64,000 bases of DNA from Geodermatophilus poikilotrophus (GTDB lineage: Bacteria; Actinomycetota; Actinomycetes; Mycobacteriales; Geodermatophilaceae), in assembly GCF_900111455.1 (NCBI RefSeq), contig NZ_FOIE01000001.1:248001-312000 (forward strand), written 5' to 3'. Within the stretch, counting starts at the first letter, position 1, and each line of letters begins with the position of its first letter. The notes under the pieces were generated by a model. The model saw only the letters and a list, made by a program, of their open reading frames with translations. It searched no databases and was not told where the DNA came from. Shown here piece after piece: positions 1 to 64,000 of the stretch. Both the position numbers and the translations under genes were made by a program.

Positions 1-192
1 TTCATCCTGCTCTACGCCTTCCCGCTGCTGCTCCTGGCCGACGGCGACGGGCCGGTCGCGGCCGTCGTGGCGCCCGTCGCGTGGGCGCTGACCGTCTGGG
101 GCAGCGCCCTCTACCTCCTCGCCGGCGTCCTCTACGTCGTCCAGGTCGTCGGGCTGGTCCGCGCCGAGCGGGCCGGCGGGAGCCCGCCGTGA
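1..192 (+). CDS. CDP-alcohol phosphatidyltransferase (PgsA-like), C-terminal end
   Basis: The window opens inside this gene. The visible 63 residues hold two hydrophobic segments separated by a short DGDG turn and end in a basic tail, like the end of a multi-pass phospholipid synthase. The catalytic CDP-alcohol motif lies upstream and is not visible. The family call rests on position: in M. tuberculosis pgsA2 (Rv1822) precedes the DUF881/Sbp genes, and the same genes follow here. The TGA overlaps the GTG of the next gene, so the two are probably translationally coupled. Any other polytopic membrane protein would fit the visible residues. Confidence 0.5.
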   Translation, partial: FILLYAFPLLLLADGDGPVAAVVAPVAWALTVWGSALYLLAGVLYVVQVVGLVRAERAGGSPP

Positions 193-1109
193 CCACCCTG
201 CAGCGCGGCGGCGGGCCGCGCTCGCTGGGCGCCTCGCTGCTCGACCAGGTGCTCGCCGAGACCCTCGACCCGGCCTACGCCCAGGCCGCGCGGGCCCGCG
301 CGGCGCGCGCCGCGGGGGAGGAGGTCCCGCGGTCCCGGCGGCGCCAGGGACAGCTCGCCGTCGCCGCGGTCCTGGCCGTCGCCGGTGTGCTGGCCGCGGT
401 CACCTACGACCAGGCCGCAGCCGGCGCCCAGGGCCGCGAGGAGGTGCGCATGGCGCTGGTCGCCGAGATCGAGGGGGAGTCGGCGACCACCGACCGGCTC
501 GCCGCGGACCTGGAGACGCTGCGCGGGCAGGTCACCGGCGCCCGGGACGACGCGCTGGCCGCCACCGCCGTCGGGCAGCGGGCACTCGACCGGCTGGCCG
601 GCGCGGAGCTCGCCGCCGCGGTGGTCCCGGTCAGCGGCCCCGGCCTGCTGGTCACCCTCGCCGACGCCGGACCCGACGCCGACGCCGATCCGGTCGGCGG
701 GACGGCGGAGGCCGACCCCCGCGGCCAGGTCCGCGACGGAGACCTGCAGCTGGTGGTCAACGCGCTGTGGGCGTCCGGCGCCGAGGCGGTGAGCATCAAC
801 GGCCAGCGGCTGGGCCCGACGACGGCGATCCGCTTCGCCGGCGAGGCGGTCCTCGTCGACTTCCGGCCGGTCACCAACCCCTATCTGGTCAGCGCGGTCG
901 GTGACCCGGGGTCGCTGCGCGGCCGGTTCCTGGCCAGCCCCGAGGTCAACGCCCTCGCCGTCATCTCCGACACCTACGGACTGCGCTTCGAGTTCGCCCA
1001 GGAGGACGAGCTGTCCCTTCCCGCCGGGAGCCTCCCCGAGCTCCGATCCGCCGTCCCGGTGTCCGCGGTGCCGCCTGCACCGGCTCCCGAGACCGCGCCG
1101 GGGGGCTGA
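189..1109 (+). CDS. DUF881 family membrane-anchored protein (first copy)
   Basis: This 306-residue protein has a basic cytoplasmic N-terminus, one transmembrane helix at about residues 56-72, then an extracytoplasmic coiled-coil stretch and a DUF881 domain with the typical GPGLLVTL segment and the SINGQR region. The GTG at 189 was chosen because it overlaps the previous stop (GTGA). Longer in-frame starts upstream would run deep into the preceding gene. The family often sits in cell-division or cell-envelope clusters and its biochemical role is unknown. A second copy lies two genes downstream with Sbp between, an arrangement conserved with Rv1823-Rv1825. The C-terminus is Pro/Ala-rich and probably disordered. 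Confidence 0.85.
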   Translation: MTTLQRGGGPRSLGASLLDQVLAETLDPAYAQAARARAARAAGEEVPRSRRRQGQLAVAAVLAVAGVLAAVTYDQAAAGAQGREEVRMALVAEIEGESATTDRLAADLETLRGQVTGARDDALAATAVGQRALDRLAGAELAAAVVPVSGPGLLVTLADAGPDADADPVGGTAEADPRGQVRDGDLQLVVNALWASGAEAVSINGQRLGPTTAIRFAGEAVLVDFRPVTNPYLVSAVGDPGSLRGRFLASPEVNALAVISDTYGLRFEFAQEDELSLPAGSLPELRSAVPVSAVPPAPAPETAPGG

Positions 1110-1111
1110 CC

Positions 1112-1444
1112 GTGATCCCGATCCTCGGCCTGGCCGCCGGCATCCTGCTCGGGCTGGTGTTCGACCCCACCGTGCCGCTGTGGCTGCAGCCCTACCTGCC
1201 GATCGCCGTGGTCGCCGCCCTCGACGCCGTCTTCGGCGGCTTCCGCGCCCGGCTCGACGGGATCTTCGACGCCAAGGTGTTCGTCATCTCGTTCGTGTCC
1301 AACGTGGTGGTGGCCGCGCTGGTGGTGTTCCTCGGCGACCAGCTCGGCGTGGGCGCGCAGCTGTCCACGGCCGTGGTCGTGGTCCTGGGCATCCGCATCT
1401 TCGGCAACGCCGCGGCCATCCGCCGGCACGTGTTCCGGGCATGA
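1112..1444 (+). CDS. sbp: Small basic protein Sbp (DUF1290)
   Basis: A 110-residue polytopic membrane protein starting at GTG two bases after the DUF881 stop. Three hydrophobic segments are visible (about residues 2-18, 25-45 and 55-95), with the family's characteristic LDAVFGGFRARLDGIFD segment between the second and third. Sbp homologues sit beside DUF881 genes in Firmicutes and Actinobacteria, often near ftsZ or pgsA, and are thought to belong to the division or envelope machinery. No enzymatic role is known. The ATGA overlap with the next gene shows a tightly coupled sbp-DUF881 operon. Confidence 0.85.
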   Translation: MIPILGLAAGILLGLVFDPTVPLWLQPYLPIAVVAALDAVFGGFRARLDGIFDAKVFVISFVSNVVVAALVVFLGDQLGVGAQLSTAVVVVLGIRIFGNAAAIRRHVFRA

Positions 1445-2385
1445 GCGGGCCGCAGCGCCCGGCGCCCGGGCCCGGTGAGCGGCCGGAGGACGACGTCCAC
1501 CCCGGCGACGACGCGCCCGACCTCGACGCGCCGGACCGCGACGCGCCGGACCGCGACGCGCCGGACCGCGACGCGCTCGACCGCGATGCCCCTGACCGCG
1601 GTGCCCCTGACCGCGGTGCCCCCGGAGCCGGCGCGGACGCCGACCCGCCGGCGTCGGAGCCGCCGGCCCCGGCGGCGGCTGCGCCGCGGCGGCGCGGGCG
1701 CGACCCGCTGGCCGCGGCGCTGATCGGCGTCCTCACCCTGCTGCTCGGCTTCGCCTTCGCCGTCCAGGTGCGCACCACGGGGACGGGGGAGGACTACTCG
1801 ACCCTCCGCGAGGAGGACCTGGTCCGCATCCTCGACGACCTCGACGCCCGTGAGGACCGGCTGCGCGAGCAGATCGCCGACCAGCGCGCGGCCCTGCGGG
1901 AGCTGAACAGCTCCGACAGCCAGTCCGAGGCCGCGCTGCAGGAGGCGCGAGAGCGGGCCGAGGCGCTCGGCATCCTCAACGGCACCGTCGCCGCCCAGGG
2001 CCCCGGCCTGCTCATGACCGTCCGCGACCCGGAGGGCCGGGTGCGGGTCGCCGACCTGCTCGACGCCGTCCAGGAGCTGCGCGGCGCGGGAGCGGAGACG
2101 ATGCAGATCGACGGCGTCCGCGTCGGGGTCTCCACGGCGGTCACCGGCGAGCCGGGGCAGCTGCGGATCGACGGCACCGCGGTGCAGAGCCCGTACGAGA
2201 TCCGGGTCATCGGCTCACCGCAGGACCTGCAGACGGCGATGAACATCCCCGGCGGCGTCGTCGACCGGGTCGGCCGGCAGGGCGGCACCGTCGACATCGA
2301 GCAGTCCCCGAGCGTCCTGGTGGACGCGTTGCGGCAGCTGGACCGGCCTCAATACGCTCAACCCGACACCGACGACGGCAACTGA
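1441..2385 (+). CDS. DUF881 family membrane-anchored protein (second copy, repeat-bearing N-terminus)
   Basis: A 314-residue protein whose ATG overlaps the sbp stop (ATGA). Residues 1-88 form a long Pro/Asp/Ala-rich cytoplasmic tail containing a six-fold DAPDR pentapeptide repeat. One transmembrane helix follows (about 91-108), then a coiled coil (about 118-165) and the DUF881 domain with GPGLLMTV and MQIDGVRVGVST. The predicted topology is N-in with the DUF881 domain outside. It is the third member of the DUF881-Sbp-DUF881 cassette matching Rv1823-1825. The tandem-repeat tail is a local feature that may vary between strains. Confidence 0.85.
   Translation: MSGPQRPAPGPGERPEDDVHPGDDAPDLDAPDRDAPDRDAPDRDALDRDAPDRGAPDRGAPGAGADADPPASEPPAPAAAAPRRRGRDPLAAALIGVLTLLLGFAFAVQVRTTGTGEDYSTLREEDLVRILDDLDAREDRLREQIADQRAALRELNSSDSQSEAALQEARERAEALGILNGTVAAQGPGLLMTVRDPEGRVRVADLLDAVQELRGAGAETMQIDGVRVGVSTAVTGEPGQLRIDGTAVQSPYEIRVIGSPQDLQTAMNIPGGVVDRVGRQGGTVDIEQSPSVLVDALRQLDRPQYAQPDTDDGN
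1525..1614 (+). repeat. 15-bp tandem repeat, six units, coding DAPDR
   Basis: Six in-frame 15-bp units occur back to back. Three are identical (GACGCGCCGGACCGC); the fourth to sixth diverge at a few bases, and a degenerate seventh follows. They encode the Asp/Pro/Arg pentapeptide tail of the second DUF881 protein. The identical units suggest recent slippage. Confidence 0.9.
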
Positions 2386-2425
2386 CGCCGCGCCGGCCCC
2401 ACCCCCTCCGACGAGGAGCCGCTGC

Positions 2426-2830
2426 ATGACCACGCCCGACGACCGCCGCTACACCGAGCAGCACGAGTGGGCCCTGCTGCAGCCGGGTGGGGGCGAGGGC
2501 GCCGTCGTGCGGGTCGGCATCACCGACCACGCCCAGGACGCGCTGGGCGACATCGTCTTCGTGCAGCTGCCCGAGGTCGGCACCGAGGTCGCGCTCGGCA
2601 CCGCCATCGGCGAGGTGGAGTCGACCAAGTCGGTCTCCGACGTCTACGCACCGGTGGCCGGCGTCGTGACCGCGGCCAACGAGGCCCTCACCGACGCGCC
2701 GGAGACCATCAACGCCGACCCCTACGGGGAGGGCTGGCTGGTCGAGATCACCGTCGCCGGGGACGGCGACGACCCCACCGGGGCGCTGCTGGACGCCGCC
2801 GCGTACCAGGCCCTGGTCGACGCGACCTGA
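2426..2830 (+). CDS. gcvH: Glycine cleavage system H protein
   Basis: A 134-residue lipoyl carrier of the glycine cleavage complex, which shuttles the aminomethyl group between the P, T and L proteins. The lipoyl-lysine motif VESTKSVSDVYAPV is present, with Lys68 as the modified residue, and the H-protein hallmarks HEW and GITDHAQDALGDIVFVQLPEVG precede it. The length is normal for the family. A GAGGAG ribosome site lies about 7 nt before the ATG. gcvP is in the same cluster at 6.1 kb, but gcvT and lpd are not in the window. The hairpin just after the gene probably separates it from garA. Confidence 0.96.
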   Translation: MTTPDDRRYTEQHEWALLQPGGGEGAVVRVGITDHAQDALGDIVFVQLPEVGTEVALGTAIGEVESTKSVSDVYAPVAGVVTAANEALTDAPETINADPYGEGWLVEITVAGDGDDPTGALLDAAAYQALVDAT

Positions 2831-2861
2831 CCTGCCCCGGGCCCCCGGCGGGGGTCACTAT

Positions 2862-2880
2862 GCTCCCCCCGTGGGGGAGC
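2862..2880. terminator. Hairpin after gcvH
   Basis: GCTCCCC (2862-2868) and GGGGAGC (2874-2880) pair as a perfect 7-bp stem with a 5-nt loop, 31 nt after the gcvH stop. There is no U-tract, as is usual in actinobacteria. It may serve as an intrinsic terminator. Confidence 0.5.
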
Positions 2881-3084
2881 CGCGCGGCCCCCTGGGTGGG
2901 CGCCGAGCCTCACCCTGTACGTTCGGTTGACCCTCGGGTCGGCCGCTGGTTCCATGACCCACGGCCCGCCGTGCACGACGCGGCGACCGACCCACGACGG
3001 GCCGTCCGGCCCGCCGTCCGCCGGCCGCCCACGGCCAGACCCCAGGCCCGCGGCGGAGCCACCCCTGCACCGGAGGAGACAGAC

Positions 3085-3597
3085 GTGCACTGCACTCGTT
3101 GTGGCCACAACAACCCCGAGGGCAGTCGCTTCTGCGCGCAGTGCGGCGCGGCGCTGTCCCAGGAGCGGATCGGGGAGTCCACCAGCGTCATCCCCAAGGT
3201 GGGTGGCGAGGACTCCGCCGAGACCCCCGAGGTCACCGAGGCCGACGCCCACGCCGGCGCGGTGGAGTCGCTGCCCGCGGGCTCGGCCCTGCTGGTCGTC
3301 AAGCGCGGCCCCAACGCCGGTAGCCGCTTCCTGCTCGACCAGGACGTCACCACCGCCGGCCGGCACCCCGACAGCGACATCTTCCTCGACGACGTGACCG
3401 TCAGCCGCCGGCACGTGGAGTTCCACCGCGAGGGCGGCGGCTTCTCGGTGCACGACGTCGGCAGCCTCAACGGCACCTACGTCAACCGCGAGCCGGTCGA
3501 CGTCGCGACGCTGGCCGGGGGTGACGAGGTGCAGATCGGCAAGTTCCGCCTCGTGTACCTGACCGGCCCGCGCACGGGCGAGCCCGCCGGCGCGTGA
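3085..3597 (+). CDS. garA: GarA/OdhI-like FHA-domain regulator with N-terminal zinc ribbon
   Basis: A 170-residue protein. Residues 62-165 closely match the FHA domain of mycobacterial GarA (VVKRGPNAGSRFLLDQ, GRHPDSDIFLDDVTVSRRH, GSLNGTYVNREPVD), including the phosphothreonine-binding Arg93, Ser107 and Asn-Gly. GarA/OdhI binds and inhibits 2-oxoglutarate dehydrogenase and regulates glutamate dehydrogenase until phosphorylated by PknB/PknG on an N-terminal Thr. Here that site is probably Thr33 in ESTSVI. The first 22 residues form a zinc ribbon (Cys3, Cys6, Cys17, Cys20), which mycobacterial GarA lacks. The GTG at 3085 is supported by GGAGGA 11 nt upstream and by the intact ribbon. gcvH upstream and the MerR gene downstream match the Rv1826-1828 order. 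Confidence 0.93.
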   Translation: MHCTRCGHNNPEGSRFCAQCGAALSQERIGESTSVIPKVGGEDSAETPEVTEADAHAGAVESLPAGSALLVVKRGPNAGSRFLLDQDVTTAGRHPDSDIFLDDVTVSRRHVEFHREGGGFSVHDVGSLNGTYVNREPVDVATLAGGDEVQIGKFRLVYLTGPRTGEPAGA

Positions 3598-3649
3598 CCC
3601 GACGGGCGGCCCGGGGGTCGGGGACGGTGCCGGCAGCACGGACGGCGGC

Positions 3650-4375
3650 GTGAGCGCGGTGCCCTCGCGCGCCGACGAGCCCGAGGAGCGCGACGAGCGG
3701 CACGCGCCGCGCCTCACGATCGGCGAGGTGCTGACCGTGCTGCGCGAGGACTTCCCGGACGTCACGATCAGCAAGATCCGGTACCTGGAGTCCGAGGACC
3801 TCGTGCACCCCCAGCGCACGCCGTCGGGGTACCGGAAGTTCTCCTCGGCCGACGTGGCCCGGCTGCGGTACGTGCTGGGCGCCCAGCGCGACCAGTACCT
3901 GCCGCTGCGGGTCATCAAGGACCACCTCGCGGCGCTCGACCGCGGCGAGCCCCTGCCCGGCAGCACGCCTCCGGCGGCACCGCCGCCGGAGGAGGACGCC
4001 GACACCGGCAGCCTGACCGGCGAGCAGTTCGCGCGGGCGTCGGGGCTCGAGCCCGGGCAGCTGGCCGCCTGCGTGCAGTTCGGGCTGCTCACCCCCGACG
4101 CCGACGGGCGGCACCCCGCGGCCGACCTGCCGATCGCGCGGGCCGCCGCCGGGCTCGCCCGGCACGGCATCGAGCCGCGGCACCTGCGCGTCTACCAGAA
4201 CGGCGCCGAGCGGGAGGCCGGGCTGGTCGAGCAGCTGGTCGCGCCGGTGCTGCGGGCGCGCTCGGAGGAGGCCCGCAACCGGGCGACGGAGAAGCTGCGG
4301 GAGCTCGCGGGGCTCTCCGCCCAGCTGCACGGAGCCCTGCTGGAGGCACGCCTCCGGGACCTGCTGCGCCCCTGA
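3650..4375 (+). CDS. ftsR: MerR-family transcriptional regulator, FtsR-like
   Basis: A 241-residue regulator with a MerR winged helix-turn-helix at about residues 22-95 (LTIGEVLTVLREDFPDVTIS, then KIRYLESEDLVHPQRTPSGYRKFS). A proline-rich linker and a second helical domain follow. Homologues are Rv1828 and the corynebacterial FtsR, which activates ftsZ and other division genes; that role is known from the family and is not visible here. No metal-binding cysteines are seen, so it is not a metal sensor. GTG at 3650 is the first start before the HTH. It lies 52 nt after garA and may be co-transcribed with it. Confidence 0.87.
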   Translation: MSAVPSRADEPEERDERHAPRLTIGEVLTVLREDFPDVTISKIRYLESEDLVHPQRTPSGYRKFSSADVARLRYVLGAQRDQYLPLRVIKDHLAALDRGEPLPGSTPPAAPPPEEDADTGSLTGEQFARASGLEPGQLAACVQFGLLTPDADGRHPAADLPIARAAAGLARHGIEPRHLRVYQNGAEREAGLVEQLVAPVLRARSEEARNRATEKLRELAGLSAQLHGALLEARLRDLLRP

Positions 4376-4497
4376 CTCGGGCGTACCGTGGTCGGAGCCG
4401 GGCTCCGAGTCCGCGGCCCCGGCGCCGAGCCGTCGTCCACCAGCCGCCCCTACCGATCCACCGCCCGTTCCCGGGCCGCAGCTGAGGGAGCCCCACC

Positions 4498-4989
4498 GTG
4501 CAGGAACTCAGAGTCGTCGGCGTCCGGGTCGAGCTGCCCGGGAACCAGCCGATCCTCCTGCTCAAGGAGACGCAGGGGGAGCGGTACCTGCCCATCTGGA
4601 TCGGTGCGGTCGAGGCGGCCGCGATCGCCTTCGAGCAGCAGGGGGTGCGCCCGGCCCGGCCGATGACCCACGACCTGCTGCGCGAGGTGGTCCGCGCGCT
4701 CGGCGCGGAGCTCGAGGCGGTCAACATCACCGAGATGCGCGACGGCATCTACATCGCCGAGCTGGTGTTCGGCGACGACCGGGTCGTCAGCGCCCGCCCG
4801 TCGGACGCCGTCGCCCTCGCCGTCCGCACCGGTGCGCCGATCTTCGGCGCCGAGGACCTGCTCGACGAGGTCGGCATCGAGATCCCCGACGAGCAGGAGG
4901 ACGAGGTCGAGAAGTTCCGCGAGTTCCTCGACCAGATCTCCCCGGAGGACTTCGGCGCCGGTTCCGGCTCGGGCGGCGGCCCCGCCTGA
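4498..4989 (+). CDS. Bifunctional nuclease family protein (DUF151)
   Basis: A 163-residue protein with a complete DUF151 domain at residues 1-135 (LPIWIGAVEAAAIAFEQQG near 30-48, RPSDAVALAVRTGAPIF near 100-116) and an acidic, Gly/Ser-rich tail. Plant and Thermotoga members cut DNA and RNA, but the actinobacterial role is unproven. It starts at GTG; the sequence before it is weakly purine-rich. The position between two MerR regulators matches Rv1829. A strong hairpin follows 8 nt after the stop, so it is probably the last gene of the garA-ftsR unit. Confidence 0.9.
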   Translation: MQELRVVGVRVELPGNQPILLLKETQGERYLPIWIGAVEAAAIAFEQQGVRPARPMTHDLLREVVRALGAELEAVNITEMRDGIYIAELVFGDDRVVSARPSDAVALAVRTGAPIFGAEDLLDEVGIEIPDEQEDEVEKFREFLDQISPEDFGAGSGSGGGPA

Positions 4990-4996
4990 AGGAGGA

Positions 4997-5016
4997 CCAC
5001 CGCCCGGGGGCGGTGG
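4997..5016. terminator. Intrinsic-type hairpin after the DUF151 gene
   Basis: CCACCGCC and GGCGGTGG form a perfect 8-bp stem with a CGGG loop, 8 nt after the stop codon. No U-tract follows. The position fits a terminator. Confidence 0.65.
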
Positions 5017-5238
5017 GCGCGGGCCCGGTGGGTCCTCGAGGGTGGCCGTTCCACCTCGTCGCCACGAGCGGGACGCCGGGGCACGGGCCGGCGGGTGTGT
5101 GGCACGTGGAACTGCTGTGACGGCAGAGGCGGGTGCGGCGGGTCGTCGCGGTCGGAGGCGGGTTCCAGGTCAAGGGCGGGGCGAGGTGCGCCGATACCCC
5201 TCTGATGGGTGAGTGCCGCGACACGCCGCCCTCCTCAG

Positions 5239-5267
5239 TTGACCCACCCCAGGGCCCGGCTTACGGT
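5239..5267 (+). promoter_or_regulatory. Housekeeping-type promoter upstream of the second MerR gene
   Basis: TTGACC (5239-5244) and TACGGT (5262-5267) are separated by 17 nt, matching the principal actinobacterial sigma factor. The predicted transcript has a leader of about 115 nt. The rest of the gap from 5017 to 5388 shows no gene. Confidence 0.65.
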
Positions 5268-5388
5268 CGGCGAACAACAGCGGTGGAAGTACTGGCACGC
5301 GACGCAGCAGCCCGCCTGCAGCGACACGAACCCGGTGCCCACCGCGGGGACCGCGGCGTCGGCTGCGGGAGCAGAGGAGGACGCTGAC

Positions 5389-5961
5389 GTGAGCGACCAG
5401 AGCAAGGGCTCCCAGGGTCAGCTCTTCAGCGACGCTGCCGTGGGCGCGCCGTCCTACGACGAGGTCGACAGCGACCTCGTCGGGTACCGCGGCCCGACGG
5501 CGTGTGCCGCTGCCGGCATCACCTACAGGCAGCTGGACTACTGGGCCCGTACCGGCCTGGTCGCACCGTCGGTGCGCAGCGCCACCGGCTCGGGCACCCA
5601 GCGGCTGTACTCCTTCCGCGACATCCTGGTGCTCAAGGTCGTCAAGCGGCTGCTCGACACCGGCGTCTCGCTGCAGAACATCCGCAAGGCCGTCGACCAC
5701 CTGCGCAACCGCGGGATCAAGGACCTCGCCAACGTCACGCTCTTCTCCGACGGCGCCACGGTGTACGAGTGCACCTCCGCCGAGGAGGTCGTGGACCTGC
5801 TCGCCGGTGGTCAGGGCGTCTTCGGCATCGCCGTCTCCGGCGCGCTGCGCGAGCTCTCCGGCGAACTGGCCGAGCTGCCGGCCGAGCGCATCGACGGGGC
5901 CCCGCTGCACACCACCGACGACGAGCTCTCCCTGCGCCGCCGCCGCCGCGCCGCGGTGTGA
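5389..5961 (+). CDS. MerR-family transcriptional regulator (Rv1830/McdR-like)
   Basis: A 190-residue regulator. The N-terminal half carries a MerR HTH (GITYRQLDYWARTGLVAPSV, then RLYSFRDILVLKVVKRLLDTGVSLQNIRKAVDHL). A compact C-terminal domain follows and ends in an Arg-rich tail. The GTG at 5389 is preceded by GAGGAGG at an 8-nt distance; upstream in-frame starts lack such a site. In mycobacteria the homologue Rv1830 has been linked to growth and division control. Its place between the DUF151 gene and gcvP matches Rv1829-Rv1832. It has its own promoter at 5239-5267. Confidence 0.88.
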   Translation: MSDQSKGSQGQLFSDAAVGAPSYDEVDSDLVGYRGPTACAAAGITYRQLDYWARTGLVAPSVRSATGSGTQRLYSFRDILVLKVVKRLLDTGVSLQNIRKAVDHLRNRGIKDLANVTLFSDGATVYECTSAEEVVDLLAGGQGVFGIAVSGALRELSGELAELPAERIDGAPLHTTDDELSLRRRRRAAV

Positions 5962-6106
5962 GGCGGTGACACCGTCGGCCTCAGGCCGACACCGCGGCCA
6001 CGTGCCGTCACCCTGCCGGGCCGAGTTCCCCCGCCCCACCTCGTCGGACCGCGCCTGACGTCGGTCGCCTCGTCCGCGCACCCGCCGCCGTCCGCTCAGC
6101 CGCTGG

Positions 6107-6112
6107 TAGCGT
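6107..6112 (+). promoter_or_regulatory. -10 box of gcvP (leaderless)
   Basis: TAGCGT lies 7 nt before the ATG at 6120, so transcription probably begins at or next to the start codon. Confidence 0.6.
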
Positions 6113-6119
6113 CGTGGTA

Positions 6120-9116
<2,997 letters not shown>

Positions 9117-9215
9117 CGGTGGTCGGCCCCGCCAGGGGTATCGCCGCGAGCTCCCCGACCGGGCAGTGGACTTTGAAGCGGAGTCGGGCCGGGCTCCGGC
9201 CGTGACGGTCAGCAG

Positions 9216-9247
9216 GCTGTGGCGCCGGTCGACGCCGGCGCCACAGC
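9216..9247. terminator. 12-bp hairpin downstream of gcvP
   Basis: GCTGTGGCGCCG (9216-9227) pairs perfectly with CGGCGCCACAGC (9236-9247) around an 8-nt loop, 100 nt after the gcvP stop. It could end gcvP transcripts or act in both directions. Confidence 0.6.
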
Positions 9248-9268
9248 ATCCGCGCGTCTGCCGTACTC

Positions 9269-9282
9269 CCGTTATCCTCAAC
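9269..9282 (-). repeat. GTTGGGGATAACGG element, copy 1 (one mismatch)
   Basis: It reads GTTGAGGATAACGG on the minus strand. The match to the copy at 32054 continues downstream: GATAACGGGAGTACGG is identical in both. Confidence 0.75.
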
Positions 9283-9575
9283 TAAACGCCGCACCGGCAG
9301 CACCGGCGACGACCGGTGACGGTGGGGAAGGGGCCCGCCTCCCCGGTCCTCGACGTCGACATGGGGGCGCCACGGCCGTCGCCGGCGGCGATGCCGGGCG
9401 CACCCCGAGCGCGCCGGGGCCGACCCGATGGCGCTGCGGCGCCCGACGCTGCAGCCTCGGTGTCGCCGGCGCCCGTCCTGGCCACGGCCCCGTCGCACCG
9501 GACGCGGCGACGCGCCGCCGCGAGCGCCGACGGCCAGCACCACGGTCGGTGCGCGGCGAGTCGCTCGCCGATCAA

Positions 9576-9589
9576 CCGTTATCCCCAAC
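9576..9589 (-). repeat. GTTGGGGATAACGG element, copy 2 (exact)
   Basis: An exact copy on the minus strand, 67 nt beyond the coaA stop. With the copy at 32522 it shares a 19-nt run ending in TTGAT. Confidence 0.85.
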
Positions 9590-9655
9590 GGCCGCACGAC
9601 ACCGATAAGCGAAACGACCAAGGACCACGGCGATGGCCCCGACTCGCGCGTCGGC

Positions 9656-10618
9656 TCAGATCTTCCGCAGCAGGACCCGGCGCACCTCGTGGTCGGCGGC
9701 CTTCTGCAGCACCAACCGGGCGCGGGAGCGGGTCGGGGCGATGTTGTCGCGCAGGTTGGGGCCGTTGACGGCCGCCCAGATGCCGAGAGCCGTCTCGCGG
9801 GCCTGCTCGTCGGTCAGGCCGGCGAAGCGGTGGAAGTAGGCACTGGTGTCGGCGAACGCCGTCCGCCGCAGCGCGAGGAAGCGCTCGACGTACCACTGCC
9901 GGATGTCGGACTCCGCAGCGTCGACGTAGACCGAGAAGTCGAAGAAGTCGGACAGGAACACCTCGGGGGCGCGGCCGTCGGCCGGGCGCCCGGCCTGCAG
10001 CACGTTGAGCCCCTCCAGCACGAGGATGTCCGGCCGGTCGACCACCTGCCGGGCATCGGGGACGACGTCGTAGGACAGGTGGTCGTACAGCGGGGCGCTG
10101 ACCTCGCCGCGGCCGGACTTCACGTCGGCGAGGAAGCGCAGCAGCGCCCGCCGGTCGTAGCTCTCCGGGAAGCCCTTGCGCCCGAGCAGCCCGCGGGCCG
10201 CCAGCTCGGCGTTGGGCAGCAGGAACCCGTCGGTGGTCACCAGGTCGACCCGGGGGCTGCCCGGGCCGGCCGCCAGCAGCGTCTGCAGCAGCCGGGCGGT
10301 GGTGCTCTTGCCGACGGCGACGCTGCCGGCCACCGCGATCACGTAGGGCACCTTGGCCGTCGAGTCGCCCAGGAACTCGCTGCGGGCCGCCCACAACCGG
10401 CGGCTGGCCTCCACGTGCAGCCGCAGCAGCCCGGCCAGCGGCAGGTAGACCGTCGTCACCTCGTCGAGGTCGATCCGGTCACCGAGGCTGGCCAGCGACT
10501 CCAGCTGCGTCGCGTCCAGGGGCAGCGACGTGCCCGCCGCGAGCGCGCGCCACGAGGCGCGGTCGAAGACCGCGTAGGGCGACACCTGGGGTCGTGCCGC
10601 CGCCGTCACGCCGCCCAT
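9656..10618 (-). CDS. coaA: Type I pantothenate kinase
   Basis: A 320-residue kinase that phosphorylates pantothenate in the first step of CoA synthesis. The P-loop GSVAVGKST is present at about residues 99-107, and the family segments [28 protein letters not shown] and [12 protein letters not shown] follow. The length matches actinobacterial PanK-I. ATG 10618 has AGGAG about 6 nt upstream. The C-terminus reaches the family-typical VLRKI. It converges with gcvP across a gene-free gap. No partner CoA genes are nearby. Confidence 0.95.
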
Positions 10619-10728
10619 CCCACTCCTGTCACGGCCTCCATCGTGCCGTCCGCCCCCGGTGCCTCACCCGCCCGGGTGGCTCCCGGGCGCTCGAGCGGCC
10701 ATCGGCGGACGCCGTCGCACCCTCCGTC

Positions 10729-10734
10729 TAGGGT
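10729..10734 (+). promoter_or_regulatory. -10 box of the 10741 acetyltransferase gene (leaderless)
   Basis: TAGGGT lies 6 nt before the GTG start. Confidence 0.6.
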
Positions 10735-10740
10735 GCCGGT

Positions 10741-11547
10741 GTGTCCCTGCCCCCCGGGCTGCTCGAACGCGTCGAGCGGTACTTCGCCGCGGCACCGCTC
10801 CCGGACGCGCGCATCGAGACCGCCGGCGGTCTCGACGTGCCGGTCGGCAGCCCCATGTGGCCCTACCCGGCGCGGCCGCGACCGGGGGAGACGGTGAGCG
10901 CCGACGACGTCCGCGCGGCCGCCGCGCTGCAGCGGGCCGCGGGCCTGCCGGTGGCGCTCGAGTGGGTGTGCGAGGACGCGCCGACGGTCGAGGCGGCCGT
11001 GCGCGCCGCCGGGCTGGCCGTGGACTCCTCGCCCCTGCTGGTCGCCGCGGATCCGGTGGAGCTGCTGCTGCCCTCCGGCGTGCGGCTGTACCTGGTGGGC
11101 GCCGAGGACCCCGAGCTGCCGCGCTACGAGCGGCTGGCGTCGATCGCCTTCGCTCACCCGGGGCCGCGCTCGGAGGCGGGCGGCCCCTCGGTCGGCGCGG
11201 CCCTCGGCTCCCCGCGCACCGCGGTGCTGCGCGAGCGGATCGCGACCGGCCGCACGGTCATGATGGTCGCGGTCGAGGACGGCGAGCCGGTCGCGGTCGG
11301 CACCCACCACCCGGTGGACGTCGACGGCGCGGAGGTCTCCGAGATCGCCGGCGTGGCCACCCTGCCCCGGCTACGGGGGCGAGGGCTCGGCGCGGGGCTG
11401 GCCTCGGCGCTCACCGCGCACGCCCGGGAGACCGCCGAGCTGGTGTTCCTGGTGGCCGGGGACGACGACGTCGCGCGGGTCTACGAACGGACCGGCTTCG
11501 CCCGCCTGGCGACCGTGGGCGTGGCCGACCTCGCCGACGGGGTCTGA
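10741..11547 (+). CDS. GNAT family N-acetyltransferase
   Basis: A 268-residue protein. The C-terminal half is a GNAT domain with the acetyl-CoA loop in IAGVATLPRLRGRGLGAGLA and the later VYERTGFARL. The N-terminal half (residues 1-120) resembles the partial second domain of two-domain GNATs. The substrate is unknown. The GTG start is fixed by TAGGGT 6 nt before it, so the mRNA is probably leaderless and the gene forms its own unit. It diverges from coaA and converges on the beta-lactamase-like gene, with a 2-nt gap. Confidence 0.85.
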   Translation: MSLPPGLLERVERYFAAAPLPDARIETAGGLDVPVGSPMWPYPARPRPGETVSADDVRAAAALQRAAGLPVALEWVCEDAPTVEAAVRAAGLAVDSSPLLVAADPVELLLPSGVRLYLVGAEDPELPRYERLASIAFAHPGPRSEAGGPSVGAALGSPRTAVLRERIATGRTVMMVAVEDGEPVAVGTHHPVDVDGAEVSEIAGVATLPRLRGRGLGAGLASALTAHARETAELVFLVAGDDDVARVYERTGFARLATVGVADLADGV

Positions 11548-11549
11548 GC

Positions 11550-12455
11550 TCAGGAGCCCGTCGGCGGCGGCACCGCAGCGGCGGCCTCGTCCAGCGCCGC
11601 CCTGGCCGCGTCCCAGCCCACCGACCGGGGCACCTCGCTGAGCAGCACCACCACCCGACCGCCGGCGATCCCCACCGAGTGCAGGTGCCGCTGGCCGCTG
11701 AGGCAGCACATCCAGCCCTGCTTGACCGCGGCCCCGGGCAGCGTCCCGAACACGCCGTACTGCTGGTCGAAGCCGTCGGAGGCGACCGGGGTCGCGGTGC
11801 CCATCCAGCCCTGCAGCGCGGCGGCGTCGTCCGGGTGGGCGATGACCGGCAGGCGGGCGAGGAACCGGGCCAGGTCGGCGGCGGTCGTCGTCGTCTCGCC
11901 CCACTGCCCCCACCGGAGGGGCGGTGCGGTGCCGGTCAGGCCGTAGCGGGTGGCGACGTCGCGCACCGCCTGCGCTCCGCCGAACCGCACCCAGACGTCG
12001 GAGGCCGCGGGGTCGTTGGAGCTGCGGATCATCACCTCCAGCTGCGCGCGGTCCTCGGGGGTCAGGGCGAGGGCTCCGGTGCGCGCCCGGTGCAGGACGT
12101 CCTCGGCGAGGAAGAGCTTGACCAGCGAGGCGGTGGGGAAGGGCCGGTCGGCCAGTTCGCTGCCCGCCGTGCGGGCCTGGACCCGGGCGCTGTGGGCCTC
12201 GGCGGCGCGGATGGACCCGCCGGTCAGGCGCTCCTCCTGGCGGGCGACGACCACGGCGAACGTGCCGACGTCCCCGTGGGCCGCCATCACGGCCGGGACG
12301 ATCTCGGCGGGAGCGACGTCGTGCTCCGCCGCCGCCCGCCGCGGGGTCACGACCTCGGCGAGCAGCAGCGCGAGCAGGACGACCGCCACCAGGGCCGGCG
12401 GCACACCCCGGTGGACGCGACGGGACCAGGTCCGCTGCGCCCGAGCCGTGTCCAC
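11550..12455 (-). CDS. Exported serine hydrolase of the beta-lactamase/PBP fold
   Basis: A 301-residue protein with an Arg-rich N-terminus and a hydrophobic signal or anchor segment (about residues 20-36) ending at RRAAAEH, so it is exported. The class A-like active-site motifs are SLVK (Ser110, Lys113) and SSN (145-147). The third motif, normally KTG, reads KQG near the C-terminus, and no clear class A omega-loop Glu is seen. It could be a D,D-peptidase-like or lipoprotein-type serine hydrolase; beta-lactam resistance should not be assumed. The start is probably GTG 12455. Confidence 0.75.
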   Translation of the reverse strand: MDTARAQRTWSRRVHRGVPPALVAVVLLALLLAEVVTPRRAAAEHDVAPAEIVPAVMAAHGDVGTFAVVVARQEERLTGGSIRAAEAHSARVQARTAGSELADRPFPTASLVKLFLAEDVLHRARTGALALTPEDRAQLEVMIRSSNDPAASDVWVRFGGAQAVRDVATRYGLTGTAPPLRWGQWGETTTTAADLARFLARLPVIAHPDDAAALQGWMGTATPVASDGFDQQYGVFGTLPGAAVKQGWMCCLSGQRHLHSVGIAGGRVVVLLSEVPRSVGWDAARAALDEAAAAVPPPTGS

Positions 12456-12566
12456 ACCGTCATGGTTCCCCTACCAGATGACAGCCAGCTGAACGTTCAA
12501 GCAGCGGGGGTGTGTCGTGCGCGCACCGCGTCCGTGACGTCGCGGTGCGGTACGAGACCGGGCCGT

Positions 12567-13112
12567 TCAGTCCTGCGCGTAGGTCCCCACGAGCACCGCG
12601 CGGCCGAGGGTGTGGCCGAAGAGGTTGAAGCCGAGGAGCGCGGGGGAGGCGTCCGGGGTGACGTCGAGCCGCTCGACGTCGACGGCGTGCACCGTGACGT
12701 AGTAGCGGTGCGGTCCGTGGCCGGCCGGGGGTGCGGCACCGACGTAACCGGGGAAGCCGGCGTCGTTGCGCAGCTGGACGGCGCCCTCGGGCAGCCCGGA
12801 CCCCTGCTGGTCGCCGGCTCCAGCGGGCAGCTCGGTGACCGAGACCGGGATGTTGGCCACCGCCCAGTGCCAGAAGCCGCTGTGGGTGGGGGCGTCGGGG
12901 TCGAAGACGGTGATCGCGAAGCTCCGGGTGCCCTCGGGGAAGCCCGACCAGGACAGCTGCGGCGAACGGTCCTCGCCGCCGGCGCCCATGACCCCGCTCA
13001 CCTGCGGCGAGGACAGCGGCTCGCCGTCGCTGACGTCGGTGCTGGTCACCGCGAAGCCCGGGACCTGCGGCAGGAAGTCGTAGGGGCTGGGGGGCGTCGG
13101 GCGCTCGGCCAT
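12567..13112 (-). CDS. YbhB/YbcL family phosphatidylethanolamine-binding-like protein
   Basis: A 181-residue PEBP-fold protein (Raf kinase inhibitor-like). The family ligand-pocket motifs are visible: [20 protein letters not shown] near residues 70-90 and [12 protein letters not shown] near 130. No signal peptide is seen, so it is cytoplasmic. The bacterial function is unknown. ATG 13112 has GAGGAG about 11 nt upstream, and a TAGGGT -10 box about 55 nt upstream suggests its own promoter. The gap to the next minus-strand gene downstream holds no gene. Confidence 0.9.
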
Positions 13113-13166
13113 GGGCGCTGTTCTCCTCGAACCTCGCGGGTGGGCGGGGACGGGCGTCCCGCGCCG

Positions 13167-13172
13167 ACCCTA
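13167..13172 (-). promoter_or_regulatory. -10 box for the PEBP gene
   Basis: TAGGGT on the minus strand, 54 nt before the ATG, predicts a leader of roughly 45 nt carrying the GAGGAG ribosome site. Confidence 0.5.
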
Positions 13173-13232
13173 GAAGGACCCCGTCCTCCCCGCCCCCCGC
13201 AGGCTCAGGGCGGGGGCCCGGGACGGGGCCAC
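13173..13232. repeat. Palindromic intergenic repeat, in a divergent gap
   Basis: GC-rich imperfect inverted repeat of the family described at 57404-57458: AGGACCCCGTCCTCCCC followed by CGCAGGCTCAGGGCGGG. It lies between divergent promoters, not after a stop codon. Confidence 0.65.
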
Positions 13233-13282
13233 CCCGCGGTGAACAGCGGGTTTCCGGCCCGGCGGGGGCGCGCGGACGCCGG

Positions 13283-13288
13283 TAGCGT
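13283..13288 (+). promoter_or_regulatory. -10 box of the 13295 phosphoglucomutase gene (leaderless)
   Basis: TAGCGT lies 6 nt before the GTG start. Confidence 0.6.
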
Positions 13289-13294
13289 CGTGTC

Positions 13295-14026
13295 GTGCTC
13301 GGTCTCCCCGGCTCGATACGTGCCTGCCTGTTCGACCTGGACGGCGTCCTCACCCGGACGGCGACCGTCCACATGGCCGCCTGGAAGCGCACGTTCGACG
13401 AGTTCCTGCGCCGCAGCGACCCCGCGGCCGGGGAGTTCACCCAGCAGGACTACAACCGCTACGTCGACGGCAAGCCGCGCCTCGACGGGGTGCGCGATTT
13501 CCTGGCCAGCCGCGGCATCGTGCTGCCCGAGGGGACGCCGGACGACCCGCCGGACGCCGCCACGGTGCACGGGGTGGGCCTGCGCAAGAACCAGCTGGTG
13601 CACGCCGAGCTCGCCGAGCACGGCGTCGAGGTCTACCCCGGCTCGATCCGCTACCTGCGGGCGGCCAGGGAAGCCGGCCTGGCCACCGCGGTGGTCACCG
13701 CGTCGCGCAACGGCGCCGAGGTGATCGCGGCCGGCGGCTTCGCCGACCTGGTCGACACCCGGGTGGACGGCGAGGTCGCGGCGGCCCAGGGGCTGCGCGG
13801 CAAGCCCGCCCCGGACACCTTCCTGGCCGGCGCCCGGGCCCTGGGGGTGCAGCCGGCGGAGGCCGTCGTCTTCGAGGACGCGCTGGCCGGGGTGGCCGCC
13901 GGCCGGGCGGGCGCGTTCGGCTACGTCGTCGGCGTCGACCGGGTCGGGCAGGCCGAGGCCCTCGCGGCGTCCGGCGCGGACGTCGTCGTCCAGGACCTGG
14001 CCGAGCTGCTGGACGGCTCGAGGTGA
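13295..14026 (+). CDS. HAD-superfamily beta-phosphoglucomutase-like enzyme
   Basis: A 243-residue HAD hydrolase with the DxD nucleophile motif FDLDGVLT at the N-terminus, a helical cap domain, TASRNG (motif II), KPAPDTF (motif III Lys) and VFEDALAGVAAG (motif IV). The cap and the immediately downstream GH65 phosphorylase indicate a beta-phosphoglucomutase converting beta-glucose 1-phosphate to glucose 6-phosphate. GTG 13295 is fixed by TAGCGT 6 nt upstream, giving a leaderless mRNA. Upstream, on the other strand, lies the PEBP gene. Confidence 0.88.
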   Translation: MLGLPGSIRACLFDLDGVLTRTATVHMAAWKRTFDEFLRRSDPAAGEFTQQDYNRYVDGKPRLDGVRDFLASRGIVLPEGTPDDPPDAATVHGVGLRKNQLVHAELAEHGVEVYPGSIRYLRAAREAGLATAVVTASRNGAEVIAAGGFADLVDTRVDGEVAAAQGLRGKPAPDTFLAGARALGVQPAEAVVFEDALAGVAAGRAGAFGYVVGVDRVGQAEALAASGADVVVQDLAELLDGSR

Positions 14027-14099
14027 CCGAGCCGGCGAGGTCCCCCGTGCTCGCGGGGCGGCCCGGCGCGGGGCCGACGAGCGCCGGCGAGGGGTCACC

Positions 14100-16463
14100 G
14101 TGACCGAGGGGCGGCCACACTTCCCGATCGAGCCGTGGGCGCTGACCGAGACGGGCCTGGACCACGCGTCCCTCGCCGTCCACGAGTCGGTGTTCGCGCT
14201 GTCCAACGGGCACATCGGCATGCGGGGGTCGTTCGAGGAGGGCGAGCCGGTCGTCGTCCCGGGCACCTACCTCAACGGCTTCTTCGAGGAGCGGCCGCTG
14301 CCCTACGCCGAGGCCGGGTACGGCTTCCCGGAGCAGGGGCAGACCGTGGTCAACGTGACCGACGGCAAGCTGATCCGGCTGCTGGTCGGCGACACCCCGC
14401 TGGACCTGGACTACGGCGAGATCATCGAGCACCGGCGCACGCTGGACCTGCGCCGCGGCCTGCTGCGCCGCAGCACCGAGTGGCGCTCGCCGAACGGGCG
14501 GGTGGTGACCGTGACGAGCACCCGGATGGTCTCGCTGCGCCGCCGCTCGATCGCCGCCATCGAGTACACCGTGGAGTGCACCGACGGGCAGGGGGACCTC
14601 TACATCGCGCTGCAGTCGGACCTGCTGGCCAACGAGCCGGTGGACAGCGGCTCGGAGGCCGACGACCCGCGCGCGGCCGCGGCGCTGGCCCGCCCGCTGG
14701 TCAACGAGATGGCCGTGGCCCGCGGTCAGCGGGCGGTGCTGGTGCACCGCACCAAGCGCAGCCGGCTGCGGATGGCCGCCGGGATGGACCACGTGGTGGA
14801 GGTGCCCGACACCTCGACGGCCGACATCGAGGCCGGGGAGGACCTGGCCCGCTTCGCCCTCGCCGCCCGGCTGCCGCAGGGCTCGTCGGTCAAGCTGATC
14901 AAGTTCCTCTCCTACGGCTGGTCCTCCCGGCGGTCGGCGGCGGCGCTGCGCGACCAGGTGGAGGGGGCGCTGGCCACCGCCAAGCTCGCCGGCTTCGAGC
15001 GGCTGCTGCGCGAGCAGCGCGAGGTGCTCGACGAGCACTGGCAGCACGCCGACGTCGAGATCGAGGGGGACGACGAGCTGCAGCAGGCGGTGCGGGTCGG
15101 CGTCTTCCACCTGCTGCAGGCCGGGCTGCGGGCCGAGCGCCAGCCCATCCCGGCCAAGGGGCTGACCGGTCCCGGCTACGACGGGCACACCTTCTGGGAC
15201 ACCGAGACCTACGTGCTCCCCGTGCTCACCTACATCGCCCCGGCCGCGGCGCGCGACGCGCTGCGCTGGCGGCACTCCACCCTCGACCTGGCCCGTGACC
15301 GGGCCCGGGAGCTCGGGCTGGCGGGCGCGACCTTCCCGTGGCGCACGATCCGCGGGGAGGAGACCTCGGGCTACTGGCCGGCGGGGACGGCGGCCTTCCA
15401 CATCAACGCCGACATCGCCGACGCCGTCGTCCGGTACCACCACGCCACCGCCGACGAGGAGTTCGACCGCGACCACGGCGCCGAGCTGCTGATCGAGACC
15501 GCCCGGCTGTGGGCCTCGCTGGGGCACTTCGACGACGAGCACGGCTTCCGCATCGACGGCGTCACCGGCCCCGACGAGTACACCGCCGTCGTGGACAACA
15601 ACGTCTACACGAACCTCATGGCGCAGCGGAACATGCGCGAGGCGATCGCGGCGGTGCAGCGCCAGCCCGACGTCGCCGGCCGGCTGGGTGTCACCGAGGA
15701 CGAGACCACCCGCTGGGACCGCGCGGCCGCGCTGATGGCGGTGCCCTACGACACCCGGCGCGGCGTGCACATGCAGTCCGACGCCTTCACCCACCACGAG
15801 GAGTGGGACTTCGAGGCCACCCCGCCGGACTGCTACCCGCTCCTGCTGCACTACCCGTACTTCGACATCTACCGCAAGCAGGTGATCAAGCAGGCGGACC
15901 TCGTGATGGCGTTGCACCTGCGCGGCGACGCCTTCACCCCGGAGGAGAAGTGCGCCGACTTCGCCTACTACGAGGCGCGGACGGTGCGCGACTCCTCGCT
16001 GTCGGCCACCCAGCAGGGCGTGGTGGCTGCCGAGACCGGCCACCTGGCGCTGGCGTACGACTACTGGGGCGAGGCCACCCTGACCGACCTGCAGAACCTG
16101 CACGGCAACTCCGGGCACGGCCTGCACATCGCCTCGCTGGCCGGCGGCTGGACGGTGGCGGTCGCCGGGTTCGGCGGCATGCGCGACCACGACGGGCGGC
16201 TGCAGTTCGCCCCCCGTCTGCCGGAGCGGATCACCCGGCTGCGGTTCCGGCTGAACTACCAGGGCCGGGCGCTGGTGGTGACCGTGTCGCCGACGGAGGC
16301 CACCTACCGGCTCACCGAGGGCGAGCCGCTCGACGTGCACCACCACGGGCGCAGGCTCACCGTGACCGAGGACGAGGTGACCGCCGACATCCCGCCCGCA
16401 CCGGAGGTGGCGCCGGTGCAGCAGCCGCACGGCGTGGCCCCCCGGCGGCGCGGCCGGCGCTGA
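14100..16463 (+). CDS. Glycoside hydrolase family 65 disaccharide phosphorylase
   Basis: A 787-residue GH65 enzyme. It has the N-terminal beta-sandwich (residues 1-300), the linker and the (alpha/alpha)6 barrel. GATFPWRTIRGEE and the general-acid motif GPDEYTAVVDNNVYTN place the catalytic Glu at residue 493. The C-terminal jelly-roll ends in an Arg-rich tail. GH65 members phosphorolyse trehalose, maltose or kojibiose to beta-glucose 1-phosphate. The paired phosphoglucomutase supports a phosphorylase; trehalose or maltose is the likely substrate but the sequence does not decide. GTG 14100 has GAGGGG about 6 nt upstream. It lies 73 nt after the mutase and is probably co-transcribed. Confidence 0.9.
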   Translation: MTEGRPHFPIEPWALTETGLDHASLAVHESVFALSNGHIGMRGSFEEGEPVVVPGTYLNGFFEERPLPYAEAGYGFPEQGQTVVNVTDGKLIRLLVGDTPLDLDYGEIIEHRRTLDLRRGLLRRSTEWRSPNGRVVTVTSTRMVSLRRRSIAAIEYTVECTDGQGDLYIALQSDLLANEPVDSGSEADDPRAAAALARPLVNEMAVARGQRAVLVHRTKRSRLRMAAGMDHVVEVPDTSTADIEAGEDLARFALAARLPQGSSVKLIKFLSYGWSSRRSAAALRDQVEGALATAKLAGFERLLREQREVLDEHWQHADVEIEGDDELQQAVRVGVFHLLQAGLRAERQPIPAKGLTGPGYDGHTFWDTETYVLPVLTYIAPAAARDALRWRHSTLDLARDRARELGLAGATFPWRTIRGEETSGYWPAGTAAFHINADIADAVVRYHHATADEEFDRDHGAELLIETARLWASLGHFDDEHGFRIDGVTGPDEYTAVVDNNVYTNLMAQRNMREAIAAVQRQPDVAGRLGVTEDETTRWDRAAALMAVPYDTRRGVHMQSDAFTHHEEWDFEATPPDCYPLLLHYPYFDIYRKQVIKQADLVMALHLRGDAFTPEEKCADFAYYEARTVRDSSLSATQQGVVAAETGHLALAYDYWGEATLTDLQNLHGNSGHGLHIASLAGGWTVAVAGFGGMRDHDGRLQFAPRLPERITRLRFRLNYQGRALVVTVSPTEATYRLTEGEPLDVHHHGRRLTVTEDEVTADIPPAPEVAPVQQPHGVAPRRRGRR

Positions 16464-16466
16464 AAG

Positions 16467-16521
16467 AGGGCTCTCCTGCCCCCACCGCTCGCAAGCTCGC
16501 GGCGGGACCTGCGGGAGGGCC
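16467..16521. repeat. Palindromic intergenic repeat / probable bidirectional terminator
   Basis: It carries the family core CCCACCGCTCGCAAGCTCGC followed by GGCGGG, with outer arms pairing CTCTCCTGC with GCGGGAG. It lies between the GH65 stop and the convergent M50-like gene's stop. Confidence 0.7.
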
Positions 16522-16529
16522 GGGAGGAA

Positions 16530-17234
16530 CTAGCCGAGCAGCCACCAGCCGCCGAGGAGCAGCGCGCCCACGTCGACCAGCAGGAAGACCCCGACCCACA
16601 GCACCGCCGGCAGGCGGGTGAGGCCGGCCAGCTGGTCGGCGTCGGAGTGCGGCGCGGCCCGGCGGCGGCGGGCCCGCTGCAGCTCCAGGACCGTCTTCGG
16701 CGCGGCCAGCAGCAGGAACCACGTCCCGGCGGCCGCGAACGCCGCCTGCCCGGCCGGCGGCAGCCACCCGGTCACGGCCAGCACGACGGCGCCGGTGACC
16801 AGCACCGCCCACAGCCCGTACCAGTTGCGGATCTGCACCAGCAGCGCCGCCAGCAGGCCCAGCAGCGCCCACAGCAGCCCCACGGCGTGGCCGGCGGCCA
16901 GCAGGGCCGCTGCCCCAAGACCGAACAGCGCCGGGCCGGTGTAGCCCGCCGCGCAGGTGAGCACCATCCCGAAACCGGTGGGTCGCCCCGCCGACACGGT
17001 CAGCCCCGAGGTGTCCGAGTGCAGCCGGATGCCGGCCAGCCGACGGCCGGCGGCCAGGGCGACCAGCCCGTGCGCGCCCTCGTGGGCGATGGTCACGACG
17101 GTCCGGGCCGGCCGCCACAGGGCGGGGGAGAGGACGACGACAGCGGCCGCCAGGAGTGCGCCCACCAGGACCGTCGTCGGCAGCTGGGGGAGCGGAGTGG
17201 TCACGCGGGCCCAGAACTCCTCGACGACGTCCAC
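16530..17234 (-). CDS. M50-like integral membrane metalloprotease
   Basis: A 234-residue polytopic membrane protein. The zinc-protease motif HEGAH (HExxH) lies within IAHEGAHGLVALAAGRRLAG at about residues 70-90, inside a hydrophobic segment as in site-2 proteases. About six transmembrane segments surround it. A third zinc ligand is not obvious. Short M50B proteins of this type are common in actinobacteria and have no known substrate. The GTG start follows a gene-poor region with no clear promoter. There is no PDZ domain, so it is unlikely to be a classical Rip1-type sigma-factor protease. Confidence 0.75.
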   Translation of the reverse strand: MDVVEEFWARVTTPLPQLPTTVLVGALLAAAVVVLSPALWRPARTVVTIAHEGAHGLVALAAGRRLAGIRLHSDTSGLTVSAGRPTGFGMVLTCAAGYTGPALFGLGAAALLAAGHAVGLLWALLGLLAALLVQIRNWYGLWAVLVTGAVVLAVTGWLPPAGQAAFAAAGTWFLLLAAPKTVLELQRARRRRAAPHSDADQLAGLTRLPAVLWVGVFLLVDVGALLLGGWWLLG

Positions 17235-17580
17235 GGTGCGGAGTCAACCGCACGCAGCTGGGAACCCGGCTCGGCCGACACGGTCACGAGCGACGGAGTG
17301 CTCGCCGATGTGGATGAGGTGGCAGCGGTGTAGGTCGGTCCGGACCGCCGCGAGGACTACATCCGTTATCCCCAGCATACTCTCAAAACTACGGAACAAA
17401 CAACTGAACAGCGACACGTGGACCCGCCGCACCGGCCGGAAACTCAGACGGTGTCCGGCAACGATGTCCGGCAACGGTGTGGACGCAGCGACGGCAGCGC
17501 TGACACCGACGACGGTCAGCAGGGGAGAGACTTCCTGTCCTGGGACGGGGGAGGACTCGACGGGGGAGTCGCGGCAGACC
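17235..17580. other. Gene-free gap with one GTTGGGGATAACGG-type element
   Basis: About 345 nt with no convincing gene. An AT-richer patch (about 17377-17410) lies next to the repeat element at 17363. No clear promoter for the M50-like gene is visible. Confidence 0.6.
17363..17376 (-). repeat. GTTGGGGATAACGG element, copy 3 (one mismatch)
   Basis: It reads GCTGGGGATAACGG on the minus strand, about 130 nt upstream of the M50-like gene and downstream of the glyoxalase gene. Confidence 0.75.
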
Positions 17581-17946
17581 TCAGGCGGACGTCGTCGTCA
17601 GGTTCACGGCGTTGCCATCCGGGTCCTTCACGTGGGCGACGCGCTGGCCCCAGGGCATGTCGTTGGCAGGAGCCGGCGCCTGGCCGCCGAGCGACGCGAC
17701 CCGGGACAGGGCGGCGTCGACGTCGGGCACCTCGACGCTCAGCAGGACGCGCCCCGCCGGAGCCCCCTCGACACTGTCGTCGGCGACGATGCCCAATTCG
17801 GAGTCGCCGATCCGGAGGCCGAGGTAGAACGTCGGACCGCCGTCGGGTGTACGGCTGGCCTCCGTGGCCCCGGTGACGCCGGCGTAGAAGCGCGCCAGGC
17901 GCTCGAGGTCGTGCGTGATGATCATCGGGGTGACGGTGCTGGGCAC
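17581..17946 (-). CDS. Glyoxalase/VOC-family protein
   Basis: A 121-residue single-domain VOC protein with two beta-alpha-beta-beta-beta modules: PMIITHDLERLARFYAGVTG at the start, and HVKDPDGNAVNLTTT at the end. The latter is the family's second metal-site region. The substrate is unknown; such proteins include resistance-type dioxygenase-fold binders. The GTG at 17946 (VPSTVTPM) was chosen because GAGAGGAA lies 5 nt upstream and the VOC fold begins there. A longer frame upstream is Arg-rich and not VOC-like. Confidence 0.85.
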   Translation of the reverse strand: MPSTVTPMIITHDLERLARFYAGVTGATEASRTPDGGPTFYLGLRIGDSELGIVADDSVEGAPAGRVLLSVEVPDVDAALSRVASLGGQAPAPANDMPWGQRVAHVKDPDGNAVNLTTTSA

Positions 17947-18735
17947 GGGATTCCTCTCGGTGGGGACGTCGTTGGGTGGACCCCCCGGCACCGGCGGACT
18001 CATCGGTCGCTGCTCCGCAGTGCGCCGGGACGGTGTGGCGCCGGCTCGGCGGCGGATCGGGCGCAGCGACGTCACGTGATGGAAGAGTCGATCGACCGAC
18101 CGGCCGACGGTGCGCGCGGCCATCGCCGATCGGCGGCGCCGGTCGTGTGTCGGCAGCATGGGCGGGGCAAGCTGACGATCACCGGAGAGCTCGCCGAGGA
18201 ATCCGAACGCCAGGGTTCCGACGAGCTGCCGGTCACCGTGGAGGACGGTGCCGCAGCCGGTGCACTCCCGCGAGACCAGGCGGTCGTCGTCCTGATCGAT
18301 CGGGGAGGCCTCCTGCCTTGACTAGTTGACATAATGTGCATTATCGGCGCGGCGTCGAGGACTCGAGAGGGGCTGGTTGCGCCGCCGGATCCGGTGCTCT
18401 GGCCGGCCGCCTCGGCGTTGTCGACACCACCCATCCGGCGACGTCTCGACGGGCCGTCCAGCACGCCGGCTCGTCGACCGGCCGCCCTGCGCCCGTTGCC
18501 GGCCCGCCGTCGACGCGGGTGTCGATCGCCGGATCCCCGACGTGCTCCGGGTCTCGCGGGTCGATCGCGTCACCCTGGTGATCAGCTCCGCCGGTCGTCG
18601 CGGGTCTTGGCGCACGTCCAGTGGCGAGCCAGGAGCCGCGACCGTGGTCTCAGCGGATCGCCGGAGATGCGGCTCCGCGGCCGGCACCTACCTGGTCCCC
18701 CGCGACCGCGTCCTGCCCACCTGTCCCCGGCCATC
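17947..18735. other. Gene-poor stretch, possibly a decayed locus
   Basis: Nearly 800 nt without a supportable gene. The open frames on both strands are Arg/Pro/Ser-rich and lack ribosome sites and domains. A short plus-strand stretch ending at 18321 (SDELPVTVEDGAAAGALPRD) has more protein-like composition and may be a fossil, but I cannot assign it. An AT-rich operator-like patch lies at 18318-18344. Confidence 0.55.
18318..18344. promoter_or_regulatory. AT-rich promoter/operator-like patch
   Basis: Two overlapping -35-like hexamers (TTGACT 18318, TTGACA 18326) run into ATAATGTGCATTAT (18331-18344), a 6-bp-arm inverted repeat with a TG centre. This composition is exceptional for the window and typical of a MarR/PadR-type operator. 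No gene stands directly downstream on either strand. Confidence 0.45.
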
Positions 18736-18780
18736 CACCCATCCGTCATTACGTCACTGTGACGCAATGACGGATGGGTG
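18736..18780. repeat. Long inverted repeat, 22-nt arms, 1-nt centre
   Basis: The left arm (18736-18757, beginning CACCCATCCGTCATT) and the right arm (18759-18780, ending AATGACGGATGGGTG) are complementary at 21 of 22 positions around one T. It ends 35 nt before the -10 box of the lipoprotein gene. It could be an operator for a dimeric regulator, a hairpin terminator or a mobile-element remnant. Confidence 0.85.
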
Positions 18781-18815
18781 ACTGCCCTCGACGGGCGCGC
18801 TGCACGGGCGCTGCC

Positions 18816-18821
18816 TAGGGT
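18816..18821 (+). promoter_or_regulatory. -10 box of the 18828 lipoprotein gene (leaderless)
   Basis: TAGGGT lies 6 nt before the ATG. Confidence 0.6.
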
Positions 18822-18827
18822 CGAGAC

Positions 18828-19073
18828 ATGCAACTCCGACGCCCGATCGCCGCACTCGTGACCGCCTTGGCGCTCTTCGGAGGCGGCGCGACGATGACCG
18901 CCTGTCAGGCATCCGGGCAGGACGCGAACGACGGGACCACCGACGAGAACGTGCCGCCGAACGTCGAGACCGACGACGAGTCCGACCCGTCGCAGGACAA
19001 CGTGCCGGACCTGTCCGACCCGCAGGACGGTGTCGAGCAGGGCAACGGCAACGACGACTCCGACGACGGCTGA
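18828..19073 (+). CDS. Small acidic lipoprotein of unknown function
   Basis: An 81-residue protein. It has a basic start (MQLRRP), a hydrophobic core and a lipobox-like MTAC with Cys26 as the lipidated residue. The mature part (about 55 residues) is almost all Asp, Glu, Asn, Gln, Ser and Pro, with no hydrophobic core, so it is predicted to be disordered and highly negative. ATG is fixed by TAGGGT 6 nt upstream. A near-perfect 45-nt inverted repeat sits just upstream and may regulate it. I do not recognise a family. Cation binding is only a guess from the charge. Confidence 0.7.
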   Translation: MQLRRPIAALVTALALFGGGATMTACQASGQDANDGTTDENVPPNVETDDESDPSQDNVPDLSDPQDGVEQGNGNDDSDDG

Positions 19074-19091
19074 CGCCTGACGCTGGTGCGG

Positions 19092-19514
19092 TCAGCCGGC
19101 GGCGCGCTCGGAGACCCAGAGCTTGTCGAGCCGGCCGGTCGACCGCACCAGGTCCTGCAGGGAGCGCTCGAGCTCGGCCTTGGTGTGCCGCTCGCCGAGG
19201 AGCGTCTCGACGTCCTCGATGGCGCAGCGCAGTTGGTACAGCCGGTCCTGCAGACCGTCGAGCTCGGCGCGGGTGACCAGCACGACGTCACCGGACAGGC
19301 CTGCCTTCGCCGTCGCCGAGCGTTGCTCGTAGGCCCGCTGCCGGCAGGCCTGCCCGCAGTACTGGCGCGGCCGGCCGACCGACCCCTGCTGGGGGAGCAC
19401 ACGGCGGCACCAGCCGCAGCGACGCTCGGCGCCGCTCCCCCTGCGGGGGCTGGGCAGCCCGGTCTCGGTGGTTGCCTCCTCGGGGATCGTCCGGACGGTG
19501 TCTCGCTCTGCCAC
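19092..19514 (-). CDS. Zinc-finger-like hypothetical protein
   Basis: A 140-residue protein with an N-terminal CxxC...CxxxC cluster (CGWCRRV near residue 35, then YCGQACRQRAYEQR). The rest is helical and probably coiled (LQDRLYQLRCAIEDVETLLG, LQDLVRSTGRLDKL). The pattern resembles short actinobacterial DNA- or RNA-binding zinc proteins, but I cannot name the family. GTG 19514 is fixed by TACGGT 7 nt upstream; upstream frames run into another gene on the opposite strand. It converges with the lipoprotein gene. Confidence 0.7.
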   Translation of the reverse strand: MAERDTVRTIPEEATTETGLPSPRRGSGAERRCGWCRRVLPQQGSVGRPRQYCGQACRQRAYEQRSATAKAGLSGDVVLVTRAELDGLQDRLYQLRCAIEDVETLLGERHTKAELERSLQDLVRSTGRLDKLWVSERAAG

Positions 19515-19521
19515 GCTGGGC

Positions 19522-19527
19522 ACCGTA
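19522..19527 (-). promoter_or_regulatory. -10 box of the 19514 zinc-finger gene (leaderless)
   Basis: TACGGT on the minus strand, 7 nt before the GTG. Confidence 0.55.
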
Positions 19528-19655
19528 GACGCCGGTACCGACAGAACCGCAGAACACGCCGGACGCACCTCGTCGACCGGTCGGCACGGGCCGGACGGAC
19601 CGGTCCGGTGCGACGGGGCGGACGAGGCCCCGACCAGCGCGTGGACCAGCGGCGT

Positions 19656-19661
19656 TAGCGT
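19656..19661 (+). promoter_or_regulatory. -10 box of the 19668 phosphodiesterase gene (leaderless)
   Basis: TAGCGT lies 6 nt before the GTG. Confidence 0.6.
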
Positions 19662-19667
19662 GTCGGC

Positions 19668-20444
19668 GTGGCCCCGGTCCGGTACAGGTTCCTCGACGGG
19701 CCGACGCCCATCGCGATGGCCCACCGGGGCGGGGCGATCGAGCACCTGGAGAACACCATGCCGGCCTTCGAGGCCTGCGTGGCCATGGGGTACCGCTACC
19801 TGGAGACCGACGTCCGGGTGAGCGCCGACGGGGTGCCGATCGTCTTCCACGACGCGACCCTCGACCGCGTCACCGACCGCACCGGTCGGGTCGACCAGCT
19901 GCCGTGGTCGGAGCTGGCCGTCGCCCGCATCGGCGGACGCGAGCCCGTCCTCCGGCTCGAGGACCTGCTCGGCGCCTGGCCCGACGTGCGCGTCAACCTC
20001 GACATCAAGGCGCCCGGTGTGGTGGGTCCCCTGGCCCGGACCATCCGGCGGCTGGGGGCCGCCGACCGCATCTGCCTGGGCTCCTTCTCCGACGCCCGGG
20101 TCGCCGCGGCCCGCCGCGTGTTCGGTCCGGAGGTGTGCACCTCGCTCGGCCCGCGCGGCGTCGCGGCGCTGCGGTTGTCCTCCTACTCCCCCCGGGCCGC
20201 CGGCCTGGTGCGCATCCCGGCCGGCTGCGCGCAGGTGCCCCTCCAGCTGGGCGGCCGGGCGCTGGTCGACGAGCGCTTCGTCGCCGCGGCGCACGCCCGG
20301 GGGCTGCAGGTGCACGTCTGGACGGTGGACACGGAGGAGGAGGCGACGGCCGTGCTCGACCTGGGGGTGGACGGGGTCATGACCGACCGGCCGGCGATGC
20401 TCCGCGACCTCCTCGAGCGGCGCGGCCAGTGGGGCGCGCGGTGA
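19668..20444 (+). CDS. Glycerophosphodiester phosphodiesterase
   Basis: A 258-residue GDPD TIM-barrel enzyme that releases glycerol 3-phosphate from glycerophosphodiesters. The catalytic and metal motifs are present: AHRGGAIEHLENTMPAF (residues 18-34), ETDVRVSADGVPIVFHD, and the C-terminal VHVWTVDTEEEATAVLDLGVDGVMTDRP. There is no signal peptide, so it is cytoplasmic. GTG 19668 is fixed by TAGCGT 6 nt upstream. The permease gene 139 nt downstream could be co-transcribed but has no functional link that I can see. Confidence 0.93.
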   Translation: MAPVRYRFLDGPTPIAMAHRGGAIEHLENTMPAFEACVAMGYRYLETDVRVSADGVPIVFHDATLDRVTDRTGRVDQLPWSELAVARIGGREPVLRLEDLLGAWPDVRVNLDIKAPGVVGPLARTIRRLGAADRICLGSFSDARVAAARRVFGPEVCTSLGPRGVAALRLSSYSPRAAGLVRIPAGCAQVPLQLGGRALVDERFVAAAHARGLQVHVWTVDTEEEATAVLDLGVDGVMTDRPAMLRDLLERRGQWGAR

Positions 20445-20583
20445 CCGCCGCGGCGGACGACCCGGGCGTCGTCGGGCCGACGCGACCGGTGACCGCGGCC
20501 TCCTCCGGCGGCGTTCCCCGGCGACATCCCGGCGCGACCAGCGCCTGCTGGACGGCCCCCACCCGGGCTGACACCCTGCGGCC

Positions 20584-21936
20584 GTGACGACCGCCGCGAC
20601 CACCGGGCCGACCAGTTCCCCCGCCGACGTCGCGCTGCGGCGCGAGCGCTTCGGCTGGTACTCCTACGACTGGGCGATGTCGGTGTTCAACACCAGCATC
20701 ACCACGGTCTTCCTCGGGCCGTACCTCACGTCGGTCGCCGAGGAGGCGGCCGGGCCCGACGGCCGGCTGGGCTTCCTCGGGCTGTCCATCCCGCCGGGCA
20801 GCTGGTTCTCCTACGTGCTGTCGGCGTCGGTGCTCCTGCAGGTCCTCGTGCTGCCGCTGACCGGCGCCGTGGCCGACCGGACGGGTCGCAAGCGGGAGAT
20901 GCTCGCCGGGTTCGCGGCGCTCGGGGCCCTCGCCACCACGGCCCTGTACTTCGTCGCCGACGGCCGCTACCTGCTCGGCGCGGTGTTGTTCATCCTGGCC
21001 AACATCAGCTTCGGCGCGGCCACGGTCGTCTACTACTCGTGGCTGCCGGACCTGGCCGGCCCCGACGAGCGCGATGCCGTCTCCAGCCGCGGCTGGGCGT
21101 TCGGCTACATCGGCGGGGCGTTGCTGCTCGCCGTCCACCTGGGCCTGGTGCTCGGGGCGCCGTCCCTGGGGCTGACCACCGGCGAGGCGGTGCGGATCTG
21201 CCTGGCCACGACGGGCCTGTGGTGGGGCGCGTTCACCGTCTTCAGCGTCTCCCGGCTGCGCAACCGGCCGGTGCGGGAGGCGGCCGACCGGCCGCGCAGC
21301 GGGTTCCGCCAGCTGGTGACGACGATGCGCGAGATGCGGGCCTTCCCGCTGACGCTGTGGTTCCTCGGCGCGTACCTGCTGTTCAACGACGGCGTGCAGA
21401 CCGTCATCTCGCTGTCGGCCACCTACGCCACGGAGGAGCTGGGCCTGGAGCAGTCGGTGCTGACCGGCGCGATCCTGATGGTCCAGGTGGTGGCGATCGC
21501 CGGCGCGCTGGGCCTGGGGCGGCTGGCCGGCCGGTACGGCGCCAAGCGGGTCGTCCTGGGTGCCCTGGTGGCGTGGATCGGCGTCCTGCTCGCGGCCTTC
21601 TTCCTCGAGGCCGGCGCGGTCGGGCAGTTCTACGCGCTGGCCGCCGTCATCGGGCTGGTGCAGGGCGGCACCCAGGCGCTGTCCCGGTCGCTGTTCAGCC
21701 AGCTCATCCCGGCCGGCAAGGAGGCCGAGTACTACGGCTTCTACGAGATCAGCGACCGCGGCACCAGCTGGCTGGGCCCGCTGGCCTTCGGGCTGACCTA
21801 CCAGCTGACCGGCTCCTACCGGCTGGCCATCGTCAGCCTCGTCGTGTTCTTCGTGGCCGGCTTCGTCGCGCTGGCCGCGCTGCCCATCCGCCGCGCGGTC
21901 GTCGCGGCCGGCAACACCCCTCCGGAGCGTCTGTGA
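20584..21936 (+). CDS. MFS transporter, UMF1/Atg22-like family
   Basis: A 450-residue permease with about twelve transmembrane helices. It has the Atg22-like N-terminal signature (RERFGWYSYDWAMSVFNTSI), the ADRTGRKRE loop between TM2 and TM3, and a C-terminal half starting near residue 245. The family includes possible amino-acid or drug exporters, and the substrate is unknown. GTG 20584 fits the conserved YSYDWA spacing. Its TGA overlaps the GTG of tdk, so the two are translationally coupled. Confidence 0.88.
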   Translation: MTTAATTGPTSSPADVALRRERFGWYSYDWAMSVFNTSITTVFLGPYLTSVAEEAAGPDGRLGFLGLSIPPGSWFSYVLSASVLLQVLVLPLTGAVADRTGRKREMLAGFAALGALATTALYFVADGRYLLGAVLFILANISFGAATVVYYSWLPDLAGPDERDAVSSRGWAFGYIGGALLLAVHLGLVLGAPSLGLTTGEAVRICLATTGLWWGAFTVFSVSRLRNRPVREAADRPRSGFRQLVTTMREMRAFPLTLWFLGAYLLFNDGVQTVISLSATYATEELGLEQSVLTGAILMVQVVAIAGALGLGRLAGRYGAKRVVLGALVAWIGVLLAAFFLEAGAVGQFYALAAVIGLVQGGTQALSRSLFSQLIPAGKEAEYYGFYEISDRGTSWLGPLAFGLTYQLTGSYRLAIVSLVVFFVAGFVALAALPIRRAVVAAGNTPPERL

Positions 21937-22655
21937 CCCCCCGCGCCCCTGCCGACGGCGCCACCCTGCTGTCCGTCGTCCCCGCCGCCGGCGACCGCCG
22001 CCGCCACCCCGCGCCGGCGCACCTGCGCTTCTTCCACGGGCCGATGGACTGCGGGAAGTCCACGCTGGCCCTGCAGGTCGACCACAACCACAGCCGGCAG
22101 GGACGGCGGGGGCTGCTGCTGACCCAGGGCGACCGCTCGGCCGGGCCGCAGATCAGCTCCCGGGTCGGGCTGTGCCGCGAGGCACTCGAGGTGGACGCCG
22201 GCACCGACCTGCGGCTGCTGGTGCGCGACCACTGGGCCGCCGGGCACCGGGTGGACTACCTGATCGTCGACGAGGCCCAGTTCCTCACCGCGGACCAGGT
22301 CGACCAGCTCGCCGAGCTGGTCGACGAGTCCCACGTCGACGTCTACGCCTTCGGGCTGACCACCGACTTCCGCACCCGGCTGTTCCCGGGCACCCAGCGG
22401 CTGCTCGAGGTCGCCGACGACGTGCAGCGCATCCAGGTCGAGGTGCTGTGCTGGTGCGGCCTGCCCGGTCTCCTCAACGCCCGGGTGGTGGACGGCGGGA
22501 TGGTCCGCGAGGGCGAGACCGTCGTCGTCGCCGACACCGCGCCCACGCCGGCCCCCGACGCCGACGTGCACTACCAGGTGCTCTGCCGCCGCCACCACGT
22601 GCTGGGGCAGCTGGGCCCGACCGCGGCCGGCCCGGGGCAGCTCGCGCTCTGCTGA
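21933..22655 (+). CDS. tdk: Thymidine kinase (type II)
   Basis: A 240-residue kinase that phosphorylates thymidine for salvage. It has P-loop GPMDCGKST, the DEAQF lasso-adjacent motif and a zinc site formed by CWCGLPG plus the distal CRRHH, typical of actinobacterial TK. The N-terminal 30 residues are an extension before the P-loop. GTG 21933 overlaps the permease stop (GTGA), with GGAG about 5 nt upstream. No riboswitch or leader is present. Confidence 0.93.
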   Translation: MTPRAPADGATLLSVVPAAGDRRRHPAPAHLRFFHGPMDCGKSTLALQVDHNHSRQGRRGLLLTQGDRSAGPQISSRVGLCREALEVDAGTDLRLLVRDHWAAGHRVDYLIVDEAQFLTADQVDQLAELVDESHVDVYAFGLTTDFRTRLFPGTQRLLEVADDVQRIQVEVLCWCGLPGLLNARVVDGGMVREGETVVVADTAPTPAPDADVHYQVLCRRHHVLGQLGPTAAGPGQLALC

Positions 22656-22782
22656 GGTCCCGCGGAGGTCCGGAGAGCCCGTGCGCCTCCACGGCCGTCA
22701 GGGTGCCCGGAGGAGGCCGGAGCTCCCTCGTCCGGGGGGTGGTCGAGCGTCGCAATACCACTCCATGCGATGATTCGGGACC

Positions 22783-22816
22783 GATTCCGCGGAATCTCTC
22801 CGCGAACTCTGTCGTT
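22783..22816 (+). promoter_or_regulatory. SigmaR/SigH-type promoter of rbpA, with overlapping palindrome
   Basis: GGAAT (22791-22795), exactly 18 nt, then GTT (22814-22816) matches the GGAAT-N18-GTT consensus of thiol-stress sigma factors; in Streptomyces rbpA is a known SigR target. The -35 is the right half of a perfect palindrome, GATTCCGCGGAATC (22783-22796). The predicted leader is about 80 nt. Confidence 0.8.
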
Positions 22817-22904
22817 GGTCCTCTTGATCCCGCCGTCCACGGGGTACTGCCCTGTGCGACGGCGAGTCCGGACCGACACCACCAGCACGAGAGGACGGTG
22901 TGCC

Positions 22905-23249
22905 ATGGGCGAGCGTTCCCTGCGGGGCAGCCGACTGGGCAGCGTGAGCTACGAGACCGAGCGGAACACCGCCCCCATCGAGCGGCAGTACGCGGAGTAC
23001 CGGTGCCCGTCGGGTCACCTGTTCACCGTGCCCTTCGCGGACGACGCGGAGCTCCCCGACACCTGGGAGTGCAAGTTCGACGGAGCGGCCGCCAAGCTGG
23101 TCGGTGGCATCGAGCCCGCACCCAAGAAGGTCAAGCCCCCGCGCACGCACTGGGACATGCTGCTCGAGCGCCGCTCGGTGGAGGACCTCGAGGAGGTCCT
23201 GGCCGAGCGCCTCGAGGTGCTCCGCGGCCGGCGGACCCGCGCCAGCTGA
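22905..23249 (+). CDS. rbpA: RNA polymerase-binding protein RbpA
   Basis: A 114-residue RNA polymerase partner that stabilises the principal sigma factor and open complexes. It has the N-terminal tail (GSRLGSVSYE), the core with YRCPSGHLFTVPFADDAELPDTWECKFDG (one Cys pair), the basic linker and the sigma-interacting helix HWDMLLERRSVEDLEEVLAERL. ATG 22905 has GAGAGGA about 9 nt upstream. A sigmaR-type promoter precedes it and a 16-bp hairpin follows, so it is monocistronic. Its closeness to ppm/lnt matches Rv2050-Rv2053. Confidence 0.97.
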   Translation: MGERSLRGSRLGSVSYETERNTAPIERQYAEYRCPSGHLFTVPFADDAELPDTWECKFDGAAAKLVGGIEPAPKKVKPPRTHWDMLLERRSVEDLEEVLAERLEVLRGRRTRAS

Positions 23250-23265
23250 ACACCTGCACGACCGC

Positions 23266-23301
23266 GAACGGCCCCGGTGGGACTCCCCACCGGGGCCGTT
23301 C
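23266..23301. terminator. Strong terminator hairpin after rbpA
   Basis: GAACGGCCCCGGTGGG and its exact complement form a perfect 16-bp stem with an ACTC loop, 17 nt after the rbpA stop. Confidence 0.85.
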
Positions 23302-23375
23302 CGCGTTCCGGGCCCGTGCGAGCGGTCCCGGCCTCGACCGGTGCAGCGTCCCCGGCTGTTGATCACGGGGTTCCT

Positions 23376-23389
23376 GTTGGCGACAACGG
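23376..23389 (+). repeat. GTTGGGGATAACGG element, copy 9 (two mismatches)
   Basis: It reads GTTGGCGACAACGG and lies in the convergent gap between rbpA and fxsA. The placement matches the better copies, but similarity alone would not prove membership. Confidence 0.45.
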
Positions 23390-23432
23390 CAGCGCGCCGG
23401 CGGCGCGACGGCAGGGCGTCCTCGGGGGCGCG

Positions 23433-23954
23433 TCAGGGGCGCTCGTCGCGGACCGGCTCCTCCCGCACGACCTCGCCCTCGATGACCAGCGGCCGCCCGA
23501 ACCCGGACGCGTGCGCACCCGAACCGGACGGGCCGCCGAGGGGCCCCTCCGCGCGGGCACTGCGCACCCGCACCGGCCCGCGCAGCCCGACCGGCAGCCG
23601 GGAGACCACGGCCCGGCCCAGCAGCCCGCGCACGAGGAAGCGGGTCGGCGGCAGCAGGCACAGCAACCCGACGACGTCGCCCAGGAAGCCGGGCAGCACC
23701 ATCAGCACGCCGCCGACGGCGATCAGCCCGGCGTCCCCCACCGCCCGCCCGGACGGCCGCCGCTCCCGCGCCCGCTCCCGCAGCTCGCCGAGCGCCCGAG
23801 CGCCCTGGCGGGCCAGCAGGGCCCAGCCCAGGGCGGTGGTCGCCAGGGTGGCCAGCAGCGTCCAGCCGACGCCGATCCAGGCGGCGACCAGCACGAGGAC
23901 GACGACCTCGGCCATCGCCCACAGACCGGCCAGCACGCGCACGCGGTGTCCCAC
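23433..23954 (-). CDS. fxsA: FxsA family membrane protein
   Basis: A 173-residue membrane protein with hydrophobic segments near residues 8-40 and 75-105. Between them sits the FxsA-typical charged loop (LARQGARALGELRERARER), then GLIAVGGVLMVLPGFLGDVVGLLCLLPPTR, which is characteristic of the family. The Ser/Glu/Arg-rich C-terminus is probably disordered. FxsA relieves phage exclusion in E. coli; its native role is unknown. It follows ppm by 43 nt and is probably the last gene of the lnt-ppm-fxsA operon (compare Rv2051c-Rv2053c). Confidence 0.9.
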   Translation of the reverse strand: MGHRVRVLAGLWAMAEVVVLVLVAAWIGVGWTLLATLATTALGWALLARQGARALGELRERARERRPSGRAVGDAGLIAVGGVLMVLPGFLGDVVGLLCLLPPTRFLVRGLLGRAVVSRLPVGLRGPVRVRSARAEGPLGGPSGSGAHASGFGRPLVIEGEVVREEPVRDERP

Positions 23955-23997
23955 GGCTCTCCCTCACGCCCGCACGCGCCGGCGGCCCCGGGTCCGC

Positions 23998-24789
23998 CTA
24001 CCGGACCCCGGTCGACCGCCTGCCGTCGCGGGCTCGTCCCGGCACGGGGCGGCGGACCCGGCCCGGCAGCCGATCGGCCAGCCGGTCCTGCAGGCCCCAC
24101 CAGGTGACCCGTACCAACGCCTCTTGAACGATCGAACGGCTCATCTTGCTCCGGCCGGAGGTGCGCTCGGTGAAGGTGATCGGCACCTCGACCACACGGG
24201 CGCCCGACCGGACCGCCCGCCACACCCAGTCGACCTGGAAGCAGTACCCCTGGCTGGCGACGTCGTCGAAGGGCAGCCGGTCGACGAGCTCGCCGTGCAC
24301 CGCGCGGAAGCCGCCGGTGGCGTCGGCCAGGGGCAGCCGCAGCGCCCAGCGGGTCCACAGGTTGCCGGCCCGCGAGAGCAGCAGCCGGTGCCGCGGCCAG
24401 TCCTCCACCCGGCCGCCGGGCACGTACCGGGAGCCCAGCGCGAGGTCCGCGTGGTCCAGGGCGGCCAGCAGGGCGGGCAGCTGCTCGGGGTGGTGCGAGC
24501 CGTCGGCGTCCATCTCGACCAGGACGTCGTAGCCGCGCGCCCGCCCCCACCGGAACCCGGCGACGTAGGCCGGGCCCAGACCGGCCTTGGTGGTCCGCCG
24601 CAGCACGTGCACCCGCGGGTCCAGGGCGGCCAGCTTCTCCGCCAGCTCACCGGTGCCGTCGGGTGAGCCGTCGTCCACCACGAGCGCGTGCGCCTCCGGG
24701 ACGCTGGCGTGCAGCCGCTCCAGGATGGGCTCGATGTTCTCCACCTCGTCGTAGGTGGGGACGACGACCAGCACCCGCCGGCCGTTCAC
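23998..24789 (-). CDS. ppm1: Polyprenol monophosphomannose synthase
   Basis: A 263-residue GT2 glycosyltransferase that transfers mannose from GDP-mannose to polyprenol phosphate for lipoglycan and protein mannosylation. It has VVVPTYDEVENIEPILERL, VVDDGSPDGTGE, the DxD motif MDADGSHHPEQLP and FTERTSGRSKMS. There are no C-terminal transmembrane helices, as in the soluble Ppm type. The GTG (VNGRRVLVVV) overlaps the lnt TGA (GTGA). In M. tuberculosis Lnt and this domain form one protein, Ppm1; here they are separate but coupled. Confidence 0.93.
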   Translation of the reverse strand: MNGRRVLVVVPTYDEVENIEPILERLHASVPEAHALVVDDGSPDGTGELAEKLAALDPRVHVLRRTTKAGLGPAYVAGFRWGRARGYDVLVEMDADGSHHPEQLPALLAALDHADLALGSRYVPGGRVEDWPRHRLLLSRAGNLWTRWALRLPLADATGGFRAVHGELVDRLPFDDVASQGYCFQVDWVWRAVRSGARVVEVPITFTERTSGRSKMSRSIVQEALVRVTWWGLQDRLADRLPGRVRRPVPGRARDGRRSTGVR

Positions 24790-26489
24790 CCCGCCGCTCC
24801 GCGGCGGCGCAGGCCGGGCACGGCCACGGCCAGCAGCGCGCCGGCGCCCAGGGCGCCCAGCAGCCACTCCGGCCCGGCGCCCAGCCGCTCGGCCAGGGTG
24901 CTGGAGTCCCGCTGCGCGATCTGCTCGACGAAGACGGTGGGCTCGAACAGCCCCGAGGCGGCGGCCAGGGAGCCGTCGGGTGCGATGACCGCGGAGATGC
25001 CGCTGGTGGAGGCCAGGGCGACCGAGCGCCCGAACTCCACCGCCCGCACCCGGGCCGCGGCGACCTGCTGCTCGCTCTCGGCGCTGTAGCCGAAGGTGGC
25101 GTTGTTGGTCTGGACGACGACCATCCCGGCGCCGGCGCTGACGGCGTCGTGCACCAGGCCGTCGTAGACCACCTCGAAGCAGATGACGTCGGCGACCCGC
25201 GCTCCGCCCACGTCGAGCAGGCCGACCTCGTCGCCGGCGGCGAAGTCCCGGCTGACCCGGTCGACGTGCTCGCTGAACAGGCGGAAGAAGTCGCGGAAGG
25301 GGATGTACTCGGCGAAGGGCACCGGGTGGCGCTTGACGTAGGTGTCGCCGGGCCCGGTCCGCGGGTCCCACACGATCGCGGTGTTGCTGACGAACTGCCC
25401 CGGGCCGCTGACGACGGCGCCCACCAGGATCGGCGCGCCGATCGCGTCGGCCGCGCGGCTGATCTGCCGGGCGGCGTCGGCGTTGCGGTAGGGGTCGATG
25501 TCGGAGCTGTTCTCGGGCCAGACGACGAGGTCCGGCTGCGGCTGCTCCCCCGCCGCGACGGCCTCGGCCAGGCCGATCGTCTGGGTGACGTGGTTGTCGA
25601 GCACCGCCCGCCGGCGTTCGTTGAACTCCAGGCCCGGCTGCGGGACGTCCCCCTGCACCACCGCCACCGTGCGGGTCGGGCCGCCGGCGGCGAGCGAGGA
25701 GCCCGGCAGCGGCAACCAGGCCAGGCCGCCGAGCGCCGGGACGGCCACCGCCCCCAGCGCGGCGAGCGCCGCGGCGCGCCGTCCTCCCCGGACCAGCTGC
25801 AGCACGGCGGCGGCCAGCAGCGTGCCGGTGAGCGCGACGGCGAAGCCGACCAGCGGCACCCCGCCGTAGGCGGCGAACGCGAGGAACGGGCCCTCGGTCT
25901 GGCTCAGGCCCAGCCGGCCCCAGGGGAAACCGCCGAACGGGAACCGGCCGCGCAGCGCCTCCTGGCCCACCCAGAGTGCCGCCGCCCACAGCGGCCACAG
26001 CGGCAGCCGGGACGTGGCGGCGCTCGCCGCGCCGAGCAGGGCGACGTACGCGGCCTGCGCGCCGGCGAGGGCCAGCCACGGCAGCGCGCCGACGAAGATG
26101 CCGCTCCACGACAGCAGCGGCACGAAGAAGGCGAGCCCGCAGACCAGCCCCAGCCAGGCCCCCGAGCGGGCGCGCTGCCCGGAGACGGCGAGCGCCAGGG
26201 CGGCCGGGCCGAGCGGCGCCAGCCAGGGCAGCGAGGAGCCGGGGAAGGCCAGCAGCAGGAGCAGTCCGGCGACGGCGGCCAGCAGCGTGCGCCACGCCGC
26301 TTGCCGCCCCAGCCGCCACCGGGACACCGCCGCGGGTGCCGCGGCCGAGGACCCGGCGGGCCGCTCGAGGGTGCCGGTCGGGATCGCTGACGGCACCCGC
26401 GCCTCCCGTGCACCCGTGCGGCCGGCGTCCCCGGTCGCTGCCTTCCCCGTGACCACCGGCGTCCGCACCCGTGGTCCGCGACCCAGCAT
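24786..26489 (-). CDS. lnt: Apolipoprotein N-acyltransferase
   Basis: A 567-residue membrane enzyme that N-acylates the lipidated cysteine of lipoproteins. A low-complexity N-terminus (1-50) is followed by about seven transmembrane segments. The extracytoplasmic nitrilase-like domain (about 230-500) includes VVWPENSSDID, KRHPVPFAEYIPFRDFF and the catalytic cysteine region VICFEVVYDG. A final hydrophobic segment closes the protein. ATG 26489 was taken as the first start before the hydrophobic region. It is the first gene of the lnt-ppm-fxsA operon; no TANNNT box is obvious upstream. Confidence 0.93.
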   Translation of the reverse strand: MLGRGPRVRTPVVTGKAATGDAGRTGAREARVPSAIPTGTLERPAGSSAAAPAAVSRWRLGRQAAWRTLLAAVAGLLLLLAFPGSSLPWLAPLGPAALALAVSGQRARSGAWLGLVCGLAFFVPLLSWSGIFVGALPWLALAGAQAAYVALLGAASAATSRLPLWPLWAAALWVGQEALRGRFPFGGFPWGRLGLSQTEGPFLAFAAYGGVPLVGFAVALTGTLLAAAVLQLVRGGRRAAALAALGAVAVPALGGLAWLPLPGSSLAAGGPTRTVAVVQGDVPQPGLEFNERRRAVLDNHVTQTIGLAEAVAAGEQPQPDLVVWPENSSDIDPYRNADAARQISRAADAIGAPILVGAVVSGPGQFVSNTAIVWDPRTGPGDTYVKRHPVPFAEYIPFRDFFRLFSEHVDRVSRDFAAGDEVGLLDVGGARVADVICFEVVYDGLVHDAVSAGAGMVVVQTNNATFGYSAESEQQVAAARVRAVEFGRSVALASTSGISAVIAPDGSLAAASGLFEPTVFVEQIAQRDSSTLAERLGAGPEWLLGALGAGALLAVAVPGLRRRGAAG

Positions 26490-26645
26490 CCCATCCCGGG
26501 ACCGACCGGCGGTCGACCACGTCGGGTGTCACCCGTCCGTGCCGGACCCCGGATCGGCGCCCGGGCGGCGCACCCCGGGTGGAACTGCAGGCACTGCAAG
26601 GAGGGTGGCGCCGCGGTCCGCGGCGGGCCGCGACCCGGAGGTCCC

Positions 26646-28187
26646 CTAGGTCGCGGGGCCGGCGACCGCGGCGCCGTCGACAAGCAGGAGGCGGCAGGCG
26701 GGCCGGGCCCGTCCGGCGAGGACCGCGGACAGCGTCTCCGTCGTCGCCCACAGCGCCAGGTCGGCCGGCGCGCCGACGGCCAGCGGCCCCTGCGGGTGCT
26801 CGGCGCGGGCGGCGTGCCAGCCGCCGTGCGTGGCGGCGTCGAAGGCGTCGTAGGGGCGCAGCCCCGACGCCGGCGTCCGGTGGTCGACCGCCGCGTGCAC
26901 CCCGCCCCACGGGTCCATCGGGGTGACCGGGGCGTCGCTGCCGAGGGCGAGCGGGACACCGGCGTCGAGCAGGTCGGCGAAGGGGTTGGTGTCCATCGCC
27001 CGGTCGACCCCGAGCCGCTCGGCGTACATCCCGGCGTCCCCACCCCACGCCGCGTCGAAGGCCGGCTGCACGCTGGCCACCATGCCCCACTCGGCCAACC
27101 GGTCCACCGCCGCGGCAGCCACCATCTCGACGTGCTCGAGGCGGTGCCGGCAGGCCCGCACCGCGGCCCGGCCCAGCTCCTCGACCACGGTGCCGACCGC
27201 GGTGAGCACCTGTTCCACGGCGGCGTCCCCGATGACGTGGAAGCCGGCCTGCACGCCGGCACGGGTGCAGGCCCGCACGTGCTCGACGAGCGACGACGTG
27301 TCGAAGCGCAGGTGCCCGGCGGTCTCGGGTCGGTCACTGTAAGGACGGCTCAGCGCGGCGGTGTGCGAGCCGAGGGCGCCGTCGCAGAACAGGTCACCCC
27401 CGGCGCCGGCCAGGCGGAGGTCGCGCACCACCTCCAGCCCGCCGCGCTCGGCGAGCTCCCCCCAGTAGCCGAGCACCCGCGGCCCGGGCTCCGCGGCGGC
27501 GATCGCCAGCAGGCCGGCCAGGTCGTCGGACCCCGAGACCTCGGGCCCGGCCATCTCGTGCAGGCTGCCGATGCCCAGCGCGGCAGCAGCGGCGCGGGTG
27601 GCCCGCTGCGCCGCGCCGCGCTGCACGGCGTCCACCGCGCCGTAGGCCGCCCGCCGGGCGGCGTGGTGGGCGTCCAGGCGCAGCTGCCCGTCGGGGTGGA
27701 AGCCGGGCAGCGCGGCGATGCCCGGCACCCGCTCCAGCAGCGCGGTCGAGACGGTGGCGGAGTGGACGTCGACCCGCGCCAGGTAGGCCGGTCGGTCACC
27801 GACCACGGCGTCCACGTCGTGCCGGGTCGGCCCACGCCCCTCCGGCCAGCCGGTCTCGTCCCACCCGGTGCCGAGCAGGACGCCCTCGGGTGTCGCCGAG
27901 GTGTGGGTGCGCAGCGCCGCGACGGCGTCCCGGAGGCTGACGCTGGAGTGGAGATCGAGACCGGTCATCGCCAGACCGGCTGCCGTGGCGTGCACGTGCG
28001 CGTCGACGAAGGCCGGGGTGAGCAGGGCGCCCTCCCCCGCGAGCAGCCGCGCGGCGACGGGCGCGTCCGCGGCGTCCCCGAGCCAGGCGATCCGGCCGCC
28101 CGCCACCAGCACCGCCCGGCCGGCGCGGTCGCCCACCGTCACGTCGGTGACCAGCAGGCTGCTGCCGCCTCCGTCCCGTTCCGTCAC
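26646..28187 (-). CDS. Amidohydrolase family metal-dependent enzyme (YtcJ-like)
   Basis: A 513-residue protein with the amidohydrolase metal-binding HxH motif in FVDAHVHATA. The YtcJ-like layout includes LLGTGWDETGWPEGRGPTRHDVDAVV, FHPDGQLRLD, FCDGALGSHTAAL, CRHRLEHVEMV and the final LALGSDAPVTPMDPW. Substrates of this branch are mostly unknown, though some act on amides or formamides. The GTG (VTERDGGG) at 28187 has GGAGGGG about 12 nt upstream; a longer frame upstream overlaps the divergent GNAT and is not conserved in character. Confidence 0.85.
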   Translation of the reverse strand: MTERDGGGSSLLVTDVTVGDRAGRAVLVAGGRIAWLGDAADAPVAARLLAGEGALLTPAFVDAHVHATAAGLAMTGLDLHSSVSLRDAVAALRTHTSATPEGVLLGTGWDETGWPEGRGPTRHDVDAVVGDRPAYLARVDVHSATVSTALLERVPGIAALPGFHPDGQLRLDAHHAARRAAYGAVDAVQRGAAQRATRAAAAALGIGSLHEMAGPEVSGSDDLAGLLAIAAAEPGPRVLGYWGELAERGGLEVVRDLRLAGAGGDLFCDGALGSHTAALSRPYSDRPETAGHLRFDTSSLVEHVRACTRAGVQAGFHVIGDAAVEQVLTAVGTVVEELGRAAVRACRHRLEHVEMVAAAAVDRLAEWGMVASVQPAFDAAWGGDAGMYAERLGVDRAMDTNPFADLLDAGVPLALGSDAPVTPMDPWGGVHAAVDHRTPASGLRPYDAFDAATHGGWHAARAEHPQGPLAVGAPADLALWATTETLSAVLAGRARPACRLLLVDGAAVAGPAT

Positions 28188-28311
28188 GTCTCTCGTCCCC
28201 TCCGTCGTGCGCGGTCCGCGCCCCGGAAGGACACCACGGCGCCCGGCCGCTCCACGTCCGGGGGTCCGCGCCCGGTGGCCGGGGAGAGCGTCCGGCGGTA
28301 GGCAGGACGGC

Positions 28312-28842
28312 GTGACGGCCGACGGCGGCGAGCTGCGCACCGCCCGGTTGCGGCTGCGCCCGTGGACGACGTGCCGCGACGACCTGGCGCGCCTGGTGGA
28401 CCTCTACGGCCGCCCCGAGGTCACCCGCTGGCTGGGCGGGACGCCGTCGGTGACCCCGGTCGAGCTGGTCGCGCGCTGGCGCGCCGTGGCCGAGGCCGAC
28501 GGCCGGTTCGGCATCTGGGCGCTCGAGCGCGCCGACACCGGAGCCGTGGCCGGCACGGTGCTCCTCAAGCCCCTGCCCGACGGCGTGGGCGAGGTCGAGG
28601 TCGGCTGGCACCTGCACCCGGACAACTGGGGCCGCGGGTACGCCACCGAGTCGGCGCGGGCGGTGATCACCCGGGGGTTCGAGGCGGGACTGCCGGAGGT
28701 CTACGCCGTCGTCCGGCCGGGCAACGCCGCGTCGGTGGCGGTCTGCACCCGGCTGGGGATGACCCCGCTGGGCCGGATGCGGCGCTGGTACGACGTGGAG
28801 CTCGACGCCTTCCGGCTCATGGCGCCCGCGGTCGTCGACTGA
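28312..28842 (+). CDS. GNAT family N-acetyltransferase (RimJ/RimL type)
   Basis: A 176-residue acetyltransferase of the RimJ-like class: LRTARLRLRPWT at the start, VEVGWHLHPDNWGRGYATESARAVI as the acetyl-CoA site (near 102-126), and RPGNAASVAVCTRLGMTPLGRM. It probably acetylates a protein N-terminus or a small amine; the target is unknown. The GTG at 28312 has TAGGCA 7 nt upstream, a near match to the leaderless pattern. It diverges from the amidohydrolase gene. A palindromic repeat follows the stop immediately. Confidence 0.88.
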   Translation: MTADGGELRTARLRLRPWTTCRDDLARLVDLYGRPEVTRWLGGTPSVTPVELVARWRAVAEADGRFGIWALERADTGAVAGTVLLKPLPDGVGEVEVGWHLHPDNWGRGYATESARAVITRGFEAGLPEVYAVVRPGNAASVAVCTRLGMTPLGRMRRWYDVELDAFRLMAPAVVD

Positions 28843-28844
28843 GG

Positions 28845-28911
28845 GAGGACCCGCCCCCCCCACCGCTCGCCGGCGCGCGGCGAGCCTCCGGACGGGGCCG
28901 GCCCCGGAGCT
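28845..28911. repeat. Palindromic intergenic repeat / probable terminator
   Basis: It begins directly after the GNAT stop with GGAGGACCCGCCC and contains CACCGCTCGCC...GGCGAGCCTCC. It lies between convergent genes. Confidence 0.6.
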
Positions 28912-28922
28912 CGCGCAGGGAC

Positions 28923-29783
28923 TCAGCGGGACCGGCGGCGGCGCAGCAGCCGGCGCGCCGTGGCCAGGGGGCCGGCCTTCTTCCGCGTGCCGCGCACGTC
29001 CGAGTGGTCCAGCCGCACGGCCTCCTCCGGCGTCGGCGCGGTGCCGCCCAGGTGCGCCGGCTGCCACCACAGGTCCTCGGGCCCGGCCGGAGACTGGGGG
29101 TAGGTGCGCTGCGCCTCGTCGAGCAGCTCCTCCATGGCGGTGCGGATGCGCTGCAGCAGCCGGCGCGGTTCCTCGCCGGGCTCGGGGCGGATCGGGTCGC
29201 CGAGGACGACGGTGACCGCGACACCGCGCCGGAACTCGATCGGGTGGTGCTTGGTGAACAGCCGCTGACCCCCCCACACCGCCGCGGGGATCACCGGGAC
29301 GCCCGCGTCGATCGCCATCCGCGCGGCGCCGGCCTTGACCTCCTTGACCCGGAAGCTGCTGCTGATCGTCGCCTCGGGGAAGACGCCCACCACCTCGCCG
29401 TCCTTGAGCGCGCGCACGGCGAGGTCGAACGCGGCCGCTCCGGCCTTCCGGTCGACCGGGATGTGGTGCATCGCCCGCATGAACGGCCCGGAGAAGCGGT
29501 GGTGGAACACCGAGGCCTTGGCCATGAACCGCACCAGCCGGTGCTGCGGCAGCGCCGCCAGGCCGAGGAAGGTGAAGTCGAGGTAGCTGACGTGGTTGCT
29601 GCAGACCACCGCGCCGCCGGACGTCGGCACGTGCTCGGCACCGCGGACGTCGAAGCGGAAGCGGAACAGCCGGAACACCACCAGCGCCAGCCGGATGACG
29701 AACCGGTACGGACGGTCGCGGGGATCCGGGCGCGGGCCGAAGAGGTCCCGGCGGACGACGTCACCCCAGCTGGCGGTGTACAT
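28923..29783 (-). CDS. 1-acyl-sn-glycerol-3-phosphate acyltransferase (PlsC-type)
   Basis: A 286-residue acyltransferase of phospholipid synthesis. It has the catalytic NHxxxxD motif (CSNHVSYLDF) near residue 87, an FPEA motif (GVFPEATIS) and a hydrophobic N-terminal segment (about 28-42). The C-terminal 60 residues are an Arg-rich, variable extension. ATG 29783 is fixed by TATCGT 6 nt upstream, so the transcript is probably leaderless. The acyl-chain specificity cannot be read from the sequence. Confidence 0.9.
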   Translation of the reverse strand: MYTASWGDVVRRDLFGPRPDPRDRPYRFVIRLALVVFRLFRFRFDVRGAEHVPTSGGAVVCSNHVSYLDFTFLGLAALPQHRLVRFMAKASVFHHRFSGPFMRAMHHIPVDRKAGAAAFDLAVRALKDGEVVGVFPEATISSSFRVKEVKAGAARMAIDAGVPVIPAAVWGGQRLFTKHHPIEFRRGVAVTVVLGDPIRPEPGEEPRRLLQRIRTAMEELLDEAQRTYPQSPAGPEDLWWQPAHLGGTAPTPEEAVRLDHSDVRGTRKKAGPLATARRLLRRRRSR

Positions 29784-29789
29784 GGCGGG

Positions 29790-29795
29790 ACGATA
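29790..29795 (-). promoter_or_regulatory. -10 box of the 29783 acyltransferase gene (leaderless)
   Basis: TATCGT on the minus strand, 6 nt before the ATG. Confidence 0.55.
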
Positions 29796-29816
29796 ACCGC
29801 CGTCCCTGGGCGCCGC

Positions 29817-30977
29817 TCAGGTGTGCGAGGCCTCGACCGCCGCACGCACCACCGCGGTGAGGTCACCGGTGGCCGCGAACACCCGGCGCTGCAGGTCCGC
29901 CCCGGTGCCGCGGTCGAGGACCGCGGCGACGCCGTCGGCGACCCGCTGCTCGTCCCCGGTGGCGGCCAGCGCGGGCCGCACGTGCTCCAGCAGCGCCCTC
30001 ACGACCGCACCGGCCGGCGCGGGGCGCCCGGTGGCGGGGTGCACGAGGTCCCCGGTCAGACCCGAGCGGCTGGCCCGCCAGGCGGCCATCCGCACCACCT
30101 CGCTGCGGACGGCAGGCGCCCCCGCCCCATCCCGCCACTGCCCGGCCGCGGTCTCCACCAGCCCGCGGACCAGCCCGGCCAGCGTGACGGCGTCCTCGGC
30201 GCGCAGCGCGACGTCGGCCACCCGGACCTCGACGGTGGGCCAGCGCTCGGACAGGCGCGCGTCGAAGTAGACCATCCCGGTGTCGACGATCGTCTCCGTC
30301 GCGAGCAGCTCCCCGACCAGCCGGTGGTAGGCGGCAGCGTCGGCGAACAGCTCGTTCGGCCCGGACGACGGCCAGCGGTTCCAGGCCTGGGCGCGGTAGC
30401 TGGCGTGCCCGCTGTCCCGGCCCAGCCAGAACGGCGAGTTGGCGGTCAGCGCGGTCAGCACCGGCAGCCACACGCGGATGCGGTTGAGGACGGCGACGCC
30501 CTCCTCGTCGTCCTCCACGGCGACGTGCACGTGGCACCCGCAGGTCAGCTGCTCGGCCGCGGTGAGGCCGAAGGTCTCGGCCATCTCGGTGTAGCGCTCG
30601 CCCGGGGTGGACTGCGGCTCGACCCGCACCGGCGAGCTGGCCAGCGCGGCCACCCGGGCACCGACGTCGCGGGCCGCGGCGTCCGCCCGCCCCCGCCAGT
30701 GCCGCAGGTCGGCGGTCACGTCGTCCAGGCCCGAGCAGACGCGGGTGCCGTACTCCAGCTGCTGGGTCTTGAGCTCGGGCACCAGCCGGCCGACCGGGTC
30801 CCCGCCGCCGGCCTCGTCGTCCCCGCGCCCGGCCCGGTCGTGCTCCTCGACCGTCTCCCCCTCGCCGCGACGGGCCGCCACCTCGAGCGCGGCCGGCCCC
30901 AGCGGCACCGGCCGCCCGGAGGGGTCGACGACCAGCAGCTCCTCCTCGACACCCACCGTGCGCACGGCGACCAGCAT
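29817..30977 (-). CDS. Carboxylate-amine ligase, YbdK/GCS2 family
   Basis: A 386-residue GCS2-family protein: RTVGVEEELLVVD at the N-terminus, QLTCGCHVHVAVED for the metal/substrate strand, NSPFWLGRDSGHASYRAQAW and STVEVR-like TVEVRVADVAL. Such enzymes are weak glutamate-cysteine ligases; in a mycothiol-using organism the true substrate is unclear. ATG 30977 is preferred because the family begins with RTVGVEEE. Longer starts up to 31115 would add an unconserved stretch and overlap the divergent gene's promoter. GTG 30980 is an alternative start. Confidence 0.87.
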   Translation of the reverse strand: MLVAVRTVGVEEELLVVDPSGRPVPLGPAALEVAARRGEGETVEEHDRAGRGDDEAGGGDPVGRLVPELKTQQLEYGTRVCSGLDDVTADLRHWRGRADAAARDVGARVAALASSPVRVEPQSTPGERYTEMAETFGLTAAEQLTCGCHVHVAVEDDEEGVAVLNRIRVWLPVLTALTANSPFWLGRDSGHASYRAQAWNRWPSSGPNELFADAAAYHRLVGELLATETIVDTGMVYFDARLSERWPTVEVRVADVALRAEDAVTLAGLVRGLVETAAGQWRDGAGAPAVRSEVVRMAAWRASRSGLTGDLVHPATGRPAPAGAVVRALLEHVRPALAATGDEQRVADGVAAVLDRGTGADLQRRVFAATGDLTAVVRAAVEASHT

Positions 30978-31087
30978 CACCGCCGCCCCGTGCCGCCGCT
31001 CGCCGAGCCGGCAGGGCGGTTGGTGCATCGGCGCCGGAGGCGCCGTCCGGGGTTTGCTGGCGGGACCACCGAGTGAGTTGATCAATT

Positions 31088-31101
31088 GTTGGGCATAACG
31101 G
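31088..31101 (+). repeat. GTTGGGGATAACGG element, copy 4 (one mismatch), abutting a -10 box
   Basis: GTTGGGCATAACGG ends at 31101 and the TAGAGT -10 box begins at 31102. A bound protein here would cover the promoter of the next gene. Confidence 0.75.
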
Positions 31102-31107
31102 TAGAGT
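31102..31107 (+). promoter_or_regulatory. -10 box of the 31114 gene (leaderless)
   Basis: TAGAGT lies 6 nt before the ATG. Confidence 0.6.
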
Positions 31108-31113
31108 GGTGTC

Positions 31114-31974
31114 ATGTCGAACCGCTGGGAACCGCCGCTGCCGGCGATGCCGACTCCGCCCGCTGAGCGGGCCTGGCAGCGCCTGCCCGTACCGCCGGGC
31201 TACGAGGCCCAGTGGCGCCGCCTGGTCGACGCCGCGCTCGAGGTCGGCATGGGACCGGACTCCCTCGTCGAGGAGGGCATGGACCCCATCGCCGCGGCCC
31301 GCGGCTGGAAACCGGCCACCGTCGCGCTCTACAGCAAGGTGGCCCGCTACGGCGGCATCGCGCTGCCGGTGGTGCGCACGCCGGAGCCCGATCCGCAGAC
31401 CCTGGAGCTGCGGCCACTCTCCCAGATCAGGACCGAGGACCCCGAGCACCTGCGCACCGTGGCGTGGTGCGCGCTCGCCCTGGGCTGGCCCGGAACGGTC
31501 GGCCAGTTCCGGTCGCTGCGACGCGACCAGGTCCACCCGACGGCACGCCGGGTCGTCGTCCGCACCGACGACGGCGAGTGGTCGGTGCCCGGCGCGCTCA
31601 CCGCGTGGCACGCCTGGGAGTCCTGCCGGGCCCGGTTCCCGGCGCTCGCCGACAGCCCCTGGGTGCTGCCGGCCTTGCGCCGCGGCCCCGGCCTGGCCTC
31701 GGCGGTCGGGGCGCAGCTGTCCACCCAGGCGCTGCAGGTGACCTTCGCCAAGCACGCCGTGCGGACGGCGCAGCACCTGTGCATGACCGCGCCACCGTCA
31801 CGGCAGGACTGGGCCGAGGCGCTGTCCGTGCAGTACCTGACCCTCTCCTACGACTCCTACCGCCGCCTGGCGCTCGCCGGGGGCGCCGAGCCGGTCGCGC
31901 CGCGCGGTGCCGTGCGCGCCAAGCGCAGTGCCGCCCGTGCCGCTCGCGAGGCCGCCGGCGGGCGCCGCTCCTGA
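31114..31974 (+). CDS. Hypothetical protein resembling a degenerate tyrosine recombinase
   Basis: A 286-residue protein that I do not firmly recognise. The N-terminal 100 residues are helical. Residues 115-250 follow the order of a tyrosine-recombinase catalytic domain: ALALGWPGTVGQFRSLRRDQV (the box I position, but the expected Arg is Pro), strands in RRVVVRTDDGEWSVP, then LSTQALQVTFAKHAVRTAQHL (an HxxR-like element) and a late Tyr pair in YDSYRR. If related, it lacks the first catalytic Arg, so it would bind DNA without cutting. The tail is Arg/Ala-rich. TAGAGT fixes the ATG. Three GTTGGGGATAACGG copies flank it. Confidence 0.6.
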   Translation: MSNRWEPPLPAMPTPPAERAWQRLPVPPGYEAQWRRLVDAALEVGMGPDSLVEEGMDPIAAARGWKPATVALYSKVARYGGIALPVVRTPEPDPQTLELRPLSQIRTEDPEHLRTVAWCALALGWPGTVGQFRSLRRDQVHPTARRVVVRTDDGEWSVPGALTAWHAWESCRARFPALADSPWVLPALRRGPGLASAVGAQLSTQALQVTFAKHAVRTAQHLCMTAPPSRQDWAEALSVQYLTLSYDSYRRLALAGGAEPVAPRGAVRAKRSAARAAREAAGGRRS

Positions 31975-32053
31975 CGCCGGCTCCCGGCGGCGCGAGGTCC
32001 GGTCCCCTCCCCCGGTCACCGGCTTGTGCTTTTCTCTGGGTGTCAGCGCCTTT

Positions 32054-32067
32054 GTTGGGGATAACGG
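32054..32067 (+). repeat. GTTGGGGATAACGG element, copy 5 (exact)
   Basis: 80 nt downstream of the 31114 gene, on the same strand. The downstream GAGTACGG is shared with copy 1. Confidence 0.85.
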
Positions 32068-32521
32068 GAGTACGGGGTGCGGGGACCCGGTGGACTGCCG
32101 CTGAACGTCCCGGTGGAGCAGCACGCACCGCTCGCTGGGCGGCTCGTCACCGCACCGGCTCCGGCCCGTCCGCCACGGGGCCTGCACGATCGCCGTACGG
32201 AGGCCGGACGCGCCTCCCACGACCCACCGCCGCTCAGCCGTGACCACGGGGACGGGCGGCCGGGACGACGCGAGGGCGCGTGCGGCCGGCACACATCCCA
32301 CGCCTGCCCGGTCACCCCGACATCGGCGCCCGGACGTCCCCACCTGGCCGCTGCCCTCGAATGGTGCACCGTGGTGCTGCGCCTGCCCGGCGCCGGGCGC
32401 GCGGGCAGGCGTCCTGGAGTGCCCGCACGCGCCACTGGGCGCACGAGCGGTGGAGCGCCACGCTTCGCGGGCCTTCGTCCATCGGTCGCTGCTCGGCCCC
32501 TGTCGGCTCTGTGATTGGTCA

Positions 32522-32535
32522 GTTGGGGATAACGG
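32522..32535 (+). repeat. GTTGGGGATAACGG element, copy 6 (exact)
   Basis: 49 nt from the 3' end of the radical SAM gene. It shares a 19-nt identity with copy 2 through TTGAT. Confidence 0.85.
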
Positions 32536-32583
32536 TTGATGACCGCGCAACCGAGCCCTCGGCGCGCGTCGGGGAACTCGGCG

Positions 32584-33705
32584 TCAGAGCAGCGTGAGCT
32601 GCTCAGCTGCCGGTGCCGCACCGGGGCGTCCCGGGGCCGGCCGGGCGCCCTGCCGGGTCGCCGGGAGGCTGCCGGCCGGGAACCGGTTGTCCCCGTCCCC
32701 GGGGATGCCGGCCGGCGCGTCCACACCCCGGGCCGCTCCCCCGGCCTGCCGGCCCAGTCCGTACCTCGCCAGCAGCGGGGCGACCCGCCCGGCCAGCCAG
32801 CTGCGGTACTCCGGAGCCACCACCGCGCCGCGGCGGTAGAGCTGCTGGTAACGCGGCACCAGCTGCGGGTGCTCGCGGACCAGCCAGGCGGAGAACCACT
32901 CGCGAGCACCGGGGCGCAGGTGCAGCGGGACGACGGTGACGCCGCTGGCACCCGCCTCCGCGATCGCCCGCAGCGCGGCGTCCAGGTCGGCCAGGCGGTC
33001 GGTGAGACCGGGCAGCACCGGGGCCAGGAACACCCCGCAGGACAGGCCGGCGTCGGCGATCGCCCGCACCAGCTCCAGGCGGGCACGCGGGCTGGGCACC
33101 CCGGGTTCGAGCGAGGCGTGCAGGTCGTCGTCCCAGACCGCCAGGGAGACGCCCAGTCCGATCGGGACGTCGCGGGCGGCGGACGCCAGCAGCGGCAGGT
33201 CCCGCCGCAGCAGCGTGCCCTTCGTCAGGATCGAGAACGGCGTGCCGGAACCGGCCAGCGCCGAGACCACGCCGGGCATCAGCCGGTAGCGCCCCTCGGC
33301 CCGCTGGTAGGGGTCGGTGTTGGTGCCCAGCGCCACGTGCTCGCGCTTCCACGAGGGACGGGCCAGCTCGCGGCGCAGGACGTCGACGAGGTTGGTCTTC
33401 ACGACGACCTGGCTGTCGAAGTCCCGGCCGGTGTCCAGCTCCAGCCACTGGTGCGTGCTCCGGGCGTAGCAGTACACACAGGAGTGGGAGCAGCCCCGAT
33501 AGGGGTTGATCGTCCAGCGGAACGGCATGGGTGAGTCGCCGGGGACCTCGTTGAGCGCGCTCTTGCTGCGCACCTCGTGGAAGGTCAGCCCGGGGAACTC
33601 CGCCACCTGCACGCTGCGCAGCAGGCCGCGCACCGTCGGCACGCCCGGCAGCGTCGCCGGCTCGTCGGCGTCCAGCCGCTGGGCGTCCCACCGCATGGCG
33701 GTCAT
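32584..33705 (-). CDS. Radical SAM protein, Rv2578c/SplB-like family
   Basis: A 373-residue radical SAM enzyme with the 4Fe-4S motif in YRGCSHSCVYCYAR (CxxxCxxC, about residues 71-78). The family pattern INPYRGCSHSCVYC and LGTNTDPYQRAEG follow. It resembles the DNA-repair photolyase-like (SplB-related) group; the substrate is unknown. A canonical actinobacterial LexA box sits immediately upstream of the ATG, suggesting SOS control. I recall Rv2578c being listed among LexA-linked genes but cannot confirm that here. The C-terminal 60 residues are Pro/Gly/Ala-rich. Confidence 0.85.
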   Translation of the reverse strand: MTAMRWDAQRLDADEPATLPGVPTVRGLLRSVQVAEFPGLTFHEVRSKSALNEVPGDSPMPFRWTINPYRGCSHSCVYCYARSTHQWLELDTGRDFDSQVVVKTNLVDVLRRELARPSWKREHVALGTNTDPYQRAEGRYRLMPGVVSALAGSGTPFSILTKGTLLRRDLPLLASAARDVPIGLGVSLAVWDDDLHASLEPGVPSPRARLELVRAIADAGLSCGVFLAPVLPGLTDRLADLDAALRAIAEAGASGVTVVPLHLRPGAREWFSAWLVREHPQLVPRYQQLYRRGAVVAPEYRSWLAGRVAPLLARYGLGRQAGGAARGVDAPAGIPGDGDNRFPAGSLPATRQGARPAPGRPGAAPAAEQLTLL

Positions 33706-33706
33706 C

Positions 33707-33720
33707 CGAACACACGTTCG
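33707..33720. promoter_or_regulatory. LexA (SOS) box
   Basis: CGAAC-ACAC-GTTCG, followed by A, matches the actinobacterial LexA consensus CGAAC-N4-GTTCG. It begins 2 nt upstream of the radical SAM start codon. Confidence 0.8.
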
Positions 33721-33745
33721 AGCAGCTGTCCAACGCGCGGACCGG

Positions 33746-34231
33746 CTACAGCGGCGGGCGGTCCTCGTAGAAGGTGGAGAGCACCACCGTCGTCCGCGTG
33801 GTGACGCTGGCGGTCTGCCGGATGGTGCGCAGCAGTGCCTCGAGCGCGTCGGGGGACGACGTCCGCACCTTGAGCAGGTAGCTCTCCACCCCGGCCACCG
33901 AGTGGCAGGCCTCGATCTCGGGCAGGTGCGCCAGCAGGGACGGCGCCTCGTCGGGCGAGGCGGCGTCGGTCGGCGTGATCGCGACGAACGCCGTGAACCC
34001 CAGGCCGAGCAACGCGGCGTCGAGCCTGGCGTGGTACCCGGTGATCAGCCCGCGCTGCTCGAGCCGGCGCACCCGCTGGTGCACCGCCGACACCGACAGG
34101 CCCACCTTCTCGGCGAGCTCGGTGTAGCTGGCGCGGCCGTCGCGGGCCAGCGCGGCGAGCAGCGCCCGGTCGACGTCGCCGGAGGTGAGCGGCCCGCCGC
34201 CGGGATCAGCCGGCGAGGACGACGAGCTCAC
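33746..34231 (-). CDS. Lrp/AsnC-family transcriptional regulator
   Basis: A 161-residue regulator with an N-terminal winged HTH (DVDRALLAALARDGRASYTELAEKVGLSVSAVHQRVRRLEQRGLI) and a C-terminal RAM effector domain (VAGVESYLLKVRTSSPDALEALL). Lrp-type proteins sense amino acids. GTG 34231 lies within the end of the upstream peptidase gene (26-nt overlap), so the two are coupled. Regulation of peptidase or amino-acid genes is a reasonable inference. The first 17 residues are a Ser/Pro/Gly-rich extension. Confidence 0.9.
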   Translation of the reverse strand: MSSSSSPADPGGGPLTSGDVDRALLAALARDGRASYTELAEKVGLSVSAVHQRVRRLEQRGLITGYHARLDAALLGLGFTAFVAITPTDAASPDEAPSLLAHLPEIEACHSVAGVESYLLKVRTSSPDALEALLRTIRQTASVTTRTTVVLSTFYEDRPPL

Positions 34232-35348
34232 GGGGGCCCTCGTTGAGCGCGGTGACGCCGTCGTCGGTGCAGACGACGATGTCCTCGATGCGGGCGCCGC
34301 AGCGGCCGGGCAGGTAGATGCCCGGCTCGACGGAGAACGCCATCCCCGGCTCCAGCGGCAGGTCGTTGCCCGCGACGATGTAGGGCGCCTCGTGGGTGTC
34401 CAGGCCGATCCCGTGCCCGGTGCGGTGGATGAAGTACCCGCCCCACCCGGCCGCCGTGATGACGTCCCGGGCGGCGGCGTCCACCTGCTCGGCGGTCACC
34501 CCGGGCCGGACGGCGGCGGTCGAGGCGCGCTGCGCCTCCTGCAGGACGGCGTACCACTCGGCGACCTCGGGTCCCGGCGCGCGGCCGACCGCGTAGGTGC
34601 GGGTGCAGTCCGACCGGTAGCCGGTGGCCGTCTCGCCGCCGATGTCGACGACCACGACGTCGCCGTCCTCCACCACCCGGTCGGACAGCTCGTGGTGCGG
34701 GCTGGCGCCGTTGGGCCCGGACCCGACGATGGTGAAGTCCACCGACACGTGGCCCTCGGCGAGGATCGCCGCGGCGATGTCGGCGCCCACCTCGGCCTCG
34801 GTGCGGCCGACCCGCAGCCACTCCCCCATCCGGGCGTGCACCCGGTCGATGGCCGCACCGGCGGCGGCGAGCTCGGCGACCTCGGCCGGGGTCTTCACCA
34901 TCCGCAGCCGGTCGACGACCGGGCTCGCCAGCTCCAGGGCCGCCCCCGGCAGCGCGCCGGCGACGCCGAGCGCGTGCAGCGCCCAGGTGCGGTCGCCGAC
35001 CGCGACCCGCGCCGGCGCGGCGCCCAGCCGGCCGGTCGCCGCCTGCGCCAGCAGCGCGAACGGGTCGTCGGTCTCGTCCCAGGCCAGCACCTCCAGGCCG
35101 AGGCCGCCGGCCGGGCCGGCGTCGACCATCGGCGCCTCCAGCCGGGGGACGACCAGGAACGGCTCCCCCCGCCGCGGCACCACCAGCGCGGTGAGCCGCT
35201 CCATCGCGTGGGCGTCGTAGCCGCACAGGTAGCGCAGGTCCGGGCCCGGCGTGACGACGAGCAGGTCGACCCCGGTCGCCGCGGCGAGGTCTCGCGCGGC
35301 GTGCACGCGGTCGGGGGTCACCAGCCCGGATGCGGTCGGAGAGGGCAC
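34206..35348 (-). CDS. Xaa-Pro aminopeptidase (M24 family)
   Basis: A 380-residue creatinase-fold peptidase. All five metal ligands are visible: Asp in VVVDIGGETATG, Asp in SDCTRTYAVG, His in HRTGHGIGLDTHEAP, Glu in FSVEPGIYLPG and Glu in ARIEDIVVC. The N-terminal domain (1-150) is the usual non-catalytic lobe. There is no signal peptide. GTG 35348 is fixed by TAGGCT 7 nt upstream (leaderless). It is the first gene of a two-gene unit with the Lrp regulator. Confidence 0.93.
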   Translation of the reverse strand: MPSPTASGLVTPDRVHAARDLAAATGVDLLVVTPGPDLRYLCGYDAHAMERLTALVVPRRGEPFLVVPRLEAPMVDAGPAGGLGLEVLAWDETDDPFALLAQAATGRLGAAPARVAVGDRTWALHALGVAGALPGAALELASPVVDRLRMVKTPAEVAELAAAGAAIDRVHARMGEWLRVGRTEAEVGADIAAAILAEGHVSVDFTIVGSGPNGASPHHELSDRVVEDGDVVVVDIGGETATGYRSDCTRTYAVGRAPGPEVAEWYAVLQEAQRASTAAVRPGVTAEQVDAAARDVITAAGWGGYFIHRTGHGIGLDTHEAPYIVAGNDLPLEPGMAFSVEPGIYLPGRCGARIEDIVVCTDDGVTALNEGPRELVVLAG

Positions 35349-35355
35349 GACTCGC

Positions 35356-35361
35356 AGCCTA
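35356..35361 (-). promoter_or_regulatory. -10 box of the 35348 peptidase gene (leaderless)
   Basis: TAGGCT on the minus strand, 7 nt before the GTG. It is back to back with the box at 35393. Confidence 0.6.
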
Positions 35362-35392
35362 ACCAGCGGATACGCCGGTCACCCCCGGCCGT

Positions 35393-35398
35393 TACCGT
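35393..35398 (+). promoter_or_regulatory. -10 box of the 35407 exonuclease gene
   Basis: TACCGT lies 8 nt before the GTG, slightly longer than the usual 6-7 nt. Confidence 0.5.
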
Positions 35399-35406
35399 CC
35401 CGAGTC

Positions 35407-36333
35407 GTGACGACGATGCTGCTGGACGCCGCCTCCCTCTACTTCCGGGCGTTCTACGGGGTGCCGACCAGCGTCACCTCGCCGGACGGGCGCCCGGTCA
35501 ACGCGGTCCGCGGCTTCCTGGACATGACCGCGCGGCTGGTCACCGCCCACGCGCCCGACCGGCTGGTCGCCTGCTGGGACGACGACTGGCGCCCGGCCTT
35601 CCGCGTCGAGGCGCTGCCGTCCTACAAGGCGCACCGGTTGTCCCCCGACGGCGGGGAGGAGACCCCCGACGAGCTGGGCCCGCAGGTGCCGGTGCTGGTC
35701 GAGGTGCTCGCCGCGGCGGGGCTGGCGCGGGTCGGCGCGCCCGGCTACGAGGCCGACGACGTCATCGGCACGCTGGCCACCCGCGCGCGCGGCCCGGTCG
35801 ACGTCGTCACCGGCGACCGAGACCTGTTCCAGCTGGTCGACGACGAGCGCGGCGTCCGGGTGCTCTACACCGCACGCGGCATCACCGACCTCGAGCTGGT
35901 CGACGAGGCGGCGGTGACCGCGAAGTACGGCATCCCGGGGCGGGCCTACGCCGACTTCGCCGTGCTGCGCGGCGACCCCAGCGACGGGCTGCCCGGGGTG
36001 GCCGGCATCGGCGCGAAGACCGCGGCGGCGCTGATCACCGAGTTCGGCGACCTGGCCGGCATCCGGGAGGCCGCCGCGCGCACCGTCGTCCCGAAGCCGC
36101 CGCTCACCGCCGCCGTCCTCAGGAAGCTGCACGCCGGCGCGGACTACCTCGACGCCGCCCCGGTGGTCGTCGCCGTCGCCCGCCACATCGACCTGCCGGC
36201 CGTGGAGGGTGCGCTCCCCCGCCGGCCGGCCGATCCCGACGCGCTGGCGGCGCTGGCCGCCGCGCACGGCATCGAGTCCTCGCTGCGGCGGCTGGGCGCC
36301 GCGCTCGGCTGGCCGGAGGACGTGCTCGGCTGA
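35407..36333 (+). CDS. 5'-3' exonuclease (ExoIX/PolI N-terminal type)
   Basis: A 308-residue stand-alone flap/5' exonuclease domain. Acidic metal-site motifs are present: MLLDAASLYFRAFYG, YEADDVIGTLATRA and VVTGDRDLFQLVDD. The helix-hairpin-helix follows in LRGDPSDGLPGVAGIGAKTAAALI. It lacks polymerase domains, as is common for the second 5' nuclease of actinobacteria. It may process RNA primers or flaps. GTG 35407 is taken from the -10 spacing; ATG 35416 is an alternative. Confidence 0.92.
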   Translation: MTTMLLDAASLYFRAFYGVPTSVTSPDGRPVNAVRGFLDMTARLVTAHAPDRLVACWDDDWRPAFRVEALPSYKAHRLSPDGGEETPDELGPQVPVLVEVLAAAGLARVGAPGYEADDVIGTLATRARGPVDVVTGDRDLFQLVDDERGVRVLYTARGITDLELVDEAAVTAKYGIPGRAYADFAVLRGDPSDGLPGVAGIGAKTAAALITEFGDLAGIREAAARTVVPKPPLTAAVLRKLHAGADYLDAAPVVVAVARHIDLPAVEGALPRRPADPDALAALAAAHGIESSLRRLGAALGWPEDVLG

Positions 36334-36336
36334 GCT

Positions 36337-36903
36337 CTAGACCTCTTCCCAGGTGTAGGAGGCGTCGGTCTCGTCGGTGATGACGATGCGCAGGGTGACC
36401 TCCTCGCCGTCGGCCGTGGTGCCGGTGCACTCGTAGTCGGCGCCCTGCTCGACCTGCATCTCGTCGTCGCAGGTCAGGTCGATCGCCACGCCCTCGATCT
36501 CCTCGAACTGCGCGGCGACGTCGTCCTCGACCCGCCCGGTGTCGAGCACGGTGTCGGCGAAGACGCGGGCGAGCACCACGGCGACGAGCAGCAGGACGGC
36601 CGGCACGACGATGCCGGCCACCAGTGCCCTCCGGGAACGCCGCTGCGGCGCCGGCGGCCCGTACGGCGGCTGGCCGTACGGGGGCTGCCCGTGCTGCGGC
36701 TGGCCGTACGGGGGCTGCCCGTGCTGCGGCTGGCCGGGCTGCGGCTGGCCCACCCAGTACGGCGGCTGGCCCTGCGGCGGCTGCCCGCCGTACGGACCGG
36801 GCGCCGGCGGGCCCCAGGGACCGGGCTGCTGCGGCCACGGCTGCTGCGGCTGCGGCCGACGGGGCTCACCCGGCGGCGGATCGCCGTGCGGGGGGTTGGT
36901 CAT
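36337..36903 (-). CDS. DUF4333 membrane-anchored protein with Pro/Gln/Gly repeat tail
   Basis: A 188-residue protein. Residues 1-88 are Pro/Gln/Gly-rich and contain repeats of GQPPYG and GQPQHG. One transmembrane helix follows (about 94-114), then an extracytoplasmic DUF4333 domain of about 70 residues with a Cys pair (LTCDDEM and YECTGTT) likely to form a disulfide. The function is unknown; related domains occur in mycobacterial secreted or membrane proteins. Convergent with the exonuclease gene, 3 nt apart. The repeats (DNA at about 36655-36740) are near-identical and may vary by slippage. Confidence 0.85.
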
Positions 36904-36930
36904 CGTCGGAGATCCTGCCCCACCTGCGGC

Positions 36931-39777
36931 TCAGCCGCCGACCGCCACGGCGACCACGCCGCGCCGCACCCGGTCCACCGTCGCCCGGGCCGTGGTGGCC
37001 AGCTGACCGTCGGCGACCTTGGCGAGCTGGTCGAGCAGGTCCAGCAGCTGGCGCGCCCAGCGGACGAAGTCCCCGCCGGAGAGCTCGGTGCCGGCCTGCT
37101 CGGCCCCGGCCAGGACCCGGTCGAGGCTCTGCCCGTCGGCCCAGCGGTAGGCCGCCCAGGCGAAGCCGAGGTCCAGGTCGCGGCCGGCCGGCACACCGTG
37201 GTCGAGCTCGACGTCCTGCAGCCGCGCGCGGATCCGCCGCATCTCGGCGATCGCCGCCGCCACCTTGCCGGCGGGCACCGCCGGCTGGCCGGGCATCTCC
37301 CGCCGGGCCTCGAACACCAGCGTGGACACCGCGGCGGCGAGCTCGGCCGGGGTCAGCCCGCGCCACACGCCCGAGCGCAGGCACTCGGCGACGAGCAGGT
37401 CGGCCTCCGACCAGATGCGGGCCAGCCGCCGGCCGTCGTCGGTGACGACGGGGGCGACCTCGTGGTCCACCGGGTCCTCCCCCGCGGTCACCGGCGGGGC
37501 CGCCGGGTCGGGCACCAGGTAGCCCAGCTCCTCGAGGACGTCGCAGGTGCGGTCGAACTGGCGGGTCAGCGAGCCGGTGCGCTCGGCCATCCGCCGGTGG
37601 GTGGCCTCGGCCTCCCGGGTGGCCCGCAGCCAGCGCTCGGCCGCCCGCACGCGCTCCTCGCGGTCGGGCAGGGCGTGCACGGGGTGGGCCCGCAGCGCCC
37701 GCCGCAGGTCGTGCAGCACCGGGTCGTCGGCGGCCGCGGAACGCTGCCTGACCCGCCGCGCGCCCAGGTCGTTCTCCACGCGCGCGTTGCGCAGCGTGGC
37801 GGCCAGGTCCCGCCGGGCGTGCGGGCTGCGGTGGTTGAAGTTCCTGGGGACCCGGACCCGGGCCAGCGCGGTGACCGGCGTCGGGAAGTCCACGGTGCCG
37901 AGGCGCCCGGCCCACTTGTCCTCGGTGAGCACCAGGGGGCGCGGCTCGGTCAGGTCGGTCACCCCGGGGTCGAGGACGACGGCCAGCCCCTGCCGCCGTC
38001 CCGACGGCACGCGGATGACGTCGCCCGGCCGCAGCGCCGCCAGCGCGTCGGAGGCCTCGATCCGGCGCTTGGCCGCCGAGTCGCGGGAGAGCTCCTTCTC
38101 CCGCTCGGCGATGTCCTGGCGCAGCCGCGCGTACCCGGCGACGTCGCCGCTCTCGGAGTGCATCTCCGCGGCCCAGCGCTCGGCGTCCCGCTCGTGGCGG
38201 GCGGCGGCGCGGGCCAGCCCGACCACCGAGCGGTCGGCCTGGAACTGGGCGAAGGAGGAGGCCAGCAGCTCGCGGGCGTTGGCGCGCCCGAAGGAGCTGA
38301 CCAGGTTCACGGCCATGTTGTAGCTGGGCCGGAAGGAGGACTTCAGCGGGTAGGTGCGGGTGCTGGCCAGCCCGGCGACGACCGAGGGGTCCATGCCCGG
38401 CGCCCACACGACGACGGCGTGCCCCTCGACGTCGATGCCGCGCCGCCCGGCCCGTCCGGTGAGCTGGGTGTACTCGCCCGGCGACACGTCGACGTGCGCC
38501 TCGCCGTTCCACTTGACCAGCCGCTCGAGGACGACCGTGCGCGCCGGCATGTTGATGCCCAGGGCGAGGGTCTCGGTGGCGAACACGGCCTTGACCAGAC
38601 CGCGGACGAAGCACTCCTCCACGGTCTCCTTGAACGCCGGGACCAGGCCGGCGTGGTGTGCGGCCAGCCCGGCCAGCAGCCCCTCGCGCCACTCCCAGAA
38701 GCCGAGTACGTGCAGGTCCTCCTCCGGCAGCGAGCCGGTCCTCTCGTCGACGATGGCGGCGATCTCCGAGCGCTCGTGCTCGTCGGTGAGCCGCAGCCCG
38801 GCCCGCAGGCACTGGTCGACCGCCGCGTCGCAGCCGTTGCGGCTGAACACGAAGGTGATCGCCGGCAGCAGGCCCGAGCGGTCCAGCCGCTCGATGACGT
38901 CGGGACGAGCCGGCGGCCGGTAGCGCGGCTTGTGCCAGTCCCGCTCCCGGCGCGAGCCGCCGTTGCCACCCCCCCAGGTGTCCATCCGCCGCTCGTGCTC
39001 CCGCACGTAGCGGACCAGCTCGGGGTCGACGACGCTGGCGCCGCGCTCTCGGGTGGACTGCCCGCGCGGGTCGTCGCCCTGCTCGGCGGCGTGCGCGGCC
39101 GGGCGCAGGCTGAACAGGTCGAACACCCGGTTGCCGACCAGCATGTGCTGCCACAGCGGGATCGGCCGGACCTCGCTGACGACGACCTCGGTGTGGCCGC
39201 GGACGGTGACCAGCCAGTCGGCGAACTCCTCGGCGTTGCTCACCGTCGCCGACAGTGACACCAGGGTCACCGACTGCGGGAGGTGGATGATCACCTCCTC
39301 CCACACCGCGCCGCGGAAGCGGTCGGCGAGGTAGTGCACCTCGTCCATGACGACGTAGCCGAGCCCGTCGATCGCCGGGGACTCGGCGTAGAGCATGTTG
39401 CGCAGCACCTCGGTGGTCATCACCACCACGGGGGCGTCGCCGTTGATGGCGTTGTCCCCGGTGAGCAGGCCGACCTTCCCCTCGCCGTAGCGCTCGGCGA
39501 GGTCGTTGTACTTCTGGTTCGACAGCGCCTTGATCGGCGTCGTGTAGAAGGCCTTGCGCCCCTCGGTCAGCGCCTTGTGGACGGCGAACTCCCCGACCAC
39601 CGTCTTGCCTGCGCCGGTCGGCGCGCAGACCAGGACGCCGGACCCCTCGTCGAGCGCCTCGCAGGCCTGGACCTGGAAGGGGTCGAGGGAGAAGCCGAGC
39701 TCCGCGGTGAAGTCGGCCAGTGCGGGGTGGGCACCGCGCCGACGGGCAGCCGCGTACCGCTCAGCGGGGCTGGACAT
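36931..39777 (-). CDS. helY: DEAD/DEAH-box RNA helicase, HelY/Mtr4-like
   Basis: A 948-residue Ski2-like helicase. It has Walker A APTGAGKTVVGEF (about residues 46-58), DEVHYL (motif II), SLSATVSN (motif III), QLTGRAGRRGID (motif VI) and a C-terminal DSHCT-type domain. It probably acts in RNA processing or decay. ATG 39777 (MSSPAERYAAARR) is fixed by TAACGT 7 nt upstream (leaderless), which excludes a longer N-terminal reading. helY followed by tatC, tatA and pafCB upstream reproduces the Rv2092c-2096c order. Confidence 0.93.
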   Translation of the reverse strand: MSSPAERYAAARRRGAHPALADFTAELGFSLDPFQVQACEALDEGSGVLVCAPTGAGKTVVGEFAVHKALTEGRKAFYTTPIKALSNQKYNDLAERYGEGKVGLLTGDNAINGDAPVVVMTTEVLRNMLYAESPAIDGLGYVVMDEVHYLADRFRGAVWEEVIIHLPQSVTLVSLSATVSNAEEFADWLVTVRGHTEVVVSEVRPIPLWQHMLVGNRVFDLFSLRPAAHAAEQGDDPRGQSTRERGASVVDPELVRYVREHERRMDTWGGGNGGSRRERDWHKPRYRPPARPDVIERLDRSGLLPAITFVFSRNGCDAAVDQCLRAGLRLTDEHERSEIAAIVDERTGSLPEEDLHVLGFWEWREGLLAGLAAHHAGLVPAFKETVEECFVRGLVKAVFATETLALGINMPARTVVLERLVKWNGEAHVDVSPGEYTQLTGRAGRRGIDVEGHAVVVWAPGMDPSVVAGLASTRTYPLKSSFRPSYNMAVNLVSSFGRANARELLASSFAQFQADRSVVGLARAAARHERDAERWAAEMHSESGDVAGYARLRQDIAEREKELSRDSAAKRRIEASDALAALRPGDVIRVPSGRRQGLAVVLDPGVTDLTEPRPLVLTEDKWAGRLGTVDFPTPVTALARVRVPRNFNHRSPHARRDLAATLRNARVENDLGARRVRQRSAAADDPVLHDLRRALRAHPVHALPDREERVRAAERWLRATREAEATHRRMAERTGSLTRQFDRTCDVLEELGYLVPDPAAPPVTAGEDPVDHEVAPVVTDDGRRLARIWSEADLLVAECLRSGVWRGLTPAELAAAVSTLVFEARREMPGQPAVPAGKVAAAIAEMRRIRARLQDVELDHGVPAGRDLDLGFAWAAYRWADGQSLDRVLAGAEQAGTELSGGDFVRWARQLLDLLDQLAKVADGQLATTARATVDRVRRGVVAVAVGG

Positions 39778-39784
39778 GGCTCCC

Positions 39785-39790
39785 ACGTTA
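39785..39790 (-). promoter_or_regulatory. -10 box of helY (leaderless)
   Basis: TAACGT on the minus strand, 7 nt before the ATG. Confidence 0.6.
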
Positions 39791-39835
39791 GGCGCGTCTC
39801 CCCCGTTCGGCTCGGCCGACCCCGTGGGCGCGGGA

Positions 39836-39849
39836 GTTGGGGATAACGG
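39836..39849 (+). repeat. GTTGGGGATAACGG element, copy 7 (exact)
   Basis: It lies between tatC and helY, opposite to both genes, 46 nt beyond the helY -10 box. Confidence 0.85.
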
Positions 39850-39924
39850 AAATGCACCGGCGCGGGGGCCACCACCCCACTCCTTGCCGGCGCCCAGCAC
39901 CGGGAGGGCGCCGGGCATCGTCCG

Positions 39925-40896
39925 TCAGCGGCGGGAGCGCGCCGGGTCGTCCAGCGGCGCGGCGTCGTCCTCCCTGCGCAGGTCGTCGTACGGGGCCGCG
40001 TCGAGCTCGGACGGCGCGGCGTCCAGCGGCGAGGCCTCGTCGTCGGAGAGGGCGTGGAAGTGCTCGACGGCGTCCCGCTTGGCCCGCCGCCGGTCGACGA
40101 ACCGGGCCACCTGGATGGCGAGCTCGAAGAGCACGATCATCGGCCCGGCCATGAGCAGCATGGTGAACGGGTCCTGCGTCGGGGTGACGAAGGCGGCGAA
40201 GACGATGGTCAGGAAGAAGATCCACCGCCGGGCCCCGCGCAGCACCTCGTAGGACAGGACGCCGACCAGGTTGAGCGCCACCGCCACCAGCGGCACCTCG
40301 AAGCTCACCCCGAACGCCACCAGCAGGGACAGCGCGAAGCCGATGTAGTCCTGCGCGGTCAGCGCGATCACCGTGCCGCTGCCGGCCAGCCCCAGCAGCA
40401 GTTGCAGGCCCGCCGACAGGGAGACGTAGGCCAGGGCGGCGCCGAGGGCGAACAGCAGCGAGGAGACCGCGACGAAGCCGAAGCCGTAGCGCTTCTCGTT
40501 CCGCTTCAACCCCGGGGTGATGAAGGCCCACAGCTGGTAGAGCCAGAACGGCGCCGAGAGCACCGCGCCGCACAGGAAGCTGACCTTGAGGCGGATGAAG
40601 ACCCCGCCCAGGACGTCGGTGATGAGCAGGCCGCACTCCTGCTCGCTGCCCTCGGTGAAGCGCAGGTCGGCCGGCAGGTCGCAGTACGGCGCCCGGATGA
40701 AGTCACCGAGGCCGTGCTCGTACCACCAGAAGGCGACCGCGGTGGCCACCAGCAGGGCCAGCAGCGCCTTGGCGATCCGGTTGCGCAGCTCGGTGAGGTG
40801 GGCGACCAGCGTCATCGTCGCCGCGGGGTCCCGCGGCGGGCGGCGCCGGCGCAGGCCGGACCGGCGTGCCGCGCCCCCCTTGGTGCTGTCGCTCAT
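39925..40896 (-). CDS. tatC: Sec-independent protein translocase TatC
   Basis: A 323-residue Tat receptor subunit with six transmembrane helices. The family signature is visible in MTLVAHLTELRNRIAKALLAL near residue 30 and VSFEVPLVAVALNLVGVLSY near 210. The C-terminal 65 residues are charged (RRRAKRDAVEHF, then Asp/Ala-rich), longer than in E. coli. It follows tatA by 20 nt in the same transcript. The TatAC pair exports folded proteins with twin-arginine signals. No TatB gene is adjacent. Confidence 0.95.
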   Translation of the reverse strand: MSDSTKGGAARRSGLRRRRPPRDPAATMTLVAHLTELRNRIAKALLALLVATAVAFWWYEHGLGDFIRAPYCDLPADLRFTEGSEQECGLLITDVLGGVFIRLKVSFLCGAVLSAPFWLYQLWAFITPGLKRNEKRYGFGFVAVSSLLFALGAALAYVSLSAGLQLLLGLAGSGTVIALTAQDYIGFALSLLVAFGVSFEVPLVAVALNLVGVLSYEVLRGARRWIFFLTIVFAAFVTPTQDPFTMLLMAGPMIVLFELAIQVARFVDRRRAKRDAVEHFHALSDDEASPLDAAPSELDAAPYDDLRREDDAAPLDDPARSRR

Positions 40897-40916
40897 GGTG
40901 GTGCCGGGAGCTGGGG

Positions 40917-41243
40917 TCAGCGGGTGCTGTCGGCCGGGCCGGCCTGGGTGGCGCGGGCCCGCAGCTCGGCGGCCCGGGCCTCGGCGGCACGCGCCTCGGC
41001 CTCGAGGGCCTCGCGCTCGCGGTCGGCGGCGGTCGCGGGCGGGAGGACCTCACCGCGCACCGGGGAGGTCCTGGCGGCGTCCTTGGTGCGGACGTCGTCG
41101 TCCTTCATGCCCTTCATCTCGCCCTTGAAGATGCGCAGCGAGCGGCCCAGCGAGCGCGAGGCGTCCGGCAGCTTCTTGTAGCCGAAGAGCAGCAGGATGG
41201 CCAGGATGATCAGGCCGATCTCCAGCGGGCCGAGTCCGGCCAT
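40917..41243 (-). CDS. tatA: Sec-independent protein translocase TatA
   Basis: A 108-residue Tat pore subunit. It has a short N-terminal transmembrane helix (GPLEIGLIILAILLLFG), the hinge and amphipathic helix (KKLPDASRSLGRSLRIFKGEM), then a charged, helical, Ala/Glu/Arg-rich tail. ATG 41243 has GGAGG about 6 nt upstream, with a TAGCAT -10 box upstream. It is the first gene of tatA-tatC. Confidence 0.95.
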   Translation of the reverse strand: MAGLGPLEIGLIILAILLLFGYKKLPDASRSLGRSLRIFKGEMKGMKDDDVRTKDAARTSPVRGEVLPPATAADREREALEAEARAAEARAAELRARATQAGPADSTR

Positions 41244-41275
41244 GTCGTCCTCCAGGTCAGCAGGTGGCGTCGTCG

Positions 41276-41281
41276 ATGCTA
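41276..41281 (-). promoter_or_regulatory. -10 box of tatA-tatC
   Basis: TAGCAT on the minus strand, 32 nt before the tatA ATG, leaves a short leader that carries the GGAGG ribosome site. Confidence 0.5.
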
Positions 41282-41333
41282 CGTGCCGGCGGGCGTCCTG
41301 CCGCCCCCGAAACGAGGGGGTGGGACCGGCCGG

Positions 41334-41528
41334 TCAGGAGGGGCGCTGGACCTCCGCGGCGCGCGCGGCGGTCGCCTGCGCCTCGGTGAGCAGCGGCCGC
41401 ACCTCCCGCTCGAACGCCGCGACCTCCCGGCGCAGCCGACCGGCCGCGCCGAGCACCCCGTACGCCAGCGCGCCCAGCACCACGACGGCCAGGACGGCAA
41501 CGGCGATCCACACGACGGTCAGCAGCAC
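41334..41528 (-). CDS. Small membrane protein (DUF948-like)
   Basis: A 64-residue protein with one strong N-terminal transmembrane helix (LLTVVWIAVAVLAVVVLGALAYGVL) and an amphipathic charged tail (RLRREVAAFEREVRPLLTEAQATAARAAEV), like the DUF948/AtpF-tail group. The GTG at 41528 is fixed by TAGGGT 7 nt upstream. That -10 box itself contains the pafC stop codon, so the gene has its own promoter at the pafC end. The function is unknown. It sits between pafC and tatA. Confidence 0.7.
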   Translation of the reverse strand: MLLTVVWIAVAVLAVVVLGALAYGVLGAAGRLRREVAAFEREVRPLLTEAQATAARAAEVQRPS

Positions 41529-41535
41529 GGCCCCG

Positions 41536-41541
41536 ACCCTA
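41536..41541 (-). promoter_or_regulatory. -10 box of the 41528 small membrane protein gene, overlapping the pafC stop
   Basis: TAGGGT on the minus strand. Its first three bases are the pafC TAG stop (41541-41539), and it lies 7 nt before the GTG. Confidence 0.6.
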
Positions 41542-42534
41542 GTCGCCGGAGGTGGACGGCAGCTGTCCGTCGGCTGCATAGCGGCCGAGGGCGGCCCGGG
41601 CGTCGGCGGCGACGGCCGCGGCCAGCTCGGCCGGCTGGTCGACGATGGCGGCCCCGCCCAGGGAGGCCACCAACCGCCGCGCCCACGCCATGTCGGCGGT
41701 GCGCAGGGCGATCGCGAGACCGCCGGGCGGGTCCTGGACCTCGCGCACGTCCTCGACCGGGTAGTACTCGGCCACCCAGCGGGCGGCCCGGGCCAGCCGC
41801 AGCCGCACCACCGGCGCGCCCGGCTCGGGCTGGTAGAGCCCGTTGTCGACGTCGCGCAGCGGCACCCCCGGCGGTGGCGCGGACGGCTCGTCGAGGACCT
41901 CGACGTCGTCGATCCGGTCCAGCCGGAACAGCCGGACGCCGCCGACCTCCCGGGACCAGGCCTCCAGGTACCAGCGGCCGTCGACCAGCAGCAGCCGCAG
42001 CGGGTCGACGGTGCGCTCGGTCCGCTCGTCGCGGGTGGGCACGTAGTAGTGCAGGTGCAACGCCCGCCCGCGCTCCAGGCCCTCCCGGACGACGGCCAGC
42101 GCCTGCTCCTTCGCGTCGACCGACAGCGCCACCGGCGTCACCCGCTCGGCGGCGTGCCCGGCGGCGGCCGAGACCTTGGCCAACGCGCGGCTGACCGCCT
42201 CCCGCTCGGCCAGGCCGGGCAGCTCGAGCAGGGTGCGCAGCGCGACGACCAGGGCGACGGCCTCGTCGGTGGTCAGCCGCAGCGGCCGCACCATCCCCGC
42301 GGTGAAGGTGACCCGCACCCGGTCGCCCTCGAAGGCCAGGTCGATCAGGTCGCCGGGCCCGTAGCCGGGCAGCCCGCACATCCACAGCAGCTCCATGTCG
42401 CGGCGCAGCTGCCGCTCCGGGACGCCGAAGTCGCGGGCCACCTCCGCCAGCGGCACCCCCTGCGGGCGGGCGGTGAGGTACGGGACCAGCGACAGCAGCC
42501 GGGTCATCCGCTCGGTCGTGGTGGGGGCGCTCAT
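41539..42534 (-). CDS. pafC: PafC, WYL-domain DNA-damage regulator subunit
   Basis: A 331-residue protein with an N-terminal helix-turn-helix (RMTRLLSLVPYLTARPQGVPLAEVARDFGVPERQLRRDMELLWM) and a WYL domain (LHLHYYVPTRDERTERTVDPLRLLLVDGRWYLEAWSREVGGVRLFRLDRI). Its ATG shares one base with the pafB TGA (TGATG). In mycobacteria PafB and PafC form a heterodimer that activates LexA-independent DNA-repair genes. They are encoded beside the Pup ligase gene but are not needed for pupylation. Confidence 0.93.
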   Translation of the reverse strand: MSAPTTTERMTRLLSLVPYLTARPQGVPLAEVARDFGVPERQLRRDMELLWMCGLPGYGPGDLIDLAFEGDRVRVTFTAGMVRPLRLTTDEAVALVVALRTLLELPGLAEREAVSRALAKVSAAAGHAAERVTPVALSVDAKEQALAVVREGLERGRALHLHYYVPTRDERTERTVDPLRLLLVDGRWYLEAWSREVGGVRLFRLDRIDDVEVLDEPSAPPPGVPLRDVDNGLYQPEPGAPVVRLRLARAARWVAEYYPVEDVREVQDPPGGLAIALRTADMAWARRLVASLGGAAIVDQPAELAAAVAADARAALGRYAADGQLPSTSGD

Positions 42535-43517
42535 CAGGCCGTCCCCCCCGGCGCCATCGCGGCCAGGCGGGTCAGCCGCTCGACGACCGCCGCCCGCACC
42601 GCGGCCGGGGCCTCGACGACGACGTCGGCGCCGTAGGAGGCGATCTCGCCGGCCAGCCGCATCGGCTCGGTGGTGCGCAGCTCCAGCCGGTCGTCCCCGT
42701 CCTCGGCCGGGCCCAGCGGAACGGCGTGCCGGCGCAGCCCGATCGCGGTGCCGGGCCGGGCGCGGACCACCACGAGCTGCTCCTCGCCCCGGAACTGCCC
42801 GGCGACCATGGCCGCCAGGTCGACGTCCCCGGGCGGCTCGAAGGCCGCGGCCGGGCCGGTGGCCCGCGGCGTGCCGACGACGCGGGAGAGCCGGAAGACA
42901 CGGGGCGCCTGCCGGTCGAGGTCGAGGCCGCCGAGGTACCAGCGCCCGTGCCAGGCGACGACGCCCCAGGGCTGCACGCGGCGGCGGGCGGGGGCGTCCT
43001 CGTCGGGACGGCGGTAGTCGAAGGTCAGCACCCGCCGGTCGCGGGCCGCGGCGTAGCAGGGCTCGAAGGCCGGCTCGTCGGAATCCAGCCGGGGGCGCAG
43101 CGGGATCGCCCGGGAGGTGTCGACGTCCACACCGGCGGCCTTGAGCTTCACCAGCGCGCTCTGCGCGGCGCCGGCCAGCTGCGCGGACTCCCACAGCCGC
43201 AGCGCCAGGCCCACCGCGGCGGCCTCCTCACCGGTCAGGGTGATCTCGGGCAGCTCGTAGTGCGCCCGGGCGATGCGGTAGCCGTCCTCGGTGTCGAAGA
43301 CGCTGGTGCGGCCGGTCTCCAGCGGTACGCCCATCTCGCGCAGCTCGGCCTTGTCGCGCTCGAACATGCGCTTGAACGCCTCGTCGGCGCGGGCGGTGCC
43401 GTCGTCGGGCTCGTAGCCGGGCACGGTGGCCCGGATCTTCGCCGCGGTCACGTACTGCCGGGTGCCGAGCAGGGCGATGACCAGGTTCACCAGCCGCTCC
43501 GCCCGCTTCGCCGCCAC
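42534..43517 (-). CDS. pafB: PafB, WYL-domain DNA-damage regulator subunit
   Basis: A 327-residue partner of PafC with the same build: N-terminal HTH (RLVNLVIALLGTRQYVTAAKIRATVPGY), a middle DUF with RMFERDKAELREMGVPLE, and a WYL domain (LTFDYRRPDEDAPARRRVQPWGVVAWHGRWYLGGLDLDRQAPRVF). The GTG at 43517 is fixed by TAGCCT 6 nt upstream (leaderless), so pafB-pafC start from their own promoter. The DUF3866 gene diverges from the same gap. Confidence 0.93.
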   Translation of the reverse strand: MAAKRAERLVNLVIALLGTRQYVTAAKIRATVPGYEPDDGTARADEAFKRMFERDKAELREMGVPLETGRTSVFDTEDGYRIARAHYELPEITLTGEEAAAVGLALRLWESAQLAGAAQSALVKLKAAGVDVDTSRAIPLRPRLDSDEPAFEPCYAAARDRRVLTFDYRRPDEDAPARRRVQPWGVVAWHGRWYLGGLDLDRQAPRVFRLSRVVGTPRATGPAAAFEPPGDVDLAAMVAGQFRGEEQLVVVRARPGTAIGLRRHAVPLGPAEDGDDRLELRTTEPMRLAGEIASYGADVVVEAPAAVRAAVVERLTRLAAMAPGGTA

Positions 43518-43523
43518 ACGCCC

Positions 43524-43529
43524 AGGCTA
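43524..43529 (-). promoter_or_regulatory. -10 box of pafB-pafC (leaderless)
   Basis: TAGCCT on the minus strand, 6 nt before the GTG. Confidence 0.6.
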
Positions 43530-43545
43530 GTCAGCCCGGCGCCGG

Positions 43546-43602
43546 GCGGCCCCCTGCAGGGGCCCGCCGCGAGCCTGCGAGCGGTGGGGGCAGGGGGTCC
43601 TC
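43546..43602. repeat. Palindromic intergenic repeat between divergent promoters
   Basis: Outer arms GGCCCCCTGCAGG and GGGGGTCC flank the core CCGCGAGCCTGCGAGCGG. It lies between the -10 boxes of pafB and the DUF3866 gene, so it cannot simply be a terminator here. Confidence 0.75.
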
Positions 43603-43641
43603 CCACCCGCAGGGGGCCGGGCGGCCCGGGAGGGCGGTGGC

Positions 43642-43647
43642 TAGCCT
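43642..43647 (+). promoter_or_regulatory. -10 box of the 43654 gene (leaderless)
   Basis: TAGCCT lies 6 nt before the GTG. Confidence 0.6.
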
Positions 43648-43653
43648 GCGCGG

Positions 43654-44766
43654 GTGGGGGAACGCGGAACGACGCAGCAGCGGATCCGGTGGCGACGGGG
43701 CACGGTGACCGCCCTGGGGCGGGCCTGGCGCGACGCGCAGGAGCTCACCGCCGAGGTCGACGGCGACGGCGAGGTGCGGGCGCTGGCGCACCCCTCGCTG
43801 GTCGGCGTCCCGGAGGTCGGCGACACCGTGCTGCTCAACACCACCGCCTGGGCGCAGCGGCTGGGCACCGGCGGCTACGCGCTCGTGGTCGCCGTCCCCG
43901 ACCGGCTGCCGCCGGACCCGACCGGACCCGGTCACCTGGTCAAGGCCCGGTACACGCCGCTGCAGGTGAGCGTGCAGGGCGTCGACGAGCAGGACACCGA
44001 GCACCACCGCACCATCGCCGACGCCGAGGACCTCGCCGGGATGCCGGTCGTCGTCGCCGATCTGCACTCGGCGCTGCCGGCCGCGCTCATCGGCGTCCTG
44101 GCCACCGACCCGGACCTCCGGGTCGCCTACGTGATGACCGACGGCGGCGCGCTGGTCGCCGGCTTCTCCCGCACCCTGTCGTCGCTGGCGTCGTCCCTGG
44201 CCGGCGTGGTCACCGTGGGTCAGGCCTTCGGCGGCGACCTGGAGGCGGTCACCCTGCACACCGGGCTGCTGGCCGCGAAGCACGTGCTCGGCGCCGACGT
44301 GGCGATCGTCAGCCAGGGGCCGGGCAACCTCGGCACCGGGACGCCGTGGGGGTTCTCCGGGGTGGCCGCCGGCGAGGCCTGCAACGCGGTGACCGTGCTC
44401 GGCGGGGAGCCGGTCGGGGCGCTGCGCATCTCCGACGCCGACCTGCGGCCGCGGCACCGCGGGGTCTCCCACCACTCGCTCACCGCGTTCGGCCGGGTCG
44501 CGCTGGGCGGGGTGACGCTGATCGCGCCGCGCGGGCTGGGCTCGGAGCTGGGCAGCCAGGTCGAGGAGGACCTCGCCGGCCAGCCGGAGCGCAACCGGGT
44601 GGTGTGGATGGACGTCGACGGGCTCGAGGAGGCGCTGGGCCTGTCCCCGGTGCCGCTGTCGACGATGGGCCGCAGCTTCCCCGAGGAGCGCGCCTACTTC
44701 CTGGCCGCGGCGGCCGCCGGCCGCTATGCCGCGCTGCAGGTCCCGCTCCCCGACGACGTGGGCTGA
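43654..44766 (+). CDS. DUF3866 family protein
   Basis: A 370-residue protein of the actinobacterial DUF3866 family, recognised by its opening (RWRRGTVTALGRAWRDAQEL), VGDTVLLNTTAWAQRLGTGGYALVVAVPD, and the later GPGNLGTGTPWGFSGV and RHRGVSHHSLTAFGRVALGG. No transmembrane or known catalytic motif is visible. GTG 43654 is fixed by TAGCCT 6 nt upstream. The gene sits between pafB and pafA on the opposite strand; whether it belongs to the Pup pathway is unknown. Confidence 0.85.
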   Translation: MGERGTTQQRIRWRRGTVTALGRAWRDAQELTAEVDGDGEVRALAHPSLVGVPEVGDTVLLNTTAWAQRLGTGGYALVVAVPDRLPPDPTGPGHLVKARYTPLQVSVQGVDEQDTEHHRTIADAEDLAGMPVVVADLHSALPAALIGVLATDPDLRVAYVMTDGGALVAGFSRTLSSLASSLAGVVTVGQAFGGDLEAVTLHTGLLAAKHVLGADVAIVSQGPGNLGTGTPWGFSGVAAGEACNAVTVLGGEPVGALRISDADLRPRHRGVSHHSLTAFGRVALGGVTLIAPRGLGSELGSQVEEDLAGQPERNRVVWMDVDGLEEALGLSPVPLSTMGRSFPEERAYFLAAAAAGRYAALQVPLPDDVG

Positions 44767-44789
44767 GGGGTGGGCGCGCCGCCGACGTG

Positions 44790-44847
44790 CGGCCCCCTCC
44801 CGGGTCCCGCCCCCAGCATGCGAGGGGTGGGGAGGAGGGGGTCCTTC
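44790..44847. repeat. Palindromic intergenic repeat / probable bidirectional terminator
   Basis: Core GCATGCGAGGGGTGGGGAGG with CCCTCCCGGGTCCCGCCCC on the other side. It lies between the convergent stops of the DUF3866 gene and pafA and ends 1 nt from the pafA stop. Confidence 0.75.
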
Positions 44848-44848
44848 C

Positions 44849-46207
44849 TCACATCGACGCGATGAGCTTGTCCACCCGCTCGTCGACGGCCTTGAAGGGG
44901 TCCTTGCACAGCACGGTGCGCTGCGCCTGGTCGTTGAGCTTGAGGTGCACCCAGTCGACGGTGAAGTCGCGGCGCTTCTCCTGCGCCCGGCGGATGAACT
45001 CCCCGCGCAGCCGCGCCCGGGTGGTCTGCGGGGGCACGTTCTTGGCCTCGAACACCCGCGGCTCGTGGGCCACCCGGTCGACCTGGTTGTTGCGCTCGAG
45101 CAGGTAGTACAGCCCGCGGGTGCGGCTGATGTCGTGGTAGGCCAGGTCCATCTGCGCGATCCGCGGGGAGCTCATCGGCAGGTCCCGCTTGGCCCGGTAG
45201 CGCTCGATCAGCTGGTACTTGGTGGCCCAGTCGATCTCCCGGTCGATCAGCGACAGGTCGCCGGTGTCGACGGCCTTGAGCACCCGCCCCCACAGCTCGA
45301 GCATCTGCCGGTGCACCGGGCCGAAGCCCTCGCGGTCGACGAACTCCGCGGCGCGGGAGTGGTACTCCGACTGGATCTCCAGCGCCGACATCTCCTTGCC
45401 GTTGGCCAGCCGCACCTTGCGCCGCCCGGTCATGTCGTGGCTGATCTCGCGGATGGCGCGGATCGGGTTCTCCAGCGTCATGTCCCGGATCGGCACGCCG
45501 GCCTCGATCATCCGCAGCACCAGGTCGGTGACGGCGACCTTGAGCAGCGTCGTCGTCTCGTTCATGTTCGAGTCGCCGACGATGACGTGCAGCCGCCGGT
45601 AGCGCTCGGCGTCGGCGTGCGGCTCGTCGCGGGTGTTGATGATCGGCCGGGAGCGGGTGGTCGCCGAGGAGACGCCCTCCCAGATGTGCTCGGCGCGCTG
45701 GCTGATGCAGTAGATCGCCCCGCGCGGGGTCTGCAGCACCTTGCCCGCGCCGACGACGATCTGCCGGCTGACCAGAAACGGGATGAGCACGTCGGCCAGC
45801 CGGCTGAACTCCCCGTGCCGGCCCACCAGGTAGTTCTCGTGGCAGCCGTAGCTGTTGCCGGCGGAGTCGGTGTTGTTCTTGAACAGGTAGATGTCGCCGG
45901 TGACGCCCTCCTCGGCCAGCCGCTGCTCGGCGTCGACCAGCAGCCCCTCGAGGATCCGCTCGCCGGCCTTGTCGTGGACGACCAGCTCGGACAGGTCGTC
46001 GCACTCGGCGGTGGCGTACTCGGGGTGGCTGCCCACGTCGAGGTACAGCCGGGAGCCGTTGCGCAGGAAGACGTTGGAGCTGCGCCCCCACGACACCACG
46101 CGGCGGAACAGGTAACGGGCCACCTCGTCCGGGGACAAGCGCCGCTGGCCGCGGAAGGTGCACGTCACGCCGTACTCGGTCTCGATGCCGAAGATCCGTC
46201 GTTCCAC
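44849..46207 (-). CDS. pafA: Proteasome accessory factor A, Pup ligase
   Basis: A 452-residue glutamine synthetase-fold ligase that joins the C-terminal Glu of Pup to substrate lysines. It has the N-terminal nucleotide/Mg region [68 protein letters not shown], and the C-terminal [21 protein letters not shown]. It lacks the Dop-specific loop insertion. The GTG start is fixed by TAGGCT 6 nt upstream (leaderless). A palindromic repeat follows the stop. Confidence 0.97.
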
Positions 46208-46213
46208 GGACCG

Positions 46214-46219
46214 AGCCTA
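46214..46219 (-). promoter_or_regulatory. -10 box of pafA (leaderless)
   Basis: TAGGCT on the minus strand, 6 nt before the GTG. Confidence 0.6.
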
Positions 46220-46267
46220 GGCGCCGATGGCGACAGAGGGCGGTCGGCGCGCACGCCCTGCCCCTCC

Positions 46268-46330
46268 GGAGCCGGCCTCCCCGCAGGGGCCCACCGCGAG
46301 CCTGCGAGCGGTGGCGGGCAGGGAGGCCCG
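46268..46330. repeat. Palindromic intergenic repeat / probable terminator after prcA
   Basis: GGCCTCCCCGCAGGGGCCC plus core CACCGCGAGCCTGCGAGCGG and the returning GGGAGGCCC arm. It ends next to the prcA stop. Confidence 0.75.
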
Positions 46331-46333
46331 CTC

Positions 46334-47197
46334 TCAGGTGGTGGGCGCCTCTCCCCCGCTGCCCGCCGTCCCTCCGGTGTCCGGTGCACCGGGGTCGCCG
46401 AGCCCGGCCGGGGCGCCCGGCTGGGGCACGCTCGGCGCGTGCGCGGCGGTGTGCGGCTCCTCGCCGGCGACGGCCCCGTCCTCCTCCTGCCGGTCGAGCA
46501 GCGGGCGCAGCGCCGCGCCGGCGATCCGGCGGAAGGCCCGCTTGGGCCGCCGCCGGTCGAGGACCGCGACCTCCAGCTGCTCCGCGGTCAGCAGCGCGGG
46601 GCCGCCGTTGCCGGCGCTGGTGGCGGGGCTGACCGCGGACAGCGCCTGGACGCCGACCCGCAGCGCCTCCGCCAGCCCCATGCCGGGGAGGAAGTGCTCG
46701 CGCAGGTTCGCGCTGACCGCCTCGGCCTGGCCACCCATGACGACGAAGTCCGGCTCGTCGACGACCGACCCGTCGAAGGTCAGCCGGTAGAGCTGGTCGC
46801 TCTCCGGGGTCTCGCCCACCTCGGCGACGCAGAGCTCGACCTCGAAGGGCTTCATCTGCTGGGTGAAGACCTCGCCCAGGGTCTGCGCGTAGGCGTTGGC
46901 GATGACCCGGCCGGTGACGTCCCGGCGGTTGTAGGAGTAGCCGCGGACGTCGGCCAGCCGCACGCCGGCCACCCGCAGGCTCTCGAACTCGCTGTAGCGG
47001 CCGACGGCGGCGAAACCGATCCGGTCGTAGAGCTCGCCGACCTTGTGCAGCGTCGAGCTGGGGTTCTCGGCGATGAACAGCACGCCGTCGGCATAGGTGA
47101 CGACCGCGACGCTGCGGCCGCGGGAGATGCCCTTGCGGGCGTACTCCGACTTGTCCCGCATCAACTGCTCGGGCGAGGCGTAGTACGGCATCGTCAT
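46334..47197 (-). CDS. prcA: 20S proteasome alpha subunit
   Basis: A 287-residue alpha subunit forming the outer rings. The N-terminal gate segment is [20 protein letters not shown], with [22 protein letters not shown] and the fold core around [18 protein letters not shown]. There is no propeptide or catalytic Thr. The C-terminal 45 residues are Gly/Ala/Pro-rich and disordered, longer than in M. tuberculosis. ATG 47197 lies 4 nt after the prcB stop, so the two are coupled. Confidence 0.96.
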
Positions 47198-47201
47198 GGC
47201 G

Positions 47202-48044
47202 TCAGCCCTGCCCGTCCGCGGCGGACCGCTCGTCGGTGATGCGGGAGGCGACGGCGGCGATCTCGTCGTCGGGGACCCGGACGGTGCCCTCGGCGTCGAC
47301 CCGGTAGACGATCGGGTAGAGCCGGCGCACCGGGTCCGGGCCGCCGGTCGCGGAGTCGTCGTCGGCGGCGTCGTAGAGCGCCTCGACGAGGCTGCGGGTG
47401 GCGGCCCCGCCGTCCAGGTCCGGCCGCCAGGTCTTCTTCAGCGAGTTGCGCGCGAACAGCGAGCCGGAGCCGACGGCGGAGTAGCCGCGCTCCTCGTAGT
47501 TCCCACCGGTGACGTCGTAGCTGAAGATCCGCCCGGGGGTGGCACCCGGGGCCGCGTCGAGGTCGAAGCCGGCGAACAGCGGGACGACGGCGAGGCCCTG
47601 CAGCGCGGCGCCGAGGTTGCCGCGGATCATCTGGGCCAGCCGGTTGGCCTTGCCGTCGAGGGAGAGCGTGAGGCCCTCGATCTTCTCGTAGTGCTCGAGC
47701 TCCACCTGGTACAGCCGGACCATCTCGATGGCGATGCCGGCCGCGCCGGCGATGCCGATGACCGACCAGGCGTCGGCCGGGTAGACCTTCTCGATGTCCC
47801 GGCTGGAGATCAGGTTGCCCATGGTCGCCCGCCGGTCGCCGCCCATGAGGACGCCGCCGTCGTAGGTGACCGAGACGATCGTGGTGCCGTGCGGCGCGAC
47901 GTTCCCGACCGGGATCTGCGGCACCGGACGACGGCCCGGCAGCAGGTCCGGTGCCGCCGCCGCCAGGAAGTCGGTGAACGAGGAACCCACCCGGTCCAGG
48001 TAGGCGGGTGAGAACCCGCTCCGGCCAGCCGAATACTCGCTCAC
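47202..48044 (-). CDS. prcB: 20S proteasome beta subunit
   Basis: A 280-residue beta subunit. A 53-residue propeptide ends at HG, and Thr54 in [24 protein letters not shown] becomes the N-terminal nucleophile after autocleavage. Catalytic neighbours Asp70 (GGDRRA region) and Lys85-type residue ([10 protein letters not shown]) are present. GTG 48044 has GAGAGG about 9 nt upstream, and a TAGGGT box about 50 nt upstream suggests its own promoter. A decayed endonuclease gene lies directly upstream. Confidence 0.96.
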
Positions 48045-48093
48045 CCATCCGCCTCTCGCCCGCGTCGCGGTCTCTCCCGTACGCCTGTTCGCG

Positions 48094-48099
48094 ACCCTA
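48094..48099 (-). promoter_or_regulatory. -10 box of prcB-prcA
   Basis: TAGGGT on the minus strand, 49 nt before the prcB GTG, predicts a leader of about 43 nt. Confidence 0.5.
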
Positions 48100-48129
48100 C
48101 CGGCGACCCGGCCGGGTGGCTGTCCGGCC

Positions 48130-48290
48130 CGGGCGGACAGCGTGCCGCTCCGGCACGGCAGCGGGCCGAGGCGGTCGCTCGACTCTCAGCTGCTCGCTTG
48201 CACCGCCCTCCAGCGTGTGGAGCCAGGGCTGCACCGCCGGTCACGGGAGACGCCGGGCCGGCGCTGACCGCGCGGGTCACCGGGTGGTCG
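48130..48290. other. Short noncoding stretch between the prcB promoter and the endonuclease remnant
   Basis: No gene or repeat is recognised here. The minus-strand frame coming from the pseudogene runs through it without conserved character. Confidence 0.45.
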
Positions 48291-48294
48291 ACGA

Positions 48295-48635
48295 CTGCTG
48301 ATCGAGCGGAGCGAGGCCCGGTGCCGCTCGACGTGTCGGACGGCCGCGCGGAGCAGCTCAGGCTCGTCCTCGAACTGGCCCGACCCGCCGTTGCAGTTGG
48401 AGCACGACAGAGCTCGCACCGCTCCGGTGGCGGGTCGTGGTCCACGTGCGCCGCGGGCTCGGTCCGGCGGATGGCGCAGGACCCACGCTGTCCCTCGAGC
48501 ACGACGCCAGCGTCGTTCGCCGTGGTGCCGTGGCGACGGTGGAGGTGGTAGGTGCGTGCACCGCCCACGCGGTCCTAAGACATCCGCCCCCGTGCGTCGT
48601 GGCACGGCTTGCAGGACGACGCGACCCCTGACGTG
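48295..48635 (-). pseudogene. Broken endonuclease VII-like (HNH) gene
   Basis: Translating the minus strand in two frames gives the recognisable parts of a recombination endonuclease VII: CKPCHDARGRMS, then an in-frame TAG (48575-48577), YHLHRRHGTTANDAGVVLEG, GSCAIRRTEPAAHVDHD, then after a one-base shift near 48432 PATGAVRALSCSNCNGGSGQF and EDEPELLRAAVRHVERH. One expected Cys (the CAIC position) is Arg. A nonsense codon, a frameshift and a lost metal ligand together mean it is dead. I recall intact homologues between prcB and pup in other actinomycetes such as Streptomyces. Confidence 0.8.
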
Positions 48636-48865
48636 GACGCAGCTTCACGGAGTCGCGATCAGGGCACCACTGGTGCCCGTCAGGGACGGTCAGCCCAGGC
48701 GGGTATCGCCGCTTCGGCCCATCAGTCCGCCGGTCCCGGCTCGTTCGGTGTCGCAGACGTGCGTGCTCACGACAGCAGAAGGCATGACCGTCACGCGAGT
48801 TGCGATTGCGGAGTGATCTGCGAGATGGGTTTCCCGCGATCGCGACAGATCTCGCTCTCCACGAA
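48636..48865. other. Noncoding remainder between the endonuclease remnant and pup
   Basis: About 230 nt with no supportable gene. It may include decayed N-terminal sequence of the endonuclease gene. Confidence 0.5.
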
Positions 48866-48880
48866 CCGAGATGATCTCGG
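48866..48880. terminator. 7-bp hairpin directly after pup
   Basis: CCGAGAT-G-ATCTCGG is a perfect inverted repeat touching the pup stop codon. As RNA its loop would be very short, so it may instead be a protein site. Confidence 0.4.
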
Positions 48881-49090
48881 TCACTGACCCCCCTTCTGCA
48901 CGTACGAGCGCACGAACTCCTCCGAGTTCTCCTCGAGGACCTCGTCGATCTCGTCGAGGATGGAGTCGAGGTCCTCGGAGACCTCCTTGTGCCGCTCGGC
49001 GACCTCGGTGTCGACTGACGCCTCGACCTCCTCGGTCTCCTCCCGGCTGCGCGTCGAGCGCTGCTGACCGCCGCTGTCCCTCGTGGCCAT
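48881..49090 (-). CDS. pup: Prokaryotic ubiquitin-like protein Pup
   Basis: A 69-residue disordered modifier ending GGQ, the form that Dop must deamidate to GGE before PafA can ligate it. The central helix-forming region (VAERHKEVSEDLDSILDEID) binds Mpa, and the end (ENSEEFVRSYVQKGGQ) is highly conserved. ATG 49090 has GGAGG about 7 nt upstream. A TAACTT box about 40 nt upstream may give it a promoter separate from dop. Confidence 0.97.
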   Translation of the reverse strand: MATRDSGGQQRSTRSREETEEVEASVDTEVAERHKEVSEDLDSILDEIDEVLEENSEEFVRSYVQKGGQ

Positions 49091-49131
49091 GGGTCCCTCC
49101 AGGTGCAGGTGGTGGCTGGTGCCTGGTGCTG

Positions 49132-49137
49132 AAGTTA
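49132..49137 (-). promoter_or_regulatory. Possible -10 box of pup
   Basis: TAACTT on the minus strand, 41 nt before the ATG, leaves a leader of about 35 nt with GGAGG. Confidence 0.35.
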
Positions 49138-49175
49138 CCCGCGGGGTGCGACGAACGGAGGTCGACCGACCGGGG

Positions 49176-50681
49176 TCAGCCGCCGGTGATGGTGTCGACC
49201 AGCTCCTGCGCCGAGGACGTCGACTCGAACAGCGCGCCGACGTGGTCGCGGGTGCCCCGCAGCGGCTCCATGGTCGGGATGCGGACCAGGTTCTCCCGCC
49301 CGAGGTCGAAGACGACCGAGTCCCACGACGCCGCGGCCACCTGGGCCGGGTAGCGGCGCAGGCACTCCCCGCGGAAGAAGGCCCGGGTGTCCGACGGCGG
49401 GTGCACCATCGCGTGCGTCACCTCGTCGTCGGTCAGCATCCGCTGCATCGACCCGCGCGACACCAGCCGGTGGTACAGCCCCTTCTCCGGCCGCACGTCG
49501 GAGTACTGCAGGTCCACCAGGTGCAGTCGCGAGTCGCCCCACGCGAGGCCGTCACGGGAGCGGTAGCCCTCCAGCAGCCGCAGCTTCGCCGGCCAGTCCA
49601 GCCGGTCGGCGCAGCGCATCGGGTCGACGGCCAGGTCCTCGAGCACCTCGGCCCACCGGCGCAGCACGTCGGCGGACTGCCCGTCGTCCTCCCCGTGCCG
49701 GTCGACGTGCCGCTGCGCCATCTCCAGGTAGGAGTGCTGCACCTCCAGCGCCGTCATCCGGCGCCCGTCGCGCAGCCGCACCCGGTGGGTCAGCGAGGGG
49801 TCGTGGCTGATCGCCTGCAGCTCCGCGACCGGCTCCTCGAGGGAGAGGTCCCGGGTCAGGGTGCGCGCCTCGATCATGTCCAGCACCAGCGCCGTCGTCC
49901 CCACCTTCAGGTAGGTGGACAGCTCGGCGAGGTTGGCGTCACCGATGATCACGTGCAGCCGGCGGTACTTGTCGGCGTCGGCGTGCGGCTCGTCGCGGGT
50001 GTTGATGATCGGCCGCTTGAGCGTCGTCTCCAGGCCCACCTCGACCTCGAAGAAGTCCGCGCGCTGGGAGAGCTGGAAGCCCTGCGTGCGGCTCTCGGTG
50101 CCGATGCCCACGCGCCCCGAGCCGGCCACCACCTGGCGGGTCACGAAGAACGGGATGAGCCCGCGGATGATGTCGAGGAACGGCGTCCGCCGGTCCATCA
50201 GGTAGTTCTCGTGCGCGCCGTAGGACGCGCCCTTGCCGTCGGTGTTGTTCTTGTACAGCTGGATCGGCTGGGTGCCCGGGACGCGCGCGGCCCGCCGGGC
50301 CGCCTCGGCCATCACCTGCTCCCCCGCCTTGTCCCACAGGACGACGTCGCGCGGGTTGGTGACCTCCGGCGTCGAGTACTCCGGGTGCGCGTGGTCGACG
50401 TAGAGGCGGGCTCCGTTGGTGAGGATGACGTTGGCCATCCCCGAGTCCTCCTCCAGGTCGTTGTGGTCCAGCGCCTGGGCCGGGGACAGGTCGAAGCCGC
50501 GGGCGTCGCGCAGCGGCGACTCCTCCTCGAAGTCCCAGCGCGGCCGGCGCGGCGTCGGCGCCTCGGCCACCGCCCAGGCGTTCACCACCTGGCTTGACAG
50601 CGTCGTCGGGTTCGCCGTCGGCTGCCCGGGCACCGAGATGCCGTACTCGATCTCGGTGCCCATGACCCGCCGCACGCTCAT
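49176..50681 (-). CDS. dop: Deamidase/depupylase Dop
   Basis: A 501-residue PafA homologue that deamidates Pup-Gln and removes Pup from substrates. It opens [21 protein letters not shown], and the Dop-loop region ([27 protein letters not shown]) absent from PafA is present. [21 protein letters not shown] and [13 protein letters not shown] complete the active site. ATG 50681 is fixed by TAGGGT 6 nt upstream (leaderless). It is the first gene of dop-pup. Confidence 0.97.
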
Positions 50682-50687
50682 GCCGCC

Positions 50688-50693
50688 ACCCTA
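50688..50693 (-). promoter_or_regulatory. -10 box of dop (leaderless)
   Basis: TAGGGT on the minus strand, 6 nt before the ATG. Confidence 0.6.
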
Positions 50694-50843
50694 GGCGTCC
50701 GGGACGACGCCGTCCGTGGACGGGCGGACAGCCGCCACCGCGGCCCCACCGGCGGCCGGATCGGCGACCTCGCGCGGGCTGCGGAGGGTGCGGGATCGCC
50801 GATCTCGCCGGGACCGGCGCGCCCCGGCCACCCCGGGACGGCG

Positions 50844-50880
50844 GACGGCCCGGCCCCCGCGGTGCGGGAGCCGGGCCGTC
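50844..50880. terminator. Hairpin between the Mpa gene and dop
   Basis: GACGGCCCGGC (50844-50854) pairs perfectly with GCCGGGCCGTC (50870-50880), an 11-bp stem whose loop can fold further. The 290-nt gap it lies in has no gene. Confidence 0.65.
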
Positions 50881-50921
50881 GTCTGGGCTCGTCCGGGGTC
50901 GCGGCCGCCTGGGGGCCCGCC

Positions 50922-50981
50922 GCCGGCCCCGTCCCGGGTCCCGCCCTGAGCCTGCGAAGGGTGGGGAGGACGGGGTCCTTC
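50922..50981. repeat. Palindromic intergenic repeat / probable terminator after the Mpa gene
   Basis: CCCCGTCCCGGGTCCCGCCC, then GAGCCTGCGAAGGGTGGGG and the returning GGACGGGGTCC arm. It ends 2 nt from the Mpa stop. Confidence 0.75.
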
Positions 50982-50983
50982 TG

Positions 50984-52765
50984 CTACAGGTACTGGCCGG
51001 TGTTGGTCGCGGTGTCGATCGCCCGACCGCTCTCGGCGCCCTTGCCGCTGATGAGCGTGCGGATGTAGACGATCCGCTCACCCTTCTTGCCCGAGATCCG
51101 CGCCCAGTCGTCGGGGTTGGTGGTGTTGGGCAGGTCCTCGTTCTCCTTGAACTCGTCGACGCAGGCCTGCATGAGGTGGCCGACCCGCAGGCCGCCGGCG
51201 CCTGTCTCCAGCCGCTCCTTGATCGCCATCTTCTTGCCGCGGTCGACGATGTTCTGCAGCATCGCCCCGGAGTTGAAGTCCTTGAAGTACAGGACCTCCT
51301 TGTCACCGTTGGCGTAGGTCACCTCGAGGAAGCGGTTCTCCTCGCTCTCGGTGTACATCCGCTCGACGGTGCGCTGGATCATCCCGGCGATCGTGGCCTC
51401 GCGGCTGCCGCCGTGCTCGGCGAGGTCGTCGGGGTGCAGCGGCAGGGACGTCGTCAGGTACTTGCTGAAGATGTCGCGCGCGGCCTCGGCGTCCGGGCGC
51501 TCGATCTTGATCTTCACGTCCAGCCGGCCCGGTCGCAGGATCGCCGGGTCGATCATGTCCTCGCGGTTGGACGCGCCGATGACGATGACGTTCTCCAGCC
51601 CCTCCACGCCGTCGATCTCGCTGAGCAGCTGCGGGACGATCGTGCTCTCCACGTCGGAGGAGACGCCCGACCCGCGGGTGCGGAAGATCGAGTCCATCTC
51701 GTCGAAGAAGACGATCACCGGCGTCCCCTCGCCGGCCTTCTCGCGGGCCCGCTGGAACACCAGCCGGATGTGCCGCTCGGTCTCCCCGACGTACTTGTTG
51801 AGCAGCTCGGGGCCCTTGATGTTGAGGAAGTAGGACCTCGCCTGCCCCTCCCCCTTCACCGCGGCGACCTTCTTGGCCAGCGAGTTCGCCACCGCCTTGG
51901 CGATCAGCGTCTTGCCGCAGCCGGGCGGGCCGTAGAGCAGGATGCCCTTGGGCGGGCGCAGCTCGAACTCGCGGAACAGGTCGGCGTGCAGGAACGGCAG
52001 CTCGACCGCGTCGCGGATCTGCTCGATCTGCCGGGACAGGCCGCCGATGTCGCCGTAGTCGATGTCGGGGACCTCCTCGAGCACCAGCTCCTCGACCTCG
52101 CTCTTGGGGATCCGCTCGTAGACGTAGCCCGAGCGGGTCTCCAGCAGCAGCGAGTCGCCGCTGCGCAGCGGCTGGTCGGTGAGGGAGTCGGCGAGGTGGA
52201 CGACGCGCTCCTCGTCGGTGTGCCCGATGACCAGCGCGCGCGGCGCCTCGCCCTCGACCGGCTCCAGCAGCTCCTTGAGCATGACGACGTCGCCGGCGCG
52301 CTCGAAGCCGCACGCCTCGACGACGTTCATCGCCTCGTTGAGCATGACCTCCTGGCCGTGCTGGAGGACGTCGACCTCCACGGCCGGGGAGACCGAGACG
52401 CGCAACTTGCGGCCGCCGGTGAAGACGTCGACCGTGCCGTCGTCGTGACGGGTGAGGAAGACGCCGTAGCCCGACGGCGGCTGGCCGAGCCGGTCGACCT
52501 CCTCCTTGAGCGTGACCAGCTGGTCGCGGGCGTCCCGCAGCGTGCCGGCGAGCTTGTCGTTGCGCTCGGACAGGAAGGCCGCGCGGCCCTCGGCCTCCGC
52601 CACCCGCTCCTCGAGCAGCCGCAGCTGGCGGGGGCTCTCCGCCACCTTGCGGCGCAGCAGGCCGATCTCCTCCTCCAGGTAGGAGATCTGGCTGAGCAGC
52701 GCCGTCACGTCACGCTCCCGCCGCGCCCTGAACTCGTCGGGACCATTGCCAAGACCGGGGCCCAT
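50984..52765 (-). CDS. mpa: Proteasomal AAA ATPase Mpa/ARC
   Basis: A 593-residue unfoldase that captures Pup through its coiled coil and feeds substrates to the 20S core. It has an N-terminal coiled coil (about 18-80), tandem OB domains, Walker A GPPGCGKT (Lys285), Walker B FFDEMDS, a sensor region [20 protein letters not shown], and the proteasome-docking C-terminus GQYL. A palindromic repeat lies next to the stop. ATG 52765 has GGAGG about 6 nt upstream, and an AT-rich -10 (TATAGAT) lies about 38 nt before the start. Confidence 0.97.
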
Positions 52766-52801
52766 CGCGCACCTCCGACAGATCGGGAGAGCCAGGACGC
52801 A

Positions 52802-52809
52802 AATCTATA
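52802..52809 (-). promoter_or_regulatory. -10 region of the Mpa gene
   Basis: TATAGATT on the minus strand is the most AT-rich -10 in the window. It leaves a leader of about 30 nt with a GGAGG ribosome site. Confidence 0.6.
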
Positions 52810-52846
52810 CACGCCCGGCGACAGCGTGCCCGGGGCTCGCGGTAGC

Positions 52847-52896
52847 GGCCCCGGTACGGGGTCCCGCGCCGAGCGTGCGAGGCGTGGGGGCACCGT
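52847..52896. repeat. Palindromic intergenic repeat, first of a tandem pair
   Basis: CCCCGGTACGGGGTCCCGCG with GAGCGTGCGAGGCGTGGGGG. It lies directly upstream of the Mpa promoter. Confidence 0.7.
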
Positions 52897-52898
52897 GG

Positions 52899-52956
52899 CC
52901 TCGCTGCAGGGTCCCGCCGCGAGCGTGCGAGCGGTGGGGGGCAGCGGGGTCCTTCT
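52899..52956. repeat. Palindromic intergenic repeat, second of a tandem pair
   Basis: GCCTCGCTGCAGGGTCCCGC, then GAGCGTGCGAGCGGTGGGGG and the returning GCGGGGTCC arm. It touches the trmI stop. Confidence 0.75.
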
Positions 52957-52957
52957 A

Positions 52958-55358
<2,401 letters not shown>

Positions 55359-55398
55359 CCCGCTGGACCGGCCGCACCGGGCCGCGGGAGCATCACCC

Positions 55399-56583
55399 AT
55401 GCGCGGCTACCGGGCACCGCGGGCCTTCGACGGTGAGCGCTTCCTCGCCGGCGGGGCGCTGGTGCTGGTGGAGGGCCCCACCATCGTGGGCGTCGAGCCC
55501 GGCACCGCGCCGGCTCCGGGGGGCTGCCCGGTCACCGACCTCCCCGAGGGCACGCTGCTGCCCGGGCTGGTCGACACCCACGTCCACCTCTGCGCGGACG
55601 CCGGCCCGCGCGCGCTGGACCAGGTCCCCGAGCTGGACCCCGCCGAGCTCGACGCCGTCGTCACCGCCGCGGAGCGGGCCTCCCTGCGCGCGGGCGTCAC
55701 TGCCGTCCGCGACCTCGGCGACCACCGGTGGACCGTCCTGCAGCGCGCCCGGCGCGACGGGGAGCGGCCGACCGTCGTCGCGGCCGGGCCGCCGATCACC
55801 TCACCCGGTGGGCACTGCTGGTCGATGGGCGGCGAGACGTCGGGGGTGGACGCGCTGCGCCGCGCGGTGCGCGAGCGGGCGGAGCGGGGCGCGGGCGTCG
55901 TCAAGGTGATGGCCAGCGGCGGCGTGCTCACCCCGGGCACCGACCTCACCGCGTGCCAGTTCACGCTCCGGGAGCTGCGCGCCGTGGTCGAGGAGGCCCA
56001 CCGGCTCGGCCTGCCGGTGACCGCGCACGCGCACGGCCTGGCCGCGGTCGAGCGCGGCGTCGCGGCCGGCGTCGACGGCATCGAGCACTGCAGCTGCCTG
56101 ACCGGCTCCGGCGTCCACCTGCCCGCCGGGCTGGGCGCCGCGCTGGCCGCCGCCCGCATCGACGTCTGCCCGACGGTGGGGTTCCTGCCGGGCGTGGACC
56201 CGCCGCCGCACGTGCAGGCCCGCATGGCCGCGGTGGGCGCGACGATCGAGGACCACCTGCCGCACGTGGCGGCCCTGCACCGGGCGGGCGTGACGCTGCT
56301 CGCCGGCACCGACGCGGGGATCGGCCCGGCCAAGCTGCACGGGGGTGTGGCCCACGCGGTGGCCGACCTGGCCGGCCCCTGCGGCGTCCCGCTCGCCGAC
56401 GCGCTGACCGCGGCGACCTCCCGGGCGGCCCGTGCCTGCGGGCTCGGGGGGCGCACGGGTCGGCTGGCGGCCGGCTACGACGCCGACCTGCTCGGGGCGG
56501 AAGGCGACGTCACGACCGACGTGACCGCCCTGCAGCGGCCCCGCGTCGTCGTCGCCCGCGGCCGGGAGGTGGCGCTGGCCTAG
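55399..56583 (+). CDS. Amidohydrolase, imidazolonepropionase/prolidase-like
   Basis: A 394-residue amidohydrolase with the metal HxH in LLPGLVDTHVHLCAD, a lysine in VVKVMASGGVLTPGTD, the later His in VTAHAHGLAAVERGVAAGVDGIEHCSC, and the Asp in TLLAGTDAGIGPAKLHGG. The family cleaves cyclic amides, dipeptides or related bonds; the substrate is unknown. ATG 55399 has no strong ribosome site. Its TAG is shared with the opposite-strand stop of the HAD gene within CTAG. Confidence 0.88.
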   Translation: MRGYRAPRAFDGERFLAGGALVLVEGPTIVGVEPGTAPAPGGCPVTDLPEGTLLPGLVDTHVHLCADAGPRALDQVPELDPAELDAVVTAAERASLRAGVTAVRDLGDHRWTVLQRARRDGERPTVVAAGPPITSPGGHCWSMGGETSGVDALRRAVRERAERGAGVVKVMASGGVLTPGTDLTACQFTLRELRAVVEEAHRLGLPVTAHAHGLAAVERGVAAGVDGIEHCSCLTGSGVHLPAGLGAALAAARIDVCPTVGFLPGVDPPPHVQARMAAVGATIEDHLPHVAALHRAGVTLLAGTDAGIGPAKLHGGVAHAVADLAGPCGVPLADALTAATSRAARACGLGGRTGRLAAGYDADLLGAEGDVTTDVTALQRPRVVVARGREVALA

Positions 56584-57311
56584 GCCCCGGCGTGCACCGC
56601 GTCGCGGGCGGCCAGCACCTCGGCGAGGTCGGCCACCCGGACCCCGGCCAGGGTGTCGCGCAGGACGAGCCCCGGCAGGGCGGGCAGCGGCTGCAGGGAG
56701 GGCACGCCGAGCACCGCGGCGCCGGCGGCGAGTCCGGCCGTCGCCCCGGACACCGAGTCCTCGACCACCACGCAGCCGTCGGCGTCCACTGCCAGCGCGG
56801 CCATCGCCTGGTGGTAGGGCGCCGGGTCGGGCTTGCGGGCGGGCACCTCGTCGCCGCAGACGGTGACGTCGAAGGCCGGCAGCCCGTCGAGGTCGCGGTC
56901 GACCTTCGCGAGCACCACGTCGGCGAGCCGCCGCGGCGTGGTGGTCACCAGCGCCGTCGGCAGCGCAGCGGCGCGGGCCTCGGTGAGCAGCTCCCGGGCA
57001 CCGGGCCGCCAGGTCAGCGGGCCGGTCAGCAGCTCGGCGACGGTGTCCTCGATCCAGCGGGCGTCGGCGCGCGCCTCCGCCTCGCTGCGGGTCGCTCCGA
57101 TGTCGGCGTACAGGATGCCCAGCGCCGTGGCCATGCTCGTGCCGACGGTCCGCTCCCGCGCCTGCGCAGACATCTCCCCGCCGAGCCGGCGGGCGAGGGC
57201 GAACATCGCGGCGCCCCAGTGCTGCTCGGTCTCCACGAGCGTGCCGTCCATGTCGAACAGCAGCGCCTGCAGCCCCTCGCCGCTCGGTCCGCTGGTCCCC
57301 GGGATGCCCAT
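56580..57311 (-). CDS. HAD-superfamily phosphatase
   Basis: A 243-residue HAD hydrolase of the phosphoglycolate/beta-PGM type: LLFDMDGTLVETEQHW (DxD), TALVTTTPRRLADVV, RKPDPAPYHQAM and CVVVEDSVSGATAG. The substrate is unknown. ATG 57311 is preferred over a GTG three codons upstream because TACCGT lies exactly 7 nt before it and the GTG overlaps that box. The 3' end overlaps the amidohydrolase stop at CTAG. Confidence 0.9.
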   Translation of the reverse strand: MGIPGTSGPSGEGLQALLFDMDGTLVETEQHWGAAMFALARRLGGEMSAQARERTVGTSMATALGILYADIGATRSEAEARADARWIEDTVAELLTGPLTWRPGARELLTEARAAALPTALVTTTPRRLADVVLAKVDRDLDGLPAFDVTVCGDEVPARKPDPAPYHQAMAALAVDADGCVVVEDSVSGATAGLAAGAAVLGVPSLQPLPALPGLVLRDTLAGVRVADLAEVLAARDAVHAGA

Positions 57312-57318
57312 TGCACCC

Positions 57319-57324
57319 ACGGTA
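57319..57324 (-). promoter_or_regulatory. -10 box of the 57311 HAD gene (leaderless)
   Basis: TACCGT on the minus strand, 7 nt before the ATG at 57311. Confidence 0.55.
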
Positions 57325-57403
57325 CGGCGCGGCGGCGGGCCGGGCCGGTCCCCGGGCGGGGTCCCGACGTGACGGTCACCGCACCCGGCGACACGCTGGA
57401 ACG

Positions 57404-57458
57404 GCCTCCCTGCAGGGTCCCACCGCGAGCCTGCGAGTGGTGGGGGGAGGGAGGTCCT
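57404..57458. repeat. Palindromic intergenic repeat (best example) / probable terminator after metH
   Basis: Outer arms GGCCTCCCT and AGGGAGGTCC pair over 8-9 bp. Inner arms CCACCGC and GTGGTGG pair around the conserved GAGCCTGCGA loop. It ends 2 nt from the metH stop. Confidence 0.8.
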
Positions 57459-57459
57459 C

Positions 57460-61269
<3,810 letters not shown>

Positions 61270-61275
61270 CGAGCC

Positions 61276-61281
61276 AGGGTA
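61276..61281 (-). promoter_or_regulatory. -10 box of metH (leaderless)
   Basis: TACCCT on the minus strand, 6 nt before the GTG. Confidence 0.55.
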
Positions 61282-61370
61282 GCCGCCGCCGGGGGCCCCG
61301 GGTCGCCCGCGCGGGATACGCCGAGGCCGCCGTCCGGGCCGAACACCGCGGCGGAGGGGCCCGACCGACG

Positions 61371-61376
61371 TAGGCT
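61371..61376 (+). promoter_or_regulatory. -10 box of the 61384 PAC2 gene (leaderless)
   Basis: TAGGCT lies 7 nt before the GTG. Confidence 0.6.
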
Positions 61377-61383
61377 CGCAGGG

Positions 61384-62247
61384 GTGATCGACCCGAAGTC
61401 CACCCCTGAGGACCTGCCCCGGCTCGACGACCCGGTGGTGGTCGTCGCCTTCGAGGGCTGGAACGACGCCGGGGACGCCGCCACCGGGGCGCTGGAGCAC
61501 CTGGAGCTCATCTGGGACGCCACGCCGCTGGCCGCGCTGGACCCCGAGGACTACTACGACTTCCAGGTCAACCGGCCGACGGTCTCGCTGATCGGCGGGG
61601 TCAGCCGCCGGGTCGAGTGGCCCACCACGCGCATCTCCGTGGCCCGCCCGCCGGGCTCGGAGCGGGACGTCGTCCTGATCCGCGGGATCGAGCCCAACAT
61701 GCGCTGGCGCACCTTCTGCGAGGAGCTGATCGAGCTGTGCCAGGAGCTCGACGCGCGCACCGTGGTCGGCCTCGGCGCCCTGCTGGCCGACACGCCGCAC
61801 ACCCGCCCGACCCCGGTCTTCGGCTCGGCCTACGACGCGGAGTCGGCCGAGAAGTGGGGTCTGGACACCTCCCGCTACGAGGGGCCCACCGGCATCCTCG
61901 GGGTCTTCCAGGACGCCTGCGTGCAGGCCGGGCTGCCGGCGATCAGCTTCTGGGCCTCCGTTCCGCACTACGTCTCCCAGCCGCCGTCCCCGCGGGCCAC
62001 CGTCGCCCTGCTGCGGCGGGTGGAGGAGGTCCTCGAGCTCACGGTGCCGCTGGGCGCGCTGCCGCAGCAGGCCGACGACTGGGTGAAGACCGTCGACGAG
62101 ATGGCCAACGAGGACGCCGAGGTCGTCGAGTACGTGCGTTCGCTCGAGGAGCGCGCCACCGAGAGCGACCTGTCCGAGGCCAACGGCGACCAGATCGCCC
62201 GCGAGTTCGAGAGGTACCTGCGCCGCCGGGGCTCCTCCCCCAACTGA
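61384..62247 (+). CDS. PAC2-family protein
   Basis: A 287-residue homologue of the PAC2/proteasome-assembly-chaperone family (Rv2125 type). It has [65 protein letters not shown], then [29 protein letters not shown]. Eukaryotic relatives chaperone 20S alpha rings, but whether the bacterial proteins help the proteasome is unproven. GTG 61384 is fixed by TAGGCT 7 nt upstream. The proteasome genes are about 13 kb away. Confidence 0.9.
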
Positions 62248-62295
62248 CACCCCGCTCGGCCGTCGCTCGTGGGGCACTGGCCCGGGATGGCAGTA

Positions 62296-62309
62296 GTTGG
62301 GGATAACGG
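62296..62309 (+). repeat. GTTGGGGATAACGG element, copy 8 (exact)
   Basis: 49 nt downstream of the PAC2 stop in a convergent gap with dgt, followed by TAGTGC. The rest of the gap (62248-62492) shows nothing else. Confidence 0.85.
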
Positions 62310-62492
62310 TAGTGCGGGCAGCCTGGCTCGGGTTCCTCGCTCCGCCGGTGGCGCAGCCCCGGTAGGGCGTGGGGAACGCCGCCAGTGCCGGCGTGACGGG
62401 TGCACCCGGGGGCGCCGCGAGGAACGACGCAGCGGCTCGGCCCGACAGGGGACGGCGCCCGGCCGCGGTGCGACGCGGAGCGTCGCGACGGC

Positions 62493-63521
62493 TCAGCGCA
62501 GCAGCGGGCGCATGCGAGCGGTCGCGTCGGCGTCGAAGAGGCGGTCGTGCGTCGACAGCGCGTACCGGTCGGTCATCCCCGACACGTAGTCCACGACCTG
62601 GGTGACCGGGTCGGCCGAGGTGTCGCGGTAGGTCGCCGGGATGAGCCCGGGGTGGGCCAGGTGGTGGTCGACCAGCCGGCGGGTCACGTCGATGGCCAGC
62701 TGCTTCTGCCCCGCGGCGGTCTCCGAGGCGTAGACCCGCTGGAACATGAACGCCCGCAGCTCGTGCATGGCCTCCAGCGGCCCGGGCGCCATGACCACCA
62801 CTCCCCCGTCGGCGAGCGACCCCTCGACGACGGCGTCGATCATCGCGCCCACCATCCGGCTGCCCGGGTCGCCAAAGACGGCGCGGGCGCGGGCCGGGAG
62901 GTCGCGCACCTGCAGCACCCCGGCGCGGACGGCGTCCAGGGCGTCGTGGGACAGGTAGCCGATTCGGTCGGCGTAGCGCACGCACTCCGCCTCGCGGGTG
63001 GTCGGCGGCGGGCTGATCTTCCAGCTGTGCGCCCGGATGCCGTCGCGGACCTCCCAGGTGAGGTTGAGGTGCTCGAGCACCTCGACGATCCGCACCCCCT
63101 GCGCGGCGTGGTGCCACCCGCCGGGGACGTAGGGCTCCAGGGCGTCCTCGCCGATGTGGCCGAACGGCGAGTGCCCGAGGTCGTGACCCAGCGCGATGGC
63201 CTCGGCGAGGGTCTCGTTGAGGCCGAGCGCCCGGGCCAGCGACCGGGCGACCTGGGTGACCTGCAGCGTGTGGGTCAGCCGGGTGACGAAGTGGTCGCCG
63301 TCGGGGTTGAGGAAGACCTGCGTCTTGTGCTTGAGCCGGCGGAAGGCCTTGGCGTGCAGGATCCGGTCGCGGTCCCGCTCGAAGGCGGTGCGCAGGGCGT
63401 CCTCGGCCTCGGGGACGGCGCGGCCGCGGATCGCCGTCGACCGCGTGGCCGCCGGCGCGAGGGCCTCCTCCGCGCGCTCCCGGGCCGCCCGGTCGACCAG
63501 GCGGAAGGACCCCCGGTCCAT
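62493..63521 (-). CDS. dgt: Deoxyguanosinetriphosphate triphosphohydrolase-like protein
   Basis: A 342-residue HD-domain dNTPase. The HD motif is complete: [33 protein letters not shown] (His), [21 protein letters not shown] (His-Asp), and a distal Asp in [13 protein letters not shown]. The product would be deoxynucleoside plus triphosphate. ATG 63521 overlaps the mshC stop (ATGA), so the two are coupled. Confidence 0.93.
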
Positions 63522-64000
63522 CAGCGCTCCTGGAGCGCCACGCCCAGCAGGGCGTCGACGGCGTCGCGCACGACCGCCGGGGCGCCCTCCTCCTGCTCGT
63601 CCGCCGTGGCCGCGAGCGTCCGCTCGGCCCACGCGTCGACCAGGGCGATGGCGCCGGGGCTGTCCAGGTCGTCGGCGAGCCGCCCGCGCACGCCCTGCAG
63701 CACCTCGGCGGCCGGGGCGCCGGCGTCGCGGGCCACGGCGCGGCGCCAGGTGGCCAGCCGCTGCCCGGCGCCGGCCAGCAGGTCCGGCGTCCAGGCGCGG
63801 TCGGTGCGGTAGTGGCCGGCCAGCAGCGCCAGGCGGATGGCCATCGGGTCGACGCCCTCGCCGCGCAGCTTGGAGACGAAGACCAGGTTGCCCCGACTCT
63901 TGCTCATCTTCTCCCCGTCCAGGCCGATCATCGCGGCGTGCACGTAGGCCCGGGCGAAGGGCAGCTTCTCCCCCGTCACCGTCGCGGTCAGCGCCTCGGC
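63521..64000 (-). CDS. mshC: Mycothiol cysteine ligase MshC, C-terminal part
   Basis: The last 159 residues are in the window; the gene continues past 64000. It ligates cysteine to GlcN-inositol in mycothiol synthesis and is a paralogue of cysteinyl-tRNA synthetase. The class I KMSKS motif is present ([18 protein letters not shown]), followed by the anticodon-domain-like helices ([38 protein letters not shown]). The absence of a longer C-terminal domain favours MshC over CysS, and dgt downstream and PAC2 nearby match the Rv2125-2130c region. Confidence 0.8.

What the first reader, a model, noticed from the sequence alone, without database searches (positions are those of the whole stretch)
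9269..62309. A conserved 14-mer, GTTGGGGATAACGG, recurs only between genes
Nine copies are visible: 9269(-), 9576(-), 17363(-), 23376(+), 31088(+), 32054(+), 32522(+), 39836(+) and 62296(+). Five are exact, three have one mismatch and one has two. All are outside genes. Six (9269, 9576, 23376, 32054, 32522, 62296) lie between convergent genes, where no promoter is needed. Chance expectation for an exact 14-mer here is well under one copy, and the motif is far less GC-rich than its surroundings. Some pairs extend further (19 nt between 9576 and 32522; 16 nt between 9269 and 32054). The placement resembles DNA-uptake sequences or a genome-wide protein-binding mark; that is inference.
Basis: partly seen in the sequence, partly recalled or inferred. 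Interest (0 to 1): 0.8.

Follow-up and report, generated by a model that had tools for sequence, protein, structure and literature searches.

The report
Candidate third bacterial replication fork trap
In one family of soil and rock bacteria, a short one-way DNA signal surrounds the point where the two copying machines meet, together with an unknown protein whose own gene switch carries the same signal; this looks like an independently evolved "replication fork trap", a device so far described in E. coli-like and Bacillus-like bacteria.

Summary
The window is the replication terminus of a Geodermatophilaceae chromosome: a dif site at 18324-18351 lies exactly where the motif changes strand, and dnaA is on another contig. 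All five exact copies in the 4.83-Mb genome are in this window. In the 24 of 25 same-genus genomes that could be scored, 201 of 202 copies (up to 1 mismatch) within 100 kb of dif point away from dif, 137 of 137 exact ones included. 70 of 70 sites examined are intergenic. An orphan protein gene (31114-31974), 12-20 kb from dif, has a motif copy in its promoter in 25 of 25 same-genus genomes. The protein is in 67 of 75 family genomes and 0 of 322 others; the 8 without it form one genus that has dif but not the sites. This is the anatomy of Tus/ter and RTP/ter with a protein matching neither. Best reading: a third, independently evolved polar replication fork trap. Binding and fork arrest are inferred, not shown.

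The parts
9269..9282 (-). Ter-like site (1 mismatch), left arm, points away from dif
9576..9589 (-). Ter-like site (exact), left arm
17363..17376 (-). Ter-like site (1 mismatch), innermost left, about 1 kb from dif
18324..18351 (-). dif site (XerC/XerD dimer-resolution site), predicted; 26 of 28 bases as in the Frankia alni dif quoted in PMC3025954; the point where motif orientation flips
   Evidence: the 28-base comparison was made by eye
23376..23389 (+). weak match (2 mismatches), probably not a site
31078..31107 (+). promoter of the terminator-protein candidate: TTGATC (31078-31083) and TAGAGT (31102-31107) as -35/-10-like hexamers read by eye; the motif lies in the spacer; the start codon follows 6 bases after the -10, so a leaderless mRNA is likely (inference)
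   Evidence: sequence; searches show the same layout across the family
31088..31101 (+). Ter-like site (1 mismatch) inside that promoter
31114..31974 (+). gene of the candidate terminator protein (286 aa, P0001), orphan family
32054..32067 (+). Ter-like site (exact), right arm, just downstream of the gene
32522..32535 (+). Ter-like site (exact), right arm
39836..39849 (+). Ter-like site (exact), right arm
62296..62309 (+). Ter-like site (exact), right arm, about 44 kb from dif

Best explanation
The motif, W-GTTGGGGATAACGG-TnG, is the polar binding site of a dedicated replication terminator protein, the product of window 31114-31974. Together they form a replication fork trap around dif at the chromosome terminus. 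Shown: the sites are non-palindromic and intergenic, lie mostly within 50 kb of dif, and point away from dif on both sides; one site lies in the promoter of the orphan gene; gene and sites occur together and are missing together. Inferred: the protein binds the site asymmetrically; forks coming from oriC meet the 3' (CGG) end and pass; forks that have crossed dif and are leaving meet the 5' (GTTG) end and are stopped; the protein limits its own synthesis by occupying its promoter.
For: Location: dif at the flip; dnaA 46-53% of the chromosome away in 9 of 9 single-contig genomes whose length I had (coordinates, fractions by arithmetic; G208 uses a one-mismatch dif and G364 the motif flip); genes change strand bias at dif in 11 of 11 genomes, so forks converge there. 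Polarity: 201 of 202 copies within 100 kb of dif, 137 of 137 exact; in nine genomes of six other genera 37 of 40, the three exceptions being the inverted promoter copy (counted by hand). Locality: in four complete same-genus genomes 21 of 21 exact copies lie within 46 kb of dif. Intergenic: 70 of 70, with 26 of 69 in convergent gaps that make up 15% of gap bases. Protein: in 25 of 25 genus genomes, 12-20 kb from dif and transcribed away from it in the 24 where both are on one contig. Promoter site in 25 of 25 and in all 77 distinct loci of a wider, partly redundant set (it ends 12-16 bases before the start in 76 of them by my start choice). Joint absence: genus g21, 8 of 8 genomes without the protein and with dif, and no match ending in ATAACGG within one mismatch; its one sampled member nests beside protein-bearing genus g20 with 99% bootstrap.
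Against: No binding, footprint or fork-arrest data exist. Several rows break polarity: a second, inverted copy about 160-195 bp upstream of the gene start in G018, G020, G142, G219, G302, G364 and in 12 of 65 named loci. Some genera have only 2-3 clear sites, and the profile scan found one further wrong-way weak match (G208, 13.4 bits). Joint absence in g21 could reflect another gene also missing there.
Confidence: 0.7

Rival explanations
1. Polar terminus mark for chromosome segregation rather than fork arrest: the protein-site complex unloads or blocks SMC, or positions the terminus at the division site (a MatP- or XerD-like role), with polarity relative to the moving SMC complex.
For: Concentrated at the terminus, dedicated protein, sites around dif. 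Unloading of MukBEF by MatP in the terminus is in the abstract of PMC8669397 (start of abstract seen); XerD unloading SMC at the terminus is a reference title seen (the paper itself is not held).
Against: Strict polarity with dif inside, and a site in the protein's own promoter, are the published marks of both known fork traps (passages of PMC6549158 and PMC10331603). matS is palindromic and spread over a wide macrodomain (recalled). The motif is not significantly like the dif arms (942 of 2000 shuffles score as well), which speaks against an XerD site.
Confidence: 0.15
2. FtsK-guiding sequence (KOPS-like) or a loading aid for XerCD recombination at dif.
For: Orientation flips at dif, as KOPS do (PMC13342612 passages).
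Against: KOPS are abundant 8-mers read by FtsK. Here there are about 10 copies of a 14-17-mer near dif, missing from a genus that keeps dif, and one site sits in a local gene's promoter.
Confidence: 0.05
3. Operator of an ordinary transcription regulator encoded at 31114-31974.
For: One copy always overlies that gene's promoter; some copies lie upstream of other genes.
Against: 26 of 69 sites lie between convergent genes, and sites sit at varying distances from genes; motif strand follows the side of dif in convergent, divergent and tandem gaps alike.
Confidence: 0.06
4. DnaA-box-like titration sites (the reverse complement holds TTATCCCCA, close to the DnaA box TTATCCACA, recalled).
For: Sequence resemblance only; the copy at C7:238521 contains TTATCCACA on its other strand.
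Against: DnaA is present in the one g21 genome tested for it (G101), which has none of the sites; the conserved part includes flanking CCG and AAC; the sites are at the terminus, far from dnaA.
Confidence: 0.02

Closest known systems
Tus/ter replication fork trap (most Enterobacterales, Aeromonadales, Pseudoalteromonas)
   Same: Non-palindromic sites in two opposed groups, dif between the innermost ones, terminator gene in the terminus, a site in its promoter (PMC6549158, PMC10331603 and PMC13220808 passages).
   Different: No sequence match to the Tus family: Pfam scan of the protein at E up to 10 gives nothing. Different 14-17-base site; phylum Actinomycetota; sites mostly within 50 kb of dif instead of over about 43% of the chromosome (PMC13220808 passage).
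RTP/ter replication fork trap (Bacillus)
   Same: Same layout and the same promoter-site autoregulation (PMC10331603 passage); [quoted passage not shown]
   Different: RTP binds as two dimers to a two-part site; here one asymmetric 14-17-mer without obvious repeat halves and a 286-aa protein that matches no Pfam family.
MatP/matS and XerD-SMC unloading
   Same: Terminus-restricted sites of a dedicated protein.
   Different: Strictly polar and clustered around dif.
KOPS/FtsK
   Same: Polarity flips at dif.
   Different: Few, long, local sites tied to one gene.

Membership tests
Replication fork trap (functional class) | several non-palindromic sites in two oppositely oriented groups about the terminus | tested here: met
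   201 of 202 within 100 kb of dif consistent, 24 genomes
Replication fork trap (functional class) | dif between the innermost opposed sites | tested here: met
   all 24 genus genomes with dif and sites on one contig have minus copies left and plus copies right of dif; one exception row, the inverted promoter copy of G018 (rows)
Replication fork trap (functional class) | terminator gene in the terminus with a site in its own promoter | tested here: met
   (anatomy only; regulation not tested)
Replication fork trap (functional class) | protein binds the site; forks leaving the terminus are arrested, entering forks pass | not testable with these tools
   needs bench work
Tus family (PF05472) | sequence homology of the protein | tested here: not met
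   no Pfam family at E up to 10; with two profiles the only PDB chains listed were a ribosomal protein L1 (E 1.1) and COP9 signalosome subunit 1 (E 0.8)
RTP family (PF02334) | sequence homology of the protein | tested here: not met
Tyrosine recombinases (PF00589), as a possible ancestor | profile similarity | tested here: not met
   no Pfam hit; hhalign against 30 recombinases scores no better than column shuffles, 16 of 60 reach it
KOPS | abundant short motif over whole replichores | tested here: not met
   5 exact copies in 4.83 Mb, all in the terminus window
matS/MatP | palindromic, non-polar site | tested here: not met
   asymmetric logo and strict polarity; that matS is palindromic is recalled
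DNA uptake sequence | many copies dispersed genome-wide (recalled) | tested here: not met

The most novel reading that the evidence does not exclude
A third replication fork trap, unrelated by sequence to Tus/ter and RTP/ter, that arose independently in the actinobacterial family Geodermatophilaceae, with a new family of terminator proteins, and was lost as a unit (protein and sites) in one genus.
Probability: 0.65. Interest if true: 0.9.

Novelty: new variant of a known kind. Interest (0 to 1): 0.86.

Why it matters
[quoted passage not shown] a 2026 review of E. coli and B. [quoted passage not shown] passages read). Why cells keep a fork trap is an open question. A third independent origin, with a natural absence in one genus, lets the selective reason be tested by comparison. 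It would also supply a new polar DNA roadblock protein and a simple search recipe (a polar motif flipping at dif plus a gene with the motif in its promoter) for further unseen traps.

Tried and rejected
(1) oriC or DnaA boxes: the reverse complement resembles a DnaA box, but dnaA is on contig C15 and the terminus region is antipodal to it in complete relatives. (2) Distal recurrent copy GTTCGGGATAACGG (own C7:855565): I picked 17 such far copies by hand from the rows; all 17 have the same sequence surroundings and long open frames across the motif, and I read a conserved peptide (RYPEL) on the other strand by eye, so it is probably protein-constrained. Nine of the 17 are on the dif contig (380-620 kb away) and are still in the 219-copy count, but not in the counts within 100 kb. 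(3) Tyrosine-recombinase ancestry of the protein, which I suspected by eye: hhalign not significant. (4) Origin of the motif from a dif arm: not significant. (5) GC skew as a terminus marker: too weak and inconsistent here; gene strand bias and the dnaA antipode served instead. (6) More degenerate sites: a profile scan of 11 termini found few matches between clear sites and noise. (7) Other polar 11-mers in outgroup and g21 termini: none stands out; among A/T-richer 11-mers the motif is at or near the top where sites are numerous, but not in the top six listed for G208, G364 and G302, which have few sites. (8) Homologues on phages and plasmids: none by tblastn at E up to 1.
Full report
OBSERVATION. 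Five exact copies exist in the 4.83-Mb genome and all five are in this window. Allowing one mismatch gives 11 copies, all on contig C7, ten of them between C7:238521 and C7:310309. The window is C7:248001-312000. Eleven further rows have two mismatches, against 7 matches of the reversed control pattern at up to two mismatches, so two-mismatch rows are mostly chance. The 23376 copy is one of them: it scores 14.5 bits where sites with up to 1 mismatch score 22 or more, and it is absent from the same gap of G024.

WHERE THE WINDOW LIES. A scan of one genome per species for relatives of a window protein returned 65 loci, nearly all titled Geodermatophilus, Blastococcus, Modestobacter, Trujillonella, Goekera or Geodermatophilaceae; one is titled Frankiales (a MAG, L123) and one 'UNVERIFIED_ORG: Bacillus sp.' (L129). 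The scan used two short peptide patterns, so it reaches close relatives only. The host is therefore a member of the Geodermatophilaceae (inference from these titles; the genome itself is unnamed). The window holds chromosomal genes (for example RbpA, TatC, glycine dehydrogenase) and no tRNA or Rfam match. dnaA is on C15. At 18324-18351 lies a predicted dif site: CGCGCCGATAATGCACATTATGTCAACT on the minus strand against CACGCCGATAATGCACATTATGTCAAGT quoted for Frankia alni in PMC3025954 (passages; that paper says no dif of Actinobacteria was experimentally confirmed then). The core pattern GATAATNNNNATTATGT occurs once in each of 25 of 25 same-genus genomes. In nine single-contig genomes dif (in G364 the motif flip, in G208 a one-mismatch dif) lies 46-53% of the chromosome from dnaA (coordinates; fractions are my arithmetic). 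Within 60 kb, genes left of dif are mostly on the plus strand and genes right of it mostly on the minus strand in 11 of 11 genomes, as expected if forks converge at dif. Plain GC skew was too weak to use.

POLARITY. Left of dif the copies are on the minus strand, right of it on the plus strand. The rows list 242 copies (up to 1 mismatch) in 25 same-genus genomes, ours included: 23 lie on other contigs (drafts) and 219 on the dif contig, 218 of these pointing away from dif. Seventeen of the 219 lie beyond 100 kb, nine of them a distal coding match (below), so the fairer count is within 100 kb of dif: 201 of 202, with 137 of 137 exact copies, in 24 genomes; G020 drops out because its dif contig holds no site. 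Median distance to dif of the 202 is 15.8 kb and 90% lie within 45 kb. In four complete genus genomes 21 of 21 exact copies are within 46 kb of dif. In nine genomes of six other genera that have both dif and sites, 37 of 40 copies within 100 kb point away from dif (my count by hand from the rows). The exception in the genus (G018:C17:209182) and the three outside it (in G302, G142, G219) are one thing: a second, inverted copy about 160-195 bp upstream of the start of the candidate protein's gene. The same copy occurs 162-192 bp upstream in 12 of 65 named loci, where all 12 opposite-strand copies are at that place and the other 104 follow the gene's direction. It also occurs in G020 and, with two mismatches, in G364.

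SITE. Seventy sites (up to 1 mismatch) from the termini of ten genomes give the logo W-GTTGGGGATAACGG-TnG; the eleventh genome fetched, G101 of genus g21, has none. None of the 70 lies in a called gene, with 85-91% coding in the ten genomes. Of 69 classifiable sites 26 are in convergent gaps, 22 in divergent and 21 in tandem ones, although convergent gaps hold 15% of gap bases (p about 2e-6 if sites were independent, which they are not fully since relatives share gaps). Of 172 ordered pairs of orthologous intact gaps in protein-bearing genomes, 84 hold a site in the second genome: sites come and go while the polar cluster stays. A recurrent GTTCGGGATAACGG copy 380-620 kb from dif (distance known in nine genomes) has the same coding surroundings in 17 of 17 loci fetched and is not counted as a site.

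PROTEIN. Window 31114-31974 encodes a 286-aa protein. It has no match in Pfam, PHROGs or NCBIfam at E up to 10, no meaningful PDB match with either of two profiles, and none in phages or plasmids. Homologues, 69-95% identical, are single-copy in the other 24 same-genus genomes and absent from 16 of 16 other genomes of the order. In a draw of 397 genomes of the order it is in 67, all in this family; 8 further family genomes, all of genus g21, lack it, as do the remaining 322 (non-matching genomes are listed nearest first and the list is cut, so 75 family members is as far as it shows). It lies 12.3-20.5 kb from dif and is transcribed away from dif in 24 of 24 genomes with both on one contig. 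Its promoter carries the motif in 25 of 25 genus genomes (22 within one mismatch, three with two) and in 77 of 77 distinct loci of a wider set that overlaps the first and contains duplicates (78 rows, locus L169 counted twice, once with a wrongly chosen start and no motif). The motif lies just before a -10-like TAnnnT, with the start codon 6-7 bases further on. That layout suggests a leaderless mRNA and autorepression (inference).

JOINT ABSENCE. Genus g21 has dif in 8 of 8 genomes but, within one mismatch, no copy ending in ATAACGG: three genomes have one GTTGGGGATGACGG match each and five have nothing. The 13 protein-bearing genomes of seven other genera searched with them have 2-10 copies each, a few of them isolated and probably chance. 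In g21 genome G101 the gene's usual neighbours (acyltransferase and radical SAM genes) are next to each other with about 50 bases between them (coordinates). A tree of 22 terminus-region proteins (8945 columns) puts G101 beside two g20 genomes that have the system (99% ultrafast bootstrap); the outgroup joins on the branch to G364, which also has it (86%; one of three outgroups, G039, is mostly gaps). Loss in g21 is the simplest reading, with one g21 genome sampled and a root that is only moderately supported.

MECHANISM. Both known fork traps consist of non-palindromic ter sites around dif and a protein bound in an oriented way, so that forks leaving but not entering the terminus are blocked (PMC6549158 passages). 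In both, a ter site lies in the promoter of the terminator gene, and dif lies inside the innermost ter sites in E. coli and other trap-bearing species examined (PMC10331603 passages). Every anatomical item is met here. I therefore infer a fork trap: forks from oriC meet the CGG end and pass, forks leaving meet the GTTG end and stop. The enrichment between convergent genes fits a complex that must not be swept off by transcription (inference). Binding and arrest are not shown.

KNOWN OR NEW. The protein belongs to neither Tus nor RTP by sequence. The motif string is in 0 papers of the library. Searches for fork traps with Actinobacteria (20 of 86 papers listed), Geodermatophilus with replication terminus (1 paper), fork trap with Tus, RTP and convergent evolution (15 of 20), polar terminus signals in Actinobacteria (15 of 51), recent fork-trap papers (16 of 16) and the family's genera with replication terms (15 of 45) showed no such system in titles and abstract starts; I did not open the rest. 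A 2026 review discusses only Tus/ter and RTP/ter (PMC13220808 passages). Subscription papers and preprints are not held, so prior description elsewhere cannot be excluded.

RIVALS. A polar SMC-unloading or terminus-anchoring role is the strongest rival; KOPS, a plain operator and DnaA boxes fit worse (see the list).

Noticed in passing
L117, L119, L120, L122, L123, L125, L128, L129, L132, L136, L142, L153, 162-192 bp upstream of the gene start: A second motif copy, inverted relative to the promoter copy, in part of the family; the place where polarity is broken. Perhaps a two-site autoregulation or a two-way block at the gene.
   Followed up: partly
window 18738-18778: Near-perfect 41-base inverted repeat CCCATCCGTCATT...AATGACGGATGGG about 0.4 kb from dif, upstream of a short ORF; looks like an operator or hairpin (seen by eye).
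   Followed up: no
own C7:855565 (outside the window) and 16 relatives (L322-L337): Motif-like GTTCGGGATAACGG conserved inside what looks like a coding sequence far from dif; a trap for naive motif counts.
   Followed up: yes
G101 (genus g21), about C1:4339564-4339614: Clean absence of the terminator-candidate gene between its usual neighbours, acyltransferase and radical SAM genes.
   Followed up: partly
own C7:459175-459693 and similar matches in relatives: A tyrosine-recombinase-like gene in an open frame of about 350-370 aa seen in several genomes; possibly a resident chromosomal recombinase other than XerC/XerD.
   Followed up: no
window 9269/9576 and 32054/32522: Two gaps on opposite sides of dif each carry a pair of copies, and the 3' flanks match crosswise (GGGAGTACGG and GGTTGAT); could be old duplication or shared flanking preference.
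   Followed up: no
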